This document shows, piece by piece, positions 1 to 64,000 of a stretch of 64,000 bases of DNA. Within the stretch, counting starts at the first letter, position 1. Each line of letters opens with the position of its first letter. The notes beneath the pieces were generated by a model. The model made no database searches and was not told where the DNA came from. It saw only the letters and a list, made by a program, of their open reading frames with translations. The translations under genes and the position numbers were made by a program. The DNA is from Tabrizicola sp. (GTDB lineage: Bacteria > Pseudomonadota > Alphaproteobacteria > Rhodobacterales > Rhodobacteraceae), in contig NZ_JAEULP010000016.1 in assembly GCF_016792905.1 (NCBI RefSeq), positions 25,142-89,141 of the forward strand, read 5' to 3'.

Positions 1-985
1 CTTCGATGCGACCTGGGGCGCCGCCCTGGGACAGGTTCGCGCTGACATTCAGGCGGGCCGCTTCGACCGGGTTGTCCTGACCGGCATGGGCGGATCTCTG
101 CACGGGGCGCATCCGGCGCATCTGGCGCTGACGCGGGCGCTTCCCGTTCCGGTCCTCCTGTGGGAATCGGGCGAGCTGACGCAGCAGGCTCCAGGGGCTG
201 TAACCGCCCGCACCCTTTTGATCGCCATTTCGCAATCCGGCGAAAGCGGCGAGGTCCGCCGCCTGACCGAGGCCGCGGCCCGCCCGGCCTGCGTGATCTC
301 GATCACCAACACCGCCGACAACGCTCTCGCCCGTTGGGCCGACATCGCGGTTGCCACCCAGGCCGGGCCGGAACGCACCGCGTCGACCAAGACCTACACG
401 GCGGGGCTGGCGGCGACACATCTCGTCGTCGCCCATCTCACCGGCACGGCGGCCGGTTCGGCGGGCGAGGTGCGCGCGCTGTCGCACACCGTCGCCGACC
501 TGATCGCCCGCCTGCCCACCCAGGCCGATGCCGCCGCCCGCCACCTTGGCCACACCGCCCCCCTGACCGTGATCGGGCGCGGTGACAGCTATGCCTCGGC
601 TGCCATGGCCGCGCTCCTGACCGAAGAGGCCGCGAAACTGCCCTGCGAGGCGCTGACCGGCGGGCAGTTCCGCCATGGCCCGCTGGAGCTGGTCCGCGAC
701 GGCTTCCGCGCGGTCGTCTACCTGGGCCAAGGCCCCGCCCGCCCGCTGACCGAGGCCCTGGTGGAGCGCATCGTGGCCCTTGGCGGGCGCGTGGTGACGA
801 TCGGCACCACTCCCGGCCCGGCTTCGGACGCGGTTCTGCCGATTGCCCTGCCCGAGATCGCGCCGGGCCTCTTGCCGGTGCTGGAAATCCTGCCTGTGCA
901 GTTCCTCGTCATCCCGCTGGCCATCGCGCGGGGTTTTGAGCCCGCCGCCTTCCTGAACGCCCAAAAGATCACCACGGGGGAATGA
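1..985 (+). CDS. SIS-domain sugar isomerase / deaminase, 5' end cut by the window
   Basis: The open frame runs from the first bases of the window, so the true start lies upstream; at least 327 residues are present. The protein resembles the isomerase half of GlmS and AgaS-type proteins, which act on phosphorylated amino sugars in the cytoplasm. Visible motifs are a first SIS domain beginning LTGMGGSLHG, the phosphosugar-binding ISQSGESGE, ASTKTYTAG, a second SIS domain with GRGDSYASA, and the FRHGPLELV segment near the end. Whether a glutaminase domain precedes it cannot be seen; without one it would be a deaminase/isomerase rather than a GlmS synthase. The stop is 3 bases before the GMC oxidoreductase start, so the two are probably cotranscribed. 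Confidence 0.85.
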   Translation, partial: FDATWGAALGQVRADIQAGRFDRVVLTGMGGSLHGAHPAHLALTRALPVPVLLWESGELTQQAPGAVTARTLLIAISQSGESGEVRRLTEAAARPACVISITNTADNALARWADIAVATQAGPERTASTKTYTAGLAATHLVVAHLTGTAAGSAGEVRALSHTVADLIARLPTQADAAARHLGHTAPLTVIGRGDSYASAAMAALLTEEAAKLPCEALTGGQFRHGPLELVRDGFRAVVYLGQGPARPLTEALVERIVALGGRVVTIGTTPGPASDAVLPIALPEIAPGLLPVLEILPVQFLVIPLAIARGFEPAAFLNAQKITTGE

Positions 986-988
986 TCG

Positions 989-2635
989 ATGCCGATCCAG
1001 GGAAGCCTGCCCAAGGGCGAATACGACTACCTGATCATCGGCGCCGGATCGGCGGGCTGCGTGCTGGCCGCGCGGCTGACCGAAGACCCGCAGACCCGAG
1101 TCTGCCTGATCGAGGCCGGCCCGCGCGACCGCAGTCTCTTCATCCACATGCCCGCCGCGCTGACCATGCCGATCGAAAGCAAGACCTGGAACTGGCGCTA
1201 CGTCACCGGGCCAGAGCCGCATCTGAACAACCGCACTCTCGGGCAGGCGCGCGGGCGGGGGCTGGGGGGCAGTTCGTCGATCAACGGCATGGTCTGGGTG
1301 CGTGGCCACCAGTCCGACTATGACCAGTGGGAGGCCGAGGGCCTGACCGGCTGGTCCTTTGCGGATTGCCTGCCCTATTTCAAGAAGATGGAAAGCTTCG
1401 AGGGCGGGCGCGATCCCAACCGGGGCGGTGACGGCCCCTTGAAGATCACCCGCAGCAAGGCGGACCATCCGTTCTACGAAGCCTTCCTGCGCGCGGGTGA
1501 GGCCTATGGCCTGCCCACGGCCCGCGACTACAACAGCGCCGAGATCGAGGGCCTGCATGTCACCCAGGCCACCATCGCGGGCGGGCGGCGGCAAAGCACG
1601 GCGGTCGCCTACCTGCATCCGGTCGCCCATCGGCCCAACCTGACGGTGCTGACCGGCTGGCGCGTCGACCGTGTGGTCCTTGACGGCGACCGCGCCACCG
1701 GCGTTGCCCTGCGGCGGGGGCGCGAGACGGCGGAACTGCGGGCCGGGCGCGAGGTGATCCTCTCCGCAGGCACAATCGGCTCGGCCCATCTGATGCTCCT
1801 GTCCGGCATCGGTCCGGCGGATCATCTGCGCCAAAGCGGCATCACCGCCCGCCACGATCTTCCCGGTGTTGGCGAGAACCTCCAGGACCACTTCGTCGCC
1901 TCGCTGATGTTCCGCGCCTCGGGCACCCGCAGCATCGCCTCGGACCTGTCGATCTGGAACCGCCCGCGGATCGGGCTTGAGTGGCTTTTGACGCGCGGGG
2001 GCCTCGGCGCCACCAGCTTTTTCGAGGTCGGCGCCTTCTTCCGCAGCGGTCCGGGGGCGGCCTACGCCAACATGCAGCACGAATTCCTGCCCTTCCTGGC
2101 CGATTTCCAGGACGGTCGGGTCAGGATCGACCACGGCTACCAGTATTTCCTCAGCCAGATGCGCCCGAAAAGCCGGGGCTGGCTGCGGCTGCGCAATGCC
2201 GATCCCGACATGCACCCCGAGATCGTCTTCAACTACCTCGATGAACCCGCCGATGCCGAGGAAATGCTCGATGGCCTCGCCCAGACCCGCGACATGGCCC
2301 GGCAAGCCCCCTGGGCCGAGATGGGCGGCACCGAGATCGCGCCGGGGCCGGATGTCCGCTCGCGGGCCGAGGCGCTGGCCTGGATGCGCCGCATCGGCAA
2401 CACCGAGCATCACCCGGTTGGCACCTGTCGCATGGGGCACGACGACAGGGCGGTGACGGACGGAGAAGGCCGGGTGCGCGGGCTTTCCGGCCTGCGCATC
2501 GTCGACGGCTCGATCCTGCCCTATATCCCGACCGCCAACGTCAACGCGCCGATCATCATGGTCGCCGAAAAGATCGCCGACCGGATCCGGGGCCGGACGC
2601 CCCTGCCCCGGCAGACGCTTCAGCATCAGGCGTGA
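989..2635 (+). CDS. GMC-family FAD-dependent oxidoreductase (choline dehydrogenase-like)
   Basis: A 548-residue glucose-methanol-choline oxidoreductase. The N-terminus carries the dinucleotide fold IIGAGSAGCVLAARL followed by LIEAGPRD, then the first GMC signature GGSSSINGMVWVRG and the second signature SAGTIGSAHLMLLSGIGP. The C-terminal active-site pair is visible as the His in NTEHHPVGTCRMG and the Asn in PTANVNAPI. The family oxidises primary alcohols or polyols with FAD, usually passing electrons to quinone in bacterial members. The start is 3 bases after the SIS gene, which suggests a carbohydrate or polyol substrate, but the substrate cannot be read from the sequence. No signal peptide is seen. 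Confidence 0.9.
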   Translation: MPIQGSLPKGEYDYLIIGAGSAGCVLAARLTEDPQTRVCLIEAGPRDRSLFIHMPAALTMPIESKTWNWRYVTGPEPHLNNRTLGQARGRGLGGSSSINGMVWVRGHQSDYDQWEAEGLTGWSFADCLPYFKKMESFEGGRDPNRGGDGPLKITRSKADHPFYEAFLRAGEAYGLPTARDYNSAEIEGLHVTQATIAGGRRQSTAVAYLHPVAHRPNLTVLTGWRVDRVVLDGDRATGVALRRGRETAELRAGREVILSAGTIGSAHLMLLSGIGPADHLRQSGITARHDLPGVGENLQDHFVASLMFRASGTRSIASDLSIWNRPRIGLEWLLTRGGLGATSFFEVGAFFRSGPGAAYANMQHEFLPFLADFQDGRVRIDHGYQYFLSQMRPKSRGWLRLRNADPDMHPEIVFNYLDEPADAEEMLDGLAQTRDMARQAPWAEMGGTEIAPGPDVRSRAEALAWMRRIGNTEHHPVGTCRMGHDDRAVTDGEGRVRGLSGLRIVDGSILPYIPTANVNAPIIMVAEKIADRIRGRTPLPRQTLQHQA

Positions 2636-2865
2636 GAAGAGCCGGGGGCCATCTTTCCCGACCCGGTACGATCGTCGCGTCCGGAGCCAGGGACCGGCTC
2701 GGGAAACGGCGCCGCACGGCGGGTGGCCGCGACCTTTCCCCCTTTCGCCGGTGGGTATGGGCGCATGGTCCGGCCTGATCCCGCCTCAGGGCGCGGTCCC
2801 TGCCCCGGGCCCCTTGCGCCCGTCCGCTGCAGGGGCTTTCCTGTCCATCGGAAGAGGAGCCCGCC

Positions 2866-3693
2866 ATGACCGCACCCCGCCTTGCCCTGAACGACGGCCG
2901 CTCGATCCCGCAGCTGGGCTTCGGCCTCTGGCAGGTTCCCGTCGGCACGACCGCCGAAACCACCGCCACCGCGCTGCGGCTTGGCTACCGGCTGGTCGAC
3001 GGCGCGGCAATCTATGGCAACGAGGCAGGCCAAGGTGAAGGCATCCGGCGGTCGGGCCTGCCGCGCGACGACGTCTTCGTCACGACGAAGGTCTGGAACA
3101 GCGAGCAGGGCTTCGACAAGACTCTGCGCGCGGCGGAGGCGAGCCTGAAGCGGCTGGGCCTCGACCATGTCGACCTCCTCCTCATCCACTGGCCCTGCCC
3201 GAGGAAGGACCTTTACCTCGACACCTGGCGCGCGCTGGTCCGGCTGCGGGACGAAGGCCGGGCGCTGTCCATCGGCGTTTCGAACTTTCAGGACCCCCAA
3301 CTGACCCGGATCATCGCCGAGACCGGCGTCACCCCCGCAGTGAACCAGGTGGAGATCAACCCGAGGCTCCAGCAACCCAGCTTGCGTGCCTTCCACGCCC
3401 GGCACGGGATCGTCACCCAAAGCTGGACCCCGCTCGGCCAGGGTCGCAGCTTCGCTACTGCCCCGGTGCAGGCCGCCGCCAAGCGTACCGGCAGAAGCCC
3501 GGCGCAGGTCATCCTGCGCTGGCACATCCAGATCGGGGCCTCGGTGATCCCCCGCTCGACCCGCGAAGCAGGCTTGCGGGAAAACCTGGATCTCTTCGAC
3601 TTCGCGCTGAGCGAAGCGGAAATGACCGCCATCGCCACGCTGGACGAAGGGCTGCGTTGCGGCCCCGATCCGGCGCGCTTTGAAATGGACTGA
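2866..3693 (+). CDS. Aldo/keto reductase (2,5-diketo-gluconate reductase-like)
   Basis: A 275-residue AKR of normal length, an NADPH-dependent carbonyl reductase with a TIM barrel. The catalytic tetrad is visible: Asp45 and Tyr50 in VDGAAIYGNE, Lys75 in TTKVWN and His108 in LLIHWPCP. The cofactor segment IPRSTREAGLRENLDLFDF is near the C-terminus. The start follows a good ribosome site (GAAGAGGAG about 10 bases upstream). A 230-base gap separates it from the GMC gene and shows nothing that I can name, so it may have its own promoter. The end overlaps the unlikely upstream extension of the next gene but not its chosen start. Confidence 0.9.
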   Translation: MTAPRLALNDGRSIPQLGFGLWQVPVGTTAETTATALRLGYRLVDGAAIYGNEAGQGEGIRRSGLPRDDVFVTTKVWNSEQGFDKTLRAAEASLKRLGLDHVDLLLIHWPCPRKDLYLDTWRALVRLRDEGRALSIGVSNFQDPQLTRIIAETGVTPAVNQVEINPRLQQPSLRAFHARHGIVTQSWTPLGQGRSFATAPVQAAAKRTGRSPAQVILRWHIQIGASVIPRSTREAGLRENLDLFDFALSEAEMTAIATLDEGLRCGPDPARFEMD

Positions 3694-3805
3694 TCCCGTT
3701 CGACGCAAGGAGGCCCGCAATCCTTGGGACGGGTTTCCCGCCCTTGCCGCCTGCGCTGCCCCCGGCCTACCCTTCGCGCGACACCCAACCGAAAGGCCAA
3801 AGCCG

Positions 3806-5431
3806 ATGCGCGCCCTGATTGCCGCCCTTCTCGCCTCCACCGCCCTGCCGGCCTGCGCAGATACCATCGCGGCGACCAGCAAGATCACCGCCGTTACCGT
3901 CTACCCCGACGGCGCGAAGCTGACGCGCGAGGTCCGCTTCACCGCGCCCGACGCGGGGGGCCACGAGCTTCTCGTCACCGACCTGCCCTATGACAGCGAC
4001 CCGGGGCTGATCCGCCTTGCGCCCTCCGAGGGCCTGACCGTCGGTGCCTTCGCCTTGCGCGCCGACCGTCTGCCCCCGCGCGAGGACCCGCTGACCGAGG
4101 ACCAGAAGACTGCCAAGGCCGCTGTCGAAGCCGCCCAGTCTGCCGCCGACCAGGCCGCGCTGGCGCTGGAGGCGGTCACGGCGAAGATAGAGGCCGCCGA
4201 GGCGCAGGTGCGGTTCCTGTCCTCGTTCACCGGCGCCCTGCCGGATGGGGCGACCCCCGACACGATCAAGTCGATGGCCACGATGATCGGGACCGAGACA
4301 CTGACGGCCCGTCAGGCCGCCCTTGCCGCCAAGGCGGAATTGCCGCCCGTCCGGATCGCCCTGACCGAGGCGCAGGACGCGTTGGTCAAGGCGCAGGCTG
4401 CCTATGACGCGCTGCCCACCGCCGACATGGACTATACCGCGCTGTCGGTTGCAGTGACCGCCGCTGCGGCCGGAGAGCAGACCGTCACCGTCACGCAATA
4501 CGTCGGCAATGCCAGCTGGCAGCCAGTCTATGACCTGAACCTGACGCGGACGGATGGCGATGCGCTGACGCTGAACCGGGCCGTCCTTGTCACCCAGTAC
4601 ACCGGCGAGGATTGGGATGGGGTGGCGCTGACCCTGTCGTCCTCGCGACCATCCGAACAGGCAGCTCCGTCGCAGCTCTGGCCGGAATTGCGGTCGGTGG
4701 GGCCAGAGGAACCGGACCTCGATCTCGCCCGCAAATCCGAGGCCGTCGGTGGGGCCCTGTATGAGGAAGCCCCCGCCGCCGCCCCCGCCGTCACCGTCGC
4801 CGGCATGGCCTATGAGGGCGACACTGTCGTCTACAACTACCCCGAACCCGTCACCGTCGCCACCGGCGCCGAGAACCTGCGCCTCGCGCTCGACAGCCTG
4901 TCGTTCTCGCCTGTGGTCAAGGCCGTCGCCGTCCCCCGCCTCGACAAGACCGCCTTCGTCATGGCGAGCTTCACCAACGCCAGCGCCGAACCGCTGCTGC
5001 CCGGTCAGGCGATGCTGTTCCGCGAGGGCGTGCTGGTCGGCTCCACCTGGCTGGACGTGATCGCGCCGGGGGTGGAAACGGATGTGGGCTTCGGCGCCAT
5101 CGAGACGCTGACCGTCAAGCGCGAGATGCCGAAGCGCGCGGGGGGCGAGACGGGGGTGTTCACCAGCGCCAACCAGCAAAGCGAAAGCGCGGTGATCACG
5201 GTGGAGAATACCGGCGACCAGTCCTGGCCGGTCCGCGTCCTGGACCAGGTACCCTACAGCGAGCAGGACGACCTTGAGATCGAGGTTTCGGCCAGCCCCG
5301 AGCCGACGGAAACCGACGTCGAAGGCCAGCGCGGCATCCTCTCCTGGGAGTTCGACCTTGCGGCGGGCGGCAAGGAGACGATCGCGCTGGAACAGACCCT
5401 GACCTGGCCCGAAGGCTTGGTCCTGCGCTGA
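3806..5431 (+). CDS. Secreted MuiA-like protein (DUF4140/DUF4139)
   Basis: A 541-residue protein of the mucoidy inhibitor A-like family. I start it at the ATG that gives a clean signal peptide (MRALIAALLASTALPACADT) behind a GAAAGG ribosome site; a longer frame would begin inside the aldo/keto reductase gene. After an N-terminal DUF4140 segment (KITAVTVYPDGAKLTREV) come alanine- and glutamate-rich helices at about residues 90-160, probably a coiled coil. The DUF4139 beta-rich domain follows (VTQYVGNASWQPVYDL, LVTQYTGEDWDGVALTLSSSRPS). The family is periplasmic or envelope-linked and its biochemical role is unknown. A terminator-like hairpin follows the stop. Confidence 0.85.
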   Translation: MRALIAALLASTALPACADTIAATSKITAVTVYPDGAKLTREVRFTAPDAGGHELLVTDLPYDSDPGLIRLAPSEGLTVGAFALRADRLPPREDPLTEDQKTAKAAVEAAQSAADQAALALEAVTAKIEAAEAQVRFLSSFTGALPDGATPDTIKSMATMIGTETLTARQAALAAKAELPPVRIALTEAQDALVKAQAAYDALPTADMDYTALSVAVTAAAAGEQTVTVTQYVGNASWQPVYDLNLTRTDGDALTLNRAVLVTQYTGEDWDGVALTLSSSRPSEQAAPSQLWPELRSVGPEEPDLDLARKSEAVGGALYEEAPAAAPAVTVAGMAYEGDTVVYNYPEPVTVATGAENLRLALDSLSFSPVVKAVAVPRLDKTAFVMASFTNASAEPLLPGQAMLFREGVLVGSTWLDVIAPGVETDVGFGAIETLTVKREMPKRAGGETGVFTSANQQSESAVITVENTGDQSWPVRVLDQVPYSEQDDLEIEVSASPEPTETDVEGQRGILSWEFDLAAGGKETIALEQTLTWPEGLVLR

Positions 5432-5454
5432 TCCGGGCGCAACTTTACCCTGAC

Positions 5455-5481
5455 GGGCCGGGCCGCAACGCCCGGCCCTTT
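5455..5481 (+). terminator. Rho-independent-type hairpin after the MuiA-like gene
   Basis: GGGCCGGGC and GCCCGGCCC form a perfect 9-base-pair stem around the loop CGCAAC, followed by a short run TTTCC. It lies 23 bases after the stop codon. The T tract is short, so termination efficiency is uncertain. Confidence 0.65.
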
Positions 5482-5517
5482 CCGTTGCGGCACCCGCGAA
5501 AGTTGCCGCTGGACGGA

Positions 5518-5570
5518 TGACTTCACGTCAGACCGAAATCTGACGTGACGTCACAGTGACGTTAACGTCA
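5518..5570. promoter_or_regulatory. Clustered TGAC/GTCA palindromes, likely operator of the MerR regulator and beta-oxidation operon
   Basis: Three related inverted repeats sit upstream of the MerR gene. TGACTTCACGTCA occupies 5518-5530, TGACGTGACGTCA (with inner palindrome TGACGTCA) occupies 5541-5553, and the perfect 14-base palindrome TGACGTTAACGTCA occupies 5557-5570. MerR-type regulators of branched-chain and fatty acid catabolism (LiuR group) are known to bind similar ACGTNNACGT-cored palindromes, so this is the probable binding site for the regulator encoded next to it. Autoregulation together with control of the downstream operon is inferred. Confidence 0.6.
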
Positions 5571-5627
5571 ACCACTCTGGTATTCGTGGGAACGGGTTCG
5601 CATCTGCCCCGGCAGAGACGCTTCCCA

Positions 5628-6044
5628 ATGACGAGTGAGCCCATGAAAACCGACATACCGACCGACGTGATGACCATCCGCGAGATGTGCGAGGCCTTCG
5701 ATGTGACCCCGCGCACGCTGCGGTTCTACGAGGCCAAGGAACTGCTGACCCCGATCCGGGTCGGGACGCGGCGGCTGTTCACCCGGCGCGACCGGGCGCG
5801 GCTGGCGCTGATCCTGCGCGGCAAGCGCTTCGGTTTCAGCCTGGAGGATATCCGGCAGACGCTGGACCTCTACGACCGCGACGGCGCGAACACCGCGCAG
5901 CGCCAGCGCGCCTATGAGCTGGCCATGGCGCGGCTGGCCGAGATGGAGGCCCAGCGCGCCGAGCTGGACCTGGCCATCGCCGAGCTGAAGGCCGAGCTGG
6001 CCGATGCCGAAGCCAAGGGCCTGGTGCCCCGCCGCGCGGCCTGA
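5628..6044 (+). CDS. MerR-family transcriptional regulator
   Basis: A helix-turn-helix MerR protein of 138 residues. The DNA-binding domain begins MTIREMCEAFDVTPRTLRFYEAKELL, and the wing contains TRRLFTRRDRARL. The C-terminal half is a long charged helix (AMARLAEMEAQRAELDLAIAELKAELADAEAK), the usual dimerising coiled coil. No cysteine-based metal site is present, which fits an acyl-CoA or metabolite effector rather than a metal. Both ATGs at 5628 and 5643 are possible starts; a further in-frame upstream start would lie inside the operator palindrome and is unlikely. The acyl-CoA dehydrogenase gene follows on the same strand after 54 bases, so control of that operon is the natural inference. 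Confidence 0.85.
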   Translation: MTSEPMKTDIPTDVMTIREMCEAFDVTPRTLRFYEAKELLTPIRVGTRRLFTRRDRARLALILRGKRFGFSLEDIRQTLDLYDRDGANTAQRQRAYELAMARLAEMEAQRAELDLAIAELKAELADAEAKGLVPRRAA

Positions 6045-6053
6045 CGACAAGAC

Positions 6054-6072
6054 CCGCGCCCCCGTGGCGCGG
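6054..6072 (+). other. Intercistronic hairpin between merR and acyl-CoA dehydrogenase genes
   Basis: CCGCGCC and GGCGCGG pair as a 7-base stem around the loop CCCGT. There is no T tract, so it looks like a processing, stability or attenuation element rather than a full terminator. Confidence 0.35.
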
Positions 6073-6098
6073 CACCAACCAGGGAAGAGGACCGACAG

Positions 6099-7871
6099 AT
6101 GCCCAGCTACACCGCCCCCGTGAAGGACATGCAGTTCCTGCTGCACGACGTTCTGAAGATCAGCGAGACCGACATTCCCGGCTATGCCGATCTGGACAGA
6201 AGCTTCACCGGGGCCGTGCTGGACGAGGCGGCAAAGGTCGCGCAAGACATCCTCACCCCCCTGAACGCGGTGGGCGACACTGAAGGCTGCAAGCTGGAGA
6301 ACGGCGTCGTCCGCACGCCCAAGGGCTTCAAGGAGGCCTTCCGTACCCTCTCCGAAGGCGGCTGGATGTCGCTGGACGCCGCCCCCGACTATGGCGGGCA
6401 GGGCCTGCCCTACCTGATGCACACGGCGGTGAACGAAACCTTCGTTTCCGCCAATATGGCCTTCAACATGTACCAGGGCCTGACCCACGGCGCCTATTCG
6501 GCGATCCTGGTGCACGGGACCGACGCGCAGAAGACGAAGTGGCTGCCGAAGCTCGTCACCTGCGAGTGGACCGGCACGATGAACCTGACGGAACCGCATT
6601 GCGGCACCGATCTGGGCCTGTTGCGCACCAAGGCCGAACCGCAGGCAGATGGCAGCTACAGGATCACCGGGCAGAAGATCTTCATCTCGGCCGGCGACCA
6701 TGACATGGCCGAGAACATCGTCCATCTGGTGCTGGCCAAGGCCCCCGGCGGCGGCGAGGGGACCAAGGGCATCAGCCTCTTCATCGTGCCGAAGGTCATG
6801 GTGAACGACGACGGCTCGCTTGGCGCCCGCAATGCCGTCTCGGTCGGCAAGGTCGAGGAGAAGATGGGCATCCACGGCAATGCCACCTGCGTCATGAACT
6901 ATGACGGGGCGACCGGCTGGCTGCTCGGGGACCTGCACAAGGGCATGAAGGCCATGTTCACGATGATGAACGAGGCCCGGCTTGGCGTGGCGTTGCAGGG
7001 CTATGCCGTGGCCGAACCCGCCTACCAGAACGCCGTGGCCTATGCCAAGGACCGGCTGCAGGGTCGTGCGGTGACCGGGGCCGAAAACCCCAAGGGCCCG
7101 GCGGACCCGCTGATCGTGCATCCCGACATCCGCCGCAACCTGATGGAACAGAAGAGCTTTGTCGAAGGCGCCCGCGCGCTGACCTACTGGGGTGCCACCC
7201 TGATCGACCGCGCGCATCACGGCGACGCGGCGGCGGACGGGCTGATCGGCCTCTTGACCCCGGTGCTGAAAGGCTTCCAGACCGACAAGGGCCTGGAGAT
7301 GACGGTGCAGGCCCAGCAGGTCTTCGGCGGGCACGGCTATATCGAGGAAACCGGCATGTCGCAGTTCGTCCGCGATGCCCGGATCGCCCAGATCTACGAA
7401 GGCGCGAACGGCGTGCAGGCGCTGGACCTTGTTGGCCGCAAGCTCGCCACCGACGGCGGCAAGCATGTGATGGCCTTCTTCGAGATGGTGAAGGCCGAAT
7501 GCAAGGCGCATGACAGTGACGAGCGGATGGCGGGCTTCGTCGAACCCCTGAAAGCCGCGTCGAAGCAGATGCAGGCGGCGGCCATGTTCTTCATGCAGAA
7601 CGGCATGAAGAACCCCAACGCCGCGCTGGCGGGCTCCTACGACTTCATGCACCTGATGGGTCATGTCTGCCTGGGCCTGATGTGGACCCGGATGGCCAAG
7701 GCCGCCCACGCCGCGCTGGACTCGGGCGCCGAGGACCGCGCTTTCTACGAGACGAAGATCGCCACGGGTCGCTTCTACATGGCCCGCCAGCTTCCCGCCT
7801 GCGCCGCTCACCTGGCCCGCATCGAATCCGGTGCCGAGCCTGTGATGGCACTCGCCGCCGAGGCGTTCTAG
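6099..7871 (+). CDS. Acyl-CoA dehydrogenase, large DmdC/FadE-like type with C-terminal domain
   Basis: A 590-residue FAD-dependent acyl-CoA dehydrogenase of the long class that includes 3-methylmercaptopropionyl-CoA dehydrogenase (DmdC). It introduces the alpha-beta double bond in the first step of beta-oxidation, passing electrons to ETF. Recognisable segments are [54 protein letters not shown] and [18 protein letters not shown], where Glu434 is the expected catalytic base. A C-terminal extension of about 150 residues follows, as in this class. It heads an operon that continues through GST, thiolase, cupins and the FadJ-like enzyme. The exact chain length or a sulfur-containing substrate cannot be decided from the sequence. 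Confidence 0.9.
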
Positions 7872-7886
7872 GCTTCAACCCGACGG

Positions 7887-7916
7887 CGGGCCTTGGGGAC
7901 GCGTCCCGAAGGCCCG
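7887..7916 (+). other. Long intercistronic hairpin between acyl-CoA dehydrogenase and GST genes
   Basis: Two 15-base arms, CGGGCCTTGGGGACG and CGTCCCGAAGGCCCG, are complementary except for one G-G mismatch and meet without a spacer. It lies 15 bases after the dehydrogenase stop and is not followed by a T tract. It may stabilise or partly attenuate the operon message. Confidence 0.5.
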
Positions 7917-7947
7917 TCCGACTGCAACAGCTTTCGGGGAGGAAGGC

Positions 7948-8577
7948 ATGAAGCTCTACTGTTTCGGCGAAAGCGGCAACGCCTACAAATGCGCGCTGGC
8001 GCTGACCCTGGCCGATCAGGACTGGGAGCCGGTCTTCGTCGACTTCTTCAAGGGCGAGGCCCGCAGCCCCGAATTCCGCAAGATCAACGAGATGGGCGAA
8101 GTGCCGGTGCTGGTCGACGGCGACCAGACCCTGACCCAGTCCGGCGTGATCCTCGACTACATCTCCTCCAAGACCGGCAAGCTTGGCGGGCGCTCGGCTG
8201 CCGAACGCCGCGAGGTGCTGCGCTGGCTGTTCTGGGACAACCACAAGCTTTCGACCCAGATCGGCACCACCCGGTTCCTGATGAACTTCCTGCCGCCGGA
8301 GAAACGCCCCGAAGCCGTGATCCCCTTCCAGCAGGGCCGCCTGAAAGCCGCCTACACCGTGCTGAACGACCATCTTGCGGGCCGCGACTGGATCGTGGGC
8401 GAAGCCCCGACCATCGCCGATCTGTCGTGCTGCGGCTATCTCTACTACCCCGAGCCCTTTGGCTTCACCCGCGCCGACTGGCCCCATATCGACGCCTGGC
8501 TTGACCGCATCTCTGCGCTGCCCGGCTGGAAACACCCCTACGACCTGATGCAGCGGGCCTTCCCCGCCACCGCTTGA
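7948..8577 (+). CDS. Glutathione S-transferase family protein
   Basis: A 209-residue GST with an N-terminal thioredoxin-like half (KLYCFGESGNAYKCALALTLADQDWEP, then EMGEVPVLVDGDQTLTQSGVILDYI, which contains the cis-Pro and the SG glutathione contact). The helical C-terminal half contains IVGEAPTIADLSCCGYL. The family binds glutathione and conjugates or reduces electrophiles. A strong GGGGAGGAAGG ribosome site precedes the start. It sits inside the beta-oxidation operon, with the thiolase 10 bases downstream, so a role in handling a reactive acyl-CoA intermediate is conceivable but unproven. Confidence 0.9.
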   Translation: MKLYCFGESGNAYKCALALTLADQDWEPVFVDFFKGEARSPEFRKINEMGEVPVLVDGDQTLTQSGVILDYISSKTGKLGGRSAAERREVLRWLFWDNHKLSTQIGTTRFLMNFLPPEKRPEAVIPFQQGRLKAAYTVLNDHLAGRDWIVGEAPTIADLSCCGYLYYPEPFGFTRADWPHIDAWLDRISALPGWKHPYDLMQRAFPATA

Positions 8578-8587
8578 GGAGACGACA

Positions 8588-9799
8588 ATGTCCGAAGCCT
8601 TCATCTATGACGCCGTCCGTTCCCCGCGCGGCAAGGGCCGCCCCGATGGCAGCTTGCACGAACTGACCTCGGTCGCGCTGTCGGCCAAGGTGCTGAACGC
8701 GGTGAAAGAGCGGAACGGGCTGACCGGCCATGCCGTCGAGGATGTGATCTGGGGCAACGTCACCCAGGTCGGCGAACAGGGCGGCTGCCTGGCGCGGTCC
8801 GCCGTGCTTGCCTCGGACCTTGACGAAAGCATCCCCGGCCTTGCGATCAACCGCTTCTGCGCCAGCGGGATGGAGGCGGTGAACCTCGCCGCAAACCAGG
8901 TGAAGGGCGGCGGCGGCCATGCCTATATCGCCGGCGGGGTCGAGATGATGGGCCGCGTCGCGATGGGCTCGGACGGGGCGGCGATTGCGGTGGACCCGAC
9001 CCTTGCGATGAAGACCTACTTCGTCCCGCAAGGCATTTCGGCGGACATCATCGCCACCGAATACGGCTTCACCCGCGATCAGGCCGATGCACTGGCGATG
9101 GAATCCCAGCGCCGCGCTGCCGTCGCCTGGGCGGAGGGGCGGTTCGCGAAATCCGTCCTGACGATCACCGACCAGAACGGCCTGCCGATCCTGTCGACCG
9201 ACGAATACATGCGCCCCGGCACCGACATGCAGGCGCTTGGCGCGCTGAAACCGGCCTTCAAGGAGATGGGCGAAATGATGCCCGGCTTCGACAAGGTCGC
9301 GATGATGAAATACCCGCATCTGGAGCGGATCAACCACATCCACCACGCCGGGAACTCCAGCGGGATCGTGGACGGCGCAGCGGCGGTCCTGATCGGGGAC
9401 GCGGCCTTCGGCAAGGCTCATGGCCTGAAACCCCGCGCCCGCATCCGCGCCACCGCAAAGATCGGCACGGATCCCACGATCATGCTGACCGGCCCGGTCC
9501 CGGCGACGCAGAAGATCCTGCACGACAGCGGATTGCAGATCGGCGACATTGACCTTTTCGAGGTGAACGAGGCCTTCGCCAGCGTGGTCCTGCGCTTCCA
9601 GCAGGCCTTCGACGTCGATCCTTCGCTGGTCAACGTCAACGGCGGCTCCATCGCCATGGGCCACCCCCTGGGCGCGACCGGGGCGATCATCATCGGCACG
9701 CTGCTGGACGAGTTGGAACGGCAGGACAAGGCGATGGGACTGGCGACACTGTGCATCGCCTCCGGCATGGGTGCCGCCACCATCATCGAGCGGGTGTGA
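8588..9799 (+). CDS. Acetyl-CoA C-acyltransferase (thiolase)
   Basis: A 403-residue type II thiolase that cleaves 3-ketoacyl-CoA to acetyl-CoA and a shortened acyl-CoA. The nucleophile Cys91 is in AINRFCASGMEAVNLA, His359 is in GGSIAMGHPLGATGA, and the second catalytic cysteine, Cys389, is in CIASGMGAA. All three are in the expected order and at normal spacing. The GAGGAG ribosome site directly precedes the start, 10 bases after the GST stop. Together with the FadJ-like protein downstream it completes a beta-oxidation spiral. Confidence 0.93.
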   Translation: MSEAFIYDAVRSPRGKGRPDGSLHELTSVALSAKVLNAVKERNGLTGHAVEDVIWGNVTQVGEQGGCLARSAVLASDLDESIPGLAINRFCASGMEAVNLAANQVKGGGGHAYIAGGVEMMGRVAMGSDGAAIAVDPTLAMKTYFVPQGISADIIATEYGFTRDQADALAMESQRRAAVAWAEGRFAKSVLTITDQNGLPILSTDEYMRPGTDMQALGALKPAFKEMGEMMPGFDKVAMMKYPHLERINHIHHAGNSSGIVDGAAAVLIGDAAFGKAHGLKPRARIRATAKIGTDPTIMLTGPVPATQKILHDSGLQIGDIDLFEVNEAFASVVLRFQQAFDVDPSLVNVNGGSIAMGHPLGATGAIIIGTLLDELERQDKAMGLATLCIASGMGAATIIERV

Positions 9800-9805
9800 C
9801 CGCGT

Positions 9806-9836
9806 TTGCCGCGCCAGCCTCGGCCCGGCGCGGCAA
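9806..9836 (+). other. Intercistronic hairpin between thiolase and cupin genes
   Basis: TTGCCGCGCC and GGCGCGGCAA pair perfectly over 10 bases around an 11-base loop, starting 7 bases after the thiolase stop. There is no T tract. It separates the conserved enzyme genes from the inserted cupin block. Confidence 0.5.
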
Positions 9837-9860
9837 GGATTGCAACCAGGGGAGCTGCCA

Positions 9861-10331
9861 ATGCCAGTGATCGACCCGACCAAGGTTCCGGTGAAGACCG
9901 GCTCGATCTATCCCGAACCCTACGCCAGCATGATGAAGGGACGATCCTCCCTCCGGCTGGGCGACGCCGGGGGCCTGACCCAGTTCGGCGCGAACCTCGT
10001 CATGCTGGAACCCGGCGCGCTGTCTTCCCTGCGACACTGGCACCAGAACGAAGACGAATTCGTGATGGTGACGGAAGGCGAATGCACGCTGGTGCAGGAC
10101 GCAGGCGAGACGGTGATGCGCCCGGGTGACTGCGCGGCCTTCCCGGCGGGCAGCACCGACGGGCACCATTTCATCAACCGCACCGACAAGGTGGCGAAGT
10201 TCCTAGTCGTCGGCAGCAAGGCCCCGCGCGAGGTCGCAACCTATTCCGACGTCGACTTCCGGCTGGAAATGGAAGGCGGCAAGGCCCGCTTCACCTACAA
10301 GGACGGCACAGACTGGACGGGGCCACGATGA
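9861..10331 (+). CDS. Single-domain cupin protein
   Basis: A 156-residue cupin. The first cupin motif is visible as RHWHQNEDEFVMVTEGE (two His and a Glu as metal ligands), followed by VMRPGDCAAFPAGSTDGHHFIN with the last His. The C-terminal FRLEMEGGKARFTYKDGTDWTG is a tail shared in style with the double cupin two genes on. I start at the ATG behind AGGGGAG, which removes an upstream extension overlapping the thiolase end. Its stop overlaps the next start (ATGA). Function is unknown; candidates are a small-molecule binding or metal-dependent enzyme acting on a substrate that feeds the operon. Confidence 0.85.
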   Translation: MPVIDPTKVPVKTGSIYPEPYASMMKGRSSLRLGDAGGLTQFGANLVMLEPGALSSLRHWHQNEDEFVMVTEGECTLVQDAGETVMRPGDCAAFPAGSTDGHHFINRTDKVAKFLVVGSKAPREVATYSDVDFRLEMEGGKARFTYKDGTDWTGPR

Positions 10332-10789
10332 ACCCGCTGACGATCTACCAGAACGCCTTGAACATCGTCTCCGAAGCGGTGCTGGCGGGCGATTTCTTCC
10401 GCTATGCCGCGATGATCGACTTTCCCTATCTGGTGCACACGGCCGACGCCGATCTTCTTGTAACGACAACCGCCGACCTGTTGCCCGCGTTCGAGGCGGT
10501 TCACCGGGGCCTGACGTCGCGCGGCGTCACCCACTACGAACGCGTCGCCCGATCGGCCGATTATGTCGACCGCAACCGGATCGAGGGCAGGCACCACACC
10601 CATATGCTGGCCGATGGCCGGCCGGTCAACTGCGCCCATGCCTCCGGCCAAACCATCGTGCGCCGGGGGGAGCTCTGGCTCTTCTCCGAAGCGCATTATG
10701 ATGCCGTGAAGGGCGACCGCTGGCCGCTGACCTTCAGCAATCTCTTCGACGCCGCCGACGCGCTCGGGTTGCCAGAGGCCGCGAAATGA
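10328..10789 (+). CDS. Small SnoaL/NTF2-like protein of unknown function
   Basis: A 153-residue protein with the pattern of an NTF2-like alpha+beta barrel: an N-terminal helix pair (NPLTIYQNALNIVSEAVLAGDF), then strands with DFPYLVHTADADLLV and YVDRNRIEGRHHTHML, and a conserved-looking GQTIVRRGELWLFSEAHYDA. Such proteins are often small isomerases, dehydratases or ligand binders. It overlaps both neighbours by ATGA, so it is translated together with the two cupins. The identification of the fold is by pattern only. Confidence 0.65.
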   Translation: MNPLTIYQNALNIVSEAVLAGDFFRYAAMIDFPYLVHTADADLLVTTTADLLPAFEAVHRGLTSRGVTHYERVARSADYVDRNRIEGRHHTHMLADGRPVNCAHASGQTIVRRGELWLFSEAHYDAVKGDRWPLTFSNLFDAADALGLPEAAK

Positions 10790-11766
10790 TCGTCGATCCC
10801 GCCACCGCGCCCACCAGCGGCGAGAAGGGGCTGCACAGCCTGCACCTGTCGGTCGCGGGCGGGATCACCCAGTTCGGCGCCTATCTCGACACGCTCGACC
10901 CCGGCGCCTGGTCCAGCCAGCGGCACTGGCATTCGGCCGAGGATGAATTCATCTATCTCCTCTCCGGAACCGCCACCCTGCGCGATGATACCGGCATGAC
11001 CGACCTCTTCCCCGGCGATGCCGTCTCATGGCCGCACGGGGAGCCGAATGGCCACCACCTGACCAACCGCGGCGACGTGCCTGCGCGCTGGCTGATCGTG
11101 GGCTCGCGGGCCCGGGGCGACATCTGCACCTATCCCGATGATGGACGGCGGCAGATCAACAGCGACACCAGCTGGAAGATCGTCGATTCCGGGGGCAACA
11201 TCCTCAAGGGCGGCGACCTGCCGGAAGAGCTTCTGAACCTCCGCGACCGCTGGGGCACCGCGTTCGACGGCACACCCCGCCCGAACGTGATCCGCGCCGG
11301 GTCGGTCCCGGCCATCTATTGCGCCAACAATTACCCGGCCCGGTTCGCTGACCTTGGCGATGCGGAAGACATCGCGCTGTCCGATGCAGGAGGCCTGACC
11401 CAGTTCGGCGCCTTCCTGGAAATCCTGCACCCCGGCGGGCAGACCAGCCTGCGCCACTGGCACGAGGAGGAGGACGAGTTCCTCTATGTCCTCGACGGCA
11501 CGGTCACGCTTCTGGAAAACGACGGCCCCCACGTCATCGGCCCCGGCACCGCCGTCTGCTGGCCCGCCGGTGCGCCAAACGCCCATTGCCTGCGAAATGA
11601 CGACAGGGAACCCGCAACCCTCTTCATCACAGGCTCCCGCTTTGCCGAGGACGCCTGCCACTATCCCGACATCGACCTTCACTACTCGCGCCGGAACGGG
11701 CTGCGGACCTTCGCCATGAAGGACGGCACCCCCTACCCCGGCTGGCCCAAGGAGACCCAGAAATGA
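10786..11766 (+). CDS. Double-cupin protein
   Basis: A 326-residue protein with two tandem cupin domains. The N-terminal domain has RHWHSAEDEFIYLLSG and PNGHHLTNRG; the C-terminal domain has RHWHEEEDEFLYVLDG and APNAHCLRND, so the final His of each metal site is kept. The middle segment links them with an unusual DVPARWLIVGSRARGD and a central helix. The two halves resemble each other and the single cupin two genes upstream, which points to local duplication and fusion. ATGA overlaps join it to the SnoaL-like gene and to the FadJ-like gene. Function is unknown. Confidence 0.85.
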   Translation: MIVDPATAPTSGEKGLHSLHLSVAGGITQFGAYLDTLDPGAWSSQRHWHSAEDEFIYLLSGTATLRDDTGMTDLFPGDAVSWPHGEPNGHHLTNRGDVPARWLIVGSRARGDICTYPDDGRRQINSDTSWKIVDSGGNILKGGDLPEELLNLRDRWGTAFDGTPRPNVIRAGSVPAIYCANNYPARFADLGDAEDIALSDAGGLTQFGAFLEILHPGGQTSLRHWHEEEDEFLYVLDGTVTLLENDGPHVIGPGTAVCWPAGAPNAHCLRNDDREPATLFITGSRFAEDACHYPDIDLHYSRRNGLRTFAMKDGTPYPGWPKETQK

Positions 11767-13952
11767 CCGACTTCACCATGACCAAGGATGCCGACGGCGT
11801 CGCGACGATCACCTGGGACGTCAAGTCCAAGTCGATGAACGTCATGTCGACCGAGGCCTTCGCAGCCCTGTCCGGGCTGGTCGACGAGGCGCTGGCCGAT
11901 GCCTCGGTCAAGGGCATCATCATCACCAGCGGCAAGAAGGACTTCGCCGGGGGGATGGACCTGAACGTCATCGCGAAGATGCGGGCCGGTGGCGCGCAAG
12001 CGATCTTCGATGGCGTGATGCAGATGCACCATGTCCTGCGCAAGATCGAACGCGCCGGGATGGACCCGAAGACGCTGAAGGGGGCCAAGCCCATCGTCGC
12101 GGCCCTTCCCGGTACCGCGCTGGGGATCGGCCTTGAACTGCCGCTTGCCTGCCACCGGATCATCGCCGCCGACAACCCCAAGGCCAAGATCGGCCTGCCC
12201 GAGATCATGGTCGGCATCTTCCCCGGCGCGGGCGGCACCACGCGGCTGTCGCGCAAGCTGGGCGCGATGATGGCGGCGCCCTTCCTGCTGGAGGGCAAGC
12301 TGTCCGATCCCAAATCCGCCAAGGGCGCGGGACTGATTGACGAAGTCGTTGCCGCCGAAGACCTGCTGAAACGGGCGAAGGAATGGGTCCTGTCGGCGAC
12401 CGAGGCCGACCTGGTGAAACCCTGGGATGCCAAGGGCTACAAGTTGCCCGGCGGCGCACCCTATTCGGCCCCCGGCTTCCCCACCTTCGTCGGCGCTTCG
12501 GCCATGGTCCACGGCAAGACCATGGGCGTCTATCCGGCGGCCAGGGCGCTGCTGGCGGCTGTCTATGAAGGCGCGCTGGTGCCCTTCGACACCGCCCTGA
12601 GGATCGAGGCCCGGCATTTCACATCCGTCCTGATGAACCCCTCGTCCTCGGCGATGATCCGCAGCCTCTTCATCAACAAGGAGGCGCTGGAGAAGGGCGC
12701 GAACCGGCCCAAGGTTGCCGATCAGGCGGTGAAGAAACTTGGCGTCATCGGTGCAGGCATGATGGGGGCCGGGATCGCCTATGTCTCCGCCAATGCGGGG
12801 ATCGAGGTGGTGCTGATCGACTCTACGCAAGAGGCGGCGGATCGCGGCAAGGCGCATTCGTCGGACCTTCTCGACAAGGGAATGAAGCGCGGCAAGGTGA
12901 CGGCAGAGAAGAAGGCCGAAGTGCTGGGCCGGATCACCGCAACCACCGACTACGCCGCGCTGGCGGGCGTCGATCTGGTCGTGGAAGCCGTGTTCGAGGA
13001 CCCGAAGGTCAAGGCCGATGTGACCCACAAGGTCGAGGCCGCCACGGGCGCCGACTGCATCTATGCCACCAACACCTCTACCCTGCCGATCACCGGGCTG
13101 GCGGCAGCCTCCAAGCGTCCTGACGAATTCATCGGCATCCACTTCTTCTCGCCCGTCGACAAGATGAAGCTGGTCGAGATCATCAGGGGCAAGAAGACCG
13201 GCGATGTTGCTGTGGCAAAGGCCTTGGACTTCGTCCGCCAGATCCGCAAGACCCCGATCGTGGTCAACGACGCCCGCTTCTTCTACGCCAACCGCTGCAT
13301 CATCCCCTATATCAACGAGGGCATCCGCATGGTTGCCGAAGGGGTGGAACCAGCGCTGGTCGAGAATGCGGCAAAGCTGGTCGGAATGCCGCTCGGCCCG
13401 CTGCAGCTGGTCGACGAGACCTCCATCGACCTCGGGGTGAAGATCGCCAAGGCGACCAAGGCCGCGATGGGCGACGACTACCCGGACGAGGCGGTGGACC
13501 ATGTCCTCTTCTGGATGGCCGATCAGGGCCGTCTGGGCAAGAAGGCCAATGCGGGCTTCTACGCCTATTCCGACAAAGGCGAGCGGCTTGGCCTGTGGGA
13601 GGAGCTGGAGCACAAGTATCCGCAGGACAAGATGCAGCCCTCGCTGGCCGACGTCCAGCACCGCCTCCTCTTCGCGCAGGTGCTGGAAGCCGTGCGCGCG
13701 CTGGAGGAAGGCGTCCTCACCGACATCCGCGAAGGCGACGTGGGGGCGATCCTCGGCTGGGGTTTCGCGCCCTGGTCGGGCGGGCCGTTCAGCTGGCTCG
13801 ACATCATCGGCGCAGGCCGCGCGGTGGAGATCTGCCGCGGCCTCTCCGCCCAGTTCGGCCCGCGCTTCCACGCCCCGGCGCTGCTGCGGGAAATGGCCGA
13901 GAAGGGCGAGACCTTCTATGGCCGGTTCGGGGGAGAGAAGGCGGCGGCCTGA
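11763..13952 (+). CDS. Bifunctional enoyl-CoA hydratase / 3-hydroxyacyl-CoA dehydrogenase (FadJ-like)
   Basis: A 729-residue fusion. The N-terminal crotonase domain (about 1-290) carries GKKDFAGGMDLNVIAK and LPGTALGIGLELPLACHR; the dehydrogenase part starts with the NAD fold KKLGVIGAGMMGAGIAYVSANAGIEVVLID at about residue 325. ATNTSTLPITGLA and FIGIHFFSPVDKMKLVEII are typical of the family, and the C-terminal dehydrogenase domain ends the protein. It hydrates enoyl-CoA and oxidises the 3-hydroxyacyl-CoA. It is the last gene of the MerR-linked operon, joined by ATGA to the double cupin. Confidence 0.92.
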   Translation: MTDFTMTKDADGVATITWDVKSKSMNVMSTEAFAALSGLVDEALADASVKGIIITSGKKDFAGGMDLNVIAKMRAGGAQAIFDGVMQMHHVLRKIERAGMDPKTLKGAKPIVAALPGTALGIGLELPLACHRIIAADNPKAKIGLPEIMVGIFPGAGGTTRLSRKLGAMMAAPFLLEGKLSDPKSAKGAGLIDEVVAAEDLLKRAKEWVLSATEADLVKPWDAKGYKLPGGAPYSAPGFPTFVGASAMVHGKTMGVYPAARALLAAVYEGALVPFDTALRIEARHFTSVLMNPSSSAMIRSLFINKEALEKGANRPKVADQAVKKLGVIGAGMMGAGIAYVSANAGIEVVLIDSTQEAADRGKAHSSDLLDKGMKRGKVTAEKKAEVLGRITATTDYAALAGVDLVVEAVFEDPKVKADVTHKVEAATGADCIYATNTSTLPITGLAAASKRPDEFIGIHFFSPVDKMKLVEIIRGKKTGDVAVAKALDFVRQIRKTPIVVNDARFFYANRCIIPYINEGIRMVAEGVEPALVENAAKLVGMPLGPLQLVDETSIDLGVKIAKATKAAMGDDYPDEAVDHVLFWMADQGRLGKKANAGFYAYSDKGERLGLWEELEHKYPQDKMQPSLADVQHRLLFAQVLEAVRALEEGVLTDIREGDVGAILGWGFAPWSGGPFSWLDIIGAGRAVEICRGLSAQFGPRFHAPALLREMAEKGETFYGRFGGEKAAA

Positions 13953-14064
13953 GACACTCCGGCGCCAACGGTCCCGACCCCGCTTCCCTCCTCCTCGTGG
14001 GGAGGGAGAGGGTGGGGGGCTTCCAACGGGGGTCCATGCCTCCGATCCGATCAATCCTTAACAG

Positions 14065-14096
14065 CCTTCCGTCTCTACGCGCGTAGAGACGGAAGG
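14065..14096. terminator. 32-base perfect palindrome between convergent genes, probable bidirectional terminator
   Basis: The left arm CCTTCCGTCTCTACGC is followed immediately by its exact reverse complement, giving a 32-base palindrome with no spacer. It lies between the FadJ-like gene (plus) and the hydroxyacid dehydrogenase gene (minus), both ending toward it. No T tract is present on either side, so it would form a very stable RNA hairpin or cruciform rather than a classical intrinsic terminator. Confidence 0.55.
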
Positions 14097-14145
14097 AAGA
14101 CAGATTGAAGACGGAAGAAAGACGCGAAACCCGCCGTTGGTCCGG

Positions 14146-15102
14146 TCAGGGATTAACCAGGTTCGGCGGGGATTTTCCCTCGGCCCAGGCCACCAGGTTC
14201 GCCACCGCCATCATCCCCATGTTCTCGCGCACCTCCAGGCAGGCGGTGCCCAGATGCGGGATCAGCGTCACGTTCTCCATCGCGATCAGCGCGGCCGGAA
14301 CCTTTGGCTCGAACTCATAGACGTCCAGCCCCGCCCCCGCGATCCGGCCCTGTTGCAAGGCGTCGATCAATGCGTGTTCGTCCACCACGTCGCCCCGGCT
14401 GATGTTCACGAAGATGCCGGTTTTCTTCATCATTCCCAAGGTCTTGGCGTCGATCAGGTGATGCGTCGCAGGGCTGCCCGGCACCGCCACGACCACGAAA
14501 TCCGAAGCCATCGCCTCGGCCATCTCCACCTGTCGGGCAGGAAGGCCGGGGTCATCCACACGGGAGCGGTTGTGGAACACCACCTCCATGTCGAAGCCGT
14601 AATGGCAGCGCCTGGCAATTGCCTTGCCGATCCGTCCGAAGCCGATGATTCCAAGGCGCTTTCCGGTGACATGGGTGCCCAGCATCTGCACCGGCCCCCA
14701 GCCTTCCCAGCCCCCGGACCGGAGGATGCGCTCCCCCTCCCCCAACCGCCGCGCGGTCATGAGGATCAGGGAAACCGCAATGTCGGCGGTGGCATCCGTC
14801 ACCGCGCCGGGGGTGTTCGTCACGGCGAGCCCCGCGGCCTTGGCGGCCCCGGCGTCGATGTGGTTGTAGCCCACCCCGAAATTCGCAAGAATCTTCGCCC
14901 GGGGATCGGAAACATCGGCGAAAACATCGGCTTGAAATCGGTCGCCGAGCGTCGGCAGCACCGCATCGTAGTCACGCAGCGCAGCCCGGAGTTCCTCGGG
15001 CGACAGCACCTCGGTCCGGTCGCGCAGGGTCACGTCGAACCGCGCGCGGGCGGCGTCCAGCACGCGGTCGGGCAGGCGGCGGGTGATCAGAAGTCTTTGC
15101 AT
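14146..15102 (-). CDS. D-2-hydroxyacid dehydrogenase (glyoxylate/hydroxypyruvate reductase-like)
   Basis: A 318-residue NAD(P)-dependent dehydrogenase. The Rossmann motif is KRLGIIGFGRIGKAIARR; the catalytic Arg is in NISRGDVVDEHAL, the Glu in LDVYEFEP and the His in LIPHLGTA. NFGVGYNHID is the usual substrate-side segment. These match D-glycerate/glyoxylate reductases. The start codon shares a base with the csaA stop, so it is the last gene of the minus-strand ybjN-proC-csaA operon. The physiological substrate is inferred from the family. Confidence 0.88.
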   Translation of the reverse strand: MQRLLITRRLPDRVLDAARARFDVTLRDRTEVLSPEELRAALRDYDAVLPTLGDRFQADVFADVSDPRAKILANFGVGYNHIDAGAAKAAGLAVTNTPGAVTDATADIAVSLILMTARRLGEGERILRSGGWEGWGPVQMLGTHVTGKRLGIIGFGRIGKAIARRCHYGFDMEVVFHNRSRVDDPGLPARQVEMAEAMASDFVVVAVPGSPATHHLIDAKTLGMMKKTGIFVNISRGDVVDEHALIDALQQGRIAGAGLDVYEFEPKVPAALIAMENVTLIPHLGTACLEVRENMGMMAVANLVAWAEGKSPPNLVNP

Positions 15103-15437
15103 CAGAACAGTTTTCCTCCCAGCGGAACCTCATGCCCCGGCCCGATCAGCACGACCGCGCCCTCCTCGTCCGGCAGGCCCAGGACCAGGACTTCGGAAGG
15201 GACCGGCCCGATCTGGCGCGTCGGGAAATTGACCACGCCCAGCACCTGCCGCCCGATCAACTGGTCGATGGTGTAGTGTTTGGTGACCTGCGCCGAGGAG
15301 CGTTTTTCCCCGATCTCTGGCCCGAAATCGACCCAGAGCTTGTAGGCCGGTTTCCGCGCCTCGGGGAACGGCTCGGCGCGGATGATGCGGCCGACACGGA
15401 TGTCCACCTTCTCGAAATCGGCATAGGAGATGGTCAT
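15102..15437 (-). CDS. csaA: tRNA-binding protein CsaA
   Basis: A 111-residue OB-fold protein homologous to CsaA and the C-terminal tRNA-binding domain of some aminoacyl-tRNA synthetases. It begins [39 protein letters not shown] and contains SAQVTKHY and [28 protein letters not shown], both characteristic. CsaA is described as an export-related chaperone in Bacillus; in this group its role is not settled. ATGA overlap with proC upstream. Confidence 0.9.
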
Positions 15438-16246
15438 TTGCCAAGCTCCCGTCCCCGGTCCGCCGCGGCCTTCACCGCGCGCTTCAACAGCGCCGGGAAG
15501 CCGGTATCCGGCTCCATCAACACACCCAGCGCGGCGGCAGTCGTGCCGCCCGGCGAGGTGACGTTGATCCGCAATTGTGCAGCGCTTTCAGGGTTTTGAA
15601 AGGCCAGCTCCCCCGCCCCGCAGACCGTGGCGCGGGCCAGCTGCATCGCCACATCGGCAGGCAGCCCCTCGGCCTCGCCCGCTGCGGCCATCGTCTCGAT
15701 CAGGTGGAAGACGTAAGCGGGGCCGGAGCCGGAGACGGCGGTCACCGCGTCAATCTGATCTTCACTTGTCAGCTCTACCACCTGCCCCACGGCAGCCATC
15801 AGCTCGCGGGCAAGGGCGAAATCGGCATCGGAAACATGCGTGTTGCGGCAGATTGCAGTGATCCCCCGGCCCACCATCGCGGGGGTGTTGGGCATCGTGC
15901 GGACGATGGGGGTATCGGCACCAAGGGCGGCCTCGAAGGTGGCAATCATCGTCCCCGCGGCGATGGAGACGAAGAGGGTCGAGCCATTCCCCAGTGCTTG
16001 CAGCGAAGGCAGCGCCGCCCCCATCATCTGCGGCTTCACGGCCAGCAGGGCCACGGCCGGCGAAGGCGGAACCCCTTGATTCAGATGAACTCCGCTGCCC
16101 TTCAGCCAGTCGGTCGGGTTCGGCTCGATCACCCAGACCGATCCCGGAGGCACCCCCGCCGCCAGCCAGCCGGTCAGCAAGGCCGTCCCCATCTTGCCGC
16201 AGCCAAGCAGCACCAGCCCATCCCGGGCCACACGTTCCAAGCTCAT
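15434..16246 (-). CDS. proC: Pyrroline-5-carboxylate reductase
   Basis: A 270-residue ProC that reduces 1-pyrroline-5-carboxylate to proline with NAD(P)H. The N-terminal fold is [28 protein letters not shown] is the cofactor segment, [15 protein letters not shown] is a family mark, and the C-terminal signature contains [19 protein letters not shown] and [16 protein letters not shown] use the ATG behind GAAGGGGG rather than the TTG five codons upstream. Same operon as ybjN (27 bases upstream) and csaA. Confidence 0.93.
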
Positions 16247-16273
16247 GGATACCCCCTTCAAGCCGGGGGAAGG

Positions 16274-16777
16274 TTAGGCGCGCCCGTAAGCCTCGGCAAT
16301 GGCGACTTTCATCGCTTGCGCCGGGCTCTGGTCGCCCCAGATCGCCAACTGGAACGCCGGGTAGAAGCGTTCGGAGGCCATCACCGCCGCCGCGATCAGC
16401 CGGTCGATCTGCTCCGGCCCCGCGACCTGTCCGCCCGACAGGACCAGCCCATAGCGCCAGACCATCAGCTTCTGCTCCGCCCACCAGGTGAAGGCCCCGG
16501 TCCAGACCATGTCGTTGCAGCGGTTCAGCATGTCGTGCAGCGCGGGCAGCTTGTCGTCGGGCGGCTCCATCTCGAAGGTGCAGATCAGGCGCAGCGTCTC
16601 GTCCTGCTCGGACCAGGCCAGGGTCAGCGAATAGGTCCGCCACTGTCCCTCGACCGCCATGGCGATCTGGTCGTCGGTCACGCGGTCGAATTCCCAGGCA
16701 TGATGCTCGGCCAGGGTCTCGACGATGTCGATGGGATGGAGGTCTTCCATCGCAGCGTAGTCTTCGGAAAGCGACAT
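16274..16777 (-). CDS. YbjN-domain protein
   Basis: A 167-residue cytoplasmic protein with the YbjN/type III secretion chaperone-like fold. Recognisable segments are HPIDIVETLAEHHAWEFDRVTDDQIAMAVEGQW, LICTFEMEPPDDKLPALHDMLNRCNDMVWTGAF and RYGLVLSGGQVAGPEQIDRLIAAAVMASERFYPAFQ. The start chosen gives the usual family N-terminus and has TGAGG upstream; the frame could extend 56 codons but the extension is not family-like. YbjN proteins have no agreed biochemical role. It leads the minus-strand operon with proC. Confidence 0.8.
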   Translation of the reverse strand: MSLSEDYAAMEDLHPIDIVETLAEHHAWEFDRVTDDQIAMAVEGQWRTYSLTLAWSEQDETLRLICTFEMEPPDDKLPALHDMLNRCNDMVWTGAFTWWAEQKLMVWRYGLVLSGGQVAGPEQIDRLIAAAVMASERFYPAFQLAIWGDQSPAQAMKVAIAEAYGRA

Positions 16778-17015
16778 GCCCGGCCTCATTTTGATGCCAT
16801 CGGGGCGGTTCGACCCCAAGGGCTGGGTGTCTGGCAAGGTGCAGCGTTGCCTGACGCTGCCCTTACTAAATCTTGGGGCCACGTCGTGGTAGCTGTAAAG
16901 TGATTTCTTCGCAAAATAGCTGTGGAAAAGGCGATTTCTGGTCAAAGAGAGTCTGTGGAGTCAAAGGCTTGCCATTTCGCGCGCGTCGGCAGGGCCAATC
17001 CACACGCGGAAGCAG
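16778..17015. other. Intergenic stretch without a recognisable gene
   Basis: This stretch between ybjN and the trpS terminator has fewer G and C than its surroundings, for example around 16900-16970, and no open frame with a convincing start or family match. It should hold the promoter of the minus-strand ybjN operon, but I cannot fix -35 and -10 boxes with confidence. Confidence 0.4.
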
Positions 17016-17047
17016 AAAAAAGCCCCCGTGCGGAATGGCACGGGGGC
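17016..17047 (-). terminator. Intrinsic terminator of trpS
   Basis: Read on the minus strand, GCCCCCGTGC and GCACGGGGGC form a perfect 10-base stem around a 6-base loop, followed by a run of six T. It lies about 110 bases after the trpS stop. This is the most typical intrinsic terminator in the window. Confidence 0.85.
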
Positions 17048-17157
17048 GTGTCGGGAGGTCAGGCCTTCAGGGGCAGCGGGCCGGACCGGGCGATGGGGAC
17101 AGATCGCATCTCCGAACACGCTGACCCTACGGCCTGGGTGTATCGGGACCGTGACAG

Positions 17158-18213
17158 TCAGCCCCGCCGTGAGCGGATCATGCCGGTGATGTCGTAGACC
17201 TGCTCCAGGATCGGCCGGGCGATGGCATCGGCGCGGTCGGCCCCGTCGCCAAGGATGCGGTCGATCTCGGCGGGGTCGGCCATCAGGCGATTCATCTCGC
17301 TGGTGATCGGCGAGAGTTTCGCCACCGCGAGGTCGGCCAGCGCGGGCTTGAAGGTGCCGAACTGGGCGCCCGCGAAATCGCGGATCACCTGCTCCACCGT
17401 GTGCCCGGCAAGGGCCGCGTAGATGTTCACCAGATTGCGCGCCTCGGGGCGGTCCTTCAGCCCCTCGACCGTCTCCGGCAACGGTTCTGGGTCCGTCTTG
17501 GCCTTGCGGATCTTGGCGGCGATCATGTCGGCATCGTCGGTCAGGTTGATCCGCGACTGGTCGGACGGGTCGGACTTCGACATCTTCTTGGTGCCGTCGC
17601 GCAAGGACATGACGCGGGTAGCCGCGCCTTCGATCAATGGTTCAACCACCGGGAAGAAATCGACCTTGTAGTCGTTGTTGAACTTGATCGCGATGTCGCG
17701 GCACAGTTCCAGATGCTGTTTCTGGTCGTCACCGACCGGCACCATCGTCGCGTGATAGACGAGTATGTCGGCAGCCATCAGGCTGGGATAGGCGAAAAGG
17801 CCCAGCGAAGCGTTCTCGGCGTTCTTGCCGGCGGTCTTGTCCTTCCATTGCGTCATCCGGCTCATCCAGCCCATGCGGGCGACGCAGTTGAAGATCCAGC
17901 CAAGCTCGGCATGGGCCGAGACCTGCGACTGGTTGAAGAGGATGGAACGCTTCGGGTCGATGCCCGCGGCGATGAAGGCGGCGGCGCCTTCGCGGGTCTG
18001 GTGGCGCAGTTTCGCGGGTTCCTGCCAGGTGGTGATCGCGTGCATGTCGACCATGCAGTAGATCGTCTCGATCCCCTCGTCCTGCTTTTCGACGAAGCGC
18101 TTCAGCGCGCCGAGGTAGTTGCCAAGCGTCAACCCGCCCGAGGGCTGGATGCCCGAGAAGATGCGGGGCTTGAAGGTTTTCGGCGTTTGGACCGCCGAAG
18201 CCGGGGAGGACAT
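17158..18213 (-). CDS. trpS: Tryptophanyl-tRNA synthetase
   Basis: A 351-residue class I aminoacyl-tRNA synthetase. The HIGH-like motif lies in [18 protein letters not shown], and the KMSKS loop is present as [10 protein letters not shown]. Other typical parts are [10 protein letters not shown] and [18 protein letters not shown]. The ATG chosen removes an 18-codon extension; the resulting N-terminus [21 protein letters not shown] is of normal length. It is transcribed away from the rhomboid-like gene and ends at a strong terminator. Confidence 0.95.
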
Positions 18214-18291
18214 GGGGACTGGCTCCGTCTGGAAAAAGCTTGCGAACCCGCGTAATCGAAGGGGCAACAGGCGTCAATCAGGCAGGCAGGC

Positions 18292-18981
18292 ATGGACACC
18301 GATCACAACGCACCCCCGTTGAACCCTCTTCCCTGGATCGTCTGGGTCCTGGCGCTGCCCCTGATCGCGATGGAGATCGTGCTGTCGCTGGCCGGGGCGG
18401 GTGTCGTCGGGGGCGCGCAGGGGGTCGGCTGGCGCATCCAGGCGGTGGAGCGGTTCGGCCTGTTCCCCGAGCTTCTGAAGCACCAGTGGGAAACCGGCGG
18501 CTATCCGCTGGAGGAGTTGCCCCGCCTGGTCAGCTATGTGGCCGTGCATGGCAATTTCACCCATGCCCTGTTCGCCATCGTCATGCTGCTGGCCCTTGGA
18601 AAGATGGTCGGCGAGGTCTTCCGATGGTGGGGGGTGCTGGTGGTATTTCTTGGATCGGCGGCGGTGGGGGGCGCGGCCTACGGGCTGCTGATCCCCGGGC
18701 TGCGGACGCAGCTGATCGGGGCCTATCCCGGGGTCTACGGCTTGATCGGGGCCTTCACCTTCCTGATCTGGACGAAGCTGGCGCTGGTGGGCGCAAACCG
18801 GCTGCGGGCTTTCACCCTCATCGGGATGCTTCTGGTCATTCAACTGGTCTTCGGGCTGCTGTTCGGCGGCAACTGGGACTGGGTGGCGGAAGTCACCGGA
18901 TTTGCGACCGGGTTCCTGCTGTCCTTCGTCGTCAGTCCCGGCGGGTTCCAGCGGGCGGTGGCGCTGATCCGTCACCGCTGA
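18292..18981 (+). CDS. Rhomboid-like membrane protein lacking the catalytic Ser and His (pseudoprotease)
   Basis: A 229-residue protein with about six transmembrane segments in the rhomboid pattern. TM2 keeps two histidines (HGNFTHALFA, His86 and His91). The active-site loop reads GAYPGVYGLIGAF where active rhomboids have GxSGxxxGLxGA, so Tyr145 replaces the nucleophilic Ser. In the last core helix EVTGFATGFLL has Glu200 where the catalytic His is expected. By sequence it cannot be a serine protease of the normal mechanism. It runs into murJ from the opposite strand (the two coding ends overlap by 10 bases). A substrate-binding or chaperone role like that of eukaryotic iRhoms is a guess. Confidence 0.8.
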   Translation: MDTDHNAPPLNPLPWIVWVLALPLIAMEIVLSLAGAGVVGGAQGVGWRIQAVERFGLFPELLKHQWETGGYPLEELPRLVSYVAVHGNFTHALFAIVMLLALGKMVGEVFRWWGVLVVFLGSAAVGGAAYGLLIPGLRTQLIGAYPGVYGLIGAFTFLIWTKLALVGANRLRAFTLIGMLLVIQLVFGLLFGGNWDWVAEVTGFATGFLLSFVVSPGGFQRAVALIRHR

Positions 18982-20516
18982 CGGCGAAGTGCCTTCAGGT
19001 CTGACAGGCGGACGGCCTTCAGGGCGACGGCGGCGAGCGCGTAGCTCGCCATGCCAATTGCGATAAGGAGGCACAGGGCCAGGATGCGGTAAGCCTTGGC
19101 ATCCAGCATCGGCTGCAACAGGTTCCATCCACCCCAGAGCGCAGCGCCCATGAAGGCCGAGGCGAACACGATCCGCCAGAAGCGAGACAGGAAACGGGCG
19201 TCGAAGCGGGCCTCCTCGCCCAGGCTGCGGGCACCCCACCAGAGCTGGCCGACCATCACCCATGCCGAAAGCGTGGTCGCCCAGGCGGCGGCAGAGAACC
19301 CGATCCACGGCATCAAGCCGAAGGCGAGCGCGGCGTTCAGGACCATCGACCAGACGGCATATCGGAACGGGCTGCGGGTGTCTTCGCGGGCGTAGAACAG
19401 CGGTTGCAGCGCCTTTTGCAGGACGAAAGCGGGCAGGCCAAGGCCGTAGATCGCCAGGGCAAGGGCAGTTGCGGCGGTGTCTTCTGCATCGAACTTGCCG
19501 CGTTGATACAGGACTTCGGTGATGGGGAAGGCGATGACCACCAGCGCCACAGCCGCAGGGAGGGTCAGGAGGAGGGCGAATTCGGTGCCGCGGTTGAAGG
19601 CCTCGCGCCCGCCCGCGTGGTCCCCGGCCTGCAAGCGGCGGGAAAGCTCGGGAAGAAGGACGGTGCCGACGGCGATGGCGACGACGCCCAGCGGCAGCTG
19701 GTACAGCCGGTCGGCATAAACCAGCCAGGAAATCGCCCCCTCGGTGCCCGAGGCGACCTGCCGCGAGACGAGGAGGTTGATCTGGACCACACCTCCGACC
19801 AGCAGCGCAGGGCCCATGTTGACCATCAGGCGACGGAAATCGGGGCTCATTCGTGGCCAGCGCAGGCGCGGGATGAACCCGATGCGGCGCGCGGCGTACA
19901 TGGTCCAGAGGAGTTGCGCGATGCCGGTGACGGGCGTGGTCCAGGCCAAGGTCAGGCCCATGTCCCAGCCCATCCGGCTGGCGAGAAACATGGCGGCGAT
20001 GAAGACGAGGTTCATCAGGACCGGCACCGCCCCGGCTTCCGCGAAATGGCCATGCGCGTTCAGGATGCCGGAGAGGAGCGCGAAGAGCGAGATGAAGCCG
20101 ATGTAGCAGAAGGTGATGCGGCCAAAATCGACCGCCATGTCGAAGCGCCCGTCGCCGACAAAGCCCGCCGCCATGGCCCAGACCAGAAGCGGCATGGCCA
20201 ATGTGCCGATCAGCGAGAAGACGACCAGGAAAGCAGTCATGCCGGAGAAGGCGTTCTGGGCGAAGTCCTCGGCGTCTTCGCCGCCTTCAAGCTTCTTGGC
20301 GTAAAGCGGCACAAAGGCCTGGTTGAAGGCCCCCTCGGCGAAGAAGCGGCGGAACATGTTCGGCAGGCTGAAGGCCACGTTGAAGGCATCCGCGACCGGA
20401 CCCGCACCCAGATAGGCCGCCATCATCAGCTCGCGCACCAGTCCTGCCCCGCGCGAAACCAGGGTCCAGCCGCCAAGGGTCACGATACTGCGGATCATCC
20501 CGCGCGAGCTGCTCAT
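18972..20516 (-). CDS. murJ: Lipid II flippase MurJ
   Basis: A 514-residue integral membrane protein of the MOP/MviN family that moves lipid II across the inner membrane for peptidoglycan synthesis. The N-terminus SIVTLGGWTLVSRGAGLVRELMMAAYLGAGPVADAFNVAFSLPNMFRRFFAEGAFNQAFVPLY is strongly family-typical, and about 14 hydrophobic helices follow. Starts by ATGA overlap with the glnD stop, so the two are cotranscribed, as is common in this group. Confidence 0.95.
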   Translation of the reverse strand: MSSSRGMIRSIVTLGGWTLVSRGAGLVRELMMAAYLGAGPVADAFNVAFSLPNMFRRFFAEGAFNQAFVPLYAKKLEGGEDAEDFAQNAFSGMTAFLVVFSLIGTLAMPLLVWAMAAGFVGDGRFDMAVDFGRITFCYIGFISLFALLSGILNAHGHFAEAGAVPVLMNLVFIAAMFLASRMGWDMGLTLAWTTPVTGIAQLLWTMYAARRIGFIPRLRWPRMSPDFRRLMVNMGPALLVGGVVQINLLVSRQVASGTEGAISWLVYADRLYQLPLGVVAIAVGTVLLPELSRRLQAGDHAGGREAFNRGTEFALLLTLPAAVALVVIAFPITEVLYQRGKFDAEDTAATALALAIYGLGLPAFVLQKALQPLFYAREDTRSPFRYAVWSMVLNAALAFGLMPWIGFSAAAWATTLSAWVMVGQLWWGARSLGEEARFDARFLSRFWRIVFASAFMGAALWGGWNLLQPMLDAKAYRILALCLLIAIGMASYALAAVALKAVRLSDLKALRRQR

Positions 20517-23281
20517 GCGATGGCCCTTTCGGCCCCTTCCGCGATGGCCTGGCGCAGCTTCTTCTCCAGCGCTTCCTGCCGGTGCTTCTGGTGCAGCTTC
20601 AGGCCGAACATGTCCTTGACGTAAAAGGTGTCCACCACCTGCGCGCCATAGGTCGCGATCACGGCGCTGGCGATGTAGATGTTGTTCACCGCCAGCGTCC
20701 GGGTCAGGTCATACAGCAGCCCCGGCCGGTCGCGGGTGTCGACCTCGATGATCGTGTAGATTTCGGACCCTTCGTTGTCGAAGGTGATATGGGTCGGGAA
20801 GCGGAACTCGCGTTCGCGCTTCTTGATCTTGTCGCGGTCCTTCAGGGCCTCGCGGGCCACAACCTCGCCCTTCAGGGTCTTGTCGATCATCCCCCGCAGG
20901 CGCGGCAGGCGGGCGACTTCATAGGGGTGGCCCTCGATGTCCTGCACCCAGAAGACGGCGGTGGCATAGCCGTCCTTGGACGTGTAGGTCCGCGCGTCCA
21001 CCACGTTCGCCCCGACCAGCGCAAGCGCCCCGGCAAGGCGGCTGAAGATGCCCGGGTGGTCATGCAGGGCAAAGCAGGCGCGGGTGGCGTCGCGGTCAGG
21101 GTCGGGGTGCAGGTCGATGCGGATCTCATCATCGCCAAGGCCCTGCAGAAGCCGGGCGAAGACCTCATGCGTGTCGGTCGACAGGCCCTGCCAATAGGGC
21201 GAGTAATGTCGGGTCGTCTCGTGGTCAAGCGCCGCGGTTTCCCAACCCTTCAGACGCTCGCGCAGGGCCTGGGTCGCTTCCTCCTGCCGGTTCTCGCGGT
21301 TGAGCGTCTCGAGACCCCCTTCCAGCGCCTCGGCCGTCTGCTTGTAAAGCTGCCGCAGCAGCATGGCCTTCCAGTTGTTCCAGGTCCCCGGTCCCACGCC
21401 GCGGATGTCGCAGACCGTCAGCACGGTCAGCAGGTCCAGCCGTTTCCGCGTCTTCACCGCCTTGGCGAAGTCGCGCACTGTCCGCGGGTCGCCGATGTCG
21501 CGCTTCTGCGCCATGTCGGACATGAGAAGGTGGTAGCGCACCAGCCATTCCACCGTCTCGCTTTCCTCGGCGTCCAGCCCCAGCCTTGGGCAGACCCGTC
21601 GGGCGATTTGCGCGCCAAGGATCGAATGGTCCTCTGGGCGTCCCTTGCCGATGTCATGCAGAAGCAGCGCGACATAAAGGACCTTGCGATTCACCCCACC
21701 CTTCAGGATCGAGGAAGACAGTGGCAGGTCCTCGACCAGCTCGCCACGTTCGATCTGGGCCAGGCAGCTGATCGTCTGGATGATGTGCTCGTCGACCGTG
21801 TAGTGGTGGTAGACGTTGAACTGCATCATCGCGACGATGGGTTCGAACTCGGGGATGAAGGCGGCCAGGACCCCCAGCTCGTTCATCCGGCGAAGGCTGC
21901 GTTCGGGGTTGCCGTGCTTCAGCAGCAGGTCCAGGAAGATGCGCTGCGCCTCCGGGTCCTCGCGCATCTCGTCGTCGATCAGGTCGAGATGCGAGGTCAC
22001 GATCCGCATGACGTTGGGGTGCAGCAGGTACTTGGTCCGCAAGCCCTCCTCGAACACGCGCAAGAGGTTCAGCTTGTCCTTCAGGAACTCCTGCGGGTCC
22101 TTCACGTCGATCCGGCCCTGCACCATCTTGTAGCCGGCCTTCACCCGCTTGGTCAGCTTGAACATGCCGAAGAGGCTTGCCTCGCGCTTGGCGTGGCGGG
22201 CTTCCAGTTCGGTCAGGAAGATACGGGTCAACTCACCGACGCGCGTGGCCAGGCGAAAGTAATCCTGCATGAAATGCTCGACCGCACGGCGCCCGCCCGT
22301 GTCGCGATAGCCCATGCGCGCCGCCACCTCGACCTGCAGGTCGAAGGTCAGCGTGTCGGTCGGTCGTCCGGTGATGTAGTGCAGATGGCAGCGCACGGCC
22401 CAGAGGAAGTCCTCGGCCTGGGCGAAGCTGTCGAATTCCTCGCGCGACAGAAGCCCTGCGCCCACCAGCCCCTCGGACGACGGCACCCGGTGCAGGTACT
22501 TTCCGATCCAGTACAGCGTCTGGAGATCGCGCAGGCCGCCCTTGCCCTCCTTGACGTTCGGCTCCAGCACATAGCGCTGGCCACCCTGCCGCTTGTGCCG
22601 CGCGGCCCGTTCCGCCAGCTTCGCCTCGATGAATTCCGGGCCAGAGTTCCGGAACAGCTCACCCCAAAGCCTGGTGTCCAGTTCCTCGGCCAAGGGGGCA
22701 TGGCCGCAGATGAAGCGGTGCTCCAGAAGCGCCGTGCGGATGGTGATGTCCTCGCGCCCGAGACGGATGCAATCCTTCACCGTGCGGCTGGAATGGCCGA
22801 CCTTCAGCTTCAGGTCCCAGAGCATGTAAAGCATCGTCTCGATGACGCTTTCCGCCCAGGGGGTGATCTTCCAGGGGGTCAGGAACAGCAGGTCGACGTC
22901 GGATTGCGGCGCCATCTCGGCCCGGCCGTAACCACCGACGCCCAGCACGGCGATGCGCTCGGCATCGGTGGGGTTGGCCAAGGGGTGCAGGCGCATGGCG
23001 GCGGCCAATGTCACCTGCACCAGCACGTCGGTCAGCCCCGCCTGCGCCGAGATCAGTGCGCGGGCCCGGCGGGGGTCCGCACGAAAGGCGGCCTCGAAAC
23101 CGGCGGTGGCCTCGGACTTGGCGGACTGCAGATCCTGAACCACCAGCGCGCGGGCCGCCTTCGGATCGTCTGCGGCCTGCAGGCGGTCCAGCACCCGGAG
23201 GGACAGCTCGCCCGCATCCGGCAAGCAATAGCCGGGGCCGACCACCTGGGGCATCGTCGCAGCCTCGACCGAGTCTTCCAC
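20513..23281 (-). CDS. glnD: [Protein-PII] uridylyltransferase / uridylyl-removing enzyme
   Basis: A 922-residue GlnD, of normal length. It senses glutamine and uridylylates or deuridylylates PII proteins, controlling nitrogen assimilation. The nucleotidyltransferase motif is at residues 116-134 (GGYGRAEMAPQSDVDLLFL), the HD hydrolase motif LLHDIGKGRPEDHS is at about 540, and two ACT domains fill the C-terminus (LVGANVVDARTYTSKDGYATAVFWV and IIEVDTRDRPGLLYDLTRTLAVNNIYIASAVIATYGAQVVDTFYV). The upstream PBP activator gene is 17 bases away on the same strand. Confidence 0.96.
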   Translation of the reverse strand: MEDSVEAATMPQVVGPGYCLPDAGELSLRVLDRLQAADDPKAARALVVQDLQSAKSEATAGFEAAFRADPRRARALISAQAGLTDVLVQVTLAAAMRLHPLANPTDAERIAVLGVGGYGRAEMAPQSDVDLLFLTPWKITPWAESVIETMLYMLWDLKLKVGHSSRTVKDCIRLGREDITIRTALLEHRFICGHAPLAEELDTRLWGELFRNSGPEFIEAKLAERAARHKRQGGQRYVLEPNVKEGKGGLRDLQTLYWIGKYLHRVPSSEGLVGAGLLSREEFDSFAQAEDFLWAVRCHLHYITGRPTDTLTFDLQVEVAARMGYRDTGGRRAVEHFMQDYFRLATRVGELTRIFLTELEARHAKREASLFGMFKLTKRVKAGYKMVQGRIDVKDPQEFLKDKLNLLRVFEEGLRTKYLLHPNVMRIVTSHLDLIDDEMREDPEAQRIFLDLLLKHGNPERSLRRMNELGVLAAFIPEFEPIVAMMQFNVYHHYTVDEHIIQTISCLAQIERGELVEDLPLSSSILKGGVNRKVLYVALLLHDIGKGRPEDHSILGAQIARRVCPRLGLDAEESETVEWLVRYHLLMSDMAQKRDIGDPRTVRDFAKAVKTRKRLDLLTVLTVCDIRGVGPGTWNNWKAMLLRQLYKQTAEALEGGLETLNRENRQEEATQALRERLKGWETAALDHETTRHYSPYWQGLSTDTHEVFARLLQGLGDDEIRIDLHPDPDRDATRACFALHDHPGIFSRLAGALALVGANVVDARTYTSKDGYATAVFWVQDIEGHPYEVARLPRLRGMIDKTLKGEVVAREALKDRDKIKKREREFRFPTHITFDNEGSEIYTIIEVDTRDRPGLLYDLTRTLAVNNIYIASAVIATYGAQVVDTFYVKDMFGLKLHQKHRQEALEKKLRQAIAEGAERAIA

Positions 23282-23298
23282 GATCCCCGGACCCGGTC

Positions 23299-24471
23299 TC
23301 AGAACCCGGCGCCGCCAAAGCTGCGGGGCGCTGCGTCGATCACCACGACCTGGTTGGAGCGGATCGTCGCCACCGCCAGGCCACGCTCGTTGGTGCCGTT
23401 CGGCAGCAGGCGGAAGATGCCCGAGACGCCCGCGAAGCCGGCCGACTGCGTCAGGTCGCCCTTCGACAGCGGCGCTCCGCCCTTGGCCCGGTTCGCCAGT
23501 GCGCCGATGGCAGCGATCCCGTCATAGGCAAGACCCGCGACCGGCACCGGCTGGCTGCCATAGGCGCCTTCATAGCGAGCGCGGAACTGGGCGTGCAGGC
23601 CCGGATCAGGCATCGCGAACCAGCCGCCCTGCACTCCCGGCAGCGCCAGCGTGGCGGGCGGGATGTCCCAGCGGGTCAGGCCGATGAACTGGGTGGTCGC
23701 CTTGTCGATGCCGTTGTCGACCAGAAGCTGGCTCAGCAGCGGCAGCGCCCCCGCCGTGTCGGCGGTCAGGAACAGCACCGTCGCTCCCGAGGACTTCGCC
23801 GTGCTGACGATTCCGCTCGCCGCCTGCACGATGCCGTTCTGCGAGAATTCGTAGGAGGTCACGCCCACGACCGAGCCACCGGCCGAAGCAACGCCGCGCT
23901 CGATGGCGGCCTTGCCGACCTCGCCCGCAACGTTGCGGTCATGCACGATCAGCACCTTGGACTTGCCGTTGCGTACCGCGTAATTCGCCAGCCGCCGGGC
24001 GGTGTTGTCGAAGGTCTGGCCCAGGACAAAGACGTTGCCGCCCGCGATGGCCGCGTTGTTCGAGAAGGCCAGCACGTTCACCCCGGAATTCGCCACCGCG
24101 ACCCCTGCGGCATTGGCTTCCTCGGAATAGAACGGCCCGAGGATCACCTGCGCGCCCTCGTCCACCGCCTGCTTGGCCAGCGCCGAAGCCTGAGCGGGGC
24201 TGCCGCCGGTCTTGTAGACCCGGAGGTCGATGTTGACCCCGGAGAGATCGTTCATCGCCAGCCGCGCGGCGTTTTCCAGGTTCGCGCCGAACAACTCATC
24301 CTGCGACTGCCCCGAGCCCGAGGGGATCAGGAGCGCCACCTGCACCGACCCGCCATTGCCGGGCGGGGCCGTTCCGGGCCCGGTGGCGACACAGGCCGAA
24401 AGGACCACGGCACCAAGAACAGAAAGCATCTGGCCCAGCGACTTGCGGGCCCGGTGAATAACGGACAACAT
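23299..24471 (-). CDS. Penicillin-binding protein activator, LpoA-like lipoprotein
   Basis: A 390-residue lipoprotein with a lipobox (VLSAC) after a hydrophobic signal. The body is a periplasmic-binding-protein fold of the Leu/Ile/Val type (VQVALLIPSGSGQSQDELFGANLENAARLAMNDLSG, then VILGPFYSEEANA), the module that LpoA uses to stimulate PBP1A. It precedes glnD and murJ, in keeping with a cell-wall role. It is divergent from rsmI, a usual arrangement for lpoA homologues. Activation of a specific PBP is inferred. Confidence 0.85.
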   Translation of the reverse strand: MLSVIHRARKSLGQMLSVLGAVVLSACVATGPGTAPPGNGGSVQVALLIPSGSGQSQDELFGANLENAARLAMNDLSGVNIDLRVYKTGGSPAQASALAKQAVDEGAQVILGPFYSEEANAAGVAVANSGVNVLAFSNNAAIAGGNVFVLGQTFDNTARRLANYAVRNGKSKVLIVHDRNVAGEVGKAAIERGVASAGGSVVGVTSYEFSQNGIVQAASGIVSTAKSSGATVLFLTADTAGALPLLSQLLVDNGIDKATTQFIGLTRWDIPPATLALPGVQGGWFAMPDPGLHAQFRARYEGAYGSQPVPVAGLAYDGIAAIGALANRAKGGAPLSKGDLTQSAGFAGVSGIFRLLPNGTNERGLAVATIRSNQVVVIDAAPRSFGGAGF

Positions 24472-24544
24472 GGTGGTTCCTCACTGTTGCAGGGGCACTG
24501 CGATTGCGGGCCAAGGTAGTTGGTTCGGAAAGGGAAGTAAACTT

Positions 24545-25435
24545 GTGAGGCAGGACTCGGATACCCCTGATTCCCCGATGAAACCCGCCCTGCGCGCCAT
24601 TCCGCCGGGGCTGCACTTCGTCTCGACCCCGATCGGTGCGGCGCGCGACATCACGCTTCGCGCGCTCGACGTTCTGGCCGGGGCCGATGTGCTGGTGGCC
24701 GAGGACACCCGCACCCTGCGCCACCTGATGGAGATTCACGGCATCCCGCTGAACGGGCGCCCGCTGATCGCCTACCACGACCATTCGGGCGAGGGGCAGA
24801 TGCAGCGGCTGGTTGGTCTTCTGGCCGAGGGGAGGAGCCTCGCCTACGCCTCCGAGGCCGGGACGCCGCTGATCTCGGACCCGGGGTTCGAACTGGCCCG
24901 CGCTGTGGCAGCAGCAGGCCTGCCGATGTCGGCGGCACCGGGCCCCTGCGCCGCAATCTGCGCCCTGACCTTGTCGGGCCTGCCCTCCGACCGCTTCTTC
25001 TTCGCGGGCTTCCCGCCTGCCGCCCAGGGCGCACGGCGCAGTTTCCTGACCGAGCTTGCGGGCGTGCAGGCGACACTGATCTGCTACGAAAGCCCGAAAC
25101 GCCTTGCCGCGCTCCTGGCAGACATGGCGGTGGCGATGGGTGGCAGTCGGCAGGCCGTGGTTTGCCGGGAATTGACCAAGCGGTTCGAGGAAGTCCTGCG
25201 CGGCAGTCTTGACCAGCTGGCGGCCGAGATCGGGGCGCGCGACATCAAGGGCGAGATCGTGGTTCTGGTCGACCGCGCCCCGCCAGCCGAGGCGAGCGAG
25301 GCACGCATCGGCGAGGCGTTGGATGCGGCGCTGAAGACCATGTCCGTTAAGGATGCCGCAACTTTCGTGTCGCAAACTCTGGGTGTATCACGCAAGATCG
25401 TCTACCGGATCGCACTTGATCGCAGCCAGGGATAG
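24545..25435 (+). CDS. rsmI: 16S rRNA 2'-O-ribose C1402 methyltransferase
   Basis: A 296-residue RsmI (tetrapyrrole-methylase fold). The SAM domain begins GLHFVSTPIGAARDITLRALDVLAGADVLVAEDTRTLRHLM and contains SEAGTPLISDPGFELARAVAAAGLPMSAAPGPCA and the ITLSGLPSDRFFFAGF-type segment. I choose the GTG that stands 7 bases after GGGAAG; the ATG 11 codons downstream lacks a ribosome site. Divergent from the lpoA-like gene with 73 bases between, and followed by yraN and gshB. Confidence 0.92.
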   Translation: MRQDSDTPDSPMKPALRAIPPGLHFVSTPIGAARDITLRALDVLAGADVLVAEDTRTLRHLMEIHGIPLNGRPLIAYHDHSGEGQMQRLVGLLAEGRSLAYASEAGTPLISDPGFELARAVAAAGLPMSAAPGPCAAICALTLSGLPSDRFFFAGFPPAAQGARRSFLTELAGVQATLICYESPKRLAALLADMAVAMGGSRQAVVCRELTKRFEEVLRGSLDQLAAEIGARDIKGEIVVLVDRAPPAEASEARIGEALDAALKTMSVKDAATFVSQTLGVSRKIVYRIALDRSQG

Positions 25436-25439
25436 GCCG

Positions 25440-25838
25440 ATGCCCTTTGATTTCGCACCGTCACCGGTTCAGCGCAACCGTAGCTTGCGTGGTTTGGCAA
25501 ACTATCATGCCGGTCATGCTGCCGAAGCTTCGGTTGCCCGCCATTACGAAGACCGTGGCATCGCGATCTGCGCCCGGAACTGGCGGGGCATCACCGGCGA
25601 GATTGACCTGATCGGTCGCTGCGGTGACGAAGTGATCTTCGTCGAAGTCAAGCAAAGCCGCAGCCACGACCTGGCTGCCTCGCATCTTTCGCAGGCACAG
25701 ATTCGCCGGATCTTCGCGACGGTCGACGAATATGTGGCGAATGAGCCCAAGGGTCTTCTGACCGATGTTCGCATCGATCTGGCGCTGGTCGATGGCCAGG
25801 GCCGGATCGAAGTGCTGGAAAACGCCTTCGCGGGCTGA
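25440..25838 (+). CDS. YraN / UPF0102 endonuclease-like protein
   Basis: A 132-residue protein of the YraN family, with a Holliday-junction resolvase-like fold. The conserved core is ARHYEDRGIAICARNWRGITGEIDLIGRCGDEVIFVEVKQS, which holds the usual Glu, Asp and Glu-x-Lys metal residues. The start is 4 bases after the rsmI stop. The rsmI-yraN pairing is conserved in many proteobacteria. Cellular function is not established. Confidence 0.9.
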   Translation: MPFDFAPSPVQRNRSLRGLANYHAGHAAEASVARHYEDRGIAICARNWRGITGEIDLIGRCGDEVIFVEVKQSRSHDLAASHLSQAQIRRIFATVDEYVANEPKGLLTDVRIDLALVDGQGRIEVLENAFAG

Positions 25839-25892
25839 ATTGCATCTTCCGGCAGCTTCGGCCATCACTCGTTCCAGGTGAAGGAGAGTACC

Positions 25893-26837
25893 ATGCCGCT
25901 GAAGGTAGCCCTGCAGATGGACCCCATTGGGTCGGTCAATATCAACGCCGATTCGACCTTCCGCATCGCGCTCGAGGCGCAGGCGCGCGGGCATCATCTG
26001 TTCTTCTACACGCCGGACCGGCTGGCCTTCGTGGAAGGCCGGGTTCTGGCGCGCGGCTGGCCGATCGAGGTCCGGCGCGAGATCGGCAATCACGTCACCT
26101 ATGGCGAGGAAACCGAAGTCGATCTGGGCGATTTCGATGTCGTCTGGCTGCGCCAGGATCCGCCCTTCGACATGGGGTACATCACCACGACGCATCTCCT
26201 GGAAATGCTCCACCCGAAAACCCTCGTGGTGAACGATCCGTTCTGGGTACGGAACAGCCCGGAAAAGCTCCTCGTCCTGCGCTTCCCGACGCTGACCCCC
26301 CCCACCGCCATCGCCCGCGACCTGGCGACGATCCGCGCCTTCAAGGCCCGGCACGGCGACATCATCCTGAAGCCGCTCTACGGCAACGGCGGTGCGGGCG
26401 TCTTCCGGCTGGACCCGAATGACCGCAACCTGTCATCCCTGCACGAGCTGTTCATGGGCATCAATCGCGAGCCACTGATCGTGCAGAAGTTCCTGCCTGC
26501 GGTCGCGAAGGGCGACAAGCGGGTGATCCTGGTCGACGGCGAGGCGGTCGGCGCGATCAACCGGGTGCCGCAGGCGGGCGAGACCCGGTCGAACATGCAT
26601 GTCGGCGGGCGGCCCGAGAAGATCGGCCTCAGCGAGCGCGACCTGGAGATCTGCCGCACCATCGGCCCCACCTTGCGCGAAAAAGGCCAGATCTTCGTCG
26701 GCATCGACGTCATCGGCGACTGGCTGACCGAAATCAACGTGACATCGCCCACCGGCATTCAGGAGCTTGAGCGTTTCGACGGCACCAATGCCGCAAGGCG
26801 CATCTGGGAAGTGATCGAGGCGAAGCGGCGCGCCTAG
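25893..26837 (+). CDS. gshB: Glutathione synthetase
   Basis: A 314-residue ATP-grasp enzyme that joins gamma-glutamylcysteine and glycine. It begins [32 protein letters not shown] and contains [37 protein letters not shown] (ATP grasp), [27 protein letters not shown] and [17 protein letters not shown]. The AAGGAGAG ribosome site defines the start. Glutathione made here may also serve the GST and glutathione-linked formaldehyde detoxification, though the latter genes are not in the window. Confidence 0.95.
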
Positions 26838-26936
26838 GTCTGCCCCGCCCCGGCAGGAGACGTGGCGCAGGCTCTGGCTTCCGCGCGCGCGCCCGACGTT
26901 CGACAAGAACGGGAGTCCGCCCATGCCGGAATGGCT

Positions 26937-27833
26937 CTAGCCAAGCTTGCTGTCGGGGTAGGCCCGCACCACATCCCAGACCAGCGCTTTCATCCACTCC
27001 TGCTGCTCGGCCGACGGCCAGCCAGGGTCTCCCCTGAGCGGAGGGATGATGCGTGGGTCGCGACCGTAGATCACTGCAAAATGTGCAAGGGAAATCAGGA
27101 ACGCGCCCTTGGGGTTGACATGGATGTCGTCCTCGAAAATGTCGGTGATCGCCTTCAGCCCGGGTGCGGTCCCTGCGGCGATCTCGTCGTAGACCCTGGC
27201 CATGATCTTTGGCCCCGGGATCATCTGAACGAAGGGGCAGCCGGCCGGTCGGTTGGCGTTCACATGGTCGGCGATCTCCTGCCAGTGGACCATCTCGACG
27301 TCCAGCCTCTCGCGGAAGGGAAGCAGGCCTTCGGGCGTATCGTTGCCCTCGATCTGTCGGTCAGGACCGCTGTCCAGCGTGATCCAGGAAGCATAGAGTA
27401 CCGTCTGGGCGCCCTTGCCGTGATTGCCGTTCTCCCATGCATGCGTCACCCAGGTCAGCGCCATGCCGAGCGAGTCATGCCACTGGATCGTCAACAGAAC
27501 GGTGACGCGCTCGGTCAGAACCAGCAGATCGTAGTTCGCAATGTCGCGACGGGCATCGATTTCAAGGTTCATGGAGTTGTTCCAGCGAATCTCCATCGGA
27601 CTGCCTGGAATAGTGGACCGGTCGATCGCCATCCCACCCGATGCGGCCCCCCCCGCAGCCTGAACCATTGCGGTCAGCGGCCCCGGAATCGGGTCGGTCA
27701 GGCTGTGGCCGGACATCACCACACGCAGGTCGAACGGGCGTTCGCGCCCTGCGTCGGCAAAGCTTGCGCTACCCAGTGCAGGAAGGGCCGCGATTCCGGC
27801 AAGGACACTGCGGCGATCAGGAAAACGGGACAT
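26937..27833 (-). CDS. Exported SGNH/GDSL hydrolase-like protein
   Basis: A 298-residue protein starting MSRFPDRRSVLAGIAALPALGSASFA, a twin-arginine-like leader. The mature part has VVMSGHSLTDPI near its start, where GDS of the family becomes GHS with the nucleophile Ser kept. DDIHVNPKGAFLISLAHFAVIYG near the end carries the Asp-x-x-His pair. This is the SGNH hydrolase layout (esterase or acetylhydrolase). It is divergent from the Sel1-pqq operon and shares with it the palindromic ATGGTCGT/ACGACCAT site, so co-regulation is possible. Substrate unknown. Confidence 0.7.
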   Translation of the reverse strand: MSRFPDRRSVLAGIAALPALGSASFADAGRERPFDLRVVMSGHSLTDPIPGPLTAMVQAAGGAASGGMAIDRSTIPGSPMEIRWNNSMNLEIDARRDIANYDLLVLTERVTVLLTIQWHDSLGMALTWVTHAWENGNHGKGAQTVLYASWITLDSGPDRQIEGNDTPEGLLPFRERLDVEMVHWQEIADHVNANRPAGCPFVQMIPGPKIMARVYDEIAAGTAPGLKAITDIFEDDIHVNPKGAFLISLAHFAVIYGRDPRIIPPLRGDPGWPSAEQQEWMKALVWDVVRAYPDSKLG

Positions 27834-27933
27834 GGAATGGCCTTTCGAGACGATGCAATGTGGCGGGAAGCTTAGCCGCAGCATAGCGGCGGGGGAAGTC
27901 GGCTCCTCGGACTGAAGGCACCCACATGGGAAA

Positions 27934-27951
27934 ATGGTCGTGTACGACCAT
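27934..27951. promoter_or_regulatory. Palindromic ACGACCAT operator upstream of the Sel1-pqqABCDE operon
   Basis: ATGGTCGT-GT-ACGACCAT is a perfect inverted repeat with 8-base arms and a 2-base spacer. It lies 62 bases before the Sel1-protein start and 101 bases before the divergent SGNH gene. The same half-site occurs at the other promoters of the alcohol-oxidation island. Confidence 0.6.
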
Positions 27952-28012
27952 GGCGGATTTGGTCGCGGCCACCACCTCACCTACACTCCATCCAAAGCAA
28001 AGCGAGAGCCCG

Positions 28013-28552
28013 ATGCGAGCGATCCTTTTTCTGTCATTGTCCGTCCTGCCAGCCCTCGCCGAACCGGTGGAAGAGGTGGGAACCCTCAACCCCGAAGAGA
28101 TGACCATCGCCCGCATCCTGGACGATGTCGGCCGGGGTGAAACCAGCATGATGAATTGTGCGGCCGGCTACGGGATGACCAAGAAAGGCGACCACGACCG
28201 CGCGCGCGTTGTCTTCGAAGCCTGCGCCGCCGATGGCTGGGTCGGGGCGATGACCTGGATGGCCCAGCTGGATGACAACGGCCTTGGCACCCCGGACGAG
28301 AATCCGGAACGCGCCGCCGGTTGGGACCGGACTGCGGCAGAAGCGGGCGATCCGGTGGGAATGTTCAACTACGGGCTCGACTTGATGCGGGGTCGTGGCG
28401 TGAAAGCGGACGAAACCGCGGGCCGCGCCCTTGTGGACCGGGCCGCTGCCGCGGGTCTTCCGGTGGCCCGGCGCCTGCAGGCGGCGAGCTATGATCTCGA
28501 CGAGGTCACGCCCGATGCCGACAACTGGAAATACGAGAAGCGGCTCTACTGA
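28013..28552 (+). CDS. Secreted Sel1-repeat protein
   Basis: A 179-residue protein with a signal peptide (MRAILFLSLSVLPALAEP) and Sel1/TPR-like repeats: GDHDRARVVFEACAADGWVGAMTWMAQLDDNGLGTPDENPERAAGWDRTAAEAGDPVGMFNYGLDLMRGRGV and a following copy. Such repeats bind proteins. It is the first gene downstream of the palindromic operator and is followed after 76 bases by pqqA, so it is probably part of the pqq transcription unit. Its role in PQQ production or in the quinoprotein system is unknown. Confidence 0.75.
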   Translation: MRAILFLSLSVLPALAEPVEEVGTLNPEEMTIARILDDVGRGETSMMNCAAGYGMTKKGDHDRARVVFEACAADGWVGAMTWMAQLDDNGLGTPDENPERAAGWDRTAAEAGDPVGMFNYGLDLMRGRGVKADETAGRALVDRAAAAGLPVARRLQAASYDLDEVTPDADNWKYEKRLY

Positions 28553-28628
28553 CCCCCCTCCGAAGGTCGCATAGGCCGGGGGAAGGATTCGTGGCTTACT
28601 GATGGCATCTGATGGAGGAGGAACCCCG

Positions 28629-28724
28629 ATGCGCTGGACGAAACCGAAGGCCGTGGAAGTGCGCTGCGGCATGGAAATCAACATGTACGGCCCCGCCGAG
28701 GATGACGGGCGCACGGTCATCTGA
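28629..28724 (+). CDS. pqqA: PQQ precursor peptide PqqA
   Basis: A 31-codon gene directly before pqqB. Its product MRWTKPKAVEVRCGMEINMY has the invariant Glu-x-x-x-Tyr (Glu16 and Tyr20), the two residues that PqqE crosslinks and that become PQQ. A GGAGGAGG ribosome site lies just upstream. Eleven residues, GPAEDDGRTVI, follow the Tyr, so the tail is somewhat longer than in the common 23-24 residue peptides. The assignment is secure from motif and position. Confidence 0.93.
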   Translation: MRWTKPKAVEVRCGMEINMYGPAEDDGRTVI

Positions 28725-28733
28725 CCTGACGCC

Positions 28734-29624
28734 ATGATCCTGACGGTACTTGGCGCCGCTGCGGGCGGCGGGGTGCCGCAATGGAACTGCGCCTGCCGGA
28801 ATTGCTCCCTGGCCCGGGCTGGCCTACTGCCACGGATGACGCAATCGTCCGTGGCCGTTTCATTGGATGGCACCGAATGGGTGGTGCTGAACGCCTCGCC
28901 CGACATCCGCGCCCAGCTTGCGGCCAGTCCGCGGTTTGCGCCATCGGTATTGCGCGGCAGCCCGGTCAAGGCGGTGGTGGTGACGAATGCCGATGTCGAT
29001 CATATCGCCGGGCTGTTGTCGCTGCGCGAGGGAACGAACTTCGACCTCTGGGCGAGTGTCGAAACCCATGCCGTCCTTTCCGCCGATGCGGTGTTCGGAG
29101 TGATGGCCGAGGGCACGGTCATCCGGCGGGAAGTGGCTCTGGACATCGGATTCGGGCCATTGCCAGGGCTGGTGGTCACGCCTTTTGCCGTGCCGGGAAA
29201 GGTGGCGTTGTTTCTGGAGGAGACAATGGGTACGGGGCACCGGATGGGTGGACAGACAGTCGGGCTGGAGATCAGCGGCAACGGCAGGCGGGCCTTCTAC
29301 ATCCCGGGTAGCGCAGACGTGCCGGACTGGCTGTTGACCCGCGTCGAGGGGGCAGACCTGCTGTTTTTCGATGGCACGGTGTTTGACGATGACGAAATGG
29401 TACGCGAAGGCGTGGGAACCAAGACCGGCAGCCGCATGGGTCATGTCGCAATCGGCGGGCCGGGGGGCACGCTGGAACGATTTTCGGGCAGCCGGATCGG
29501 CCGCAAGATTCTGATCCACATCAACAATACCAATCCGATCCTTCGCCCCGACAGCCCCGAACGGGAAGCCGTCCTGGCGGCGGGCTGGGACGTGGCACAG
29601 GACGGGATGGAGGTAAGCCTATGA
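28734..29624 (+). CDS. pqqB: PQQ biosynthesis protein PqqB
   Basis: A 296-residue metallo-beta-lactamase-fold protein. It begins MILTVLGAAAGGGVPQWNCACRNCSLAR and contains TNADVDHIAGLLSLREG, where the usual HxHxDH is changed to the PqqB-type NADVDHIAG. PqqB is an iron-dependent hydroxylase acting late in PQQ synthesis on the crosslinked peptide-derived intermediate. Ten bases after pqqA and overlapping pqqC by ATGA. Confidence 0.95.
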   Translation: MILTVLGAAAGGGVPQWNCACRNCSLARAGLLPRMTQSSVAVSLDGTEWVVLNASPDIRAQLAASPRFAPSVLRGSPVKAVVVTNADVDHIAGLLSLREGTNFDLWASVETHAVLSADAVFGVMAEGTVIRREVALDIGFGPLPGLVVTPFAVPGKVALFLEETMGTGHRMGGQTVGLEISGNGRRAFYIPGSADVPDWLLTRVEGADLLFFDGTVFDDDEMVREGVGTKTGSRMGHVAIGGPGGTLERFSGSRIGRKILIHINNTNPILRPDSPEREAVLAAGWDVAQDGMEVSL

Positions 29625-30364
29625 CCAAGATGACGAAACCGATGGGCGCCTTCGAGGCGCGGCTGCGCCAGATCGGCGACGACCGCTATCACGACAAGCA
29701 CCCGTTCCACCGGTTGCTGCATGGGGGCGGCGCGACAGTGGACCAGGTCCGCGCCTGGGTGGTGAACCGCTGGTACTACCAGTCCCGAATCCCGATGAAG
29801 GACGCGGCTTTCATGAGCCGGGTCGAGGACCCCGACCTCCGCCGCGCCTGGCGGTCCAGGATCGAGGACCATGACGGGGCCGAGGGCCGCGACGGTGGCA
29901 TCCGGCGCTGGCTGAAGCTGGCGGACGCGGTGGGGCTGGACCCGGACTACGTCGCCTCGGGAGTTGGGGTGATGCCCGCGACGCGCTTCGCGGTGGACGC
30001 CTATGTGACCTACGTCCGCGAGCGGACGCTGTTGCAGGCGGTGGCCTCGTCCCTGACCGAGCTGTTCGCCCCGAAGATCCATGCCGAGCGGATTGCGGGG
30101 CTTCTGGAACACTACGATTTCGCCACACCCGAAACGATGGCCTATTTCCGCCACCGGCTGACCGAGGCGCCGAAGGACGTGGCATTCGGGCTGCAATGGG
30201 TGATCGACCATGCCGCAACGCCCGCCGATCAGGATGCGGCGGCGGCGGCTTTGACCTTCAAGACCGAGGTTCTCTGGGCGCAGCTTGACGCGCTTTGGCA
30301 TGGTTATGTCCAGCCGGGGAACATCCCGCCGGGGGCCTGGCGGCCGGGCGAGGGGTTGAAGTGA
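29621..30364 (+). CDS. pqqC: Pyrroloquinoline-quinone synthase PqqC
   Basis: A 247-residue all-helical oxidase of the heme-oxygenase-like fold that carries out the last ring closure and eight-electron oxidation. Characteristic stretches are RYHDKHPFHRLLHGG, VVNRWYYQSRIPMKDAAFMSR, WRSRIEDHDG and ERTLLQAVASSLTELFAPKIHAERI. Length is normal. Confidence 0.95.
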   Translation: MTKMTKPMGAFEARLRQIGDDRYHDKHPFHRLLHGGGATVDQVRAWVVNRWYYQSRIPMKDAAFMSRVEDPDLRRAWRSRIEDHDGAEGRDGGIRRWLKLADAVGLDPDYVASGVGVMPATRFAVDAYVTYVRERTLLQAVASSLTELFAPKIHAERIAGLLEHYDFATPETMAYFRHRLTEAPKDVAFGLQWVIDHAATPADQDAAAAALTFKTEVLWAQLDALWHGYVQPGNIPPGAWRPGEGLK

Positions 30365-30624
30365 CCCCCGCGCTTCCCCCCGGCGTGCGCCTGCACTGGG
30401 ATGCGGTGCGGGCGTGCCATGTGCTGCTCGCCCCCGAGCGGGCACTGATGCTGGACGAGATCGGCCATGCGATCCTCGCCCGTGTCGACGGGGTGATCGG
30501 GGTCGACACGCTGGTCGCGGGTCTTGCTGTCGATTTCGACGCTCCCGTTGCCGAGATCGGATCGGACGTGACCGAGTTCCTTGAGGGTCTCGCCCGGGAA
30601 AGGCTGGTGGACCTCCATGCCTGA
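30361..30624 (+). CDS. pqqD: PqqD, PqqA-binding chaperone
   Basis: An 87-residue PqqD, the RiPP recognition element that holds PqqA for PqqE. The GTG start overlaps the pqqC stop (GTGA). Family marks are VRLHWDAVRACHVLLAPERALMLDEIGHAILARVDG and VTEFLEGLARERLV. Its stop lies 8 bases inside the pqqE start region, so PqqD and PqqE are translated together. Confidence 0.92.
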   Translation: MTPALPPGVRLHWDAVRACHVLLAPERALMLDEIGHAILARVDGVIGVDTLVAGLAVDFDAPVAEIGSDVTEFLEGLARERLVDLHA

Positions 30625-31720
30625 CGGCACCCGCATCATTCCGCCGCCGATCGCGATGCTGGCCGAGCTGACGCATCGCTGTCCGCTGTCCTGCCCCTAT
30701 TGTTCCAATCCCCTCGACCTGGCGCAGCGCGAGTCAGAGCTGTCGGCGGAGGAGTGGTCCGAGATTTTCCGGCAGGCGGCGGCGTTGGGGGTGTTGCAGG
30801 TGCATCTGTCCGGGGGCGAACCGGCGTCGCGGCGGGACCTGGAGGTGATCGTGGCGGCTGCGCGGGGAGCCGGGCTTTACGCGAACCTGATCACCTCGGG
30901 CATCGGGCTGACGGCGGATCGGATTGCGGCGCTGGTGACGGCGGGGGTGGATCATGTCCAGTTGTCGGTGCAGGGGACAACGCCCGCTACGGCGGACCGG
31001 GTGGGGGGGTACAGGGGCGGCTTCGCCCGGAAGATGGCGGCGGCCGAGGCCCTCGCGGCGGCGGGGGTCGCACTGACCCTGAACGCGGTGATGCACCGGC
31101 ACAATCTGGGGGAGTTGCCGGAGGTGTTCGATCTGGCCGAGAGGCTGGGAGCGCGGCGGGTGGAGGTGGCCTGCGTCCAGTTCCAGGGCTGGGCGCTGGA
31201 GAACCGGGCGGTGTTGCAGCCGACGCGGGAGCAGGTCGAGGAGGCGAAGCGGCTGGTGGCCGAAGCCCGCGCGCAGCGGCGGGGGCGGCTGGTGATCGAC
31301 TTCGTCCCGCCAGACTACTACGCGGACCTGCCCAAGGCCTGCATGGGGGGCTGGGGGTCGACCGGCCTCAACATCGCGCCGGACGGGTCGGTGCTGCCCT
31401 GCCACGCGGCGCAGACGATTCCGGGGATGAGGTTTGCCAACGTGAAGGACACCCCGCTGGAGGAGATCTGGTATCGCGGGCCAGCCTTCGCGGCGTTCCG
31501 GGGGACGGACTGGATGCCGGAGCCCTGCCGGTCCTGCGATCGGCGGGAGGTGGATTTCGGCGGCTGCCGCTGCCAGGCGCTGGCCGTCCTTGGCGACGCC
31601 TCGGCCCCCGATCCGGTCTGCCGACGGACGCCGGGGCGGGCGCGACTCGACCTGCTTCTCGCGGCCGAGGGGAATGGCCCGGGACTGGAAGCGGCGCGGT
31701 GGCGGCGGATCGGGGGGTGA
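30617..31720 (+). CDS. pqqE: PqqA peptide cyclase PqqE (radical SAM)
   Basis: A 367-residue radical SAM/SPASM enzyme that forms the Glu-Tyr carbon-carbon crosslink of PqqA. The cluster motif CxxxCxxC is visible in AELTHRCPLSCPYCSNP, followed by HLSGGEPASRRDLE. C-terminal SPASM cysteines are in CMGGWGSTGLNIAPDGSVLPCHAA and PCRSCDRREVDFGGCRCQ. The start at ATGCC overlaps the end of pqqD. It is the last pqq gene of the operon; no pqqF or pqqG is nearby. Confidence 0.95.
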   Translation: MPDGTRIIPPPIAMLAELTHRCPLSCPYCSNPLDLAQRESELSAEEWSEIFRQAAALGVLQVHLSGGEPASRRDLEVIVAAARGAGLYANLITSGIGLTADRIAALVTAGVDHVQLSVQGTTPATADRVGGYRGGFARKMAAAEALAAAGVALTLNAVMHRHNLGELPEVFDLAERLGARRVEVACVQFQGWALENRAVLQPTREQVEEAKRLVAEARAQRRGRLVIDFVPPDYYADLPKACMGGWGSTGLNIAPDGSVLPCHAAQTIPGMRFANVKDTPLEEIWYRGPAFAAFRGTDWMPEPCRSCDRREVDFGGCRCQALAVLGDASAPDPVCRRTPGRARLDLLLAAEGNGPGLEAARWRRIGG

Positions 31721-31722
31721 TG

Positions 31723-31737
31723 TGTCCACAGTGGACA
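31723..31737. repeat. TGTCCAC-N-GTGGACA palindrome, copy 1
   Basis: A 15-base palindrome with 7-base arms starts 2 bases after the pqqE stop and is followed by GATTTTG. A second copy stands in the same position after the GNAT gene at 63774-63788. It may act as a weak terminator or as a protein-binding repeat. Confidence 0.5.
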
Positions 31738-31832
31738 GATTTTGAAAACCGAATAAAAACAATCAGTTGAGTTTTTTCATTCAGGGATTCTTAACCTCTG
31801 CGACTGGGTCGACCTGATGCGGGCAGTGCCCA

Positions 31833-32615
31833 TCAGGCCGGGGCATTCCGCACCTTGCGCAAGAGGAAAAGCGCGTAGAACAAGTTCGGCATGACGATGG
31901 TCAGCGGCACGAGATAGGCTTCCAGCGGCAGGGGGCCTTCGGGCAAGGGCTGCTGCGCTGCCTCGTAAGTCACGAGCAGAAGGCCGAAGTTCCAGAACAT
32001 GTGGAACACGATCGGGGGCCAGAGCGAGCCGGTGCGCAGGAGAAGCGCGCCGAGAAGGAGGCCGGTCATCGTCGCGGCAACCGCCTGACCGGTGGCTTGC
32101 CCCAGATCGCCCATGGCGAAGACGTTCAGCACATGCACGGCGCCGAACAGAAATGCAGTGAGCAGGATCGCGGGCCACAGTCGCAGGTGGGCAGACAGCG
32201 CCCGGAAGACGATGCCCCGGAACATCCATTCCTCGGACAAGGCGACGAGGGCCGTGTTGATCGCCAGATACCCGATGGCTCGGTCGGGCGGCAGGCCGAT
32301 GGCGCAGGCCAGCGCGAAGATCGGCAGGAGCGTCAGGATCGGGAACCACATCAGCCGCAAGGCCACCCTGCCGTCCGGCCGATTGAAGCCAAGGTCGGTC
32401 CAGCGGAAGAACCGCGTGAGACACGCGAGCACCGCCAGACCCAGAACCACGTTCCAGGCGATGCCGGTCGACAGCCCGGCGATCAGTTCAGCCATGGAGG
32501 ACGGGCGTTCGCGGCGCAGCGCGGCACCGACCAGGATACCTGCCACGAGCCAGATCACGAGGGACAGGCCGCCCTGGCGCAGGCGCTTGTGCGAAGGGGT
32601 GACGGAGGTATCCAT
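31833..32615 (-). CDS. CPBP (Abi/CaaX-type) intramembrane metalloprotease
   Basis: A 260-residue polytopic membrane protein with the three CPBP motifs. ALSEEWMFRGIVFRALSA supplies the Glu-Glu-x3-Arg, FLFGAVHVLNVF supplies the second metal His, and PIVFHMFWNFGLL supplies His-x3-Asn. About eight hydrophobic segments flank them. The family cleaves within or near membranes or processes peptides. It is convergent with pqqE and divergent from the cytochrome c gene, sharing its promoter region. No substrate is evident; a role in maturing PqqA or cytochrome is speculation. Confidence 0.8.
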   Translation of the reverse strand: MDTSVTPSHKRLRQGGLSLVIWLVAGILVGAALRRERPSSMAELIAGLSTGIAWNVVLGLAVLACLTRFFRWTDLGFNRPDGRVALRLMWFPILTLLPIFALACAIGLPPDRAIGYLAINTALVALSEEWMFRGIVFRALSAHLRLWPAILLTAFLFGAVHVLNVFAMGDLGQATGQAVAATMTGLLLGALLLRTGSLWPPIVFHMFWNFGLLLVTYEAAQQPLPEGPLPLEAYLVPLTIVMPNLFYALFLLRKVRNAPA

Positions 32616-32710
32616 GCTGTCGCGGTCTGCCCGATGTTCTTCCGAATTGTCGCCCGGATGGCCCCGGTCCTTCCCGCGCCAAGTCCCGCTTGCCCCGGCC
32701 ACGCACTGGA

Positions 32711-32744
32711 CTACGACCATATGACCCGGTTTTCTACGACCATA
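32711..32744. promoter_or_regulatory. Two direct ACGACCAT repeats in the divergent CPBP/cytochrome c promoter
   Basis: The 11-base sequence CTACGACCATA occurs at 32711-32721 and again at 32734-32744. The copies are 23 bases apart, about two helical turns. They lie between the minus-strand CPBP gene and the plus-strand cytochrome c gene, 89 bases before the latter's start. This fits tandem binding of a dimeric regulator. Confidence 0.6.
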
Positions 32745-32832
32745 AGGCCCCGTTCGCTTGACGCATGTCAAACCTCTTCCGGGCCAGCGAGGCGCAATTT
32801 GGCGGCGTTTTCAATCGCCAAGGAGAACCCTC

Positions 32833-33240
32833 ATGCATCGCATCGCCAACCGCTCTGTCATTCTGGCCCTGTCGCTTCTGACCCTGACCGCACTGCAGAC
32901 ACTTGCCGACGACGCCGGCTCCTTCGACCAGATCAAGGTCGGGGCCGGCAAGGCGCTGTTCGAGGCGGAGTGCCGCCGCTGTCACGCCACCGATGCCAGT
33001 GACCCGAGTTACGGGCCGCTGCTGGAGGGTGTGGTCGGCCGCGAGGCTGGCACGTTCGCGGGCTATCCCTATTCCGAGGCGCTCAAGGCAGCCGGGTTCG
33101 TCTGGACCGAAGGTGCGCTCAAGGCCTGGATGGAGGACAATGACGGCTTCGTTCCCGGCACCAAGATGCGCCATGTCGGGATCGAGGATGCGACCGTGCA
33201 GGACTTCATCCTGGCCTACCTCCAGTCGATCTCGGGGTGA
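32833..33240 (+). CDS. Class I c-type cytochrome of the XoxF region
   Basis: A 135-residue periplasmic cytochrome with a signal peptide (ILALSLLTLTALQTLA) and one heme site, CRRCH, in AECRRCHATDASDPSYGPLL. The axial Met is in VPGTKMRHVG, and the layout resembles the c550/c2 group. The ATG behind AAGGAGAA is used; an upstream start would remove the signal peptide. Position directly upstream of xoxF makes it a candidate electron acceptor of XoxF or a partner of it, although the usual name xoxG is not certain here. Confidence 0.82.
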   Translation: MHRIANRSVILALSLLTLTALQTLADDAGSFDQIKVGAGKALFEAECRRCHATDASDPSYGPLLEGVVGREAGTFAGYPYSEALKAAGFVWTEGALKAWMEDNDGFVPGTKMRHVGIEDATVQDFILAYLQSISG

Positions 33241-33250
33241 GGCGGGGCTT

Positions 33251-33258
33251 ACGACCAT
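33251..33258. promoter_or_regulatory. ACGACCAT site upstream of xoxF
   Basis: TTACGACCATTGGCC stands 12 bases after the cytochrome c stop and 108 bases before the xoxF start. It carries the same 8-base core as the sites at 27.9, 32.7 and 43.6 kb and is followed by the small palindrome TTGGCCAA. Confidence 0.55.
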
Positions 33259-33365
33259 TGGCCAATACCCGCCCGGCCGGATCGGTCGCAAAGTGACTAT
33301 GGACAGGTGCCCGGGGGAGGGACCGGCGCGCCGTCCTGTCGCGAAAACCCGAGGGAGGGATCCTG

Positions 33366-35129
33366 ATGAACCGTTTTGTCGCTGCCGTTTCGGCGGCCCT
33401 GATGCTTGCTGCCCCGGCTTACGCGGGGATCACCGAAGAAGACCTGGCGGGGGACAGCGCCTCGACCGGGGACGTCCTGACCAACGGGATGGGGCGCGAC
33501 CTGCAACGGTTCAGCCCGCTGACGCTGATCAACAAGGACAACGTCGGAAAGATGGTTCCGGTCTGGGCCTTTTCGCTGGGCGGTGAGAAGCAGCGCGGGC
33601 AGGAAACGCAGCCCCTGGTGCATGACGGGATCATGTACATCACCGGGTCGTACAGCCGGTTGTACGCCATCGACGTCCATACCGGGAAGGAGGTCTGGCA
33701 GTTCGACGCCCGCCTGCCCGAGGGGATCCTTCCCTGCTGCGACGTGATCAACCGGGGCGCGGCGATCTATGGCGACAACATCTATTTCGGCACGCTGGAT
33801 GCCCGGATCGTCGCGCTGAACCTGAAGACCGGCGACGTTGTCTGGAACAAGAAGATCGCGGAGTACAAGGAAGGCTACAGCTATACCGCGGCGCCGCTGA
33901 TCGTGAACGGCCTTGTCATCACCGGCAATTCGGGTGGCGAGTTCGGCATCGTCGGCGAAGTGCAGGCGCGGAACGCCGAGACGGGCGAGCTGGTCTGGAC
34001 CCGGCCGACCATCGAAGGCCACATGGGCACCTTGAACGGCAAGGAATCGACGATGACCGGGACGCTGAATGCGTCCTGGCCCGGCGATCTGTGGAAAACC
34101 GGCGGCGGGGCGACCTGGCTGGGCGGGTCCTATGACATCGAGACCAACACGATCGTCTTCGGCGCGGGCAACCCGGCGCCCTGGAACAGCTGGCTGCGCA
34201 ACGCGGGCGACAAGAACGACGGGACCGGTGACAACCTCTATGCCGCCTCGCGCCTGGGGCTGGACCCGGCGACCGGCGAGATCAAGTGGCACTACCAGAC
34301 GACCCCCCGCGAAGGCTGGGACTATGACGGGGTGAACGAGGTCGTCGCCTTCACCGACAAGGACGGGAACAAGAAGTTCGGCACCGCCGACCGCAACGGG
34401 TTCTTCTACGTCCTGAACCGCGAGGACGGGAAGTTCCTGAACGCCTGGCCCTTCGTGAAGGACATCACCTGGGCCAAGGGCATCGATGAGAACGGTCGCC
34501 CGATCTACAACGAGGAGAACCGTCCGGGGAACCCCGCCGGTGCGGCGGATGGCGCGAAGGGCGAGGTGGTCTTTGCCTCGCCGTCCTTCCTGGGCGGCAA
34601 GAACTGGATGCCGATGGCCTACAGCCAGCACACCGGACTTTTCTATGTGCCCTCGAACGAATGGGGCATGGACATCTGGAACGAGCCGATCACCTACAAG
34701 AAGGGCGCGGCCTATCTGGGCGCGGGCTTCACCATCAAGCCGAACTACGAGGACCATATCGGCAGCCTCAAGGCGATCGACCCGGCAACGGGCGAGTGGA
34801 AGTGGGAATACAAGAACGAGGCCCCGCTTTGGGGGGGCGTGATGACCACGGCGGGGGGACTGGTGTTCTTTGGCACGCCCGAGGGCGAGTTCAAGGCGCT
34901 GGATGACGAGACGGGGAAGGAGCTGTTCAGCTTCCAGACCGGGTCGGGGATCGTGGGCCAGCCCGTCACCTGGGACGAGAACGGCGAGCAGTATGTCGCG
35001 GTGGTGTCGGGCTGGGGCGGGGCAGTCCCGCTCTGGGGTGGCGAGGTTGCGAACAAGGTCAACTACCTGAATCAGGGCGGCATGGTCTGGGTGTTCAAGC
35101 TGCCGAAGGAACTGGCGATGGCGAACTGA
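33366..35129 (+). CDS. xoxF: Lanthanide-type PQQ-dependent alcohol dehydrogenase XoxF
   Basis: A 587-residue periplasmic quinoprotein (signal peptide to about residue 20). The eight-bladed propeller holds the adjacent cysteines Cys124-Cys125 in [10 protein letters not shown], and metal ligands Glu192 in GGEFG, Asn269 in GNPAPWN and Asp319 in EGWDYDG. The additional Asp321, two residues after the catalytic Asp, is the mark that separates lanthanide enzymes (XoxF and relatives) from the calcium MxaF. XoxF-type enzymes oxidise methanol and other primary alcohols to aldehydes, or formaldehyde further, donating electrons to cytochrome c. No mxaF or mxaI is present. The clade cannot be fixed by eye; [18 protein letters not shown] is an insert that might point to an unusual clade. 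Confidence 0.9.
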
Positions 35130-35160
35130 CCCCCTCTGGTCAGGCCATCCGTCAAGGCCG

Positions 35161-35198
35161 CGCGCGTCCGGGGAAACCCGGGCGCGCGTGTGCTTTTG
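35161..35198 (+). terminator. Terminator after xoxF
   Basis: CGCGCGTCCGGG and CCCGGGCGCGCG form a 12-base stem with one G-T pair and a GAAA loop, followed by TGTGCTTTT. It lies 32 bases after the xoxF stop and would isolate xoxF from the response-regulator gene. Confidence 0.7.
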
Positions 35199-35273
35199 CC
35201 CATAGGACTTTTGGCCTGTATCGGGCGGGGGCGGCGCGCGATACTCTTGGCCAAGACCCAACCCGGAAGGCGC

Positions 35274-35972
35274 ATGATGATGATGGTTCCCGCAAGCGAC
35301 CCCCGGCCCCTGCATTCGGCGCTGATCGTCGATGACCATCCGCTGTTCTGCGACGCCCTGTCGATGACGCTGAAGTCGGTCGCCGGGATCGAGGAGATCG
35401 AGACGGCGGATAGGCTGGAGACGGCGATTCACCGGGTCGACCTGAACCCGGCGCCGGATGCGATCGTGCTGGACCTGAACCTGCCGGACGTGAACGGCAT
35501 CGACGGGCTGATCCGGTTGCGGCAGGCGGCGGGGGAGGTGCCGGTGCTGGTGGTGTCCTCGCTGGCCGACAACCGGGTGATCGGGGCCTGCATGGCGGCG
35601 GGGGCGGCGGGCTTCGTGCCAAAGCATTCCCGGCGCGAGGTGTTCCGGGCGGCCTTCGACGCGCTGCGGGAGGGCAAGCGCTATCTGCCCGAGGGCTATG
35701 AGCCCCTGCCCGAGGGCAAGATGAAGGGAACCGCGCGAGAAGAGGCGATCGGTCGGCTGGGGCTTCTGACCCGGCAGCAGGCGAAGATATTGCAGCTGAT
35801 CTGCGAGGGCCTGTTGAACAAGCAGATCGCCTATGAGCTGTCGATTGCCGAGACCACGGTGAAGGCGCATGTCACGGCAATCATGCGCAAGCTTGGGGTG
35901 CAAAGCCGGACCCAGGCGGTGCTGATCGCGCGCGAGACGAACTTCACCTCGCTGATGCCAGAGGATGGCTGA
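35274..35972 (+). CDS. LuxR/NarL-family response regulator
   Basis: A 232-residue two-domain regulator. The receiver starts SALIVDDHPLFCDALSMTL and has the phosphoacceptor Asp67 in VLDLNLPDVNG, Ser in VVSSLAD and Lys in FVPKHSRRE. The DNA-binding domain is GLLTRQQAKILQLICEGLLNKQIAYELSIAETTVKAHVTAIMRKLGV, a NarL-type helix-turn-helix. Four consecutive ATG codons follow GGAAGG; the second or third has the better spacing. FlhR of Paracoccus and ErbR/AgmR-type regulators of Pseudomonas are known relatives that control quinoprotein alcohol oxidation, so this is the natural candidate for binding ACGACCAT. Confidence 0.88.
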   Translation: MMMMVPASDPRPLHSALIVDDHPLFCDALSMTLKSVAGIEEIETADRLETAIHRVDLNPAPDAIVLDLNLPDVNGIDGLIRLRQAAGEVPVLVVSSLADNRVIGACMAAGAAGFVPKHSRREVFRAAFDALREGKRYLPEGYEPLPEGKMKGTAREEAIGRLGLLTRQQAKILQLICEGLLNKQIAYELSIAETTVKAHVTAIMRKLGVQSRTQAVLIARETNFTSLMPEDG

Positions 35973-36032
35973 GAGCCGAAAGGCTTGCCCGGACTGGGAA
36001 AGCCGCCGTAGCATCGGGGCCGGGAGAAGGAC

Positions 36033-37208
36033 ATGATCGCCGCAGATGACACGGCCCCTGCCGCGGCGGGGGCATTGCCCGATGGCCTGTCCGTCATGCC
36101 GCGCGCCCATGCCGAGGCACGCGATCCCGAGGCTTTTGCAAAGCTGGTGAGGGGCCTTGGACCGGGGCCCTTTGTGGCAGTGATCCTGTTCATCTCGCCT
36201 CAGGCCGACCGCGCTGTGCTGGCGTCAGGGCTGTCGGCCGCGTTTCCCGGCGTCCCGGTGATCGGCTGCACCACGGCAGGGGAAATCTCGCCGGAGGGCT
36301 ATTCGGAGGGAGAGATCGTCGCGGTCGCCCTGCCCCGCGCCAGTTTCGCGGTGGACTGCCTGGGCGTCGACCTTGGCGCACTGGACCAGCAAGAGCTGAT
36401 CGGGCGGCTGATCCGGGCGCGGGCCGGGCTGGCGCGACGGCATCCCGACTGGGAGGACGAATTCGCCTTCGTCCTGGTCGACGGGCTGTCGATCCGCGAG
36501 GACGAGCTGACCGCTGCGCTGGGGCCGGGGCTGGGTCCGGTGCCGCTGTTCGGCGGCTCGGCCGGGGACGGCACGCGGTTTGCCGAGACCTTCGTCTTGC
36601 AGGACGGGCAGTTCCGCCAGGGCTGGGCAGTGCTGATGCTGGTGCGCACCGCCTGCAAGGTGAAGGTGTTCAGCCTGAACCACCTGACGCCCACCAACCG
36701 CCGCATGGTCGTCACCGGGGCCGACCCCGCCCGCAGGGTGGTGCACCAGATCAATGCGGAACCGGCGGCGCAGGAATACGCCCGCCTTCTGGGCAAGGAT
36801 CCGGCGCAGCTGACCACCTTCACCTTTGCGGCGCATCCGGTTGTCGTCCGCATCGGCGGCAGCCACCATGTCCGGGCGATCCAGCAGATGGCGCCAAACG
36901 GGGACTTGGTGTTCTTCTCGGCCATTGACGAGGGGCTGGTGCTGACACTGGCGGAGCCGCAGGATATGGCGGTGCATCTGGATTCGGCGCTGAACGCGCT
37001 GTCGGAAGCGGGAAAGCCAGCGGCGATCCTGGCCTGCGACTGCATCCTGCGGCGGATCGAGGCGATGGAGAACCAGCGGTTCGGGGCGGTGTCCAGCCTG
37101 TTGAAAAGCCACGGCGTCGTGGGCTTTTCCACATACGGCGAACAGCTCAACTCCATGCATGTGAACCAGACGATGACCGGGGTGGCAATCTACCCCCCGA
37201 AAGCCTGA
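36033..37208 (+). CDS. FIST-domain sensory protein
   Basis: A 391-residue soluble FIST protein. The N-terminal half has VAVILFISPQADRAVLASGLSAAFPGVPVIGCTTAGEISPEGYSEGEIVAVALP and LFGGSAGDGTRF; the C-terminal half has NGDLVFFSAIDEGLVLTLAEPQDM and AAILACDCILRRIEAMENQRFGAVSSLLKSHGVVGFSTYGEQLNSMHVNQTMTGVAI, both family marks. FIST domains are thought to sense small ligands and feed signalling proteins. The histidine kinase begins 2 bases after its stop, so it most likely supplies input to it. Confidence 0.88.
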   Translation: MIAADDTAPAAAGALPDGLSVMPRAHAEARDPEAFAKLVRGLGPGPFVAVILFISPQADRAVLASGLSAAFPGVPVIGCTTAGEISPEGYSEGEIVAVALPRASFAVDCLGVDLGALDQQELIGRLIRARAGLARRHPDWEDEFAFVLVDGLSIREDELTAALGPGLGPVPLFGGSAGDGTRFAETFVLQDGQFRQGWAVLMLVRTACKVKVFSLNHLTPTNRRMVVTGADPARRVVHQINAEPAAQEYARLLGKDPAQLTTFTFAAHPVVVRIGGSHHVRAIQQMAPNGDLVFFSAIDEGLVLTLAEPQDMAVHLDSALNALSEAGKPAAILACDCILRRIEAMENQRFGAVSSLLKSHGVVGFSTYGEQLNSMHVNQTMTGVAIYPPKA

Positions 37209-37209
37209 C

Positions 37210-39411
37210 ATGATCGAGACGCTGATCAACCCGGCGGACAGCGCCGAGCGGCGGGCCGAGAAGCTTCTGACCATCGCCGAGGCGCTGATGCGGCGCGTGG
37301 AGCAGGCGACGGACGACAGCGGCGCCGCCTATGCGCAGTTCCAGCGCGCGGCGCTGCTGGAGGATCAGGTCCGCGAGCGGACGCATGATCTGGGCCGGGC
37401 GCTGGACCTGCTCAATGAGTCGAACGCGCGACTGGCCGAGGCAACGCGCGAGGCCGAGACCGCGCGGCAGAACCTGTCGAACGCCATCGAGACGGTGCAG
37501 GAAGGCTTTGCCCTGTTCGACCGCGAGGACCGGCTGGTGATGTGCAACTCGCGTTTCGCCATGCACATGCCGGATGTCCATGCCCAGTTGCAGCCCGGCC
37601 TGTCGTTCCCGGATTATGTGGCCAAGGTCAGCCGCTCACCCCATCTGGCCTTGCCCGACGGCGAAGGTGGGCCGGACTGGGCGCAGGGGCGGTTGCGGCG
37701 GCACAAGGACCGGCACGTCATCTTCAACGTGCGGATCACGGGCGACAGCTGGGTGCAGGTCAGCGAGCACCGCACAGCGGATGGCGGCACGGTGATCCTG
37801 CAGACCGATGTCACCGACATCATTCGCGCCGAACGGCACGAACGCGGCAAGCTTCTGGACGATCAGGCACGGGTGATCCGGGCGACGCTGGACCACATCA
37901 ACCAGGGGATCAGCATCTTTGACGCCGAGGCGCGGCTGGTCGGCTGGAACCAGCGGCTGGGCACGCTTCTGTCCTTGCCGATGGGGCGGCTGCGGATCGG
38001 AGCCTCGTTCGAATACCTGTTCAGCCGGTTCCAGACCGAGATGCAGTTCGACACCGGGATGAGCTTTGGCGCGCTGATGGCCTGGGTTGCGGGCGCGGGC
38101 AGCAAGGCACCGCTGGAGTTCGAGGTGCGGCGCGGCGAGGACATGATCCTGGATGTCTTCGCGCAAGGGATGCCGGACGGTGGCTTCGTGTTCAGTTTCA
38201 CCGATGTCACGGCGGAACGCGCGGCGCTGGAGGCGCTGAGCCGGGCAAACGAGACACTGGAAGCCCGGGTGATGGAACGGACGCTGGAGCTGGAGGACGC
38301 GCTCGCCCATGCGGAACGGGCCAACGCCAGCCGGTCGCGCTTTGTGGCGGCGGCGAGCCATGACCTGTTGCAGCCCCTGTCGGCGGCGAAGCTTTTCATC
38401 AGCTCCATCGGTGGCGAGGGGCTGGACAGCGGCGCGCAGGTGGCGCTGGACAAGGCGCAGAACGCGCTGATCTCGGTCGAGGGGATCCTCGACGCGCTTC
38501 TGGACATCTCGAAGCTGGAATCGGGCAAGGCGGCAGTCAGCGTGGGGGCCGTCAACCTGGACCGGCTCTTGCGGACGCTGGCCGAGGAGTTCGCGCCGAT
38601 GGCTGCGGCGAAGGGGCTGGCGCTGAAGGTGGTGCCCTGCGGGGTGGTGGTCGAAAGCGACCCGGCCTATCTTCGGCGCATCCTGCAGAACCTGATCGGC
38701 AATGCGATCCGCTATACGGCCAGCGGCCGGGTCCTTGTGGGCGCGCGGCGTCGGGGCGGCCTGGTGCGGCTGGAGGTCTGGGACACGGGGCCCGGCATCC
38801 CCGAGGAAGCGCAGAACGACATCTTCAAGGAATTCCACCGCCTGAACGCCCGTGCCTCGGCCAGCGAGGGCATGGGTCTGGGGCTGGCGATCGTCGAACG
38901 CGCCTGCGCGCTGCTGGGGCACCCGCTGGGGCTGAATTCGGTCGTCGGACGCGGCACCTGTTTCATGGTTCAGGTGCCGTCTGGCGCGGCGGGACCGATG
39001 CTGCCACTGCCCGCCGAACTGCCGGAGCGCCGGGGCGTGCAGATGCTGGCAACCGAGAAGATCGCATTTCTGGTCGAGAACGACGCGGAATTGCGCCGGG
39101 CGCTGGGGCTGTTGTTGGAAAAGTGGGGGATGACGGTGCTGGATGCCGCCTCGGGCGAGGAGGCGCTGGCACTGATCGAGGAGATCGGCATCCTGCCGGA
39201 CATCTTCCTGGTCGATCACCAGTTGGGCGACGGGATCACGGGGATCGAGTTCCTGGGCCGGATCAGGGCGGCGCATGGCGAGGTGCCCGCGCGGCTGATC
39301 ACCGCGAACCGCGGGCTGGACGTGCGGGCAGCGGCGACGGCGGCGGGGATCGAAATCCTGTACAAGCCCATCGACCCCCGCGCGCTGGAAGCGGTGGTTT
39401 CGCGGCTTTAG
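37210..39411 (+). CDS. Hybrid histidine kinase with PAS domains and C-terminal receiver
   Basis: A 733-residue cytoplasmic sensor kinase without membrane segments. A coiled-coil start (about 1-100) leads into two PAS-like domains (NLSNAIETVQEGFALFDREDRL and ATLDHINQGISIFDAEARLVGWN). The kinase core has His384 in RFVAAASHDLLQPLSAAKLF, the N box in NLIGNAIRYT, and the G boxes in WDTGPGIP and GMGLGLAI. A receiver ends the protein, with phosphoacceptor Asp669 in FLVDHQLGDG. This is the NahK/ErcS'-like arrangement. The upstream FIST gene and response regulator complete a local signalling set. The stop overlaps by 4 bases the stop of the opposite-strand permease gene. Confidence 0.88.
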   Translation: MIETLINPADSAERRAEKLLTIAEALMRRVEQATDDSGAAYAQFQRAALLEDQVRERTHDLGRALDLLNESNARLAEATREAETARQNLSNAIETVQEGFALFDREDRLVMCNSRFAMHMPDVHAQLQPGLSFPDYVAKVSRSPHLALPDGEGGPDWAQGRLRRHKDRHVIFNVRITGDSWVQVSEHRTADGGTVILQTDVTDIIRAERHERGKLLDDQARVIRATLDHINQGISIFDAEARLVGWNQRLGTLLSLPMGRLRIGASFEYLFSRFQTEMQFDTGMSFGALMAWVAGAGSKAPLEFEVRRGEDMILDVFAQGMPDGGFVFSFTDVTAERAALEALSRANETLEARVMERTLELEDALAHAERANASRSRFVAAASHDLLQPLSAAKLFISSIGGEGLDSGAQVALDKAQNALISVEGILDALLDISKLESGKAAVSVGAVNLDRLLRTLAEEFAPMAAAKGLALKVVPCGVVVESDPAYLRRILQNLIGNAIRYTASGRVLVGARRRGGLVRLEVWDTGPGIPEEAQNDIFKEFHRLNARASASEGMGLGLAIVERACALLGHPLGLNSVVGRGTCFMVQVPSGAAGPMLPLPAELPERRGVQMLATEKIAFLVENDAELRRALGLLLEKWGMTVLDAASGEEALALIEEIGILPDIFLVDHQLGDGITGIEFLGRIRAAHGEVPARLITANRGLDVRAAATAAGIEILYKPIDPRALEAVVSRL

Positions 39412-40199
39412 CCCTTGGTGCGGGTGAAGCCGCGGGCGGGGTCATAGCCGTATAGTGCTGCCGCAGCGAAGACGGCGGTGGCGAGCAGGGTCCAGCCAAG
39501 GGCGGGCCAGTTTGGCGTGAGGTAGAGCGAGAAGCGGATCAGCTCGACCCCTTGCGTGAAGGGGTTCAGCGCGCAGGCGTTCGCGAGGGCTGGGCTGGCC
39601 TCGGCCATCTTCCAGAGCGGGTAGAGCGCGGAGGAGAGGAAGAACATCGGGAAGATGACGAAGTTCATCACTCCGGCAAAGTTCTCCAGTTGCCGGATGA
39701 GGGAAGAGAGGAGGAGCCCGAGGGCGCCGAGCATCAGGCCGACAAGGAGGAGGGCGGGGATCACGGCGACAAGGCCCACCAGGGGGGGCCGGATGCCCCA
39801 GGCGTAGCCGATGCCAAGGAAGACCCCGCATTGGAGGAGGCTGATCAGGGTTCCGGCGAGGAGTTTGGCGAAGAGGAGCCAACCGCGCGGCAGGGGGGCG
39901 GTGAGGAGAAGCCGCATCGAGCCCATCTCGCGGTCGTAGACGAGGGAGAGCGAGGATTGCATGCCGTTGAAGAGGCAGATCATGCCGAGAAGGCCGGGGA
40001 GGATGTAGGTCTCGTAGGTGATGTAGGTCTGGTAGGGGGGCGTGATCGAGAGGCCGAGGGCCGCACGGAACCCGGCGGCGAAGACCAGGAGCCAGACGAG
40101 GGGGCGGACGAGCGCGGCGACAAGGCGGCTTTTCTGGCCGAGGAAACGGGCCAGTTCGCGGTGCAATATGGCGGTGAGGGCGGCGAGGTAGCGGCTCAT
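39408..40199 (-). CDS. ABC-2 type transporter permease of the PQQ island
   Basis: A 263-residue permease with six transmembrane segments in the ABC-2 layout: MSRYLAALTAILHRELARFLGQKSRLVAALVRPLVWLLVFAAGF, LLGMICLFNGMQSSLSLVYDREMGSMRLLLTAPLPRGWLLFAKLLAG and a final helix before the C-terminus. Its start overlaps the ATPase stop by ATGA, so the two form one exporter. The cargo is unknown; such an ABC-2 pair is regularly found with PQQ-dependent alcohol oxidation genes. Confidence 0.85.
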   Translation of the reverse strand: MSRYLAALTAILHRELARFLGQKSRLVAALVRPLVWLLVFAAGFRAALGLSITPPYQTYITYETYILPGLLGMICLFNGMQSSLSLVYDREMGSMRLLLTAPLPRGWLLFAKLLAGTLISLLQCGVFLGIGYAWGIRPPLVGLVAVIPALLLVGLMLGALGLLLSSLIRQLENFAGVMNFVIFPMFFLSSALYPLWKMAEASPALANACALNPFTQGVELIRFSLYLTPNWPALGWTLLATAVFAAAALYGYDPARGFTRTKG

Positions 40200-40909
40200 G
40201 CGGGGTCGCCCGTAAGCGTGAGGAAGCGGTCGGTCAGGGTGCTGCCTTCGGCCAGGGTGGCGGCGGGGGCGTCGGCGAGGAGGCGGCCCCGGTGCAGGAT
40301 CAGGCAGCGGTCGGTGGGGGCGACTTCGTCGGTGAGGTGGGTGGCCCAGAGGACGGTGGTTCCCTGCCGGGCAAGCGCATGGGCGTGATCGGTGATCGTC
40401 CGGCGTGAGGCTGCGTCGAGGCCGACCGTGGGTTCGTCGAGGAGGAGGACGGCGGGGCGATGGATCAGCGCGCGCGCCAGTTCGACGCGGCGGCGTTGCC
40501 CACCGGAAAGGCTGCGGGCGGGGGTGTCGGCGCGGTCGGCGAGCGACAGGGTGGCCAGCGCCTCGTCGGCAGAGGCGCGGGCGGCGGGGCCGGTCAGGCC
40601 GTGGAGTGCCGCGTAGTAAAGCAGATTGCGGCGGGTGGTGAGGTCGAGGTCGAGCGTCGGTTGCTGGAACACGCAGCCCAGCGCAGCGAGGGCCTTCAGG
40701 GGCGCGCGGGTGAGGTCGTGCCCGGCGATGGCGATCCGACCCTGCGGCGCGACGAAGAGCCGGGTGAGGAGGGAAAAGAGGGTGGACTTGCCCGCCCCGT
40801 TCGGCCCCAGAAGTGCTGTGAAGCTGCCGGGGGCGAGGGTGAAGGTCAGCCCGTCCAGCGCCTTGCGCGGGCCATAGGCGAAGGAGAGGCTTTCGACGGA
40901 GAGGGTCAT
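40196..40909 (-). CDS. ABC transporter ATP-binding protein of the PQQ island
   Basis: A 237-residue ATPase with all motifs: Walker A LLGPNGAGKSTL, Q loop CVFQQPTLDLD, signature RSLSGGQRRRVELARAL, Walker B VLLLDEPTVGLDAA and the switch His in VLWATHLTDE. It pairs with the ABC-2 permease downstream. The gap of 118 bases to the next gene upstream holds GC-rich repeated arms around 40962-40985 but no gene. Confidence 0.92.
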   Translation of the reverse strand: MTLSVESLSFAYGPRKALDGLTFTLAPGSFTALLGPNGAGKSTLFSLLTRLFVAPQGRIAIAGHDLTRAPLKALAALGCVFQQPTLDLDLTTRRNLLYYAALHGLTGPAARASADEALATLSLADRADTPARSLSGGQRRRVELARALIHRPAVLLLDEPTVGLDAASRRTITDHAHALARQGTTVLWATHLTDEVAPTDRCLILHRGRLLADAPAATLAEGSTLTDRFLTLTGDPA

Positions 40910-41027
40910 TCAGGGCGGGTCCTGACCTGCTCGGGTGATCGTGTCCCGGTCGCAGTCCCCATATCCCCTCCCCGCCGGGGGAAGTGGAGGCACATTGACC
41001 CGGCCGCCTGACCTGTGCGTGCCCGGC

Positions 41028-41465
41028 TCATTCGATGGTGATCTGCAGGGTCTGAGTCTCGCCGCCTTGCGGGGTGCGCAGGGTGTAGCTGCCGGGCTTG
41101 ATGGCGATGAAGCCCACGTCCATCGTGCCCGCCTCGTCGAATTCCACGCTGTCGAGGCCGAGGGGGCGGATTTCCAGGCCCTCGATGACGATCTCGTCGA
41201 TCCAGACTGCACGCAGGAAATCGGCCCCGGCCAGCGCGAGTTCCTGACTGCCGTCGGAGGTGATCTCGACCTCGTAATAGGTGCCGGATTTCAGATGCCA
41301 GGCTTCGCCGAGCGGTTGGCCGGCGGAAAGCATGATTTCGGGCAGGTCCTGCTTGTTGGTGGCGGCAAAGAGGCCAGCGGGGGCACCCATGCCGGCCGTA
41401 GCTTCGTCGTTGTCGGCAAAGGCGGGGGTAGCAAGACTGGCGAGCAAGGCAAGGGTCAGGCGCAT
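41028..41465 (-). CDS. Periplasmic protein of unknown function in the PQQ island
   Basis: A 145-residue protein with a signal peptide (MRLTLALLASLATPAFA). The mature part looks beta-rich: IMLSAGQPLGEAWHLKSGTYYEVEITSDGSQELALAGADFLRAVWIDEIVIEGLEIRPLG and FIAIKPGSYTLRTPQGGETQTLQITI. This is reminiscent of cupredoxin-like folds, but there is no Cys and only one His in the mature part, so no blue-copper site is possible. It lies 5 bases after the beta-propeller stop in the same direction. I do not recognise a named family. Confidence 0.7.
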   Translation of the reverse strand: MRLTLALLASLATPAFADNDEATAGMGAPAGLFAATNKQDLPEIMLSAGQPLGEAWHLKSGTYYEVEITSDGSQELALAGADFLRAVWIDEIVIEGLEIRPLGLDSVEFDEAGTMDVGFIAIKPGSYTLRTPQGGETQTLQITIE

Positions 41466-41469
41466 GGGA

Positions 41470-42420
41470 TCACTCCGTCGGCCGGAAGGCGGCGCCCCAG
41501 GGGAAGCGACCGACCTTGATGGATTTGAGCGCGCTGCGGGAGGCGACGTCGATCACGGTGACATCACCCGACACGCCGTTGGTGGTGAAAAGCTGGCTGT
41601 GGTCGCGGTTGAAGGCCATGTGCCAGACGCGGCGACCGACGAGGATGTAGGTCTCGACCTCATGGGTCTGCATGTTGATCACGGCGACATGGTTCGCCGG
41701 GCCGAGGGCGACGAAGGCGGTGCTCTGGTCGGGGGTGAATTCGAAGCCGACCGGCTGGATCAGGTCGTCGTTGACGCCGGGAATGGCGAAGCGGATCTTC
41801 GCCTTCTCGGCCTTGGTCGCCACGTCGAAGACCGTGACCGTGCCGCCGACTTCGGAGGACACCCAAAGTTCACTTGCGGTGAATTCAGCGTGGCGCGGGC
41901 GGCTGTCGACCAAAGTGTTGGCAATGATCTGGTGCGTCCTGGTGTCGATCCAGTGCGCCATGTTGGTGGTTTCCGACGTCGTCACCACAATGGCGCCATC
42001 CGGCGAGACGCCCATCCCTTCCGGCTCGATCCCGACGTTGATCTGGGCCACGACCTTGCGGCTGTCGACATCGACGACGGTCGTCACCGCATCGTCTTCG
42101 TTGGCGATCCAGAGATGCTTGTCGTCGGGATGCAGGACGAACTGTTCCGGGTCCTCGCCGGAGGGCAGCTCGTGCAGGATTTCGCCGGTGGCCGGGTCCA
42201 TCACCTGCACCGTGTCGCTGTCCGAGGCGCAGATGTAGACGCGGGAATAGTCGTGGCTGAAAGTGATCCCGCGCGGGCGTTCGCCGGTGGGGATCGTCCG
42301 GGTGACTTCCAGCGTCGCAGTGTCGATCACGCTGATCGTGTCGTCCTTTTCGTTCGTCACCCAGATTTCGTCGGCCAATGTCGGGGTGGCGAGGAGGGTC
42401 AGGAGAAGCAGGCGGATCAT
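41470..42420 (-). CDS. PQQ-dependent catabolism-associated YVTN beta-propeller protein
   Basis: A 316-residue exported protein (signal MIRLLLLTLLATPTLA) with about seven YVTN-type repeats, for example EIWVTNEKDDTISVIDTATLEVTRTIPTGERPRGITFS and HLWIANEDDAVTTVVDVDSRKVVAQINVG. The family is found specifically beside PQQ alcohol oxidation systems, and its role there is unknown. It overlaps the substrate-binding protein gene by ATGA, and its final blade reads VGRFPWGAAFRP. Confidence 0.85.
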   Translation of the reverse strand: MIRLLLLTLLATPTLADEIWVTNEKDDTISVIDTATLEVTRTIPTGERPRGITFSHDYSRVYICASDSDTVQVMDPATGEILHELPSGEDPEQFVLHPDDKHLWIANEDDAVTTVVDVDSRKVVAQINVGIEPEGMGVSPDGAIVVTTSETTNMAHWIDTRTHQIIANTLVDSRPRHAEFTASELWVSSEVGGTVTVFDVATKAEKAKIRFAIPGVNDDLIQPVGFEFTPDQSTAFVALGPANHVAVINMQTHEVETYILVGRRVWHMAFNRDHSQLFTTNGVSGDVTVIDVASRSALKSIKVGRFPWGAAFRPTE

Positions 42421-43586
42421 GGGGCCCCCTTGAAGGCGGTGCAGGCGGATTCGGGTTCGTCGAGGCCGAGGGTGTCCATCTCGTTCCGCTGGTGCAGGAA
42501 GCCTTCGACCGGGGCCAGGGTCACAAGCGCGCGGGAGTTCACCACGGCAATGGGCTGGCGAAGCTGGCCATTCCAGGCACGGAACGACAGGCCGCGGCCC
42601 TTGAAGCCGTCCATCTGGAAATCCGGGTTGAGGAGGAACGCGCGGAGCGTGGCCGGGTCGCTGGAGCCGGTGCGGGTCACGGCCTCGCCGATGGCGCGGA
42701 TGGCAGCCCAGGCGGCGTAGTCCAGGCCGCGCATCGGGCGGAGGGCGTGGTCCTCGAAACGGTTCTGAAGCTGGACCGCGCCCCAGCTTTCGATGACCGG
42801 GGCCCAGGCCGTGGGGACCATGCCGTCGGACCCTGCCACGGGGCGGGGGAGCCAGGCGTTGTGTTCGATGTAGCGGCCGAAGTCGTCGGTTTCGTCAGCG
42901 ACAAGGATGACGTCATGGTCGGGGAACCCCTCAGTGAAGCGGGGAATTTCGTCCATGGTGGACTCGCGCAGGTCGGTGTCGAAGGTCCAGTCCTTCTCGG
43001 CGGCGATGGTGATGCCGAACTTGGTGGCAGACCGCCGGAGGGCTTCGGCGAAGGCCTGGTCGGCGGGATGCGAGCCGGTGACCAGGACGGTCGTCTGCCA
43101 CTGCTTGCGCTGCAGGACCTGCATCAGGGCATCGGTGCGCGCGGCGTCTTCGGGGATCGTGTGGAGAAGGTTCGCCCGGCAGTCGCCAGAGCGGAGATTT
43201 TCCGCGCCGGAGGAGACGTTGAAGAGAAGCGCCCCTTGCGCCTCGGGCAGGTCGGCGACCGACAGGATCGTGGCGGGATCGGCGTCGATCAGGATCAGGC
43301 GGGAGGTCTTCAGCGCCTCGCGCGCGGCTGTGGTCAGCTCGCCACCCGGGGGGATGGAGGCGAGGGTCAGGCTGTAGCTGTGGCCAAGGAAGCTGCCGGT
43401 GGTTTGGGTGTCGGCAATGGCGATTTCAGCCCCGGCGATGCCAAGGTCTTCCGGCACGGGGTCGAGGTTCGAGAGGACCGGGGGGCGGTCGACCTCCAGC
43501 CGCAGGTAGGTGATCGCGACGGGCAGCTCGGCCCAGGCAGGCGCGGCTGTCGCAAGGATCGCGATGGTCAGGACGATGCGGAACAT
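42417..43586 (-). CDS. PQQ-associated ABC transporter substrate-binding protein (branched-chain-type)
   Basis: A 389-residue periplasmic binding protein. I start it at the ATG behind GGAGGG that yields the signal MFRIVLTIAILATAAPAWA; an 88-codon upstream extension is not protein-like. The body has two lobes of the Leu/Ile/Val-binding type (AALLFNVSSGAENLRSGDCRANLLHTIPEDAARTDALMQVLQRKQWQTTVLVTGSHPAD, then HDVILVADETDDFGRYIEHN). It is the first gene of the minus-strand unit with the beta-propeller, unknown protein and ABC exporter, and is divergent from the PedF-like gene. The ligand is not known. Confidence 0.85.
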   Translation of the reverse strand: MFRIVLTIAILATAAPAWAELPVAITYLRLEVDRPPVLSNLDPVPEDLGIAGAEIAIADTQTTGSFLGHSYSLTLASIPPGGELTTAAREALKTSRLILIDADPATILSVADLPEAQGALLFNVSSGAENLRSGDCRANLLHTIPEDAARTDALMQVLQRKQWQTTVLVTGSHPADQAFAEALRRSATKFGITIAAEKDWTFDTDLRESTMDEIPRFTEGFPDHDVILVADETDDFGRYIEHNAWLPRPVAGSDGMVPTAWAPVIESWGAVQLQNRFEDHALRPMRGLDYAAWAAIRAIGEAVTRTGSSDPATLRAFLLNPDFQMDGFKGRGLSFRAWNGQLRQPIAVVNSRALVTLAPVEGFLHQRNEMDTLGLDEPESACTAFKGAP

Positions 43587-43637
43587 GGAGCCCTCCCTCC
43601 AGGCCCAAGACTGCGACCGGGGGCAGCGATGGCCAAT

Positions 43638-43650
43638 ACGACCATGGTCG
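43638..43650. promoter_or_regulatory. ACGACCAT palindrome between the substrate-binding protein and PedF-like genes
   Basis: CGACCATGGTCG at 43639-43650 is a perfect palindrome, part of ATACGACCATGGTCGG. It lies 52 bases upstream of the minus-strand substrate-binding gene and 97 bases upstream of the PedF-like gene. A looser copy, TTGGTCGAAT, follows near 43679. The core equals the sites in front of pqq, xoxF and the first cytochrome. Confidence 0.6.
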
Positions 43651-43746
43651 GACGGCGCGGAGGGGCGGGTTGCACCTTGGTCGAATGGCGGGGGGCGGGG
43701 GTCAGGGTTTACCCCTTTGACCCAGACCTTGAGGGAGGACCCCCGA

Positions 43747-44430
43747 ATGATGCGCAAGACCCTGGCGGGCCCGGCCCTGCTTCTGTCCCTGGCCGTGACC
43801 GCGACGCTGGCCTTTGCCCACGGTGACGTGGCGCCGCAGCCGGTAAACACCGATGCCCTGCCCGAGGTGGGCGAGGAATGGCTGGTCGAGAACCCCTACC
43901 GCGCCGACAAGGTGGGCGACGAGGTCTGGTGGCAGGCCGTCATGATCGGCGACAGCGGGTTCAACCAGAACTGCGCGCGCTGCCATGGGCTTGGCGCGGT
44001 GTCGGGTGGCCTTGCCCCGGACCTGCGCTTCCTGGAGGCGGCGGAATACGGGGACGAGTGGTTCGCCGAGCGGTTCCAGCACGGCTACACCCAGGACGGC
44101 ACGACGAAGATGCCGGCCTTCGGGGAGATCCTGGGCCAGAAGGCGGGCTGGGCGATCCGGACCTATATCGAGACCCGGCCCGAGGACGGGGCGCTCGACG
44201 CCCACAAGGACCGGCTGGGGGCGATCCGCGACGAGCTGATGGCGGGGGGCGGCGACGATGCGGCGCTGAAGGCGGAGCTGATGGAGATCGCGGGTTCGGT
44301 GGTGACGGCCTCGGGCGCGCCGAAATCGGATTCGGCGGCGCTGCGGGCTGCGCTGGCGCTGGACGGGACGGAGGCGGCGAAGAAGCACGCGGCCGAGATG
44401 CTGACCATCGGGCTTTCGGCGGCGCATTGA
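43747..44430 (+). CDS. PedF-like cytochrome c-550 with a long C-terminal extension
   Basis: A 227-residue exported cytochrome (signal MMRKTLAGPALLLSLAVTATLAFA). One heme site is at about residue 76, CARCH in NQNCARCHGLGAVSGGLAPDL, with the axial Met in TKMPAFGEIL. The first about 140 residues match cytochrome c-550 PedF, the electron acceptor of quinoprotein ethanol dehydrogenases. About 85 further residues form an alanine- and acid-rich helical tail (KAELMEIAGSVVTASGAPKSDSAALRAALALDG), longer than I expect. The next gene starts 2 bases later. Confidence 0.82.
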   Translation: MMRKTLAGPALLLSLAVTATLAFAHGDVAPQPVNTDALPEVGEEWLVENPYRADKVGDEVWWQAVMIGDSGFNQNCARCHGLGAVSGGLAPDLRFLEAAEYGDEWFAERFQHGYTQDGTTKMPAFGEILGQKAGWAIRTYIETRPEDGALDAHKDRLGAIRDELMAGGGDDAALKAELMEIAGSVVTASGAPKSDSAALRAALALDGTEAAKKHAAEMLTIGLSAAH

Positions 44431-44431
44431 G

Positions 44432-45346
44432 ATGCTGCGGGCTGCGGTCCTGGCGGTGATGCTGCTGGCGGCGGGCATGGCGAATGCCCGCTGCGAAGGC
44501 CAGGCTCCGGGGGCAAAGCCGCAGAACACCCCGCGCGAGGATGTGGGCCAGACGCTGGACGAGATCGTCGAGCGCGGCTGGATCGAGATCGCTGTCTACG
44601 AGGACTTTCCGCCCTACAGCTGGGAAGAGGGCGCTACGCCGAAAGGGGTGGACGTCGAGGTTGGCAAGATCATTGCCGAAGGACTGGGGGTCGAACCCCG
44701 GTTCCGTTTCGTCCAGTCGGGCGAGACGCTGGAGGCGGACCTTCTGAACTATGTCTGGAAGGGCGCGGCGGTCGGCGGGCATGTGTCGAACCTGATGATG
44801 CGGGTGCCCTACAACAGCGATTTCACCTGCCGGGTGGAGCAGGCCGTGTTCACCGGGCAATACGCGGGCGAGAAGGTGGGCATCGCCTACCGGATCGAAG
44901 CCTACCCCGACGCGGTGCAGGTGGCGAATGCGGACGGGCGGCATCCGGATGCGCCGGTGCCGTCGTTCTTTGTCTATGACCCTGTCGGGGTCGAAAATGA
45001 TTCGATTTCCGATTTCTACCTGACCTCGGCCTTCGGCGCCTCGGCCAAGATCACGCGCTACAAGACGGTAGCGGCGGCGATGGCGGGATTGAAGGCGGGG
45101 GAGGTGATGGCGGTGATGGGACCCCTGTCGCAGCTTGAGGTCGGCGCGGGCGAGGGCGTGGCGGTTCATGCGCCGCTTCTGCCGGGTTTTGAGCTGTCGC
45201 GCTGGACGCTGGGGGTGGCCGTGCACCAAAGCCACCGCGACCTTGGCTATGCGGTGGACGACGCCATTGCGGCGGCCCTGGCGGATGGCCGTATCGCGGA
45301 AATCTACGCGGAGTACGGACTGGAGTTCACCCCGCCCGAGCGTTGA
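44432..45346 (+). CDS. xoxJ: XoxJ-like periplasmic substrate-binding protein
   Basis: A 304-residue quinoprotein-associated solute-binding protein with a signal peptide (MLRAAVLAVMLLAAGMANA). Typical sequence is LDEIVERGWIEIAVYEDFPPYSWEEGATPKGVDVEVGKIIAEGLGV and AEIYAEYGLEF near the end, the two-lobed family 3 solute-binder pattern. XoxJ/MxaJ proteins are needed for active methanol dehydrogenase, perhaps in maturation of the enzyme. It is the second gene of the plus-strand pair with the PedF-like cytochrome. The xoxJ name is by family and context. Confidence 0.82.
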   Translation: MLRAAVLAVMLLAAGMANARCEGQAPGAKPQNTPREDVGQTLDEIVERGWIEIAVYEDFPPYSWEEGATPKGVDVEVGKIIAEGLGVEPRFRFVQSGETLEADLLNYVWKGAAVGGHVSNLMMRVPYNSDFTCRVEQAVFTGQYAGEKVGIAYRIEAYPDAVQVANADGRHPDAPVPSFFVYDPVGVENDSISDFYLTSAFGASAKITRYKTVAAAMAGLKAGEVMAVMGPLSQLEVGAGEGVAVHAPLLPGFELSRWTLGVAVHQSHRDLGYAVDDAIAAALADGRIAEIYAEYGLEFTPPER

Positions 45347-45376
45347 ACAATACGACTTAGGAATCATAGCCGCCCG

Positions 45377-45404
45377 TTGCGTCAGCCGATATGCTGATTA
45401 TGCT
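45377..45404 (+). promoter_or_regulatory. Possible sigma-70-type promoter of coxGSLM
   Basis: TTGCGT and TATGCT are separated by 16 bases and end 17 bases before the CoxG-like start. The match is moderate. Just before it, at 45348-45362, is CAATACGACTTAGGA, which retains ACGAC of the ACGACCAT core but not the full half-site. Confidence 0.35.
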
Positions 45405-45421
45405 ACAACGGGGGAGAGGCC

Positions 45422-45946
45422 ATGAAGCTCAGTGACACCCGCGACATCAAGGCCACCCCCGGCGAGGTCTGGACCGCGATCCTGAACCCCGAGGTGCTCA
45501 AGGAATGCATTCCGGGTTGCGAGAGCCTGAGCGGGTCGGTCGCCGAAGGATACGAGGCCGTGGTCAAGCAGAAGGTCGGGCCGGTGTCGGCGACCTTCAC
45601 CGGACTGGTGCAGCTTTCGGACATCGTCGAGGGCAAGTCGCTGAAGATTTCCGGCGAGGGCAAGGGCGGCGTCGCGGGCTTTGCCAAGGGCGGGGCCGAC
45701 GTGTCCTTCGAACCGATCGAGGGCGGCACCCGGCTGACCTATGTGGCCGAGGCCAGTGTCGGCGGCAAGATCGCCCAGCTGGGCAGCCGGATCATCGACA
45801 GTTTTGCCAAGAAACTCGCCGACGAATTCTTCACCCGGTTCCAGGAGGCGGTGGAGGAGCCGGAGCCTGCAGAAGTGGCCGGAGAAGAAGGTGCCGGGCC
45901 GGAGGAACAGAAGAAAGGTTGGTTCAAGCGACTGCTCGGCGGCTGA
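45422..45946 (+). CDS. coxG: CoxG-like SRPBCC protein
   Basis: A 174-residue protein of the CO dehydrogenase subunit G family. It begins MKLSDTRDIKATPGEVWTAILNPEVLKECIPGCESLSGSVAEGYEAVVKQKVGPVSATFTG, and the helix-grip fold continues through GTRLTYVAEASVGGKIAQLGSRIIDSFAKKLADEFFTRF. CoxG proteins are thought to anchor the molybdenum hydroxylase to the membrane. First gene of the cox set, directly after the quinoprotein genes. Confidence 0.85.
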   Translation: MKLSDTRDIKATPGEVWTAILNPEVLKECIPGCESLSGSVAEGYEAVVKQKVGPVSATFTGLVQLSDIVEGKSLKISGEGKGGVAGFAKGGADVSFEPIEGGTRLTYVAEASVGGKIAQLGSRIIDSFAKKLADEFFTRFQEAVEEPEPAEVAGEEGAGPEEQKKGWFKRLLGG

Positions 45947-45991
45947 ACGGGCCGCAGGGAAGTACCTAGGAATACCCAGGGAGGAGCAAGA

Positions 45992-46477
<486 letters not shown>

Positions 46478-46486
46478 GGGGGCGAG

Positions 46487-48865
46487 ATGCCGAAGGATCA
46501 CGGGATTGGCGCGCCGATGAAGCGCCGCGAGGATGTCCGCTTCCTGACCGGGCGCGGAGTTTATACGGACGATCTGGCCCTGCACGGGCAGGCGGCGGCG
46601 GTCTTTGTCCGCTCGACCGTCGCGCATGGGCGGATCAAGTCGATCAATCCGACCAAGGCGGCGGCGATGCCGGGCGTGCTGGCGATCTTCACCGGCGAGG
46701 ATTTCAAGGACGTTGGCGGCAACCCGGCAGGCTGGCTGATCAACAGCCGCGACGGCACGCCGATGCGGGAACCGAAGCGCCCGGTCTTGGCGCATGGCAA
46801 GGTGCGGCATGTGGGCGATGCCTATGCCGCCGTGATCGCGGAAACGCTGTCGCAGGCCAAGGATGCGGCGGAACAGCTGGCCGATGACAGCGTGATCGAG
46901 GAGCTTCCGGCCATCGTCGACATGAAGGCGGCGGTGGCGGATGCAACGAACCGCGTGCATGACGAGATCCCGGACAACCTGTGCTTCGACTGGGGCTGGA
47001 TCGAGGACAACCGCGCCGCTGTTGACGCAGCGATGAAGGCGGCGCCGCATGTCGTCACCCTCAATCTGGTGAACAACCGGTTGGTGCCGAACGCGATGGA
47101 GCCCCGGGCTTCGATTGGCGAGTACAACCCGGGAACGGGCGACTACAAGCTGACGACGACCAGCCAGAACCCGCATCTGACACGGCTTCTGGTGGCGGCC
47201 TTCGTGCTGGGCATCCCGGAGAACAAGCTGACGGTCGTGGCCCCGGATGTGGGCGGCGGCTTCGGGTCGAAGATCTATCATTATGGCGAGGAAGCGCTGG
47301 TCCTGGCGGCGGCGAAGAAGCTGGGCCGCCCGGTGCGCTGGACGGCGGAACGCAGCGAGTCTTTCCTCACCGACGCGCATGGCCGCGACCATGTGACGAA
47401 GATCGAGCTGGGCTGCACCAAAGACGGGCAAATCCTTGCGATCCGCACCGAGACGCTGGCGAACGTGGGGGCCTATCTGTCGAACTTCTCGACCGCGACG
47501 CCGACCTTCCTGCACGGCACGCTGATGGCCGGGCCGTACAAGGTGCCGCATGTCTATGTGAACGTGAAAACCGTTTTCACCAACACCGCCCCGGTCGATG
47601 CCTATCGCGGTGCGGGACGGCCCGAGGCGACCTTCAGCCTGGAGCGGGTGATCGACAAGATGTGCCGCGAGCTGAACCTTGACCCGTTCGAGGTGCGGCG
47701 GAAGAACCTGCTGACCCCGGACCAGTTCCCCTATACCACGCCGGTTGGCCTTGTGTATGACACCGGCAACTATCAGGCGACGCTGGACCGCGCGATGGCG
47801 ATGGCCGATGTGGCCGGGTTCGACAAGCGCGCGGCTGCTTCCAAGGCGCGCGGCAAGCTGCGCGGCATGGGGCTTTCCACCTGGATCGAGGCTTGCGGCA
47901 TTGCGCCGTCGCATCTGGTGGGCATCCTGGGGTCGCGCGTCGGGCTTTATGATGCGGCGACGGTGCGGGTGAACGCGACCGGGAACCTGAGCGTGATGGT
48001 CGGCGCCCACAGCCACGGTCAGGGGCACGAGACGGTGTTTGCGCAGATCGTGGCCGAGAAGCTGGGGGTGCCCGAATCTTCGGTGGAAATCGTGCATGGC
48101 GACACCTCGAAAATCCCGTTCGGGATGGGGTCCTATGGCTCGCGGTCGCTGGCGGTCTGCGGGGTGGCGGTGACCAAGGCCATCGACAAGATCGTCGCCA
48201 AGGGCAAGAAGATCGCGGCGCATATGCTGGAGGCGTCGGAGGGTGACATCACCTTCGAGGACGGCAAGTTCAGCGTGGCGGGGACCGACAAGGCCAAGAC
48301 CTTCGGCGAGATCGCCTTCAGCGCCTATGTCCCGCACAACTACCCCTTGGAGACGCTGGAACCGGGGCTGGAGGAGACTGCCTTCTACGACCCGGCCAAC
48401 TTCACCTATCCCGCAGGCGCCTATATCTGCGAGGTCGAGGTCGACGAAGGGACCGGCAAGGTCGACGTGGTGGCGTTCCACTGTGCCGACGACTTCGGCA
48501 ACGTGATGAACCCGATGGTGGTCGAGGGCCAGGTGCATGGCGGGGTGGGCCAGGGGATCGGCCAGGCCCTGTGCGAGTTCACGGCCTATGACGAGAACGG
48601 CCAGCTTCTGACCGGGTCCTACATGGACTATCCGATGCCCCGGGCCGAGGATGTGCCGTTCTACAACGTCGATTACAGCTGCCAGACGCCCTGCACGCAC
48701 AACCCGCTGGGGGTGAAGGGCTGCGGCGAGGCTGGGGCCATCGGGTCACCCCCGGCGGTGGTCAACGCGGTGATCGACGCGCTGCATCGCGGGGGGCACG
48801 CCCATGTGACGCATATCGACATGCCGGTCTCGCCGTCGCGGGTCTGGCAGGCTGTGAACGGCTGA
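46487..48865 (+). CDS. Molybdenum hydroxylase large subunit, form II CoxL-type
   Basis: A 792-residue large subunit. The active-site loop is AYRGAGR (residues 372-378), the form II signature; true CO dehydrogenases have AYxCSFR with a Mo-Cu site cysteine. GGGFGSK marks a Mo-cofactor segment, and the catalytic Glu is in [12 protein letters not shown] near residue 748. Form II enzymes have uncertain substrates; an aldehyde or N-heterocycle is plausible. The neighbouring PQQ alcohol genes make an aldehyde substrate attractive, but this is inference. coxD, coxE and coxF helper genes are not seen here. Confidence 0.9.
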
Positions 48866-48878
48866 GGGGAGGACGATC

Positions 48879-49667
48879 ATGCACAACTTTGATTTCGCGA
48901 AACCCTCGACGATTGCCGATGCGGCCAAGGCGTTGGCGGCGGACGGGGCGCAGGCCCTGTCGGGCGGGCAGACGTTGATCCCGACGATGAAGCAGCGGCT
49001 TGCCGCCCCGGCCACGCTGGTCAGCCTGACCGGCATCGCCGAGATGCAGGGAGTCTGTGTCGGCGATGGCGGGCTGCATATCGGGGCCGCAACGCCCCAT
49101 GCGGTCGTGGCGAAGGAGGCCGCGAAACACTACCCGGCGCTGGCGGACCTGGCGGGGGGCATCGGCGACCCGGCGGTGCGGTCGCGGGGGACGATTGGTG
49201 GCAGCATTGCCAACAACGATCCGGCGGCGTGCTACCCTTCGGCGGTTCTGGCGTCCGGCGCGACGGTGGTGACCAACAAGCGCAAGATCGCGGCGGATGA
49301 CTATTTCCAGGGGCTGTTTTCCACGGCGCTGGAGGAGGGGGAGTTCGTGACGAGCGTGGTCTTCCCGATCCCGCAGAAGGCGGCCTATGTGAAGTTCAAC
49401 CAGCCCGCCAGCCGCTTTGCCCTGACCGGGGTCTTCGTCGCGAAGTTCGCGAACGGCGTGCGGGTCGGCGTGACCGGCGCGGGCAACGACGGCGTCTTTC
49501 GCTGGGCCGAAGCGGAGCGGGCGCTGTCGGCGGACTTCTCGGCCTCGGCTTTGTCGGGGCTGAAGGTTGATCCTGCGGGGATGAACGCGGACCTGCATGG
49601 CTCGGCCGCCTACCGGGCGAATCTGGTCAAGGTGCTGACGGGTCGCGCGGTGATGGCTGCGGGCTGA
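48879..49667 (+). CDS. Molybdenum hydroxylase FAD-binding medium subunit, CoxM-type
   Basis: A 262-residue FAD subunit. It has LSGGQTLIPTMKQRLAAPATLVSLTGI and the second FAD loop IGDPAVRSRGTIGGSIANNDPAACYPSAVLA, followed by a typical C-terminal domain (YVKFNQPASRFALTGVFVAKF). It completes coxG-S-L-M and is followed by a bidirectional terminator. Confidence 0.92.
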   Translation: MHNFDFAKPSTIADAAKALAADGAQALSGGQTLIPTMKQRLAAPATLVSLTGIAEMQGVCVGDGGLHIGAATPHAVVAKEAAKHYPALADLAGGIGDPAVRSRGTIGGSIANNDPAACYPSAVLASGATVVTNKRKIAADDYFQGLFSTALEEGEFVTSVVFPIPQKAAYVKFNQPASRFALTGVFVAKFANGVRVGVTGAGNDGVFRWAEAERALSADFSASALSGLKVDPAGMNADLHGSAAYRANLVKVLTGRAVMAAG

Positions 49668-49684
49668 CCCGTTCAGCAATTGAG

Positions 49685-49720
49685 AAAGGCCCGGTGGAGC
49701 GATCCGCCGGGCCTTTCGTT
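49685..49720. terminator. Bidirectional terminator between coxM and apbE
   Basis: AAAGGCCCGGTGG and CCGCCGGGCCTTT form a 13-base stem with one G-T pair and the loop AGCGAT. T-rich sequence follows on the plus strand (CGTTTC) and A3/T3 at the stem base serve both directions. Both flanking genes end toward it. Confidence 0.75.
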
Positions 49721-50572
49721 TCAGACGGTTTGCAGGTTGCCGTCGAAACCGACCAGCGTGACGCGGATCAGGCCCGGGTGGCGCAGGGCCGCGATCCGGT
49801 CGGCGGTCAGGAAGACCAGCGCCGTGGAGAGGGCGTCGGCGAGGGCAGCAGTCCTGGCCTCGACCGAAACGGTGGACCACAAGGGCGGCAGGCCCATTGG
49901 GTGGAGGATATGCGGCTGGCCGTTCACCAGCGTCGCCATGGGCGAGGAGGTGGCGATGGCGGTGCCGGTCAGGGTCCGGGTGGCAAGGTGGCCGTGGACC
50001 GGGTCTTGCAGGCCAAGGCGGAAGGGGCCGCCAAGCGCGGCAGTCTCGCCCATGTCGATCAGGGCGTGGTCGAAGCCGTGGGCGGCAAGGTGGGCTTTCA
50101 CCGCATCGGCGCCGAAGCCTTGGGCGATGCCGTTGAAGGTCAGCGCCATGCCGGGTCGCAGGGTGATGCCAATGACGCGCTGGACGTGCCGCCAGCCGAT
50201 TGGGGAGGTGTTGGCCCGACCCTCGGCTGCGGCCTGCCAGAGGGGCTGGACGGTCGGATCGAAGGCTCCGTCGGTCAGGCGATGGATGGCATCTGTCAGG
50301 TCGAGGACGGAGTTGAAGGCGAGCGATGGGGCGGCAAGCCGTCCGGTCGCGTTAAGGTCGGTCAGGGCCGAGGGGCGGTGGAGCGAGAAGTCGGCCTCGA
50401 TGGCCTCGATCAGGGTAGGAAGGCTGGCGAGGGCGGCCGCGGCGGCATGAATGGGGCCGCGGAGGCTGAGGGCGCAATCGGCACCGAAGGCCCGGCCCTG
50501 CCAGCGGGTTTCTGCTTCGGCAGGCGTCGCAAGGGCGGCGGCGGAGAGGGCGAGGAAGCGGCGGCGGTTCAT
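49721..50572 (-). CDS. apbE: FAD:protein FMN transferase, ApbE family
   Basis: A 283-residue exported ApbE with a twin-arginine-like leader (MNRRRFLALSAAALATPAEA). Family segments are GADCALSLRG, FNGIAQGFGADAVKAHL, ALIDMGETAALGG (metal/FAD site) and GTAIATSSPMATLVNG. ApbE attaches FMN to a Thr of flavoproteins such as NosR, NqrBC and RnfG. It overlaps the NosR-like gene by ATGA, so that protein is its obvious client. A frame extending 301 codons upstream is only a reading of the NosR-like gene in another frame. Confidence 0.88.
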   Translation of the reverse strand: MNRRRFLALSAAALATPAEAETRWQGRAFGADCALSLRGPIHAAAAALASLPTLIEAIEADFSLHRPSALTDLNATGRLAAPSLAFNSVLDLTDAIHRLTDGAFDPTVQPLWQAAAEGRANTSPIGWRHVQRVIGITLRPGMALTFNGIAQGFGADAVKAHLAAHGFDHALIDMGETAALGGPFRLGLQDPVHGHLATRTLTGTAIATSSPMATLVNGQPHILHPMGLPPLWSTVSVEARTAALADALSTALVFLTADRIAALRHPGLIRVTLVGFDGNLQTV

Positions 50573-52644
50573 GTCCGGGCCTCGCGCAGGACGGGCGGGG
50601 CCAATGGGCGGCCCCTGGCGGCAAGGACCAATGGCACGCAGGCGGCGGGCGAGTTGTGGATCGTCACGCAATCGAGGCACTGGAAGCATTCGGAGTACTG
50701 GATCTGGCCGCTGGCCTTGATCGCCCCGTACTTGCAGCGCACCCGGCAAAGCTGGCAGGGCGATCCGCATTCCCGGCGCCGGGCGATCCAGTCGCGGCCC
50801 CGGATCACCCCGCCGATGGCCATGAGTGCGCCCAAGGGGCAGACCCAGCGGCAGAAGCCCTTGAAGGTGAAAAGGCCAAGGACCAGCCAGAGCGCGGCAT
50901 AGGCGACGTAAGGCCAGTCGCGCAGGAAGACCGTCGTGATGGCCGTCTTGAACGGCTCGATTTCGGCGGCGGTGTCGAGGTGGGTCGGGGAAAACACGGC
51001 GACGCAGATCAGGGCGCCGAGGAGGAAGTATTTCAGGCTCTTGAAGCGGGCATCCCAGCGGGCCGGTGGCTCCCATTCCGGAAGGCGGAAGAAGCGGCCT
51101 GCGTGGTGGGCGAATTCCTGGAGCGCTCCGAACGGGCAGAGCCAGCCGCAGAAGAGCCCCCTGCCCCAGAGCACGAAGCCGAGGATGGTGACGGCCCAGA
51201 TCAGGAGCGAAAACGGGTCGTAGAGGAGGAAGGCGAGCGAGCCATCGTCTAGCGCGGTGCGCAGGGTGGCGAGGGGAGTGACGATGGAAAGCTGGCCCTG
51301 CCCCCAGAAGCCGATGAAGCCGGTGACGAAGGCGAGGGCCGCGAGCCGGATCGGCGTGCAGAACGGGTGATCGGACAGACGGTTGATGCCGGGGCCAAGG
51401 GCAGCCAGAAGCAGGGCGAGGACGCAAGCCAGCAGCAGCAGGTCGGCCTGCCGGTTCAGGATCGCCTCGCGCCACGGCGCCAATTTTTCCGGCGGGGCCT
51501 CGCGCAGGAAGAAACGTTCGGGCGTCGCGAGTGTCAGGCGGAAATGGGCGCTGCCGACCTGCGGCTGGAACTGGCCGTGCGCGCGCAGCGCGGTGGCGGA
51601 CAGCTCCCAGTCGGCGGCGGGATCGAAGCCAAGACGACGGTCGGTGCGCAGGATCATCGCCGTGCCCTGCGGGACCCCGGGCAGGGTTTCGAACAGGAGA
51701 TCGGCATCGCGGAGCGCCAACGGCAGGCCGCCTTGCGTGGCGGACAGGAGGTCGGGTTCGGTGTTGCGGACAAAATCCGGCGAGACGAGGCCATGGCGGG
51801 CGGTGTCGATCACCAGGATCGGTTCGTCCTGCGGCGAGACGGTCAGGAAGCGGTTGAGGTCGGACAGGCTTTCCGGGGTCAGGACCGCGCGGGCAATGGA
51901 AGCCGGGCCAAGGTCGACGGCCCAGAGATCAAGGTAAAGGCCCTGCGGGTCGGCCTGCGCCTCGGGGTCGTCATGGGTCCAGAGCGTCCCGGCAAAGGCG
52001 GCATCTGCCTCGGCATTGGTGACGCGGAGGTTGCGGGCGATGCCTTGGGTGACGAGGTCGTCCCAGTTGAGGGCTTCGTCCACGGCAGGGTCGGGCCGGG
52101 CGGGTGGCGCGGACTGGATGCCCTGCATCCGTTCCCGCGCCACGGCCAGCGTCGCAGCCAGGATCGATTCATGCGCGATGCGGACCGAGGCGGTCGCCTT
52201 CGTCACCCCGTCGAGGTAGACCAGATCGGTGCCCGAGCCTTCGCCGTAGGGGTTGCCGACGACGAGGGGTTCGTTGATCGAATGCCCCCGGTACTGTTCG
52301 AGAAACTTCAGGAACGGCGCCTCGCCCAGACCCGAAACGAAGATTGGCTCGTTGTGATCCAGGAGGCGCACGTCGATGAAGGTGCCCTGCAGGTCGAGCA
52401 ACACCAGCATGTTGATCGGCCCGCCCGAAAAGCCGGGCAAGGGGGCAAGCGGGCCGGTCTCGAACACATAGCCCGCCTCGGCCCCGCCGGAGTTCAGAAG
52501 GCTGTAGACCCCCTTGTCGTCCAGCGCCTCGCCCAGCGCGTAGGGTGGAAGGATCAGGGGCGCGATGCGGTCACGCGGGCTGGGGTCGGCAGCCGCAACC
52601 GCAACCGTCAGGCAGAGCCACAGCAGGGCAAGGACCACGCGCAT
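50569..52644 (-). CDS. NosR/NirI-like membrane flavo-iron-sulfur protein
   Basis: A 691-residue protein in the NosR layout. A signal peptide (MRVVLALLWLCLTVAVAAA) leads into a periplasmic FMN-binding domain, with the probable attachment site DGVTKATAS (the usual SGAT is changed to TKAT). A long periplasmic stretch then runs to about residue 400, and the membrane part has CGWLCPFGALQEFAHH and CRWVCPLGAL motifs. Two C-terminal [4Fe-4S]-type cysteine groups follow, CGSPCQLCRVRC and CFQCLDC. NosR feeds electrons to N2O reductase, but no nos or nir gene is in the window. Its neighbours are PQQ and cox genes, so it may link those to the quinone pool. Confidence 0.85.
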   Translation of the reverse strand: MRVVLALLWLCLTVAVAAADPSPRDRIAPLILPPYALGEALDDKGVYSLLNSGGAEAGYVFETGPLAPLPGFSGGPINMLVLLDLQGTFIDVRLLDHNEPIFVSGLGEAPFLKFLEQYRGHSINEPLVVGNPYGEGSGTDLVYLDGVTKATASVRIAHESILAATLAVARERMQGIQSAPPARPDPAVDEALNWDDLVTQGIARNLRVTNAEADAAFAGTLWTHDDPEAQADPQGLYLDLWAVDLGPASIARAVLTPESLSDLNRFLTVSPQDEPILVIDTARHGLVSPDFVRNTEPDLLSATQGGLPLALRDADLLFETLPGVPQGTAMILRTDRRLGFDPAADWELSATALRAHGQFQPQVGSAHFRLTLATPERFFLREAPPEKLAPWREAILNRQADLLLLACVLALLLAALGPGINRLSDHPFCTPIRLAALAFVTGFIGFWGQGQLSIVTPLATLRTALDDGSLAFLLYDPFSLLIWAVTILGFVLWGRGLFCGWLCPFGALQEFAHHAGRFFRLPEWEPPARWDARFKSLKYFLLGALICVAVFSPTHLDTAAEIEPFKTAITTVFLRDWPYVAYAALWLVLGLFTFKGFCRWVCPLGALMAIGGVIRGRDWIARRRECGSPCQLCRVRCKYGAIKASGQIQYSECFQCLDCVTIHNSPAACVPLVLAARGRPLAPPVLREART

Positions 52645-52680
52645 GCGTCAAGGATAGGCGCGTGACGGCCCCGCGCGTAT

Positions 52681-52694
52681 CCGACCAAAGTCGG
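52681..52694. promoter_or_regulatory. CCGAC-CAAA-GTCGG inverted repeat upstream of the NosR-like gene
   Basis: A 5-base-arm inverted repeat with the core CGACCAA lies 37 bases upstream of the NosR-like start (minus strand) and just after the carbonic anhydrase stop. It resembles the ACGACCAT sites but is not identical. It could instead be a small terminator of the carbonic anhydrase gene, though no T tract follows. Confidence 0.35.
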
Positions 52695-52697
52695 CTT

Positions 52698-53345
52698 TCA
52701 GACCGGGAAGAAGTCGCCCCGCGCCGGATCGTAGTTTTCCAGCAGCCCCTCGCCGGTATTGTTCCAAAGGCCGTGCAGGGTCAGCCGGTCATCCTCGACC
52801 GCGGATTTCACGAAGGGGAAGGTGAGGAGGTTCTCCAGGCTGGTCAGCACGGCCTCTTTCTCCAGCGCCTGCAGGATCTCGGCGTCGGGCAAATGCGCGA
52901 CCTTGTCGAAGCCGGGGCGCAGGATGTCCATCCAGCGGCCGACGAAGCTGGTCTTTTCCTCCAGCGCGGGAGCATGGCCGCGGCACATGTCGTGGCAGCC
53001 CTTGACCCCGCCGCAGTTGGAATGACCGAGGACCACGATATGCGCCACACCAAGGCTGGTGACGGCATATTCCACCGCAGCCGAGGTGCCGTGGCGTTCG
53101 CCGTCCGGAGTATAGGGCGGGACGAGGTTGGCGATGTTGCGGTGGATGAAGAACTCGCCCTCGTCCGCACCGAAGATCGAGGTGACATGCACCCGGCTGT
53201 CGCAGCAGGAAATCACCATGGCGCGGGGATGCTGGCCGCTTTCGGCCAGGCGGCGATACCAGGCGCGGTTGTCCTGGTAGGTGGTCGCGCGCCAGCCATG
53301 GAAGCGCTGGACCAGATAGGCAGGCAGGGGGCGGATGAAATTCAT
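52698..53345 (-). CDS. Beta-class carbonic anhydrase
   Basis: A 215-residue zinc enzyme interconverting CO2 and bicarbonate. The zinc ligands are visible in MVISCCDSRVH (Cys-x-Asp-x-Arg) and VLGHSNCGGVKGC (His and Cys), and GEFFIHRNIANLVPPY and STSLENLLTFPFV-like segments complete the family pattern. I use the ATG 8 bases after AGAGGA, two codons inside a longer start. Upstream of the NosR-like gene on the same strand with a 53-base gap, so it might be cotranscribed with it. Confidence 0.92.
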   Translation of the reverse strand: MNFIRPLPAYLVQRFHGWRATTYQDNRAWYRRLAESGQHPRAMVISCCDSRVHVTSIFGADEGEFFIHRNIANLVPPYTPDGERHGTSAAVEYAVTSLGVAHIVVLGHSNCGGVKGCHDMCRGHAPALEEKTSFVGRWMDILRPGFDKVAHLPDAEILQALEKEAVLTSLENLLTFPFVKSAVEDDRLTLHGLWNNTGEGLLENYDPARGDFFPV

Positions 53346-53492
53346 GGGCATCGTCCTCTGTTGTCGCACCCTCCCTATGCTGCATTTGCGGAAAATTCGA
53401 GGGGCAAAATCCGGGCCGAGGCCGAGGCAGGCAACCAATTCTTCAGCATGCGGGTCCAGGCTGGCGGCGGGTGTGATGAAACTTGGGTGTCT

Positions 53493-53876
53493 ATGATGGG
53501 AGAGATTGCGACTCTCAGGCCACGAGAGGTCGTGCGCCAGGATGTCGAGGCCATTGCCGTGATCTACCGAAACCTCGGCGCGCCGGTCGCCGAACAGATG
53601 GTGACGCGGGCACTTGGGCAACTGGCGCTGACCATGGCCGGGATCGCCGAGCAGGTCCGCTCGCAGGAGTTGCGGGACCTGGCGCGGCAGCTGGCGCGGT
53701 TCGGGCGGCTTGCTGCCGATCTGGGACTGCTGAGCCTGGCCGCTGTGGCGAGCGACGCCGGAGCCTGTCTGGAAAAGGCGGACAGCACCGCGTTTGCGGC
53801 GGTCTGGGCGCGGCTTCTGCGGGTGGCAGAGCGCTCCCTTGCGGCCGAAACCGGGCTGGCGGACCAGTCGGTGTAG
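53493..53876 (+). CDS. Small helical protein of unknown function
   Basis: A 127-residue, almost wholly helical protein, MMGEIATLRPREVVRQDVEA at the start and rich in Leu, Ala and Arg (LGQLALTMAGIAEQVRSQELRDLARQLARFGRLAADLGLL). I do not recognise a family; the pattern could be an Hpt-like or four-helix bundle. Start codon is uncertain (two consecutive ATGs, or a GTG two codons before). It is divergent from the carbonic anhydrase and precedes the aminopeptidase gene by 226 bases in which I see no other gene. Confidence 0.6.
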   Translation: MMGEIATLRPREVVRQDVEAIAVIYRNLGAPVAEQMVTRALGQLALTMAGIAEQVRSQELRDLARQLARFGRLAADLGLLSLAAVASDAGACLEKADSTAFAAVWARLLRVAERSLAAETGLADQSV

Positions 53877-54102
53877 CGGATGAACCGCAAGTCTGGCTGG
53901 AATCGCTCAATGACGGGTTGAGAATACGATTGACGCTACAATTTCTTGGCGAGGACGGCCAACCCGCACCTGCGACAGTCGGCACCGGGTGGCGCAGATT
54001 GGGGGGGAAATCACGGCAATTCGGCGCAATCCTCTGGAAACGCTTGCTAACTGGCCCGAATATCCGGCAACTGATGGCAGGAAACGGGACCCCGACCGCC
54101 AT

Positions 54103-55503
54103 ATGTCCAAGAGCTTGATTTTTGCCTTTGCCACTGCGTCACCGAGCACGCGGCCGCTGTATGTCCTGCGCCCGGATGAAATCGCGACCTTCCAGGCCGA
54201 ACGGGGTGCTGCCTGGGCGGAATGGCTGACGGCCACCGACTTCGAGGCCGGACTGGGTGAGGTGCGACTGCTTCCGGGCAAGGATGGTGGCGTGGCCGGG
54301 GCCGTGGTGGGCTATGGCTCGGCCCAGGCGCGGCGGCGGACACGATTTGGCCTGGCAAAGGCGGTGGCTGGCCTGCCCGCGGGCGACTGGGCTTTGCAGG
54401 GAACGCTGGATCAGGGCGAGCGGACCGAAGCCGCTCTGGCCTGGCTTCTGTCGGCCTACCGCTTCGACCGCTACCGTCCGGGTCGAAAACCTGCCGCTGA
54501 GACGCGTCTGGTGTGTCCCGAGCATGTCGACCCGGAACGCCTGATCGCGATGGCCGAGGCCGAGGCGCTGACCCGCGACCTGATCAACACCCCGGCCGAA
54601 GACATGGGACCGGCCGAGCTGGAAACCGCATTCCTTGACCTGGCGGCCGGGTTCGGCGCCACGACCGAGGTGATCCGGGGCGAGGATCTTCTGACCCAGG
54701 GCTTCCCGATGATCCATGCCGTGGGACGGGCCAGTCCCCGGGTGCCGCGTCTGCTGGACATGCGGTGGGGGTCCGCAGGGCCGAAGCTGACGCTGGTCGG
54801 CAAGGGGGTCTGCTTCGATACCGGCGGCCTGAACCTGAAGCCTTCCGCCGGAATGAGCCTGATGAAGAAGGACATGGGTGGGGCCGCGACAGTAATTGGA
54901 CTGGCCCGCATGATCATGTCGCTGGGCCTTGCGGTGCAACTGCGCGTCCTGGTTCCGGCGGTGGAGAACCTGGTTTCGGGTACGTCGATCAAGCCGAAGG
55001 ACATCCTGACCAGCCGCAAGGGCCTGACGGTCGAAGTGAATGATACGGATGCCGAAGGGCGGCTGATCCTGGCGGACGCGCTGGCCTATGCCTGCGAGGG
55101 GAACCCGGATATCCTGATCAGCATGGCCACGCTGACCGGGGCCGCGCGGGTCGCCGTCGGGCCGGACCTGGCGCCCTACTACACCGACGACGCAGGACTT
55201 GCCGCCGCACTGGAGGCGGGCGCCAAAGCCGGTTTTGATCCGGTCTGGCGGTTGCCGTTCCACGACGCCTATGAAACCGTGATCGAGCCGGGGATCGCCG
55301 ACCTGGACAATGCGCCGGGCTATGGTTTCGCCGGTTCGATCACGGCTGCGCTGTTCGTGCGGCGCTTTGTCGAGGGGCCGCGCTACATGCATTTCGACAT
55401 CTATGGCCACACCCCGAGCGACCTCCCGGCCCGGCCGAAGGGCGGGGTCGGCCAGGGCGCGCGGGCGCTTCTGGAGGCGCTGCCTGCGATGCTGCGACAG
55501 TGA
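54103..55503 (+). CDS. Leucyl aminopeptidase family (M17) metallopeptidase
   Basis: A 466-residue cytosol aminopeptidase. The catalytic half has VGKGVCFDTGGLNLKPSAGMSLMKKDMGGAATVIG, with the first Lys and Asp ligands, VPAVENLVSGTSIKPKDILTSRKGLTVEV, and the signature NDTDAEGRLILADALAYA holding Asp and Glu ligands. The N-terminal domain is shorter and poorly conserved, as in the PepA-like paralogues of this group. A C40 peptidase gene follows after 57 bases, a common pair in Rhodobacteraceae. Confidence 0.92.
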   Translation: MSKSLIFAFATASPSTRPLYVLRPDEIATFQAERGAAWAEWLTATDFEAGLGEVRLLPGKDGGVAGAVVGYGSAQARRRTRFGLAKAVAGLPAGDWALQGTLDQGERTEAALAWLLSAYRFDRYRPGRKPAAETRLVCPEHVDPERLIAMAEAEALTRDLINTPAEDMGPAELETAFLDLAAGFGATTEVIRGEDLLTQGFPMIHAVGRASPRVPRLLDMRWGSAGPKLTLVGKGVCFDTGGLNLKPSAGMSLMKKDMGGAATVIGLARMIMSLGLAVQLRVLVPAVENLVSGTSIKPKDILTSRKGLTVEVNDTDAEGRLILADALAYACEGNPDILISMATLTGAARVAVGPDLAPYYTDDAGLAAALEAGAKAGFDPVWRLPFHDAYETVIEPGIADLDNAPGYGFAGSITAALFVRRFVEGPRYMHFDIYGHTPSDLPARPKGGVGQGARALLEALPAMLRQ

Positions 55504-55560
55504 GGTGCTGCTCCGACGACGCCGGGGCAGAAGCGGGGAGAACGAGTTGAGGAGAACGCG

Positions 55561-56376
55561 ATGGACAGACGGCTGACGCCCTTTTCAGGCCGGGTGGCGC
55601 ATGTCTCGCTTTCGGGGCTGGTAAACGCACCCCTGACGGAGGGGCTTCGGGCGCAGGTCATTGTGCCGGTGGCAAATCTCTGTGTCAGCGTGGGCGGTGC
55701 GCGCGACCGGCAACTGCTGATGGGCGACGCCGTGACGGTGATCGACCGCGATCAGGGCCATGTCTTCGTGATGTCGGACAAGGACGGGTATTGCGGCTGG
55801 ATGGCGGAAAACACGCTGGGCCAGGGCCCCGAGCCGACGCACTGGGTCGCGTCGCCCGGCACCCATCTTTATGCCGAGCCACAAGTGCAGGCGCCCGACA
55901 AGATGGCGCTGAGCATGGGGACGCGATTGACGGTGATCGGGTCCTGGGGCGCATGGGCCAACACGCCACACGGCTTCGTGCCGCTCCGCCACCTGCGGGC
56001 CCTGGGTGACTGGGAGGAGGATCCGGTCGCGGTGGCCGAGAGCCTTTTGGGCACGCCCTATCTGTGGGGCGGCAATTCGCGCTTCGGGCTGGATTGTTCA
56101 GGTCTGGTGCAACTGTCGCTGATCAGTTGCGGCAAGCCCTGCCCCGGGGACAGCGACATGCAGATGTCGCTCGGTCGGCTTCTGGCCCCGAACGAGCCGA
56201 TGAAACGGGGCGACCTGATCTTCTGGAAGGGCCATGTCGCGATGCTGGTCGACCGCGACCGGATGATCCACTCCAACGGGCATACGATGTCGGTCGCCTA
56301 TGAAGGGCTGAAGGACGCCATCGCGCGGGTTTCTGCCGGGGGCGGTGGGCTGGTGACGGCGCGACAGCGGCTTTGA
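55561..56376 (+). CDS. NlpC/P60 (C40) peptidase with SH3-like domains
   Basis: A 271-residue protein. An N-terminal bacterial SH3-like region (VCVSVGGARDRQLLMGDAVTVIDRDQGHVFVMSDKDGYCGW and GTHLYAEPQ) leads to the C40 catalytic domain: Cys in FGLDCSGLVQL, His in WKGHVAMLVD and a third residue in HSNGHTM. The family hydrolyses gamma-D-Glu-diamino acid bonds in peptidoglycan peptides. No signal peptide is visible, so a cytoplasmic recycling role is more likely than secretion. Probably coupled to the aminopeptidase. Confidence 0.88.
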   Translation: MDRRLTPFSGRVAHVSLSGLVNAPLTEGLRAQVIVPVANLCVSVGGARDRQLLMGDAVTVIDRDQGHVFVMSDKDGYCGWMAENTLGQGPEPTHWVASPGTHLYAEPQVQAPDKMALSMGTRLTVIGSWGAWANTPHGFVPLRHLRALGDWEEDPVAVAESLLGTPYLWGGNSRFGLDCSGLVQLSLISCGKPCPGDSDMQMSLGRLLAPNEPMKRGDLIFWKGHVAMLVDRDRMIHSNGHTMSVAYEGLKDAIARVSAGGGGLVTARQRL

Positions 56377-56431
56377 CCGCGGCCGACGGCTGGCCCCTCG
56401 GGGAAACAAGATCGAACCAGATGGCGCTGCG

Positions 56432-56776
56432 TCAGACCGGACCGATCAACCGGCGCTCCAGCACCTTCAGCACCTGATCCAGATCATGCCCCCGCCGCAA
56501 GACGCGGCCGTCCATGCCGACGACCGCGTAGAGCCCCTGACGGGCGCGAACCTTCGGACGCTTTTCGATCCGGTAAAGCGGCGTTTCCGCCGTGCGTCGG
56601 AAGACCGCGAAGACAGCAAGGTCACGCATGGCGGCGATGGCATAGTCACGCCACTCCCCGGCCGCGACCATCCGGCCATAGACCCGCAGGATCAGGCCAA
56701 GCTCCTTTCGGTCGAAGCGGACCTCCTCGGCGATGCGGGTGGTCTGCGGAAACGGGATCGGCGCCTCGACATTCAT
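56432..56776 (-). CDS. DUF2794 protein
   Basis: A 114-residue protein with the DUF2794 pattern: PQTTRIAEEVRFDRKELGLILRVYGRMVAAGEWRDYAI and PLYRIEKRPKVRARQGLYAVVGMDGRVLRRGHDLDQVLKVLERRL. It is an alphaproteobacterial family without a known role. It lies 30 bases downstream of the asparaginase gene on the same strand. Confidence 0.85.
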   Translation of the reverse strand: MNVEAPIPFPQTTRIAEEVRFDRKELGLILRVYGRMVAAGEWRDYAIAAMRDLAVFAVFRRTAETPLYRIEKRPKVRARQGLYAVVGMDGRVLRRGHDLDQVLKVLERRLIGPV

Positions 56777-56806
56777 GGGGAAAGCTTACGCGATGTCGCC
56801 CTCAAA

Positions 56807-57814
56807 TCAACCGGGAAAGCCGTCGGCCATGCGGTAGAAGCCGGTTTCAAGGCCCCGCCAGTTGCGCTGGACACCTGCCATCCGCTTGACGGCCGCCGGA
56901 TGCGCGGGGTCAAGGACGCCGATCTTTGCAAGAAGGGCCGTGACGGCAGCCTCGGACGCGCGATAGCCGCCATCGACCACCTTGAGCGCTATCCCGAAGC
57001 CCTTTTCCGGCACGATGGCGACATAGACCGCCTCGGCCCCGCCCTTGATCGCGACGCGTCCGTCCATCGCACGCATCAGTTCGGTGCAGGTCTCGCCCTC
57101 GCCCGAAATCAGGTGCGGATGGGCGGCCATCGCCCGGGTCAGCCGGAACATCGCATCCTCACGCGCGCCGTGACCTTCGCGAGCGGTGGCATATTTCGCC
57201 ATCGCGCGGGCCAGCCCCTCGACCGTCATGGCGAAGTTCGGGGCGGAACAGCCGTCGACGCCCCAGCCCGCGACCGTCTCGCCCGTGACTTCTTCCGTTG
57301 CCAAGCGGACTGCCTTTTGCAGCGGGTGGTCGATTTCGACATATTCCGGCCCGGCTTTCAGATGCTGGGTCACCGTCAGGAAGCCGGAATGCTTGCCCGA
57401 GCAGTTGTTGTGCAACTGGCAGGGTTTTTCATGGGCCTCGACCAGCCGGTTGCGCTCGGTCAGGTCGCCAGGTTCATGCGCGCCGCAGCGCAGGTCGGAT
57501 TCGCCAAGACCGAGGTCAGCCAGCCAGCGCCCCGCAAGGTCGACATGCACATGCGCACCCCGGTGGCTGGCGCAGGCAAGCGCCAGATGCGCCTGCGACA
57601 ACCCCCGCGCGTCAGCGGCGCCGGTTTCCAGCAAGGGCAGCGCCTGCATCATCTTGGCCGACGACCGCGGGAAGATCACCGCCTGCGGATTGCCCCAGGC
57701 CGCGACCACACCCTTGGCATCGCAGATCACCGCATGGGCCTGATGCACGCATTCCAGGAGGCCCCCGCGCCAGACTTCCATGACCGGAACCGCGCCGTCG
57801 CTGACCTTTGCCAT
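56807..57814 (-). CDS. Asparaginase of the Rhizobium etli (ReAV/AnsA-like) family
   Basis: A 335-residue asparaginase_II family enzyme that hydrolyses asparagine to aspartate and ammonia. The Ser-x-x-Lys pair is in IFPRSSAKMMQALPLLE. NNCSGKHSGFL carries the Cys-x-x-Lys pattern and WGVDGCSAPNFAM the second Cys of the zinc site described for ReAV. SHRGAHVHVD is also typical. It is unrelated to the E. coli type I/II asparaginases. Divergent from the IalB-family gene with 180 bases between. Confidence 0.85.
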   Translation of the reverse strand: MAKVSDGAVPVMEVWRGGLLECVHQAHAVICDAKGVVAAWGNPQAVIFPRSSAKMMQALPLLETGAADARGLSQAHLALACASHRGAHVHVDLAGRWLADLGLGESDLRCGAHEPGDLTERNRLVEAHEKPCQLHNNCSGKHSGFLTVTQHLKAGPEYVEIDHPLQKAVRLATEEVTGETVAGWGVDGCSAPNFAMTVEGLARAMAKYATAREGHGAREDAMFRLTRAMAAHPHLISGEGETCTELMRAMDGRVAIKGGAEAVYVAIVPEKGFGIALKVVDGGYRASEAAVTALLAKIGVLDPAHPAAVKRMAGVQRNWRGLETGFYRMADGFPG

Positions 57815-57994
57815 TGCTCTCCCCCTTATTCTTCCGTCACATATGCGCGAATTCCCGCCCAGCGGGCTTTCGCGGCATGGCCCTTTTGATTATGGCTGGA
57901 ATATCGGGTAGAACGACGCCGCGCCAGTCAAAAGCCTGCCCCGGGGCAGCGCGACATGGCAAGGCACGAAGACAGCTTGGAGGCTGCGTCAACG

Positions 57995-58525
57995 ATGACA
58001 TCCCTTTTCGGTCGCACGCTTGCGCTTGCCGCGATCACGTTTGCCGGGGCTGGATCCCTGGCCCCCGTTTCGGCTCAGGAATCGACCAATCGCGTCGCCA
58101 CGATGACGGACTGGAACGTCTTTACCGAGGAAAGCCCCAAGGAATGCTGGGGCGTATCGAAGCCGAAGGAAACCGTGAACAGCCGTGACGGCCAGCCGGT
58201 TTCGGTTCGGCGCGGCGATATCCTTCTGTTCGTCACCTTCCGCCCCGGCAAGCCGGGCGAGATCAGCTTTACCGGCGGCTACCCCTTCGCGGGCGGCTCG
58301 ACGGTGGAAGTCGCGATCGACGGCAGTGCGTTCCAGCTGTTCACCGATGGCGAATGGGCCTGGCCGGGCAGTGCCGAGGATGACGCGAAGCTTCTCGCGG
58401 CCTTGAAGGCCGGGACGAACGCCACGCTCACCGCGCGGTCGGGCAAGGGCACCGAGACGAAGGACACCTTCAGCTTGCGGGGCTTCACCGCCGCAATGGA
58501 AGACGCCGGGAAGCGCTGCCAATAA
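57995..58525 (+). CDS. Invasion-associated locus B (IalB) family periplasmic protein
   Basis: A 176-residue exported protein (signal MTSLFGRTLALAAITFAGAGSLAPVSA). The mature sequence NRVATMTDWNVFTEESPKECWGVSKPKETVNSRDGQPVSVRRGDILLFVTFRP and ISFTGGYPFAGGSTVEVAI match the IalB family, which is widespread in alphaproteobacteria as an envelope protein of unknown mechanism. Two Cys (ECW and KRC) may form a disulfide. A terminator follows the stop. Confidence 0.82.
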   Translation: MTSLFGRTLALAAITFAGAGSLAPVSAQESTNRVATMTDWNVFTEESPKECWGVSKPKETVNSRDGQPVSVRRGDILLFVTFRPGKPGEISFTGGYPFAGGSTVEVAIDGSAFQLFTDGEWAWPGSAEDDAKLLAALKAGTNATLTARSGKGTETKDTFSLRGFTAAMEDAGKRCQ

Positions 58526-58545
58526 CGGCGGCCTGCCCTGCCCTG

Positions 58546-58576
58546 AAGCGCCCCCTCGCGGGGCGCTTTGCATTTT
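58546..58576 (+). terminator. Intrinsic terminator after the IalB-family gene
   Basis: AAGCGCCCC and GGGGCGCTT form a 9-base stem around a CTCGC loop, followed by TGCATTTT. It lies 20 bases after the stop and 79 bases before rlmN. Confidence 0.75.
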
Positions 58577-58647
58577 CCGGGGAATCGCCTATATGCGCCC
58601 CACATCCAGATCGCCTGTGACAAGGCCCCGTGAAAGGATCTGCCGCC

Positions 58648-59823
58648 ATGACTGCCCCCATCACGCAAGACGTGCTGACCATTCCGCGCAAGCTGCCCGA
58701 GGGTGGCAAAACGAACCTCGTCGGGTTGACGCGCGACGGCCTGCGCGCCGCGCTGATCGCTGCCGGGACACCGGAGAAGCAGGCGAAGATGCGGCTCGGT
58801 CAGGTCTGGCAATGGGTCTATCACTGGGGCGTCCGCGACTTTGCGCTGATGACCAACCTCGCCAAGGATTACCGCGCGCTTCTGGCCGAGAACTTCGTGA
58901 TCGAGATTCCCGAAGTCGTCACCCGGCAGATTTCGGAAGACGGCACCCGCAAGTACCTGGTCCGTATCGCCGGGGGCCACGAGGTCGAGGTGGTCTATAT
59001 CCCGGAAACCGACCGGGGGACCTTGTGCATCTCCTCCCAGGTCGGCTGCACGCTGACCTGTTCCTTCTGCCACACCGGTACGCAAAAGCTGGTGCGCAAC
59101 CTGACCGCAGCGGAAATCGTCGGCCAAGTGATGCTGGCCCGCGATGACCTTGACGAATGGCCCGTTCCCGGAGCACTCAAGGAAGAGGTCCGCCTGATCT
59201 CGAACGTCGTGCTGATGGGGATGGGCGAGCCGCTTTACAATTTCGAGAACGTCCGCGACGCGATGAACATCGTGATGGACGGTGAGGGGATTGCCCTTGG
59301 CCGCCGCCGGATCACGCTGTCGACCAGCGGTGTGGTCCCGGAGATTGCCCGCACCGCCACGGAAATCGGCTGCCAGCTCGCGGTCAGCTTCCACGCCACG
59401 ACCGATGAGGTCCGCGACGTGCTGGTGCCGATCAACAAGCGCTGGAACATCGCCACGCTCTTGGAGGCGCTGAAGGCCTATCCGGGTCTGTCGAACTCGG
59501 AGCGGATCACCTTTGAATATGTCATGCTGGACGGGGTGAACGACACCAAGGAAGACGCCTACCGTCTGGTCAAGCTTCTGGAGGGCATCCCCGCCAAGGT
59601 GAACCTGATCCCGTTCAACGAATGGCCCGGCGCGCCCTACAAGAGGTCATCGGGGAACCGGATCCATACCTTCGCCGATATCATCTACAAGGCCGGCTAT
59701 GCCTCGCCGATCCGCACCCCGCGCGGCGAGGACATCATGGCCGCCTGCGGGCAGCTGAAATCCGCGACCGAGAGGGAGCGGAAGTCGAAAGCCCGGATCG
59801 AGGCCGAGGCGGGCCTGTCCTGA
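58648..59823 (+). CDS. rlmN: Dual-specificity 23S rRNA/tRNA (adenine-C2)-methyltransferase
   Basis: A 391-residue radical SAM methyltransferase that methylates A2503 of 23S rRNA and A37 of some tRNAs. The cluster motif is [11 protein letters not shown]. Other family marks are [52 protein letters not shown] and [16 protein letters not shown], and the methyl-carrying Cys near AACGQL is in the expected place. The ATG after AAAGGATC is used. Confidence 0.95.
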
Positions 59824-59868
59824 CCCCTTGCGGGCCGGGGCGGTTTTGGCTTCTCTGGCGGGACATGG

Positions 59869-60306
59869 ATGAAGGACAAACCGATGGCGAAGGCCGCAGC
59901 GAAGACCCCTGCCCCGAAAAAACCCGTCGCAGGCAAGACGGCTGCGAAACCTGCGGCGGACCGTCCGAAAAGCCCCGCCGAATGGGCGCATGACCGGCTG
60001 GTCATGTATATCCGCAACTTCGAAAGCCAGCTCGATGCGCAGCAGGAAATCGCGATGGGCTTCGCCTCCGACGAATCCGGTGTCTTGCGAATCGAGGGGC
60101 TGGGCTTCTTCGACCCCGACATCATCACCTTCTACGGCCGCGACGAGGAGGGGGCAAAGACCCAGCTGATCCAGCATGTGACCCAGCTTTCGGTGACGCT
60201 GCGCGCCGTGCCGAAGGAGGCCAGGGCCGAAGCTCCGCGCCGGATCGGGTTCCAGCTCAACTCGGGCTGGGTCGGTGGGGATTCGGGGGACGCATCAGCC
60301 GGTTAG
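59869..60306 (+). CDS. Conserved DUF6173-like protein
   Basis: A 145-residue cytoplasmic protein. The first about 40 residues are a Lys/Ala/Pro-rich tail (MAKAAAKTPAPKKPVAGK), then a folded part AHDRLVMYIRNFESQLDAQQEIAMGFASDESGVLRIEGLGFFDPDIITFYGRDEEGAKTQLIQHVTQLSVTLRAVPKEA. This agrees with what I know of the DUF6173 family of alphaproteobacteria; its function is unknown. It follows rlmN on the same strand. Confidence 0.65.
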   Translation: MKDKPMAKAAAKTPAPKKPVAGKTAAKPAADRPKSPAEWAHDRLVMYIRNFESQLDAQQEIAMGFASDESGVLRIEGLGFFDPDIITFYGRDEEGAKTQLIQHVTQLSVTLRAVPKEARAEAPRRIGFQLNSGWVGGDSGDASAG

Positions 60307-60381
60307 GCTGCCGCAACCCCGTGACAGGGCCTGGCGAATAGGCTATGGCCAACGAAAGATGAAATTCCAGGGAACGGAAAC

Positions 60382-60531
60382 ATGGCCGATCACCACCACG
60401 CCGAACATGTACAGGGCTCGATGGACATCCGCGCGCAGGAAAAGACCTTCGCGGGTTTCATCCGCGTGTCAGTCTGGGTGGCCGGGCTTGCCATCGCCGT
60501 GCTGATCTTCCTCGCACTCGCCAATTCCTGA
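60382..60531 (+). CDS. aa3-type cytochrome c oxidase subunit IV
   Basis: A 49-residue membrane microprotein. The acidic/His-rich start [20 protein letters not shown] is followed by [20 protein letters not shown] and a single transmembrane helix ending ALANS. This is the bacterial aa3-type subunit IV family of Rhodobacter and Paracoccus oxidases. An upstream GGAACGG ribosome site supports the start. It sits apart from the main cta genes, as is usual. Confidence 0.88.
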
Positions 60532-60559
60532 GCGTCTGGCTCCGCGCGGGATACAGCCG

Positions 60560-61165
60560 ATGCGCCTTTTATTGTGCCTGATTGCGCTTCTGGGTCTTGC
60601 GGCATGCGCGGAACCCAAGTGGGCGCCGCAGGAACAGGTGGATGCCGTCCGCTATGTCGAAGGGCCGCCAAACTACATCACGCTCTATACCGTGGTGAAC
60701 AAGTCCACCGGCTCGGGCGCGCATTCGGCGATCCTGGTCAATGCCTCGCAACGGGTGATCTTTGACCCGGCAGGCACCTGGTATCACCCCAAGCTGCCGG
60801 AACGGAACGATGTCACCTTCGGCATGAACGACAAGGCGCTGGCCTTCTACATCGACTACCACACCCGCAAGACCTACGACACGATCGAGCAGAAGGTCTA
60901 TGTCTCGCCCGAGATCGCGGAACTGGTCTTGCAGCGGGTGCTGAACAACGGTGCGGTGGCCAAGGCGATGTGCACCAATGCGACCTCGTCGATCCTGGCG
61001 GGCGTTCCCGGCTTCGAATCCTTGCCGCGGACATTGTCGCCGAAGCGGCTGTCGAAGGCCTTTGGCGAGTTGCCGGGTGTCACGACACGGGTCATCACCG
61101 ATGATGACGACGACAACAACCACGGCGTCCTTCTGGTGCAGCACGACGGCACGCCGCTGGAGTGA
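60560..61165 (+). CDS. Lipoprotein, possibly with a permuted papain-like fold
   Basis: A 201-residue lipoprotein with lipobox LAAC after MRLLLCLIALLG. The mature part has TGSGAHSAILVNASQRVIFDPAGTWYHP and later AKAMCTNATSSILAGVPGF, so a His in a strand precedes a Cys at a helix start, the order of circularly permuted NlpC/P60 or LRAT-like enzymes. An unusual acidic run DDDDDNNHG is near the C-terminus. The fold suggestion is by pattern only; I do not recognise a named family. Confidence 0.6.
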   Translation: MRLLLCLIALLGLAACAEPKWAPQEQVDAVRYVEGPPNYITLYTVVNKSTGSGAHSAILVNASQRVIFDPAGTWYHPKLPERNDVTFGMNDKALAFYIDYHTRKTYDTIEQKVYVSPEIAELVLQRVLNNGAVAKAMCTNATSSILAGVPGFESLPRTLSPKRLSKAFGELPGVTTRVITDDDDDNNHGVLLVQHDGTPLE

Positions 61166-61243
61166 TCGACCCGCCGTCGCTTGAACCGGCTGCGTGATGC
61201 GGTAGGCTTTCGCCGCAGCCCCGGGCCAGTGGAAAGGCAACTC

Positions 61244-61834
61244 TTGCAAATCTTCGGCGTGATCCTTGCGGGCGGCCAGGCCCGGCGGATGGGCGGGGCG
61301 GACAAGGCCTTCGTCGCGCTGGCCGGTCGCCCGCTGATCGCCCATGTGCTTGCCCGGCTGGAACCGCAGGTGGAGCGGGTGTTGATCTCGGCCAATGGCG
61401 ATCCGTCGCGCTTTGCCGGGTTCGGCTGTCCGGTCGTGGCGGATGACAGGCCGCAGGGTCCGCTGTCGGGGGTGCTGGCAGCGCTGATCGCCGCATCCGG
61501 GATGGGGGCGACACATGTCGTTTCCACCCCTGTCGATACGCCCTTCCTGCCGGGCGATCTGGTGCCGCAACTGCTGCTCGCCGCCGAGGCCTCGCTGGAA
61601 GGCCTGGCGCTGGTGGCCGCCGGGGACGGTGATCACCCGGCGACCGCGCTCTGGCCCGTGGGCCTGGCCCCTGCCCTTGCGGCCTACCTGGCTGCGGGCG
61701 AGGCGAAAGTGACCCGCTTTACCGACGCGCATGCCGCGGCGCGCGCGTATTTCGCCGATGCCCGTGCCTTCCTGAACCTGAACACCCCCGAAGATCTCGC
61801 CGCCGCCGAGGCCTTGCTGAGAGGCGCGGCATGA
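61244..61834 (+). CDS. mobA: Molybdenum cofactor guanylyltransferase MobA
   Basis: A 196-residue nucleotidyltransferase that converts molybdopterin to the guanine dinucleotide cofactor of DMSO-reductase-family enzymes. It begins QIFGVILAGGQARRMGGADKAFVALAGRPL and has VVADDRPQGPLSGVLAAL and VSTPVDTPFLPGDLV. I choose the TTG 7 bases after GGAAAGG; the frame is open further upstream. Overlaps mobB by ATGA. It serves MGD enzymes, not the MCD-type cofactor of the CoxL-like protein. Confidence 0.9.
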   Translation: MQIFGVILAGGQARRMGGADKAFVALAGRPLIAHVLARLEPQVERVLISANGDPSRFAGFGCPVVADDRPQGPLSGVLAALIAASGMGATHVVSTPVDTPFLPGDLVPQLLLAAEASLEGLALVAAGDGDHPATALWPVGLAPALAAYLAAGEAKVTRFTDAHAAARAYFADARAFLNLNTPEDLAAAEALLRGAA

Positions 61835-62322
61835 GGGTCTACGGCGTCATCGGCTGGAAGAACTCCGGCAAGACCAGCCTGATGGAACGGCTGGTGGCCG
61901 AGATCACCGGGCGGGGCTATTCCGTCTCGACCGTCAAGCATGTGCATCATGCCGTCGATCTGGACCATCCTGGCAAGGACACGTTCCGGCATCGCCAAGC
62001 GGGCGCGCGCGAGGTGGTGCTGGCCTCGGCCGACCGCTTCGCGCTGATGGTCGAACACCGGGGTCCGGAACCCGAGCTGACCACCGTGCTGGCCCGCCTC
62101 GCCCCGGTCGACCTCGTGCTGGTCGAGGGCTACAAGCGCGACGCCCACCCCAAGGTCGAGGTCTGGCGCGAGGAGACCGGCCATCCGCTGATCCAGCCCC
62201 ATGACCCGCTGGTGCGCGCGGTGGCGACGGATGCCGGGCTGAAGCTGAAAGTGCCGGTCTTGGACCTGAACGACACCGGCGCCGTGGCCGACTTCATCCT
62301 GCGCGAGGTGGGGCTTGTTTGA
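61831..62322 (+). CDS. mobB: Molybdopterin-guanine dinucleotide biosynthesis adaptor MobB
   Basis: A 163-residue GTP-binding protein. Walker A is VIGWKNSGKTSLMERL, and family stretches are STVKHVHHAVDLDHPGKDTFRHRQAGAREVV and DLVLVEGYKRDAHPKVEVWR. MobB binds MobA and aids cofactor synthesis. Standard mobA-mobB order; its end overlaps the next gene by 8 bases. Confidence 0.92.
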   Translation: MRVYGVIGWKNSGKTSLMERLVAEITGRGYSVSTVKHVHHAVDLDHPGKDTFRHRQAGAREVVLASADRFALMVEHRGPEPELTTVLARLAPVDLVLVEGYKRDAHPKVEVWREETGHPLIQPHDPLVRAVATDAGLKLKVPVLDLNDTGAVADFILREVGLV

Positions 62323-63181
62323 CCGGGTGATCGTGGTCGACTGGTCGGCGGCGAACCTGCCGACCAGTGCCACCAACCGGGCCAATGCCGTCTGGATCGG
62401 CTGCCACGATGCCGAGGGCGGCGCCGAGTGGCACCACCGCACCCGTGCTGGTGCCGAAGCGCAGATCGTGGCCCTAATCGAGACCGCGCGCGCCGCAGGG
62501 ATGCGCCTGCTGATCGGATTCGACTTCGCGATGGGCTACCCGGCAGGCTTCGCGGCCCGTCTGACCGGAGAGGTGTCGGCACCGGCAGTCTGGCGCTGGC
62601 TTGCGGGCGCGATCACCGATGTCGAGAATCGCAACAACCGCTTCGAGGTCGCCACCCGGATCAATGCCGCCTTTCCCGAGGGTCCGGGTCCGTTCTGGAG
62701 CCATCCCACGGGCCAGGTCTGGCCCGGCCTGCCCTTCCGCCGCGCTGGCATCGACTACGCCGCGCTGGGACTGGCCGAAACGCGGACGGCAGAAACCGTG
62801 GTGCGCCGTGCGAAGAGCCCCTGGATGCTGTTCAACCCGGGATCGGTTGGGTCGCAAAGCCTGCTGGGGCTGCCGATGATCCACCGGCTGAGCCAGATGC
62901 CCGGCGTCGCGGTCTGGCCCTTTGCCGCCCCTGACGCCCCGGTGGTGCTGGCCGAGGTCTACCCCTCGCTCCTCGCCGGGCCCGTCGCAATCCTGGCGAA
63001 CGAAGAGGGGCTGACCGCCGACCAGGCGCAGGTCCGGCTGCTGTCGCGGGCACTGCACCGGCTTTCCCGGCACGACCGGCTGGCGCCCCTGTTCGACGCC
63101 CCTCCCGAAGCCGCCGAGGAGGGATGGATTCTTGGTGCCGGTCACGCGTCCCTTCTGGCCGAGGCGCTGGCATGGGCGTGA
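62315..63181 (+). CDS. Conserved protein of unknown function linked to mobAB
   Basis: A 288-residue soluble protein with a TTG start that overlaps mobB, behind GAGGTGGGG. The beginning FDRVIVVDWSAANLP and IGFDFAMGYPAGFAARL resemble an RNase H-like fold with Asp residues in the usual places, comparable to DUF429-type proteins. Other parts (WSHPTGQVWPGLPFRRAG, PWMLFNPGSVGSQSLLGLPMIHRL) I cannot assign. Positional link to mobB suggests a role in molybdenum cofactor handling, but nothing in the sequence proves it. Confidence 0.65.
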   Translation: MFDRVIVVDWSAANLPTSATNRANAVWIGCHDAEGGAEWHHRTRAGAEAQIVALIETARAAGMRLLIGFDFAMGYPAGFAARLTGEVSAPAVWRWLAGAITDVENRNNRFEVATRINAAFPEGPGPFWSHPTGQVWPGLPFRRAGIDYAALGLAETRTAETVVRRAKSPWMLFNPGSVGSQSLLGLPMIHRLSQMPGVAVWPFAAPDAPVVLAEVYPSLLAGPVAILANEEGLTADQAQVRLLSRALHRLSRHDRLAPLFDAPPEAAEEGWILGAGHASLLAEALAWA

Positions 63182-63771
63182 CCATCTACCGGGGCCTGCA
63201 TTCCAGCCTCCGCCCGCAGGCGGCGCGGCTTTACTGGGAGGCGTTCGGGGGCAAGCTGGGGCGGGTGCTGGGGCCGGACGAGCGGGCCTTGCGGTTCTTC
63301 CAGCGGGTGATCCGGGGGGACCTGTGTTTCGCTGCGGTCGATGAGCGGGGCGAGCTGGTGGGGATCGCGGGATACAAGACCCCGGCGGGGAGCTTCGCGG
63401 GGGGAAGCTGGGATGACCTGGCCGAGGTCTACGGGCGCTGGGGCGGGCGGTGGCGGGGCGGCGTTCTGTGGGCGCTGGGGCGGGAGGTCGACAACGACCG
63501 CTTCCTGATCGACGGGATTTGCGTGGCAAAGGCCCACCGGAGCAAGGGGGTGGGGTCGATGCTTCTGGGCGCTCTCTACAGGGAGGCGGCGGAGCGGGGG
63601 TATCGCTCGATCCGGCTGGACGTGATCGAGGACAACTTCCGGGCGCGGGCGCTCTATGAGCGGCAGGGGTTCCGGGCGGTGCGAACCGAGGAGCTGGGGC
63701 TGCTGAGGTTCCTGTTCGGATTCGCCTCGTCGACGACGATGGTGCGGCCCCTGCGCGGGCCGGGGGACTGA
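63172..63771 (+). CDS. GNAT-family N-acetyltransferase
   Basis: A 199-residue GNAT protein. The acetyl-CoA loop is in ICVAKAHRSKGVGSMLLGALYREAAERGYRSIRLDVIEDNFRARALYERQGFRAV, with the usual R-x-x-G-x-G pattern. The start overlaps the preceding gene by 10 bases. The acceptor substrate is unknown. A 15-base palindrome follows the stop. Confidence 0.88.
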   Translation: MGVTIYRGLHSSLRPQAARLYWEAFGGKLGRVLGPDERALRFFQRVIRGDLCFAAVDERGELVGIAGYKTPAGSFAGGSWDDLAEVYGRWGGRWRGGVLWALGREVDNDRFLIDGICVAKAHRSKGVGSMLLGALYREAAERGYRSIRLDVIEDNFRARALYERQGFRAVRTEELGLLRFLFGFASSTTMVRPLRGPGD

Positions 63772-63773
63772 AG

Positions 63774-63788
63774 TGTCCACGGTGGACA
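63774..63788. repeat. TGTCCAC-N-GTGGACA palindrome, copy 2
   Basis: Identical arms to the copy after pqqE, here with G as the central base. It starts 2 bases after the GNAT stop and is followed by GAATTTTC. Both copies are thus placed directly after a stop codon and just before a T-rich stretch. Confidence 0.5.
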
Positions 63789-63920
63789 GAATTTTCGATC
63801 GTTTGGAATCAATAGGTTGCCCGCGGACATTAAGGGTTTGGCAAGGTTTGCCTCTGGCACTTGTGGCCCCGTCCAGCACCTGTCAGAATATGATCAAATT
63901 CCATATCTCGGAGTCCGACC

Positions 63921-64000
63921 ATGATCACGAAGCGCGAATTCTACATCGACGGGAACTGGGTTGCGCCGCTGGAGGCGCGGGATTGCCCGGTGATCGACCC
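63921..64000 (+). CDS. Aldehyde dehydrogenase family protein, 3' end cut by the window
   Basis: The first 26 codons of a gene are visible. The start MITKREFYIDGNWVAPLEAR is the typical N-terminus of an aldehyde dehydrogenase, with a GGAG ribosome site upstream. The catalytic domain lies outside the window, so class and substrate cannot be judged. Confidence 0.75.
   Translation, partial: MITKREFYIDGNWVAPLEARDCPVID

What the first reader, a model, noticed from the sequence alone, without database searches (positions are those of the whole stretch)
27934..52694. A shared ACGACCAT motif marks the promoter regions of the whole quinoprotein island
Seen directly: the core ACGACCAT occurs in ATGGTCGT-GT-ACGACCAT before the Sel1-pqqABCDE operon, twice 23 bases apart (32711, 32734) before the first cytochrome c, once before xoxF (33251), and as CGACCATGGTCG (43639) between the substrate-binding protein and PedF-like genes. 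A related CGACCAA inverted repeat (52681) stands before the NosR-like gene. Each lies in an intergenic region of the same pathway. Inference: these are the sites of the LuxR-type response regulator encoded at 35.3 kb. I am not aware of a published binding site of this form for this regulator family.
Basis: partly seen in the sequence, partly recalled or inferred. Interest (0 to 1): 0.8.

Follow-up and report, generated by a model that had tools for sequence, protein, structure and literature searches.

The report
Shared control box of alcohol-oxidation genes
A short DNA sequence sits in front of most gene groups of a bacterial alcohol-burning pathway, is kept in the same place in related bacteria, and is most likely the docking site of a regulator encoded in the middle of the cluster, although that binding has not been tested here.

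Summary
TACGACCAT occurs 15 times in the 3.79 Mb genome: five in promoters within 16 kb of this island, ten in coding frames. In xoxF promoters it extends to TACGACCAWTGTGCAATW with an AATAAT -10 at fixed spacing. In 149 family genomes the 18-bp pattern has 18 matches (reversed control 0): 15 directly before xoxF, one contig-end copy from the same genome as one of these, one before the ABC binding-protein gene, one before pqqAB. All 16 genomes with a match encode the response regulator. De novo motif discovery on 110 promoters outside the window recovered the box from random seeds; its seven best hits in the held-out window are island promoters. I add sites before the regulator (35203), the ABC operon (43685) and coxG (45351). 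The regulator-FIST-hybrid kinase trio resembles FlhR/AfdR systems. Best reading: operators of this NarL-type regulator, controlling quinoprotein alcohol oxidation plus a form-II coxGSLM operon. Against: no binding data, no box before GSH-formaldehyde dehydrogenase, and only partial support for regulator-box co-variation.

The parts
27943..27958 (+). Box before sel1-pqq: TACGACC-AT-GGCGGAT, 70 bp before the preferred sel1 ATG at 28013; TACACT at 27982-27987, the canonical -10 offset
   Evidence: (11.6 bits)
27927..27942 (-). Second, oppositely oriented box at the same promoter: CACGACC-AT-TTTCCCA
   Evidence: 12.0 bits
32712..32727 (+). First of two tandem left half-sites before the cytochrome c gene
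   Evidence: 12.3 bits
32735..32750 (+). Second tandem half-site, 98 bp before the cytochrome c ATG; right half poor, not listed at >=7 bits by the 16-bp model
   Evidence: (half-site 17.2 bits)
33250..33267 (+). xoxF box TACGACCATTGGCCAATA, 116 bp before the xoxF ATG
   Evidence: 33.6 bits with a PWM built without the window
35203..35218 (+).
   Evidence: (15.3 bits)
43637..43652 (.). Palindromic box TACGACC-AT-GGTCGGA in the SBP/pedF divergent region
   Evidence: 17.5 / 16.2 bits
43670..43685 (-).
   Evidence: (18.4 bits)
45351..45366 (+).
   Evidence: (11.3 bits)
52680..52695 (.). Weak box/inverted repeat TCCGACC-AA-AGTCGGC, 51 bp before the NosR-like ATG; on the minus strand TATCCT stands at the canonical -10 offset
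   Evidence: (8.9 bits)
35274..35972 (+). Response regulator (receiver + GerE/LuxR HTH), proposed binder
36033..37208 (+). FIST_N/FIST_C protein
37210..39411 (+). PAS hybrid histidine kinase
32833..33240 (+). Cytochrome c, target gene
33366..35129 (+).
28013..28552 (+). Sel1-repeat protein ahead of the pqq genes, target operon
41470..43586 (-). PQQ-associated beta-propeller (TIGR03866) and ABC substrate-binding protein (TIGR03863), target operon
43747..45346 (+). pedF-like cytochrome c and substrate-binding protein, target operon
45422..49667 (+). coxG-coxS-coxL-coxM; CoxL carries the form-II signature AYRGAGR; target operon
50569..52644 (-). NosR-like membrane ferredoxin protein (NF046105 match below its cut-off), probable target

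Best explanation
The motif is the operator of the NarL/LuxR-type response regulator encoded at 35.3 kb, which is co-encoded with a FIST protein and a hybrid histidine kinase (an FlhR/AfdR-like system). A phosphorylated dimer binds a 16-bp box (TACGACC-WW-kGtnCaA, strong left and weaker right heptamer) centred about 44 bp upstream of transcription start, and activates promoters that have a -10 element but a poor -35. One regulator thus switches on pqq biosynthesis, xoxF and its cytochrome c, the ABC/beta-propeller operon, pedF, the coxGSLM operon and its own gene. Shown here: the box, its promoter position, its conservation, its restriction to these promoters in this genome, and its co-occurrence with the regulator. 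Partly shown: co-variation of box and regulator subfamily. Inferred: physical binding, phosphorylation dependence, activation rather than repression, and the signal.
For: Genome-wide, promoter-type copies of TACGACCAT were seen only in this island: 5 of 15, the other 10 coding. xoxF promoters of 18 other loci share CnTACGACCAWkGTnCAATWYC with an AATAAT -10 at offset 39-44. The 18-bp pattern has 18 matches in 16 of 149 family genomes, reversed control 0: 15 directly before xoxF, one contig-end copy in G133 with the same flanks as its xoxF copy, 1 before SBP, 1 before pqqAB. All 16 genomes are among the 61 with an RR relative at E <= 1e-30 (hypergeometric 1.7e-7), as are all 31 genomes with xoxF. 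De novo EM on 110 promoters outside the window converged on the box from random seeds (log-likelihood 588.8 against 47.8 for shuffled input). With the tested class kept out of training the box was found in 18/18 xoxF, 17/18 SBP, 6/10 and 8/13 CoxG, 3/4 NosR-like, 3/5 cytc, 4/6 pqqB and 13/60 RR promoters, against 0.3-2.5% in shuffles. In an annotated Ruegeria plasmid the box precedes xoxF, SBP, pedF, RR, CoxG, sel1 and cytc. The box persists at xoxF where the RR gene lies about 0.77 Mb (G125) or 0.92 Mb (G104) away on the same contig. Three window sites (sel1-pqq, coxG, NosR-like) have TANNNT at offset 39-44, the place learned from other genomes' xoxF promoters. A Rhizobiales RR subfamily (HVSEIL in the three members aligned) has another box, WTGTACTWTYGGtCAA, before its RR and FIST genes.
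Against: No binding or expression data. Co-occurrence of RR and box is confounded by co-inheritance with xoxF, and 'RR-positive' includes relatives down to about 34% identity. No box precedes GSH-formaldehyde dehydrogenase in the 30 loci checked, although a reviewed relative (AfdR) activates that gene. Only 13 of 60 RR promoters and 6 of 10 CoxG promoters reach 11 bits when held out. Dyad symmetry is clear for SBP (0.60) and CoxG (0.50) but weak for xoxF (0.37 against 0.35 for the next axis) and not distinct for RR (0.36 against 0.39). In the window 29040 (inside pqqB) scores above 27943, and 5351 above 52680; several island sites are no stronger than the best hits in the reversed window. Co-variation has exceptions: seven Halomonas-type RR promoters lack the box (best 4.2 bits) though the two aligned regulators read HVTAIL; and of five outgroup xoxF regions only one (G316) matches the second box. 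At 7 of 10 window sites, xoxF included, there is no TANNNT at offset 39-44.
Confidence: 0.82

Rival explanations
1. The box is the operator of a different regulator of the same pathway (for example an AgmR/ExaE-type or lanthanide-responsive regulator encoded elsewhere), and the RR is merely a neighbour.
For: Pathways of this kind have several layered LuxR-type regulators in Pseudomonas (PMC12997753 passages). No binding data exist here. RR-box co-variation has exceptions.
Against: The box also marks coxG and some RR promoters in loci with the RR but no xoxF in the stretch fetched. A second RR subfamily has a different box of like layout. In this genome no second RR reaches E 1e-30 against the query.
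Confidence: 0.12
2. TACGACC...CAAT is a conserved basal promoter element (an alternative -35 or a sigma-factor site) rather than a regulator site.
For: It has a fixed spacing to the -10 in xoxF promoters.
Against: Promoter-type copies were seen in only one functional set of genes in the genome. Box-to-ATG distance, orientation and multiplicity vary between classes. SBP and CoxG copies show 7-2-7 dyad symmetry.
Confidence: 0.03
3. The motif is a repressor site; the RR or an RfdR-like paralogue represses the island.
For: R. sphaeroides has a system thought to repress, RfdRS (PMC4776306 passages). The same DNA could serve either role.
Against: A centre near -44, upstream of the -10, is a usual activator place, as for NarL at -44.5 in the ogt promoter (PMC7419079 passages). 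This genome holds only one such RR at E 1e-30.
Confidence: 0.12

Closest known systems
FlhR-orf2-FlhS of Paracoccus denitrificans; AfdR-AfdT-AfdS and RfdR-RfdT-RfdS of Rhodobacter sphaeroides
   Same: Response regulator and kinase genes with one gene between them; control of methanol/formaldehyde oxidation in the same order of bacteria (PMC4776306 and PMC8879981, passages)
   Different: Those reviews report control of GSH-formaldehyde dehydrogenase (and mxa/mau); here no box precedes that gene in 30 loci, and the set marked is xoxF, pqq, ped and coxGSLM. The passages read give no binding site. Orthology of the named proteins, and whether orf2/AfdT are FIST proteins, were not tested.
AgmR/PedR1/ErbR with PedS1 and PP_2663 (GfdT/NosP) of Pseudomonas
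   Same: LuxR-type activator beside a hybrid kinase and a GfdT/NosP gene; controls quinoprotein ADH, pedF and pqq genes (PMC12997753 passages; PMC13390443 passages). That NosP is a FIST protein is recalled.
   Different: Different class; no binding site is given in the passages read; sequences were not compared here.
NarL 7-2-7 operators of E. coli
   Same: Inverted heptamers with a 2-bp spacer, placed just upstream of or abutting the -35; one is centred at -44.5 (PMC7419079 passages)
   Different: Different heptamer sequence (the NarL consensus TACYYMT is recalled); here the right heptamer is degenerate in xoxF and RR promoters.

Membership tests
FlhR/AfdR-type two-component system | RR gene (receiver + LuxR HTH), one intervening gene, kinase gene in one block | tested here: met
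   the intervening gene here is FIST, its identity with orf2/AfdT not tested
FlhR/AfdR-type two-component system | Sequence orthology to the named FlhR or AfdR proteins | not testable with these tools
   The named sequences were not at hand; papers not held. Two Cereibacter species have an RR at 77% identity.
FlhR/AfdR-type two-component system | Controls GSH-formaldehyde dehydrogenase (adhI/flhA), so a box is expected upstream | tested here: not met
   30 loci, 25 of them over the TIGR02818 cut-off: no full box near the gene; one weak full-length hit at -1210 (6.7 bits) and four half-sites, the nearest at -304. Only one locus per genome was scanned, although several genomes hold two copies.
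NarL/FixJ-type 7-2-7 operator | Inverted heptamers with a 2-bp spacer | tested here: inconclusive
   Clear in SBP (0.60) and CoxG (0.50) sites, weak in xoxF (0.37) and not distinct in RR (0.36)
NarL/FixJ-type activator site | Position just upstream of -35/-10 at fixed spacing | tested here: met
   -10 AATAAT consensus at offset 39-44 in 18 aligned xoxF promoters, all from outside the window; TANNNT there at 3 of 10 window sites
NarL/FixJ-type activator site | Bound by the cognate phosphorylated regulator | not testable with these tools
   needs gel shift or DAP-seq
Form I CO dehydrogenase (target operon coxGSLM) | CoxL active-site motif of form I (AYRCSFR) | tested here: not met
   window CoxL has AYRGAGR, the form-II motif (motif definitions in PMC12996764 passages)

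The most novel reading that the evidence does not exclude
One FIST-linked two-component system commands a conserved 'alcohol-to-acid' regulon in which a form-II coxGSLM molybdenum hydroxylase, an enzyme type without an agreed substrate (recalled), is switched on by the same box as XoxF and PQQ synthesis. The form-II enzyme would then oxidise the aldehyde that the quinoprotein makes, not CO. The box would also be a portable marker to predict quinoprotein regulons, with RR-subfamily-specific variants (TACGACC against GTACT).
Probability: 0.35. Interest if true: 0.75.

Novelty: new member of a known kind. Interest (0 to 1): 0.55.

Why it matters
It gives a concrete, testable operator for a widespread alphaproteobacterial regulator family whose target site I could not find in print (searches; open-access library only). 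It turns 'genes that happen to be neighbours' into a predicted regulon covering PQQ synthesis, XoxF, cytochromes, an ABC/propeller system and a form-II coxGSLM operon. The last link is the surprising one: a shared switch with alcohol oxidation points to an aldehyde rather than CO as substrate.

Tried and rejected
Rejected: a chance run of 8-mers; a genome-wide basal element (the 18-bp pattern with up to 3 mismatches gives 32 matches against 52 for its reverse, so no excess beyond the island). A one-mismatch hit before an apbC/Mrp-like gene (L114) was judged probably chance; the gene name is by eye. GSH-formaldehyde dehydrogenase promoters were tried as targets and lack the box. A class-wide xoxF search was little use (5 of 190 genomes), but gave three outgroup genomes (five xoxF upstream regions) whose best box scores in the xoxF orientation do not stand out as TACGACC boxes. 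The upstream-of-HK control was positive in 13 of 59 loci; these regions lie at the end of the FIST gene, and I attribute them to conserved codons without testing it. The ten other operon-internal control genes gave 2 hits in 192 regions. G002, whose closest XoxF is only 58% identical, has no box. Four of 29 family xoxF promoters score below the highest of their own shuffles (G039, G120, G134, G109), though the best forward hit is at -100 to -132 in all 29; two of the 29 (G106, G006) duplicate training loci. Two of the four sites left unassigned were placed before pedF-like frames by eye (L058, L062); L055:1491 and L062:3476 stay unassigned. The xoxF count includes the loci the PWM was trained on. 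Training loci include L016, a close relative of the window (RR 92% identical). Group comparisons were not corrected for relatedness of the genomes. Gene starts for distance counts come from homology to window proteins, not from transcripts. Mechanical open frames run across several island sites; I take the homology- or signal-peptide-supported starts instead.
Full report
1. The observation. ACGACCAT is over-represented in the window (9 against 1.71 expected). The 9-mer TACGACCAT is sharper: 15 matches in the whole genome, five of them in 16 kb of this island. I placed each of the other ten against reading frames and judged all to lie in coding sequence (L003 settled). Promoter-type copies were therefore seen only in this island of this genome (92.9% complete).

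2. What the box really is. In the 18 usable xoxF-linked loci the xoxF upstream regions align on CnTACGACCAWkGTnCAATWYC, 95-131 bp before the ATG, all in one orientation, followed by an AATAAT consensus -10 at a fixed distance. The 18-bp pattern searched in 149 genomes of the family gave 18 matches in 16 genomes and none for its reverse. Fifteen lie 109-128 bp before xoxF. A sixteenth (L097) is at a contig end of G133 with the same flanking letters as that genome's xoxF copy (L112), so xoxF itself is not seen there. One lies before the ABC binding-protein gene and one before pqqAB.

3. Independent discovery. A motif model learned by expectation-maximisation on 110 promoters from loci other than the window (18 xoxF, 18 SBP, 10 CoxG, 60 RR, 4 NosR-like) converged on TACGACC-WW-kGtcCaA from random start words as well as from a consensus start, with log-likelihood 588.8 against 47.8 for shuffled sequences. 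In the held-out window its best hits are the xoxF (33250, 23.3 bits), SBP (43670-43685 minus, 18.4), pedF/SBP (43637, 17.5 and 16.2), regulator (35203, 15.3), cytochrome (32712, 12.3) and sel1-pqq (27927 minus, 12.0) promoters. Then come 29040 inside pqqB (11.7), 27943 (11.6), coxG 45351 (11.3), 5351 outside the island (11.1), 46648 inside coxL (9.0) and 52680 (8.9). The reversed window gives hits up to 14.9 bits, so sites below that rest on position and conservation, not on score. With the tested class kept out of training the box was found in 18/18 xoxF, 17/18 SBP, 6/10 and 8/13 CoxG, 3/4 NosR-like, 3/5 cytochrome c, 4/6 pqqB and 13/60 RR promoters. The rate in shuffles was 0.3-2.5%. Ten operon-internal genes were negative (0-1 hits each, 2 of 192 in all); HK gave 13 of 59, its upstream region being FIST coding sequence.

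4. A second set. Five regulator loci from plasmid records (5 of 148 records with a match) were scanned at 12 bits. There were 33 hits against 4 in reversed sequence. Some are the two strands of one place; 4 of the 33 are inside mapped genes, and 2 (L217, L221) have no mapped gene start near. Annotation of L217 and L221 is partial, and relatedness to the training loci was not checked. In Ruegeria sp. SCSIO 43209 boxes precede xoxF, SBP, pedF, RR, CoxG, sel1 and the cytochrome c gene. In Paracoccus marcusii the box lies between the rhodanese gene and pedF in a ped-like cluster, and boxes precede pedF-like frames in L058 and L062. Paracoccus therefore links the box to a second type of quinoprotein cluster.

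5. Who binds. The regulator has a receiver and a GerE/LuxR domain and is followed by a FIST protein and a hybrid kinase. FlhRS, AfdRS and RfdRS are reviewed as RR and kinase genes with one gene between (PMC4776306, passages), and a GfdT/NosP gene and hybrid kinase stand beside AgmR in Pseudomonas (PMC12997753, passages). Evidence that the RR is the binder: (a) all 16 box-bearing family genomes and all 31 xoxF genomes have an RR relative at E <= 1e-30, against 61 of 149 overall (hypergeometric 1.7e-7 and 2.4e-15), though co-inheritance confounds this; (b) the box remains at xoxF when the regulator gene is 0.92 Mb (G104) or 0.77 Mb (G125) away on the same contig; (c) in six Rhodobacter-type loci with RR and coxG but no xoxF in the stretch fetched, the box stands 67-69 bp before coxG (L018 and L021 are contigs under 6 kb, and L022 is rearranged); (d) a Rhizobiales subfamily of the regulator (HVSEIL in L077, L079 and L090, against HVTAIM in most aligned members of the first group) yields de novo a different box of like layout, WTGTACTWTYGGtCAA (log-likelihood 166.9 against 51.7 shuffled), and the outgroup genome G316, whose xoxF-adjacent regulator has HVSAVL, shows TCGTACTATTGGGCAA at its xoxF promoter. 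Point (d) is the weakest: the other four outgroup xoxF regions do not match that second box (at most 7.2 bits), the loci are mostly closely related Mesorhizobium, L046 in the first group reads HITAIL, and seven Halomonas-type RR promoters lack the first box (at most 4.2 bits) although the two regulators aligned there read HVTAIL.

6. Mechanism. Site calls made on the left heptamer only show a peak of inverted-repeat symmetry at a 2-bp spacer for SBP (0.60; other axes 0.09-0.32) and CoxG (0.50; others up to 0.37), little for xoxF (0.37 against 0.35) and none distinct for RR (0.36 against 0.39). With a -10 at offset 39-44 the box centre falls near -44. NarL 7-2-7 sites act just upstream of or abutting the -35, and one is centred at -44.5 (PMC7419079, passages). 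In the window TANNNT stands at offset 39-44 at three of ten sites: sel1-pqq (TACACT), coxG (TATGCT) and NosR-like (TATCCT); the regulator has GATACT two bases earlier; the others, xoxF included, do not. I read the box as a NarL-type activator operator whose right half may be poor. Transcription starts are inferred, not mapped.

7. What it does not mark. GSH-formaldehyde dehydrogenase upstream regions (30 loci, 25 over the family cut-off) have no full box near the gene. So the regulon here is not simply the published formaldehyde regulon, or that gene is controlled by another means in these genomes.

8. The unexpected member. CoxGSLM is marked by the box both in the window (45351) and in relatives. 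The large subunit has AYRGAGR, the form-II motif (PMC12996764, passages, which describes form II as often accessory rather than CO-oxidising). Since it shares a switch with alcohol oxidation, I suggest an aldehyde-type substrate; this is inference.

9. Literature. Searches for the site by name, by regulator and by sequence returned nothing relevant in their listings. The primary papers on FlhR and AfdR (Harms 2001, Hickman 2004, recalled) are not held, so an earlier report of the site cannot be excluded.

Noticed in passing
32758-32771: A perfect FNR/FnrL-like palindrome TTGACGCATGTCAA (pattern recalled) lies between the tandem boxes and the cytochrome c ATG. A similar site stands 55 and 67 bp before the orthologous gene in L028 and in the Ruegeria plasmid L219, but not in L036-L039.
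   Followed up: partly
46487-48865: CoxL with form-II motif AYRGAGR; best NCBIfam match is a glyceraldehyde dehydrogenase alpha subunit, below cut-off.
   Followed up: partly
L076-L095 (Rhizobiales members): A regulator subfamily linked to FIST/HK and coxSLM has its own box WTGTACTWTYGGtCAA before RR and FIST.
   Followed up: partly
L218:14122-14137: In Shinella sp. HZN7 a box lies 72 bp before a pseudoazurin gene just downstream of the kinase, a possible extra electron carrier in the regulon.
   Followed up: no
L219:14148-16132: The Ruegeria plasmid island carries a DUF779 protein and an aldehyde dehydrogenase next to the kinase.
   Followed up: no
36705-36712: ACGACCAT on the minus strand lies inside the FIST gene; regions upstream of HK (FIST 3' coding) gave 13 of 59 box-like hits in relatives, origin not tested.
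   Followed up: no
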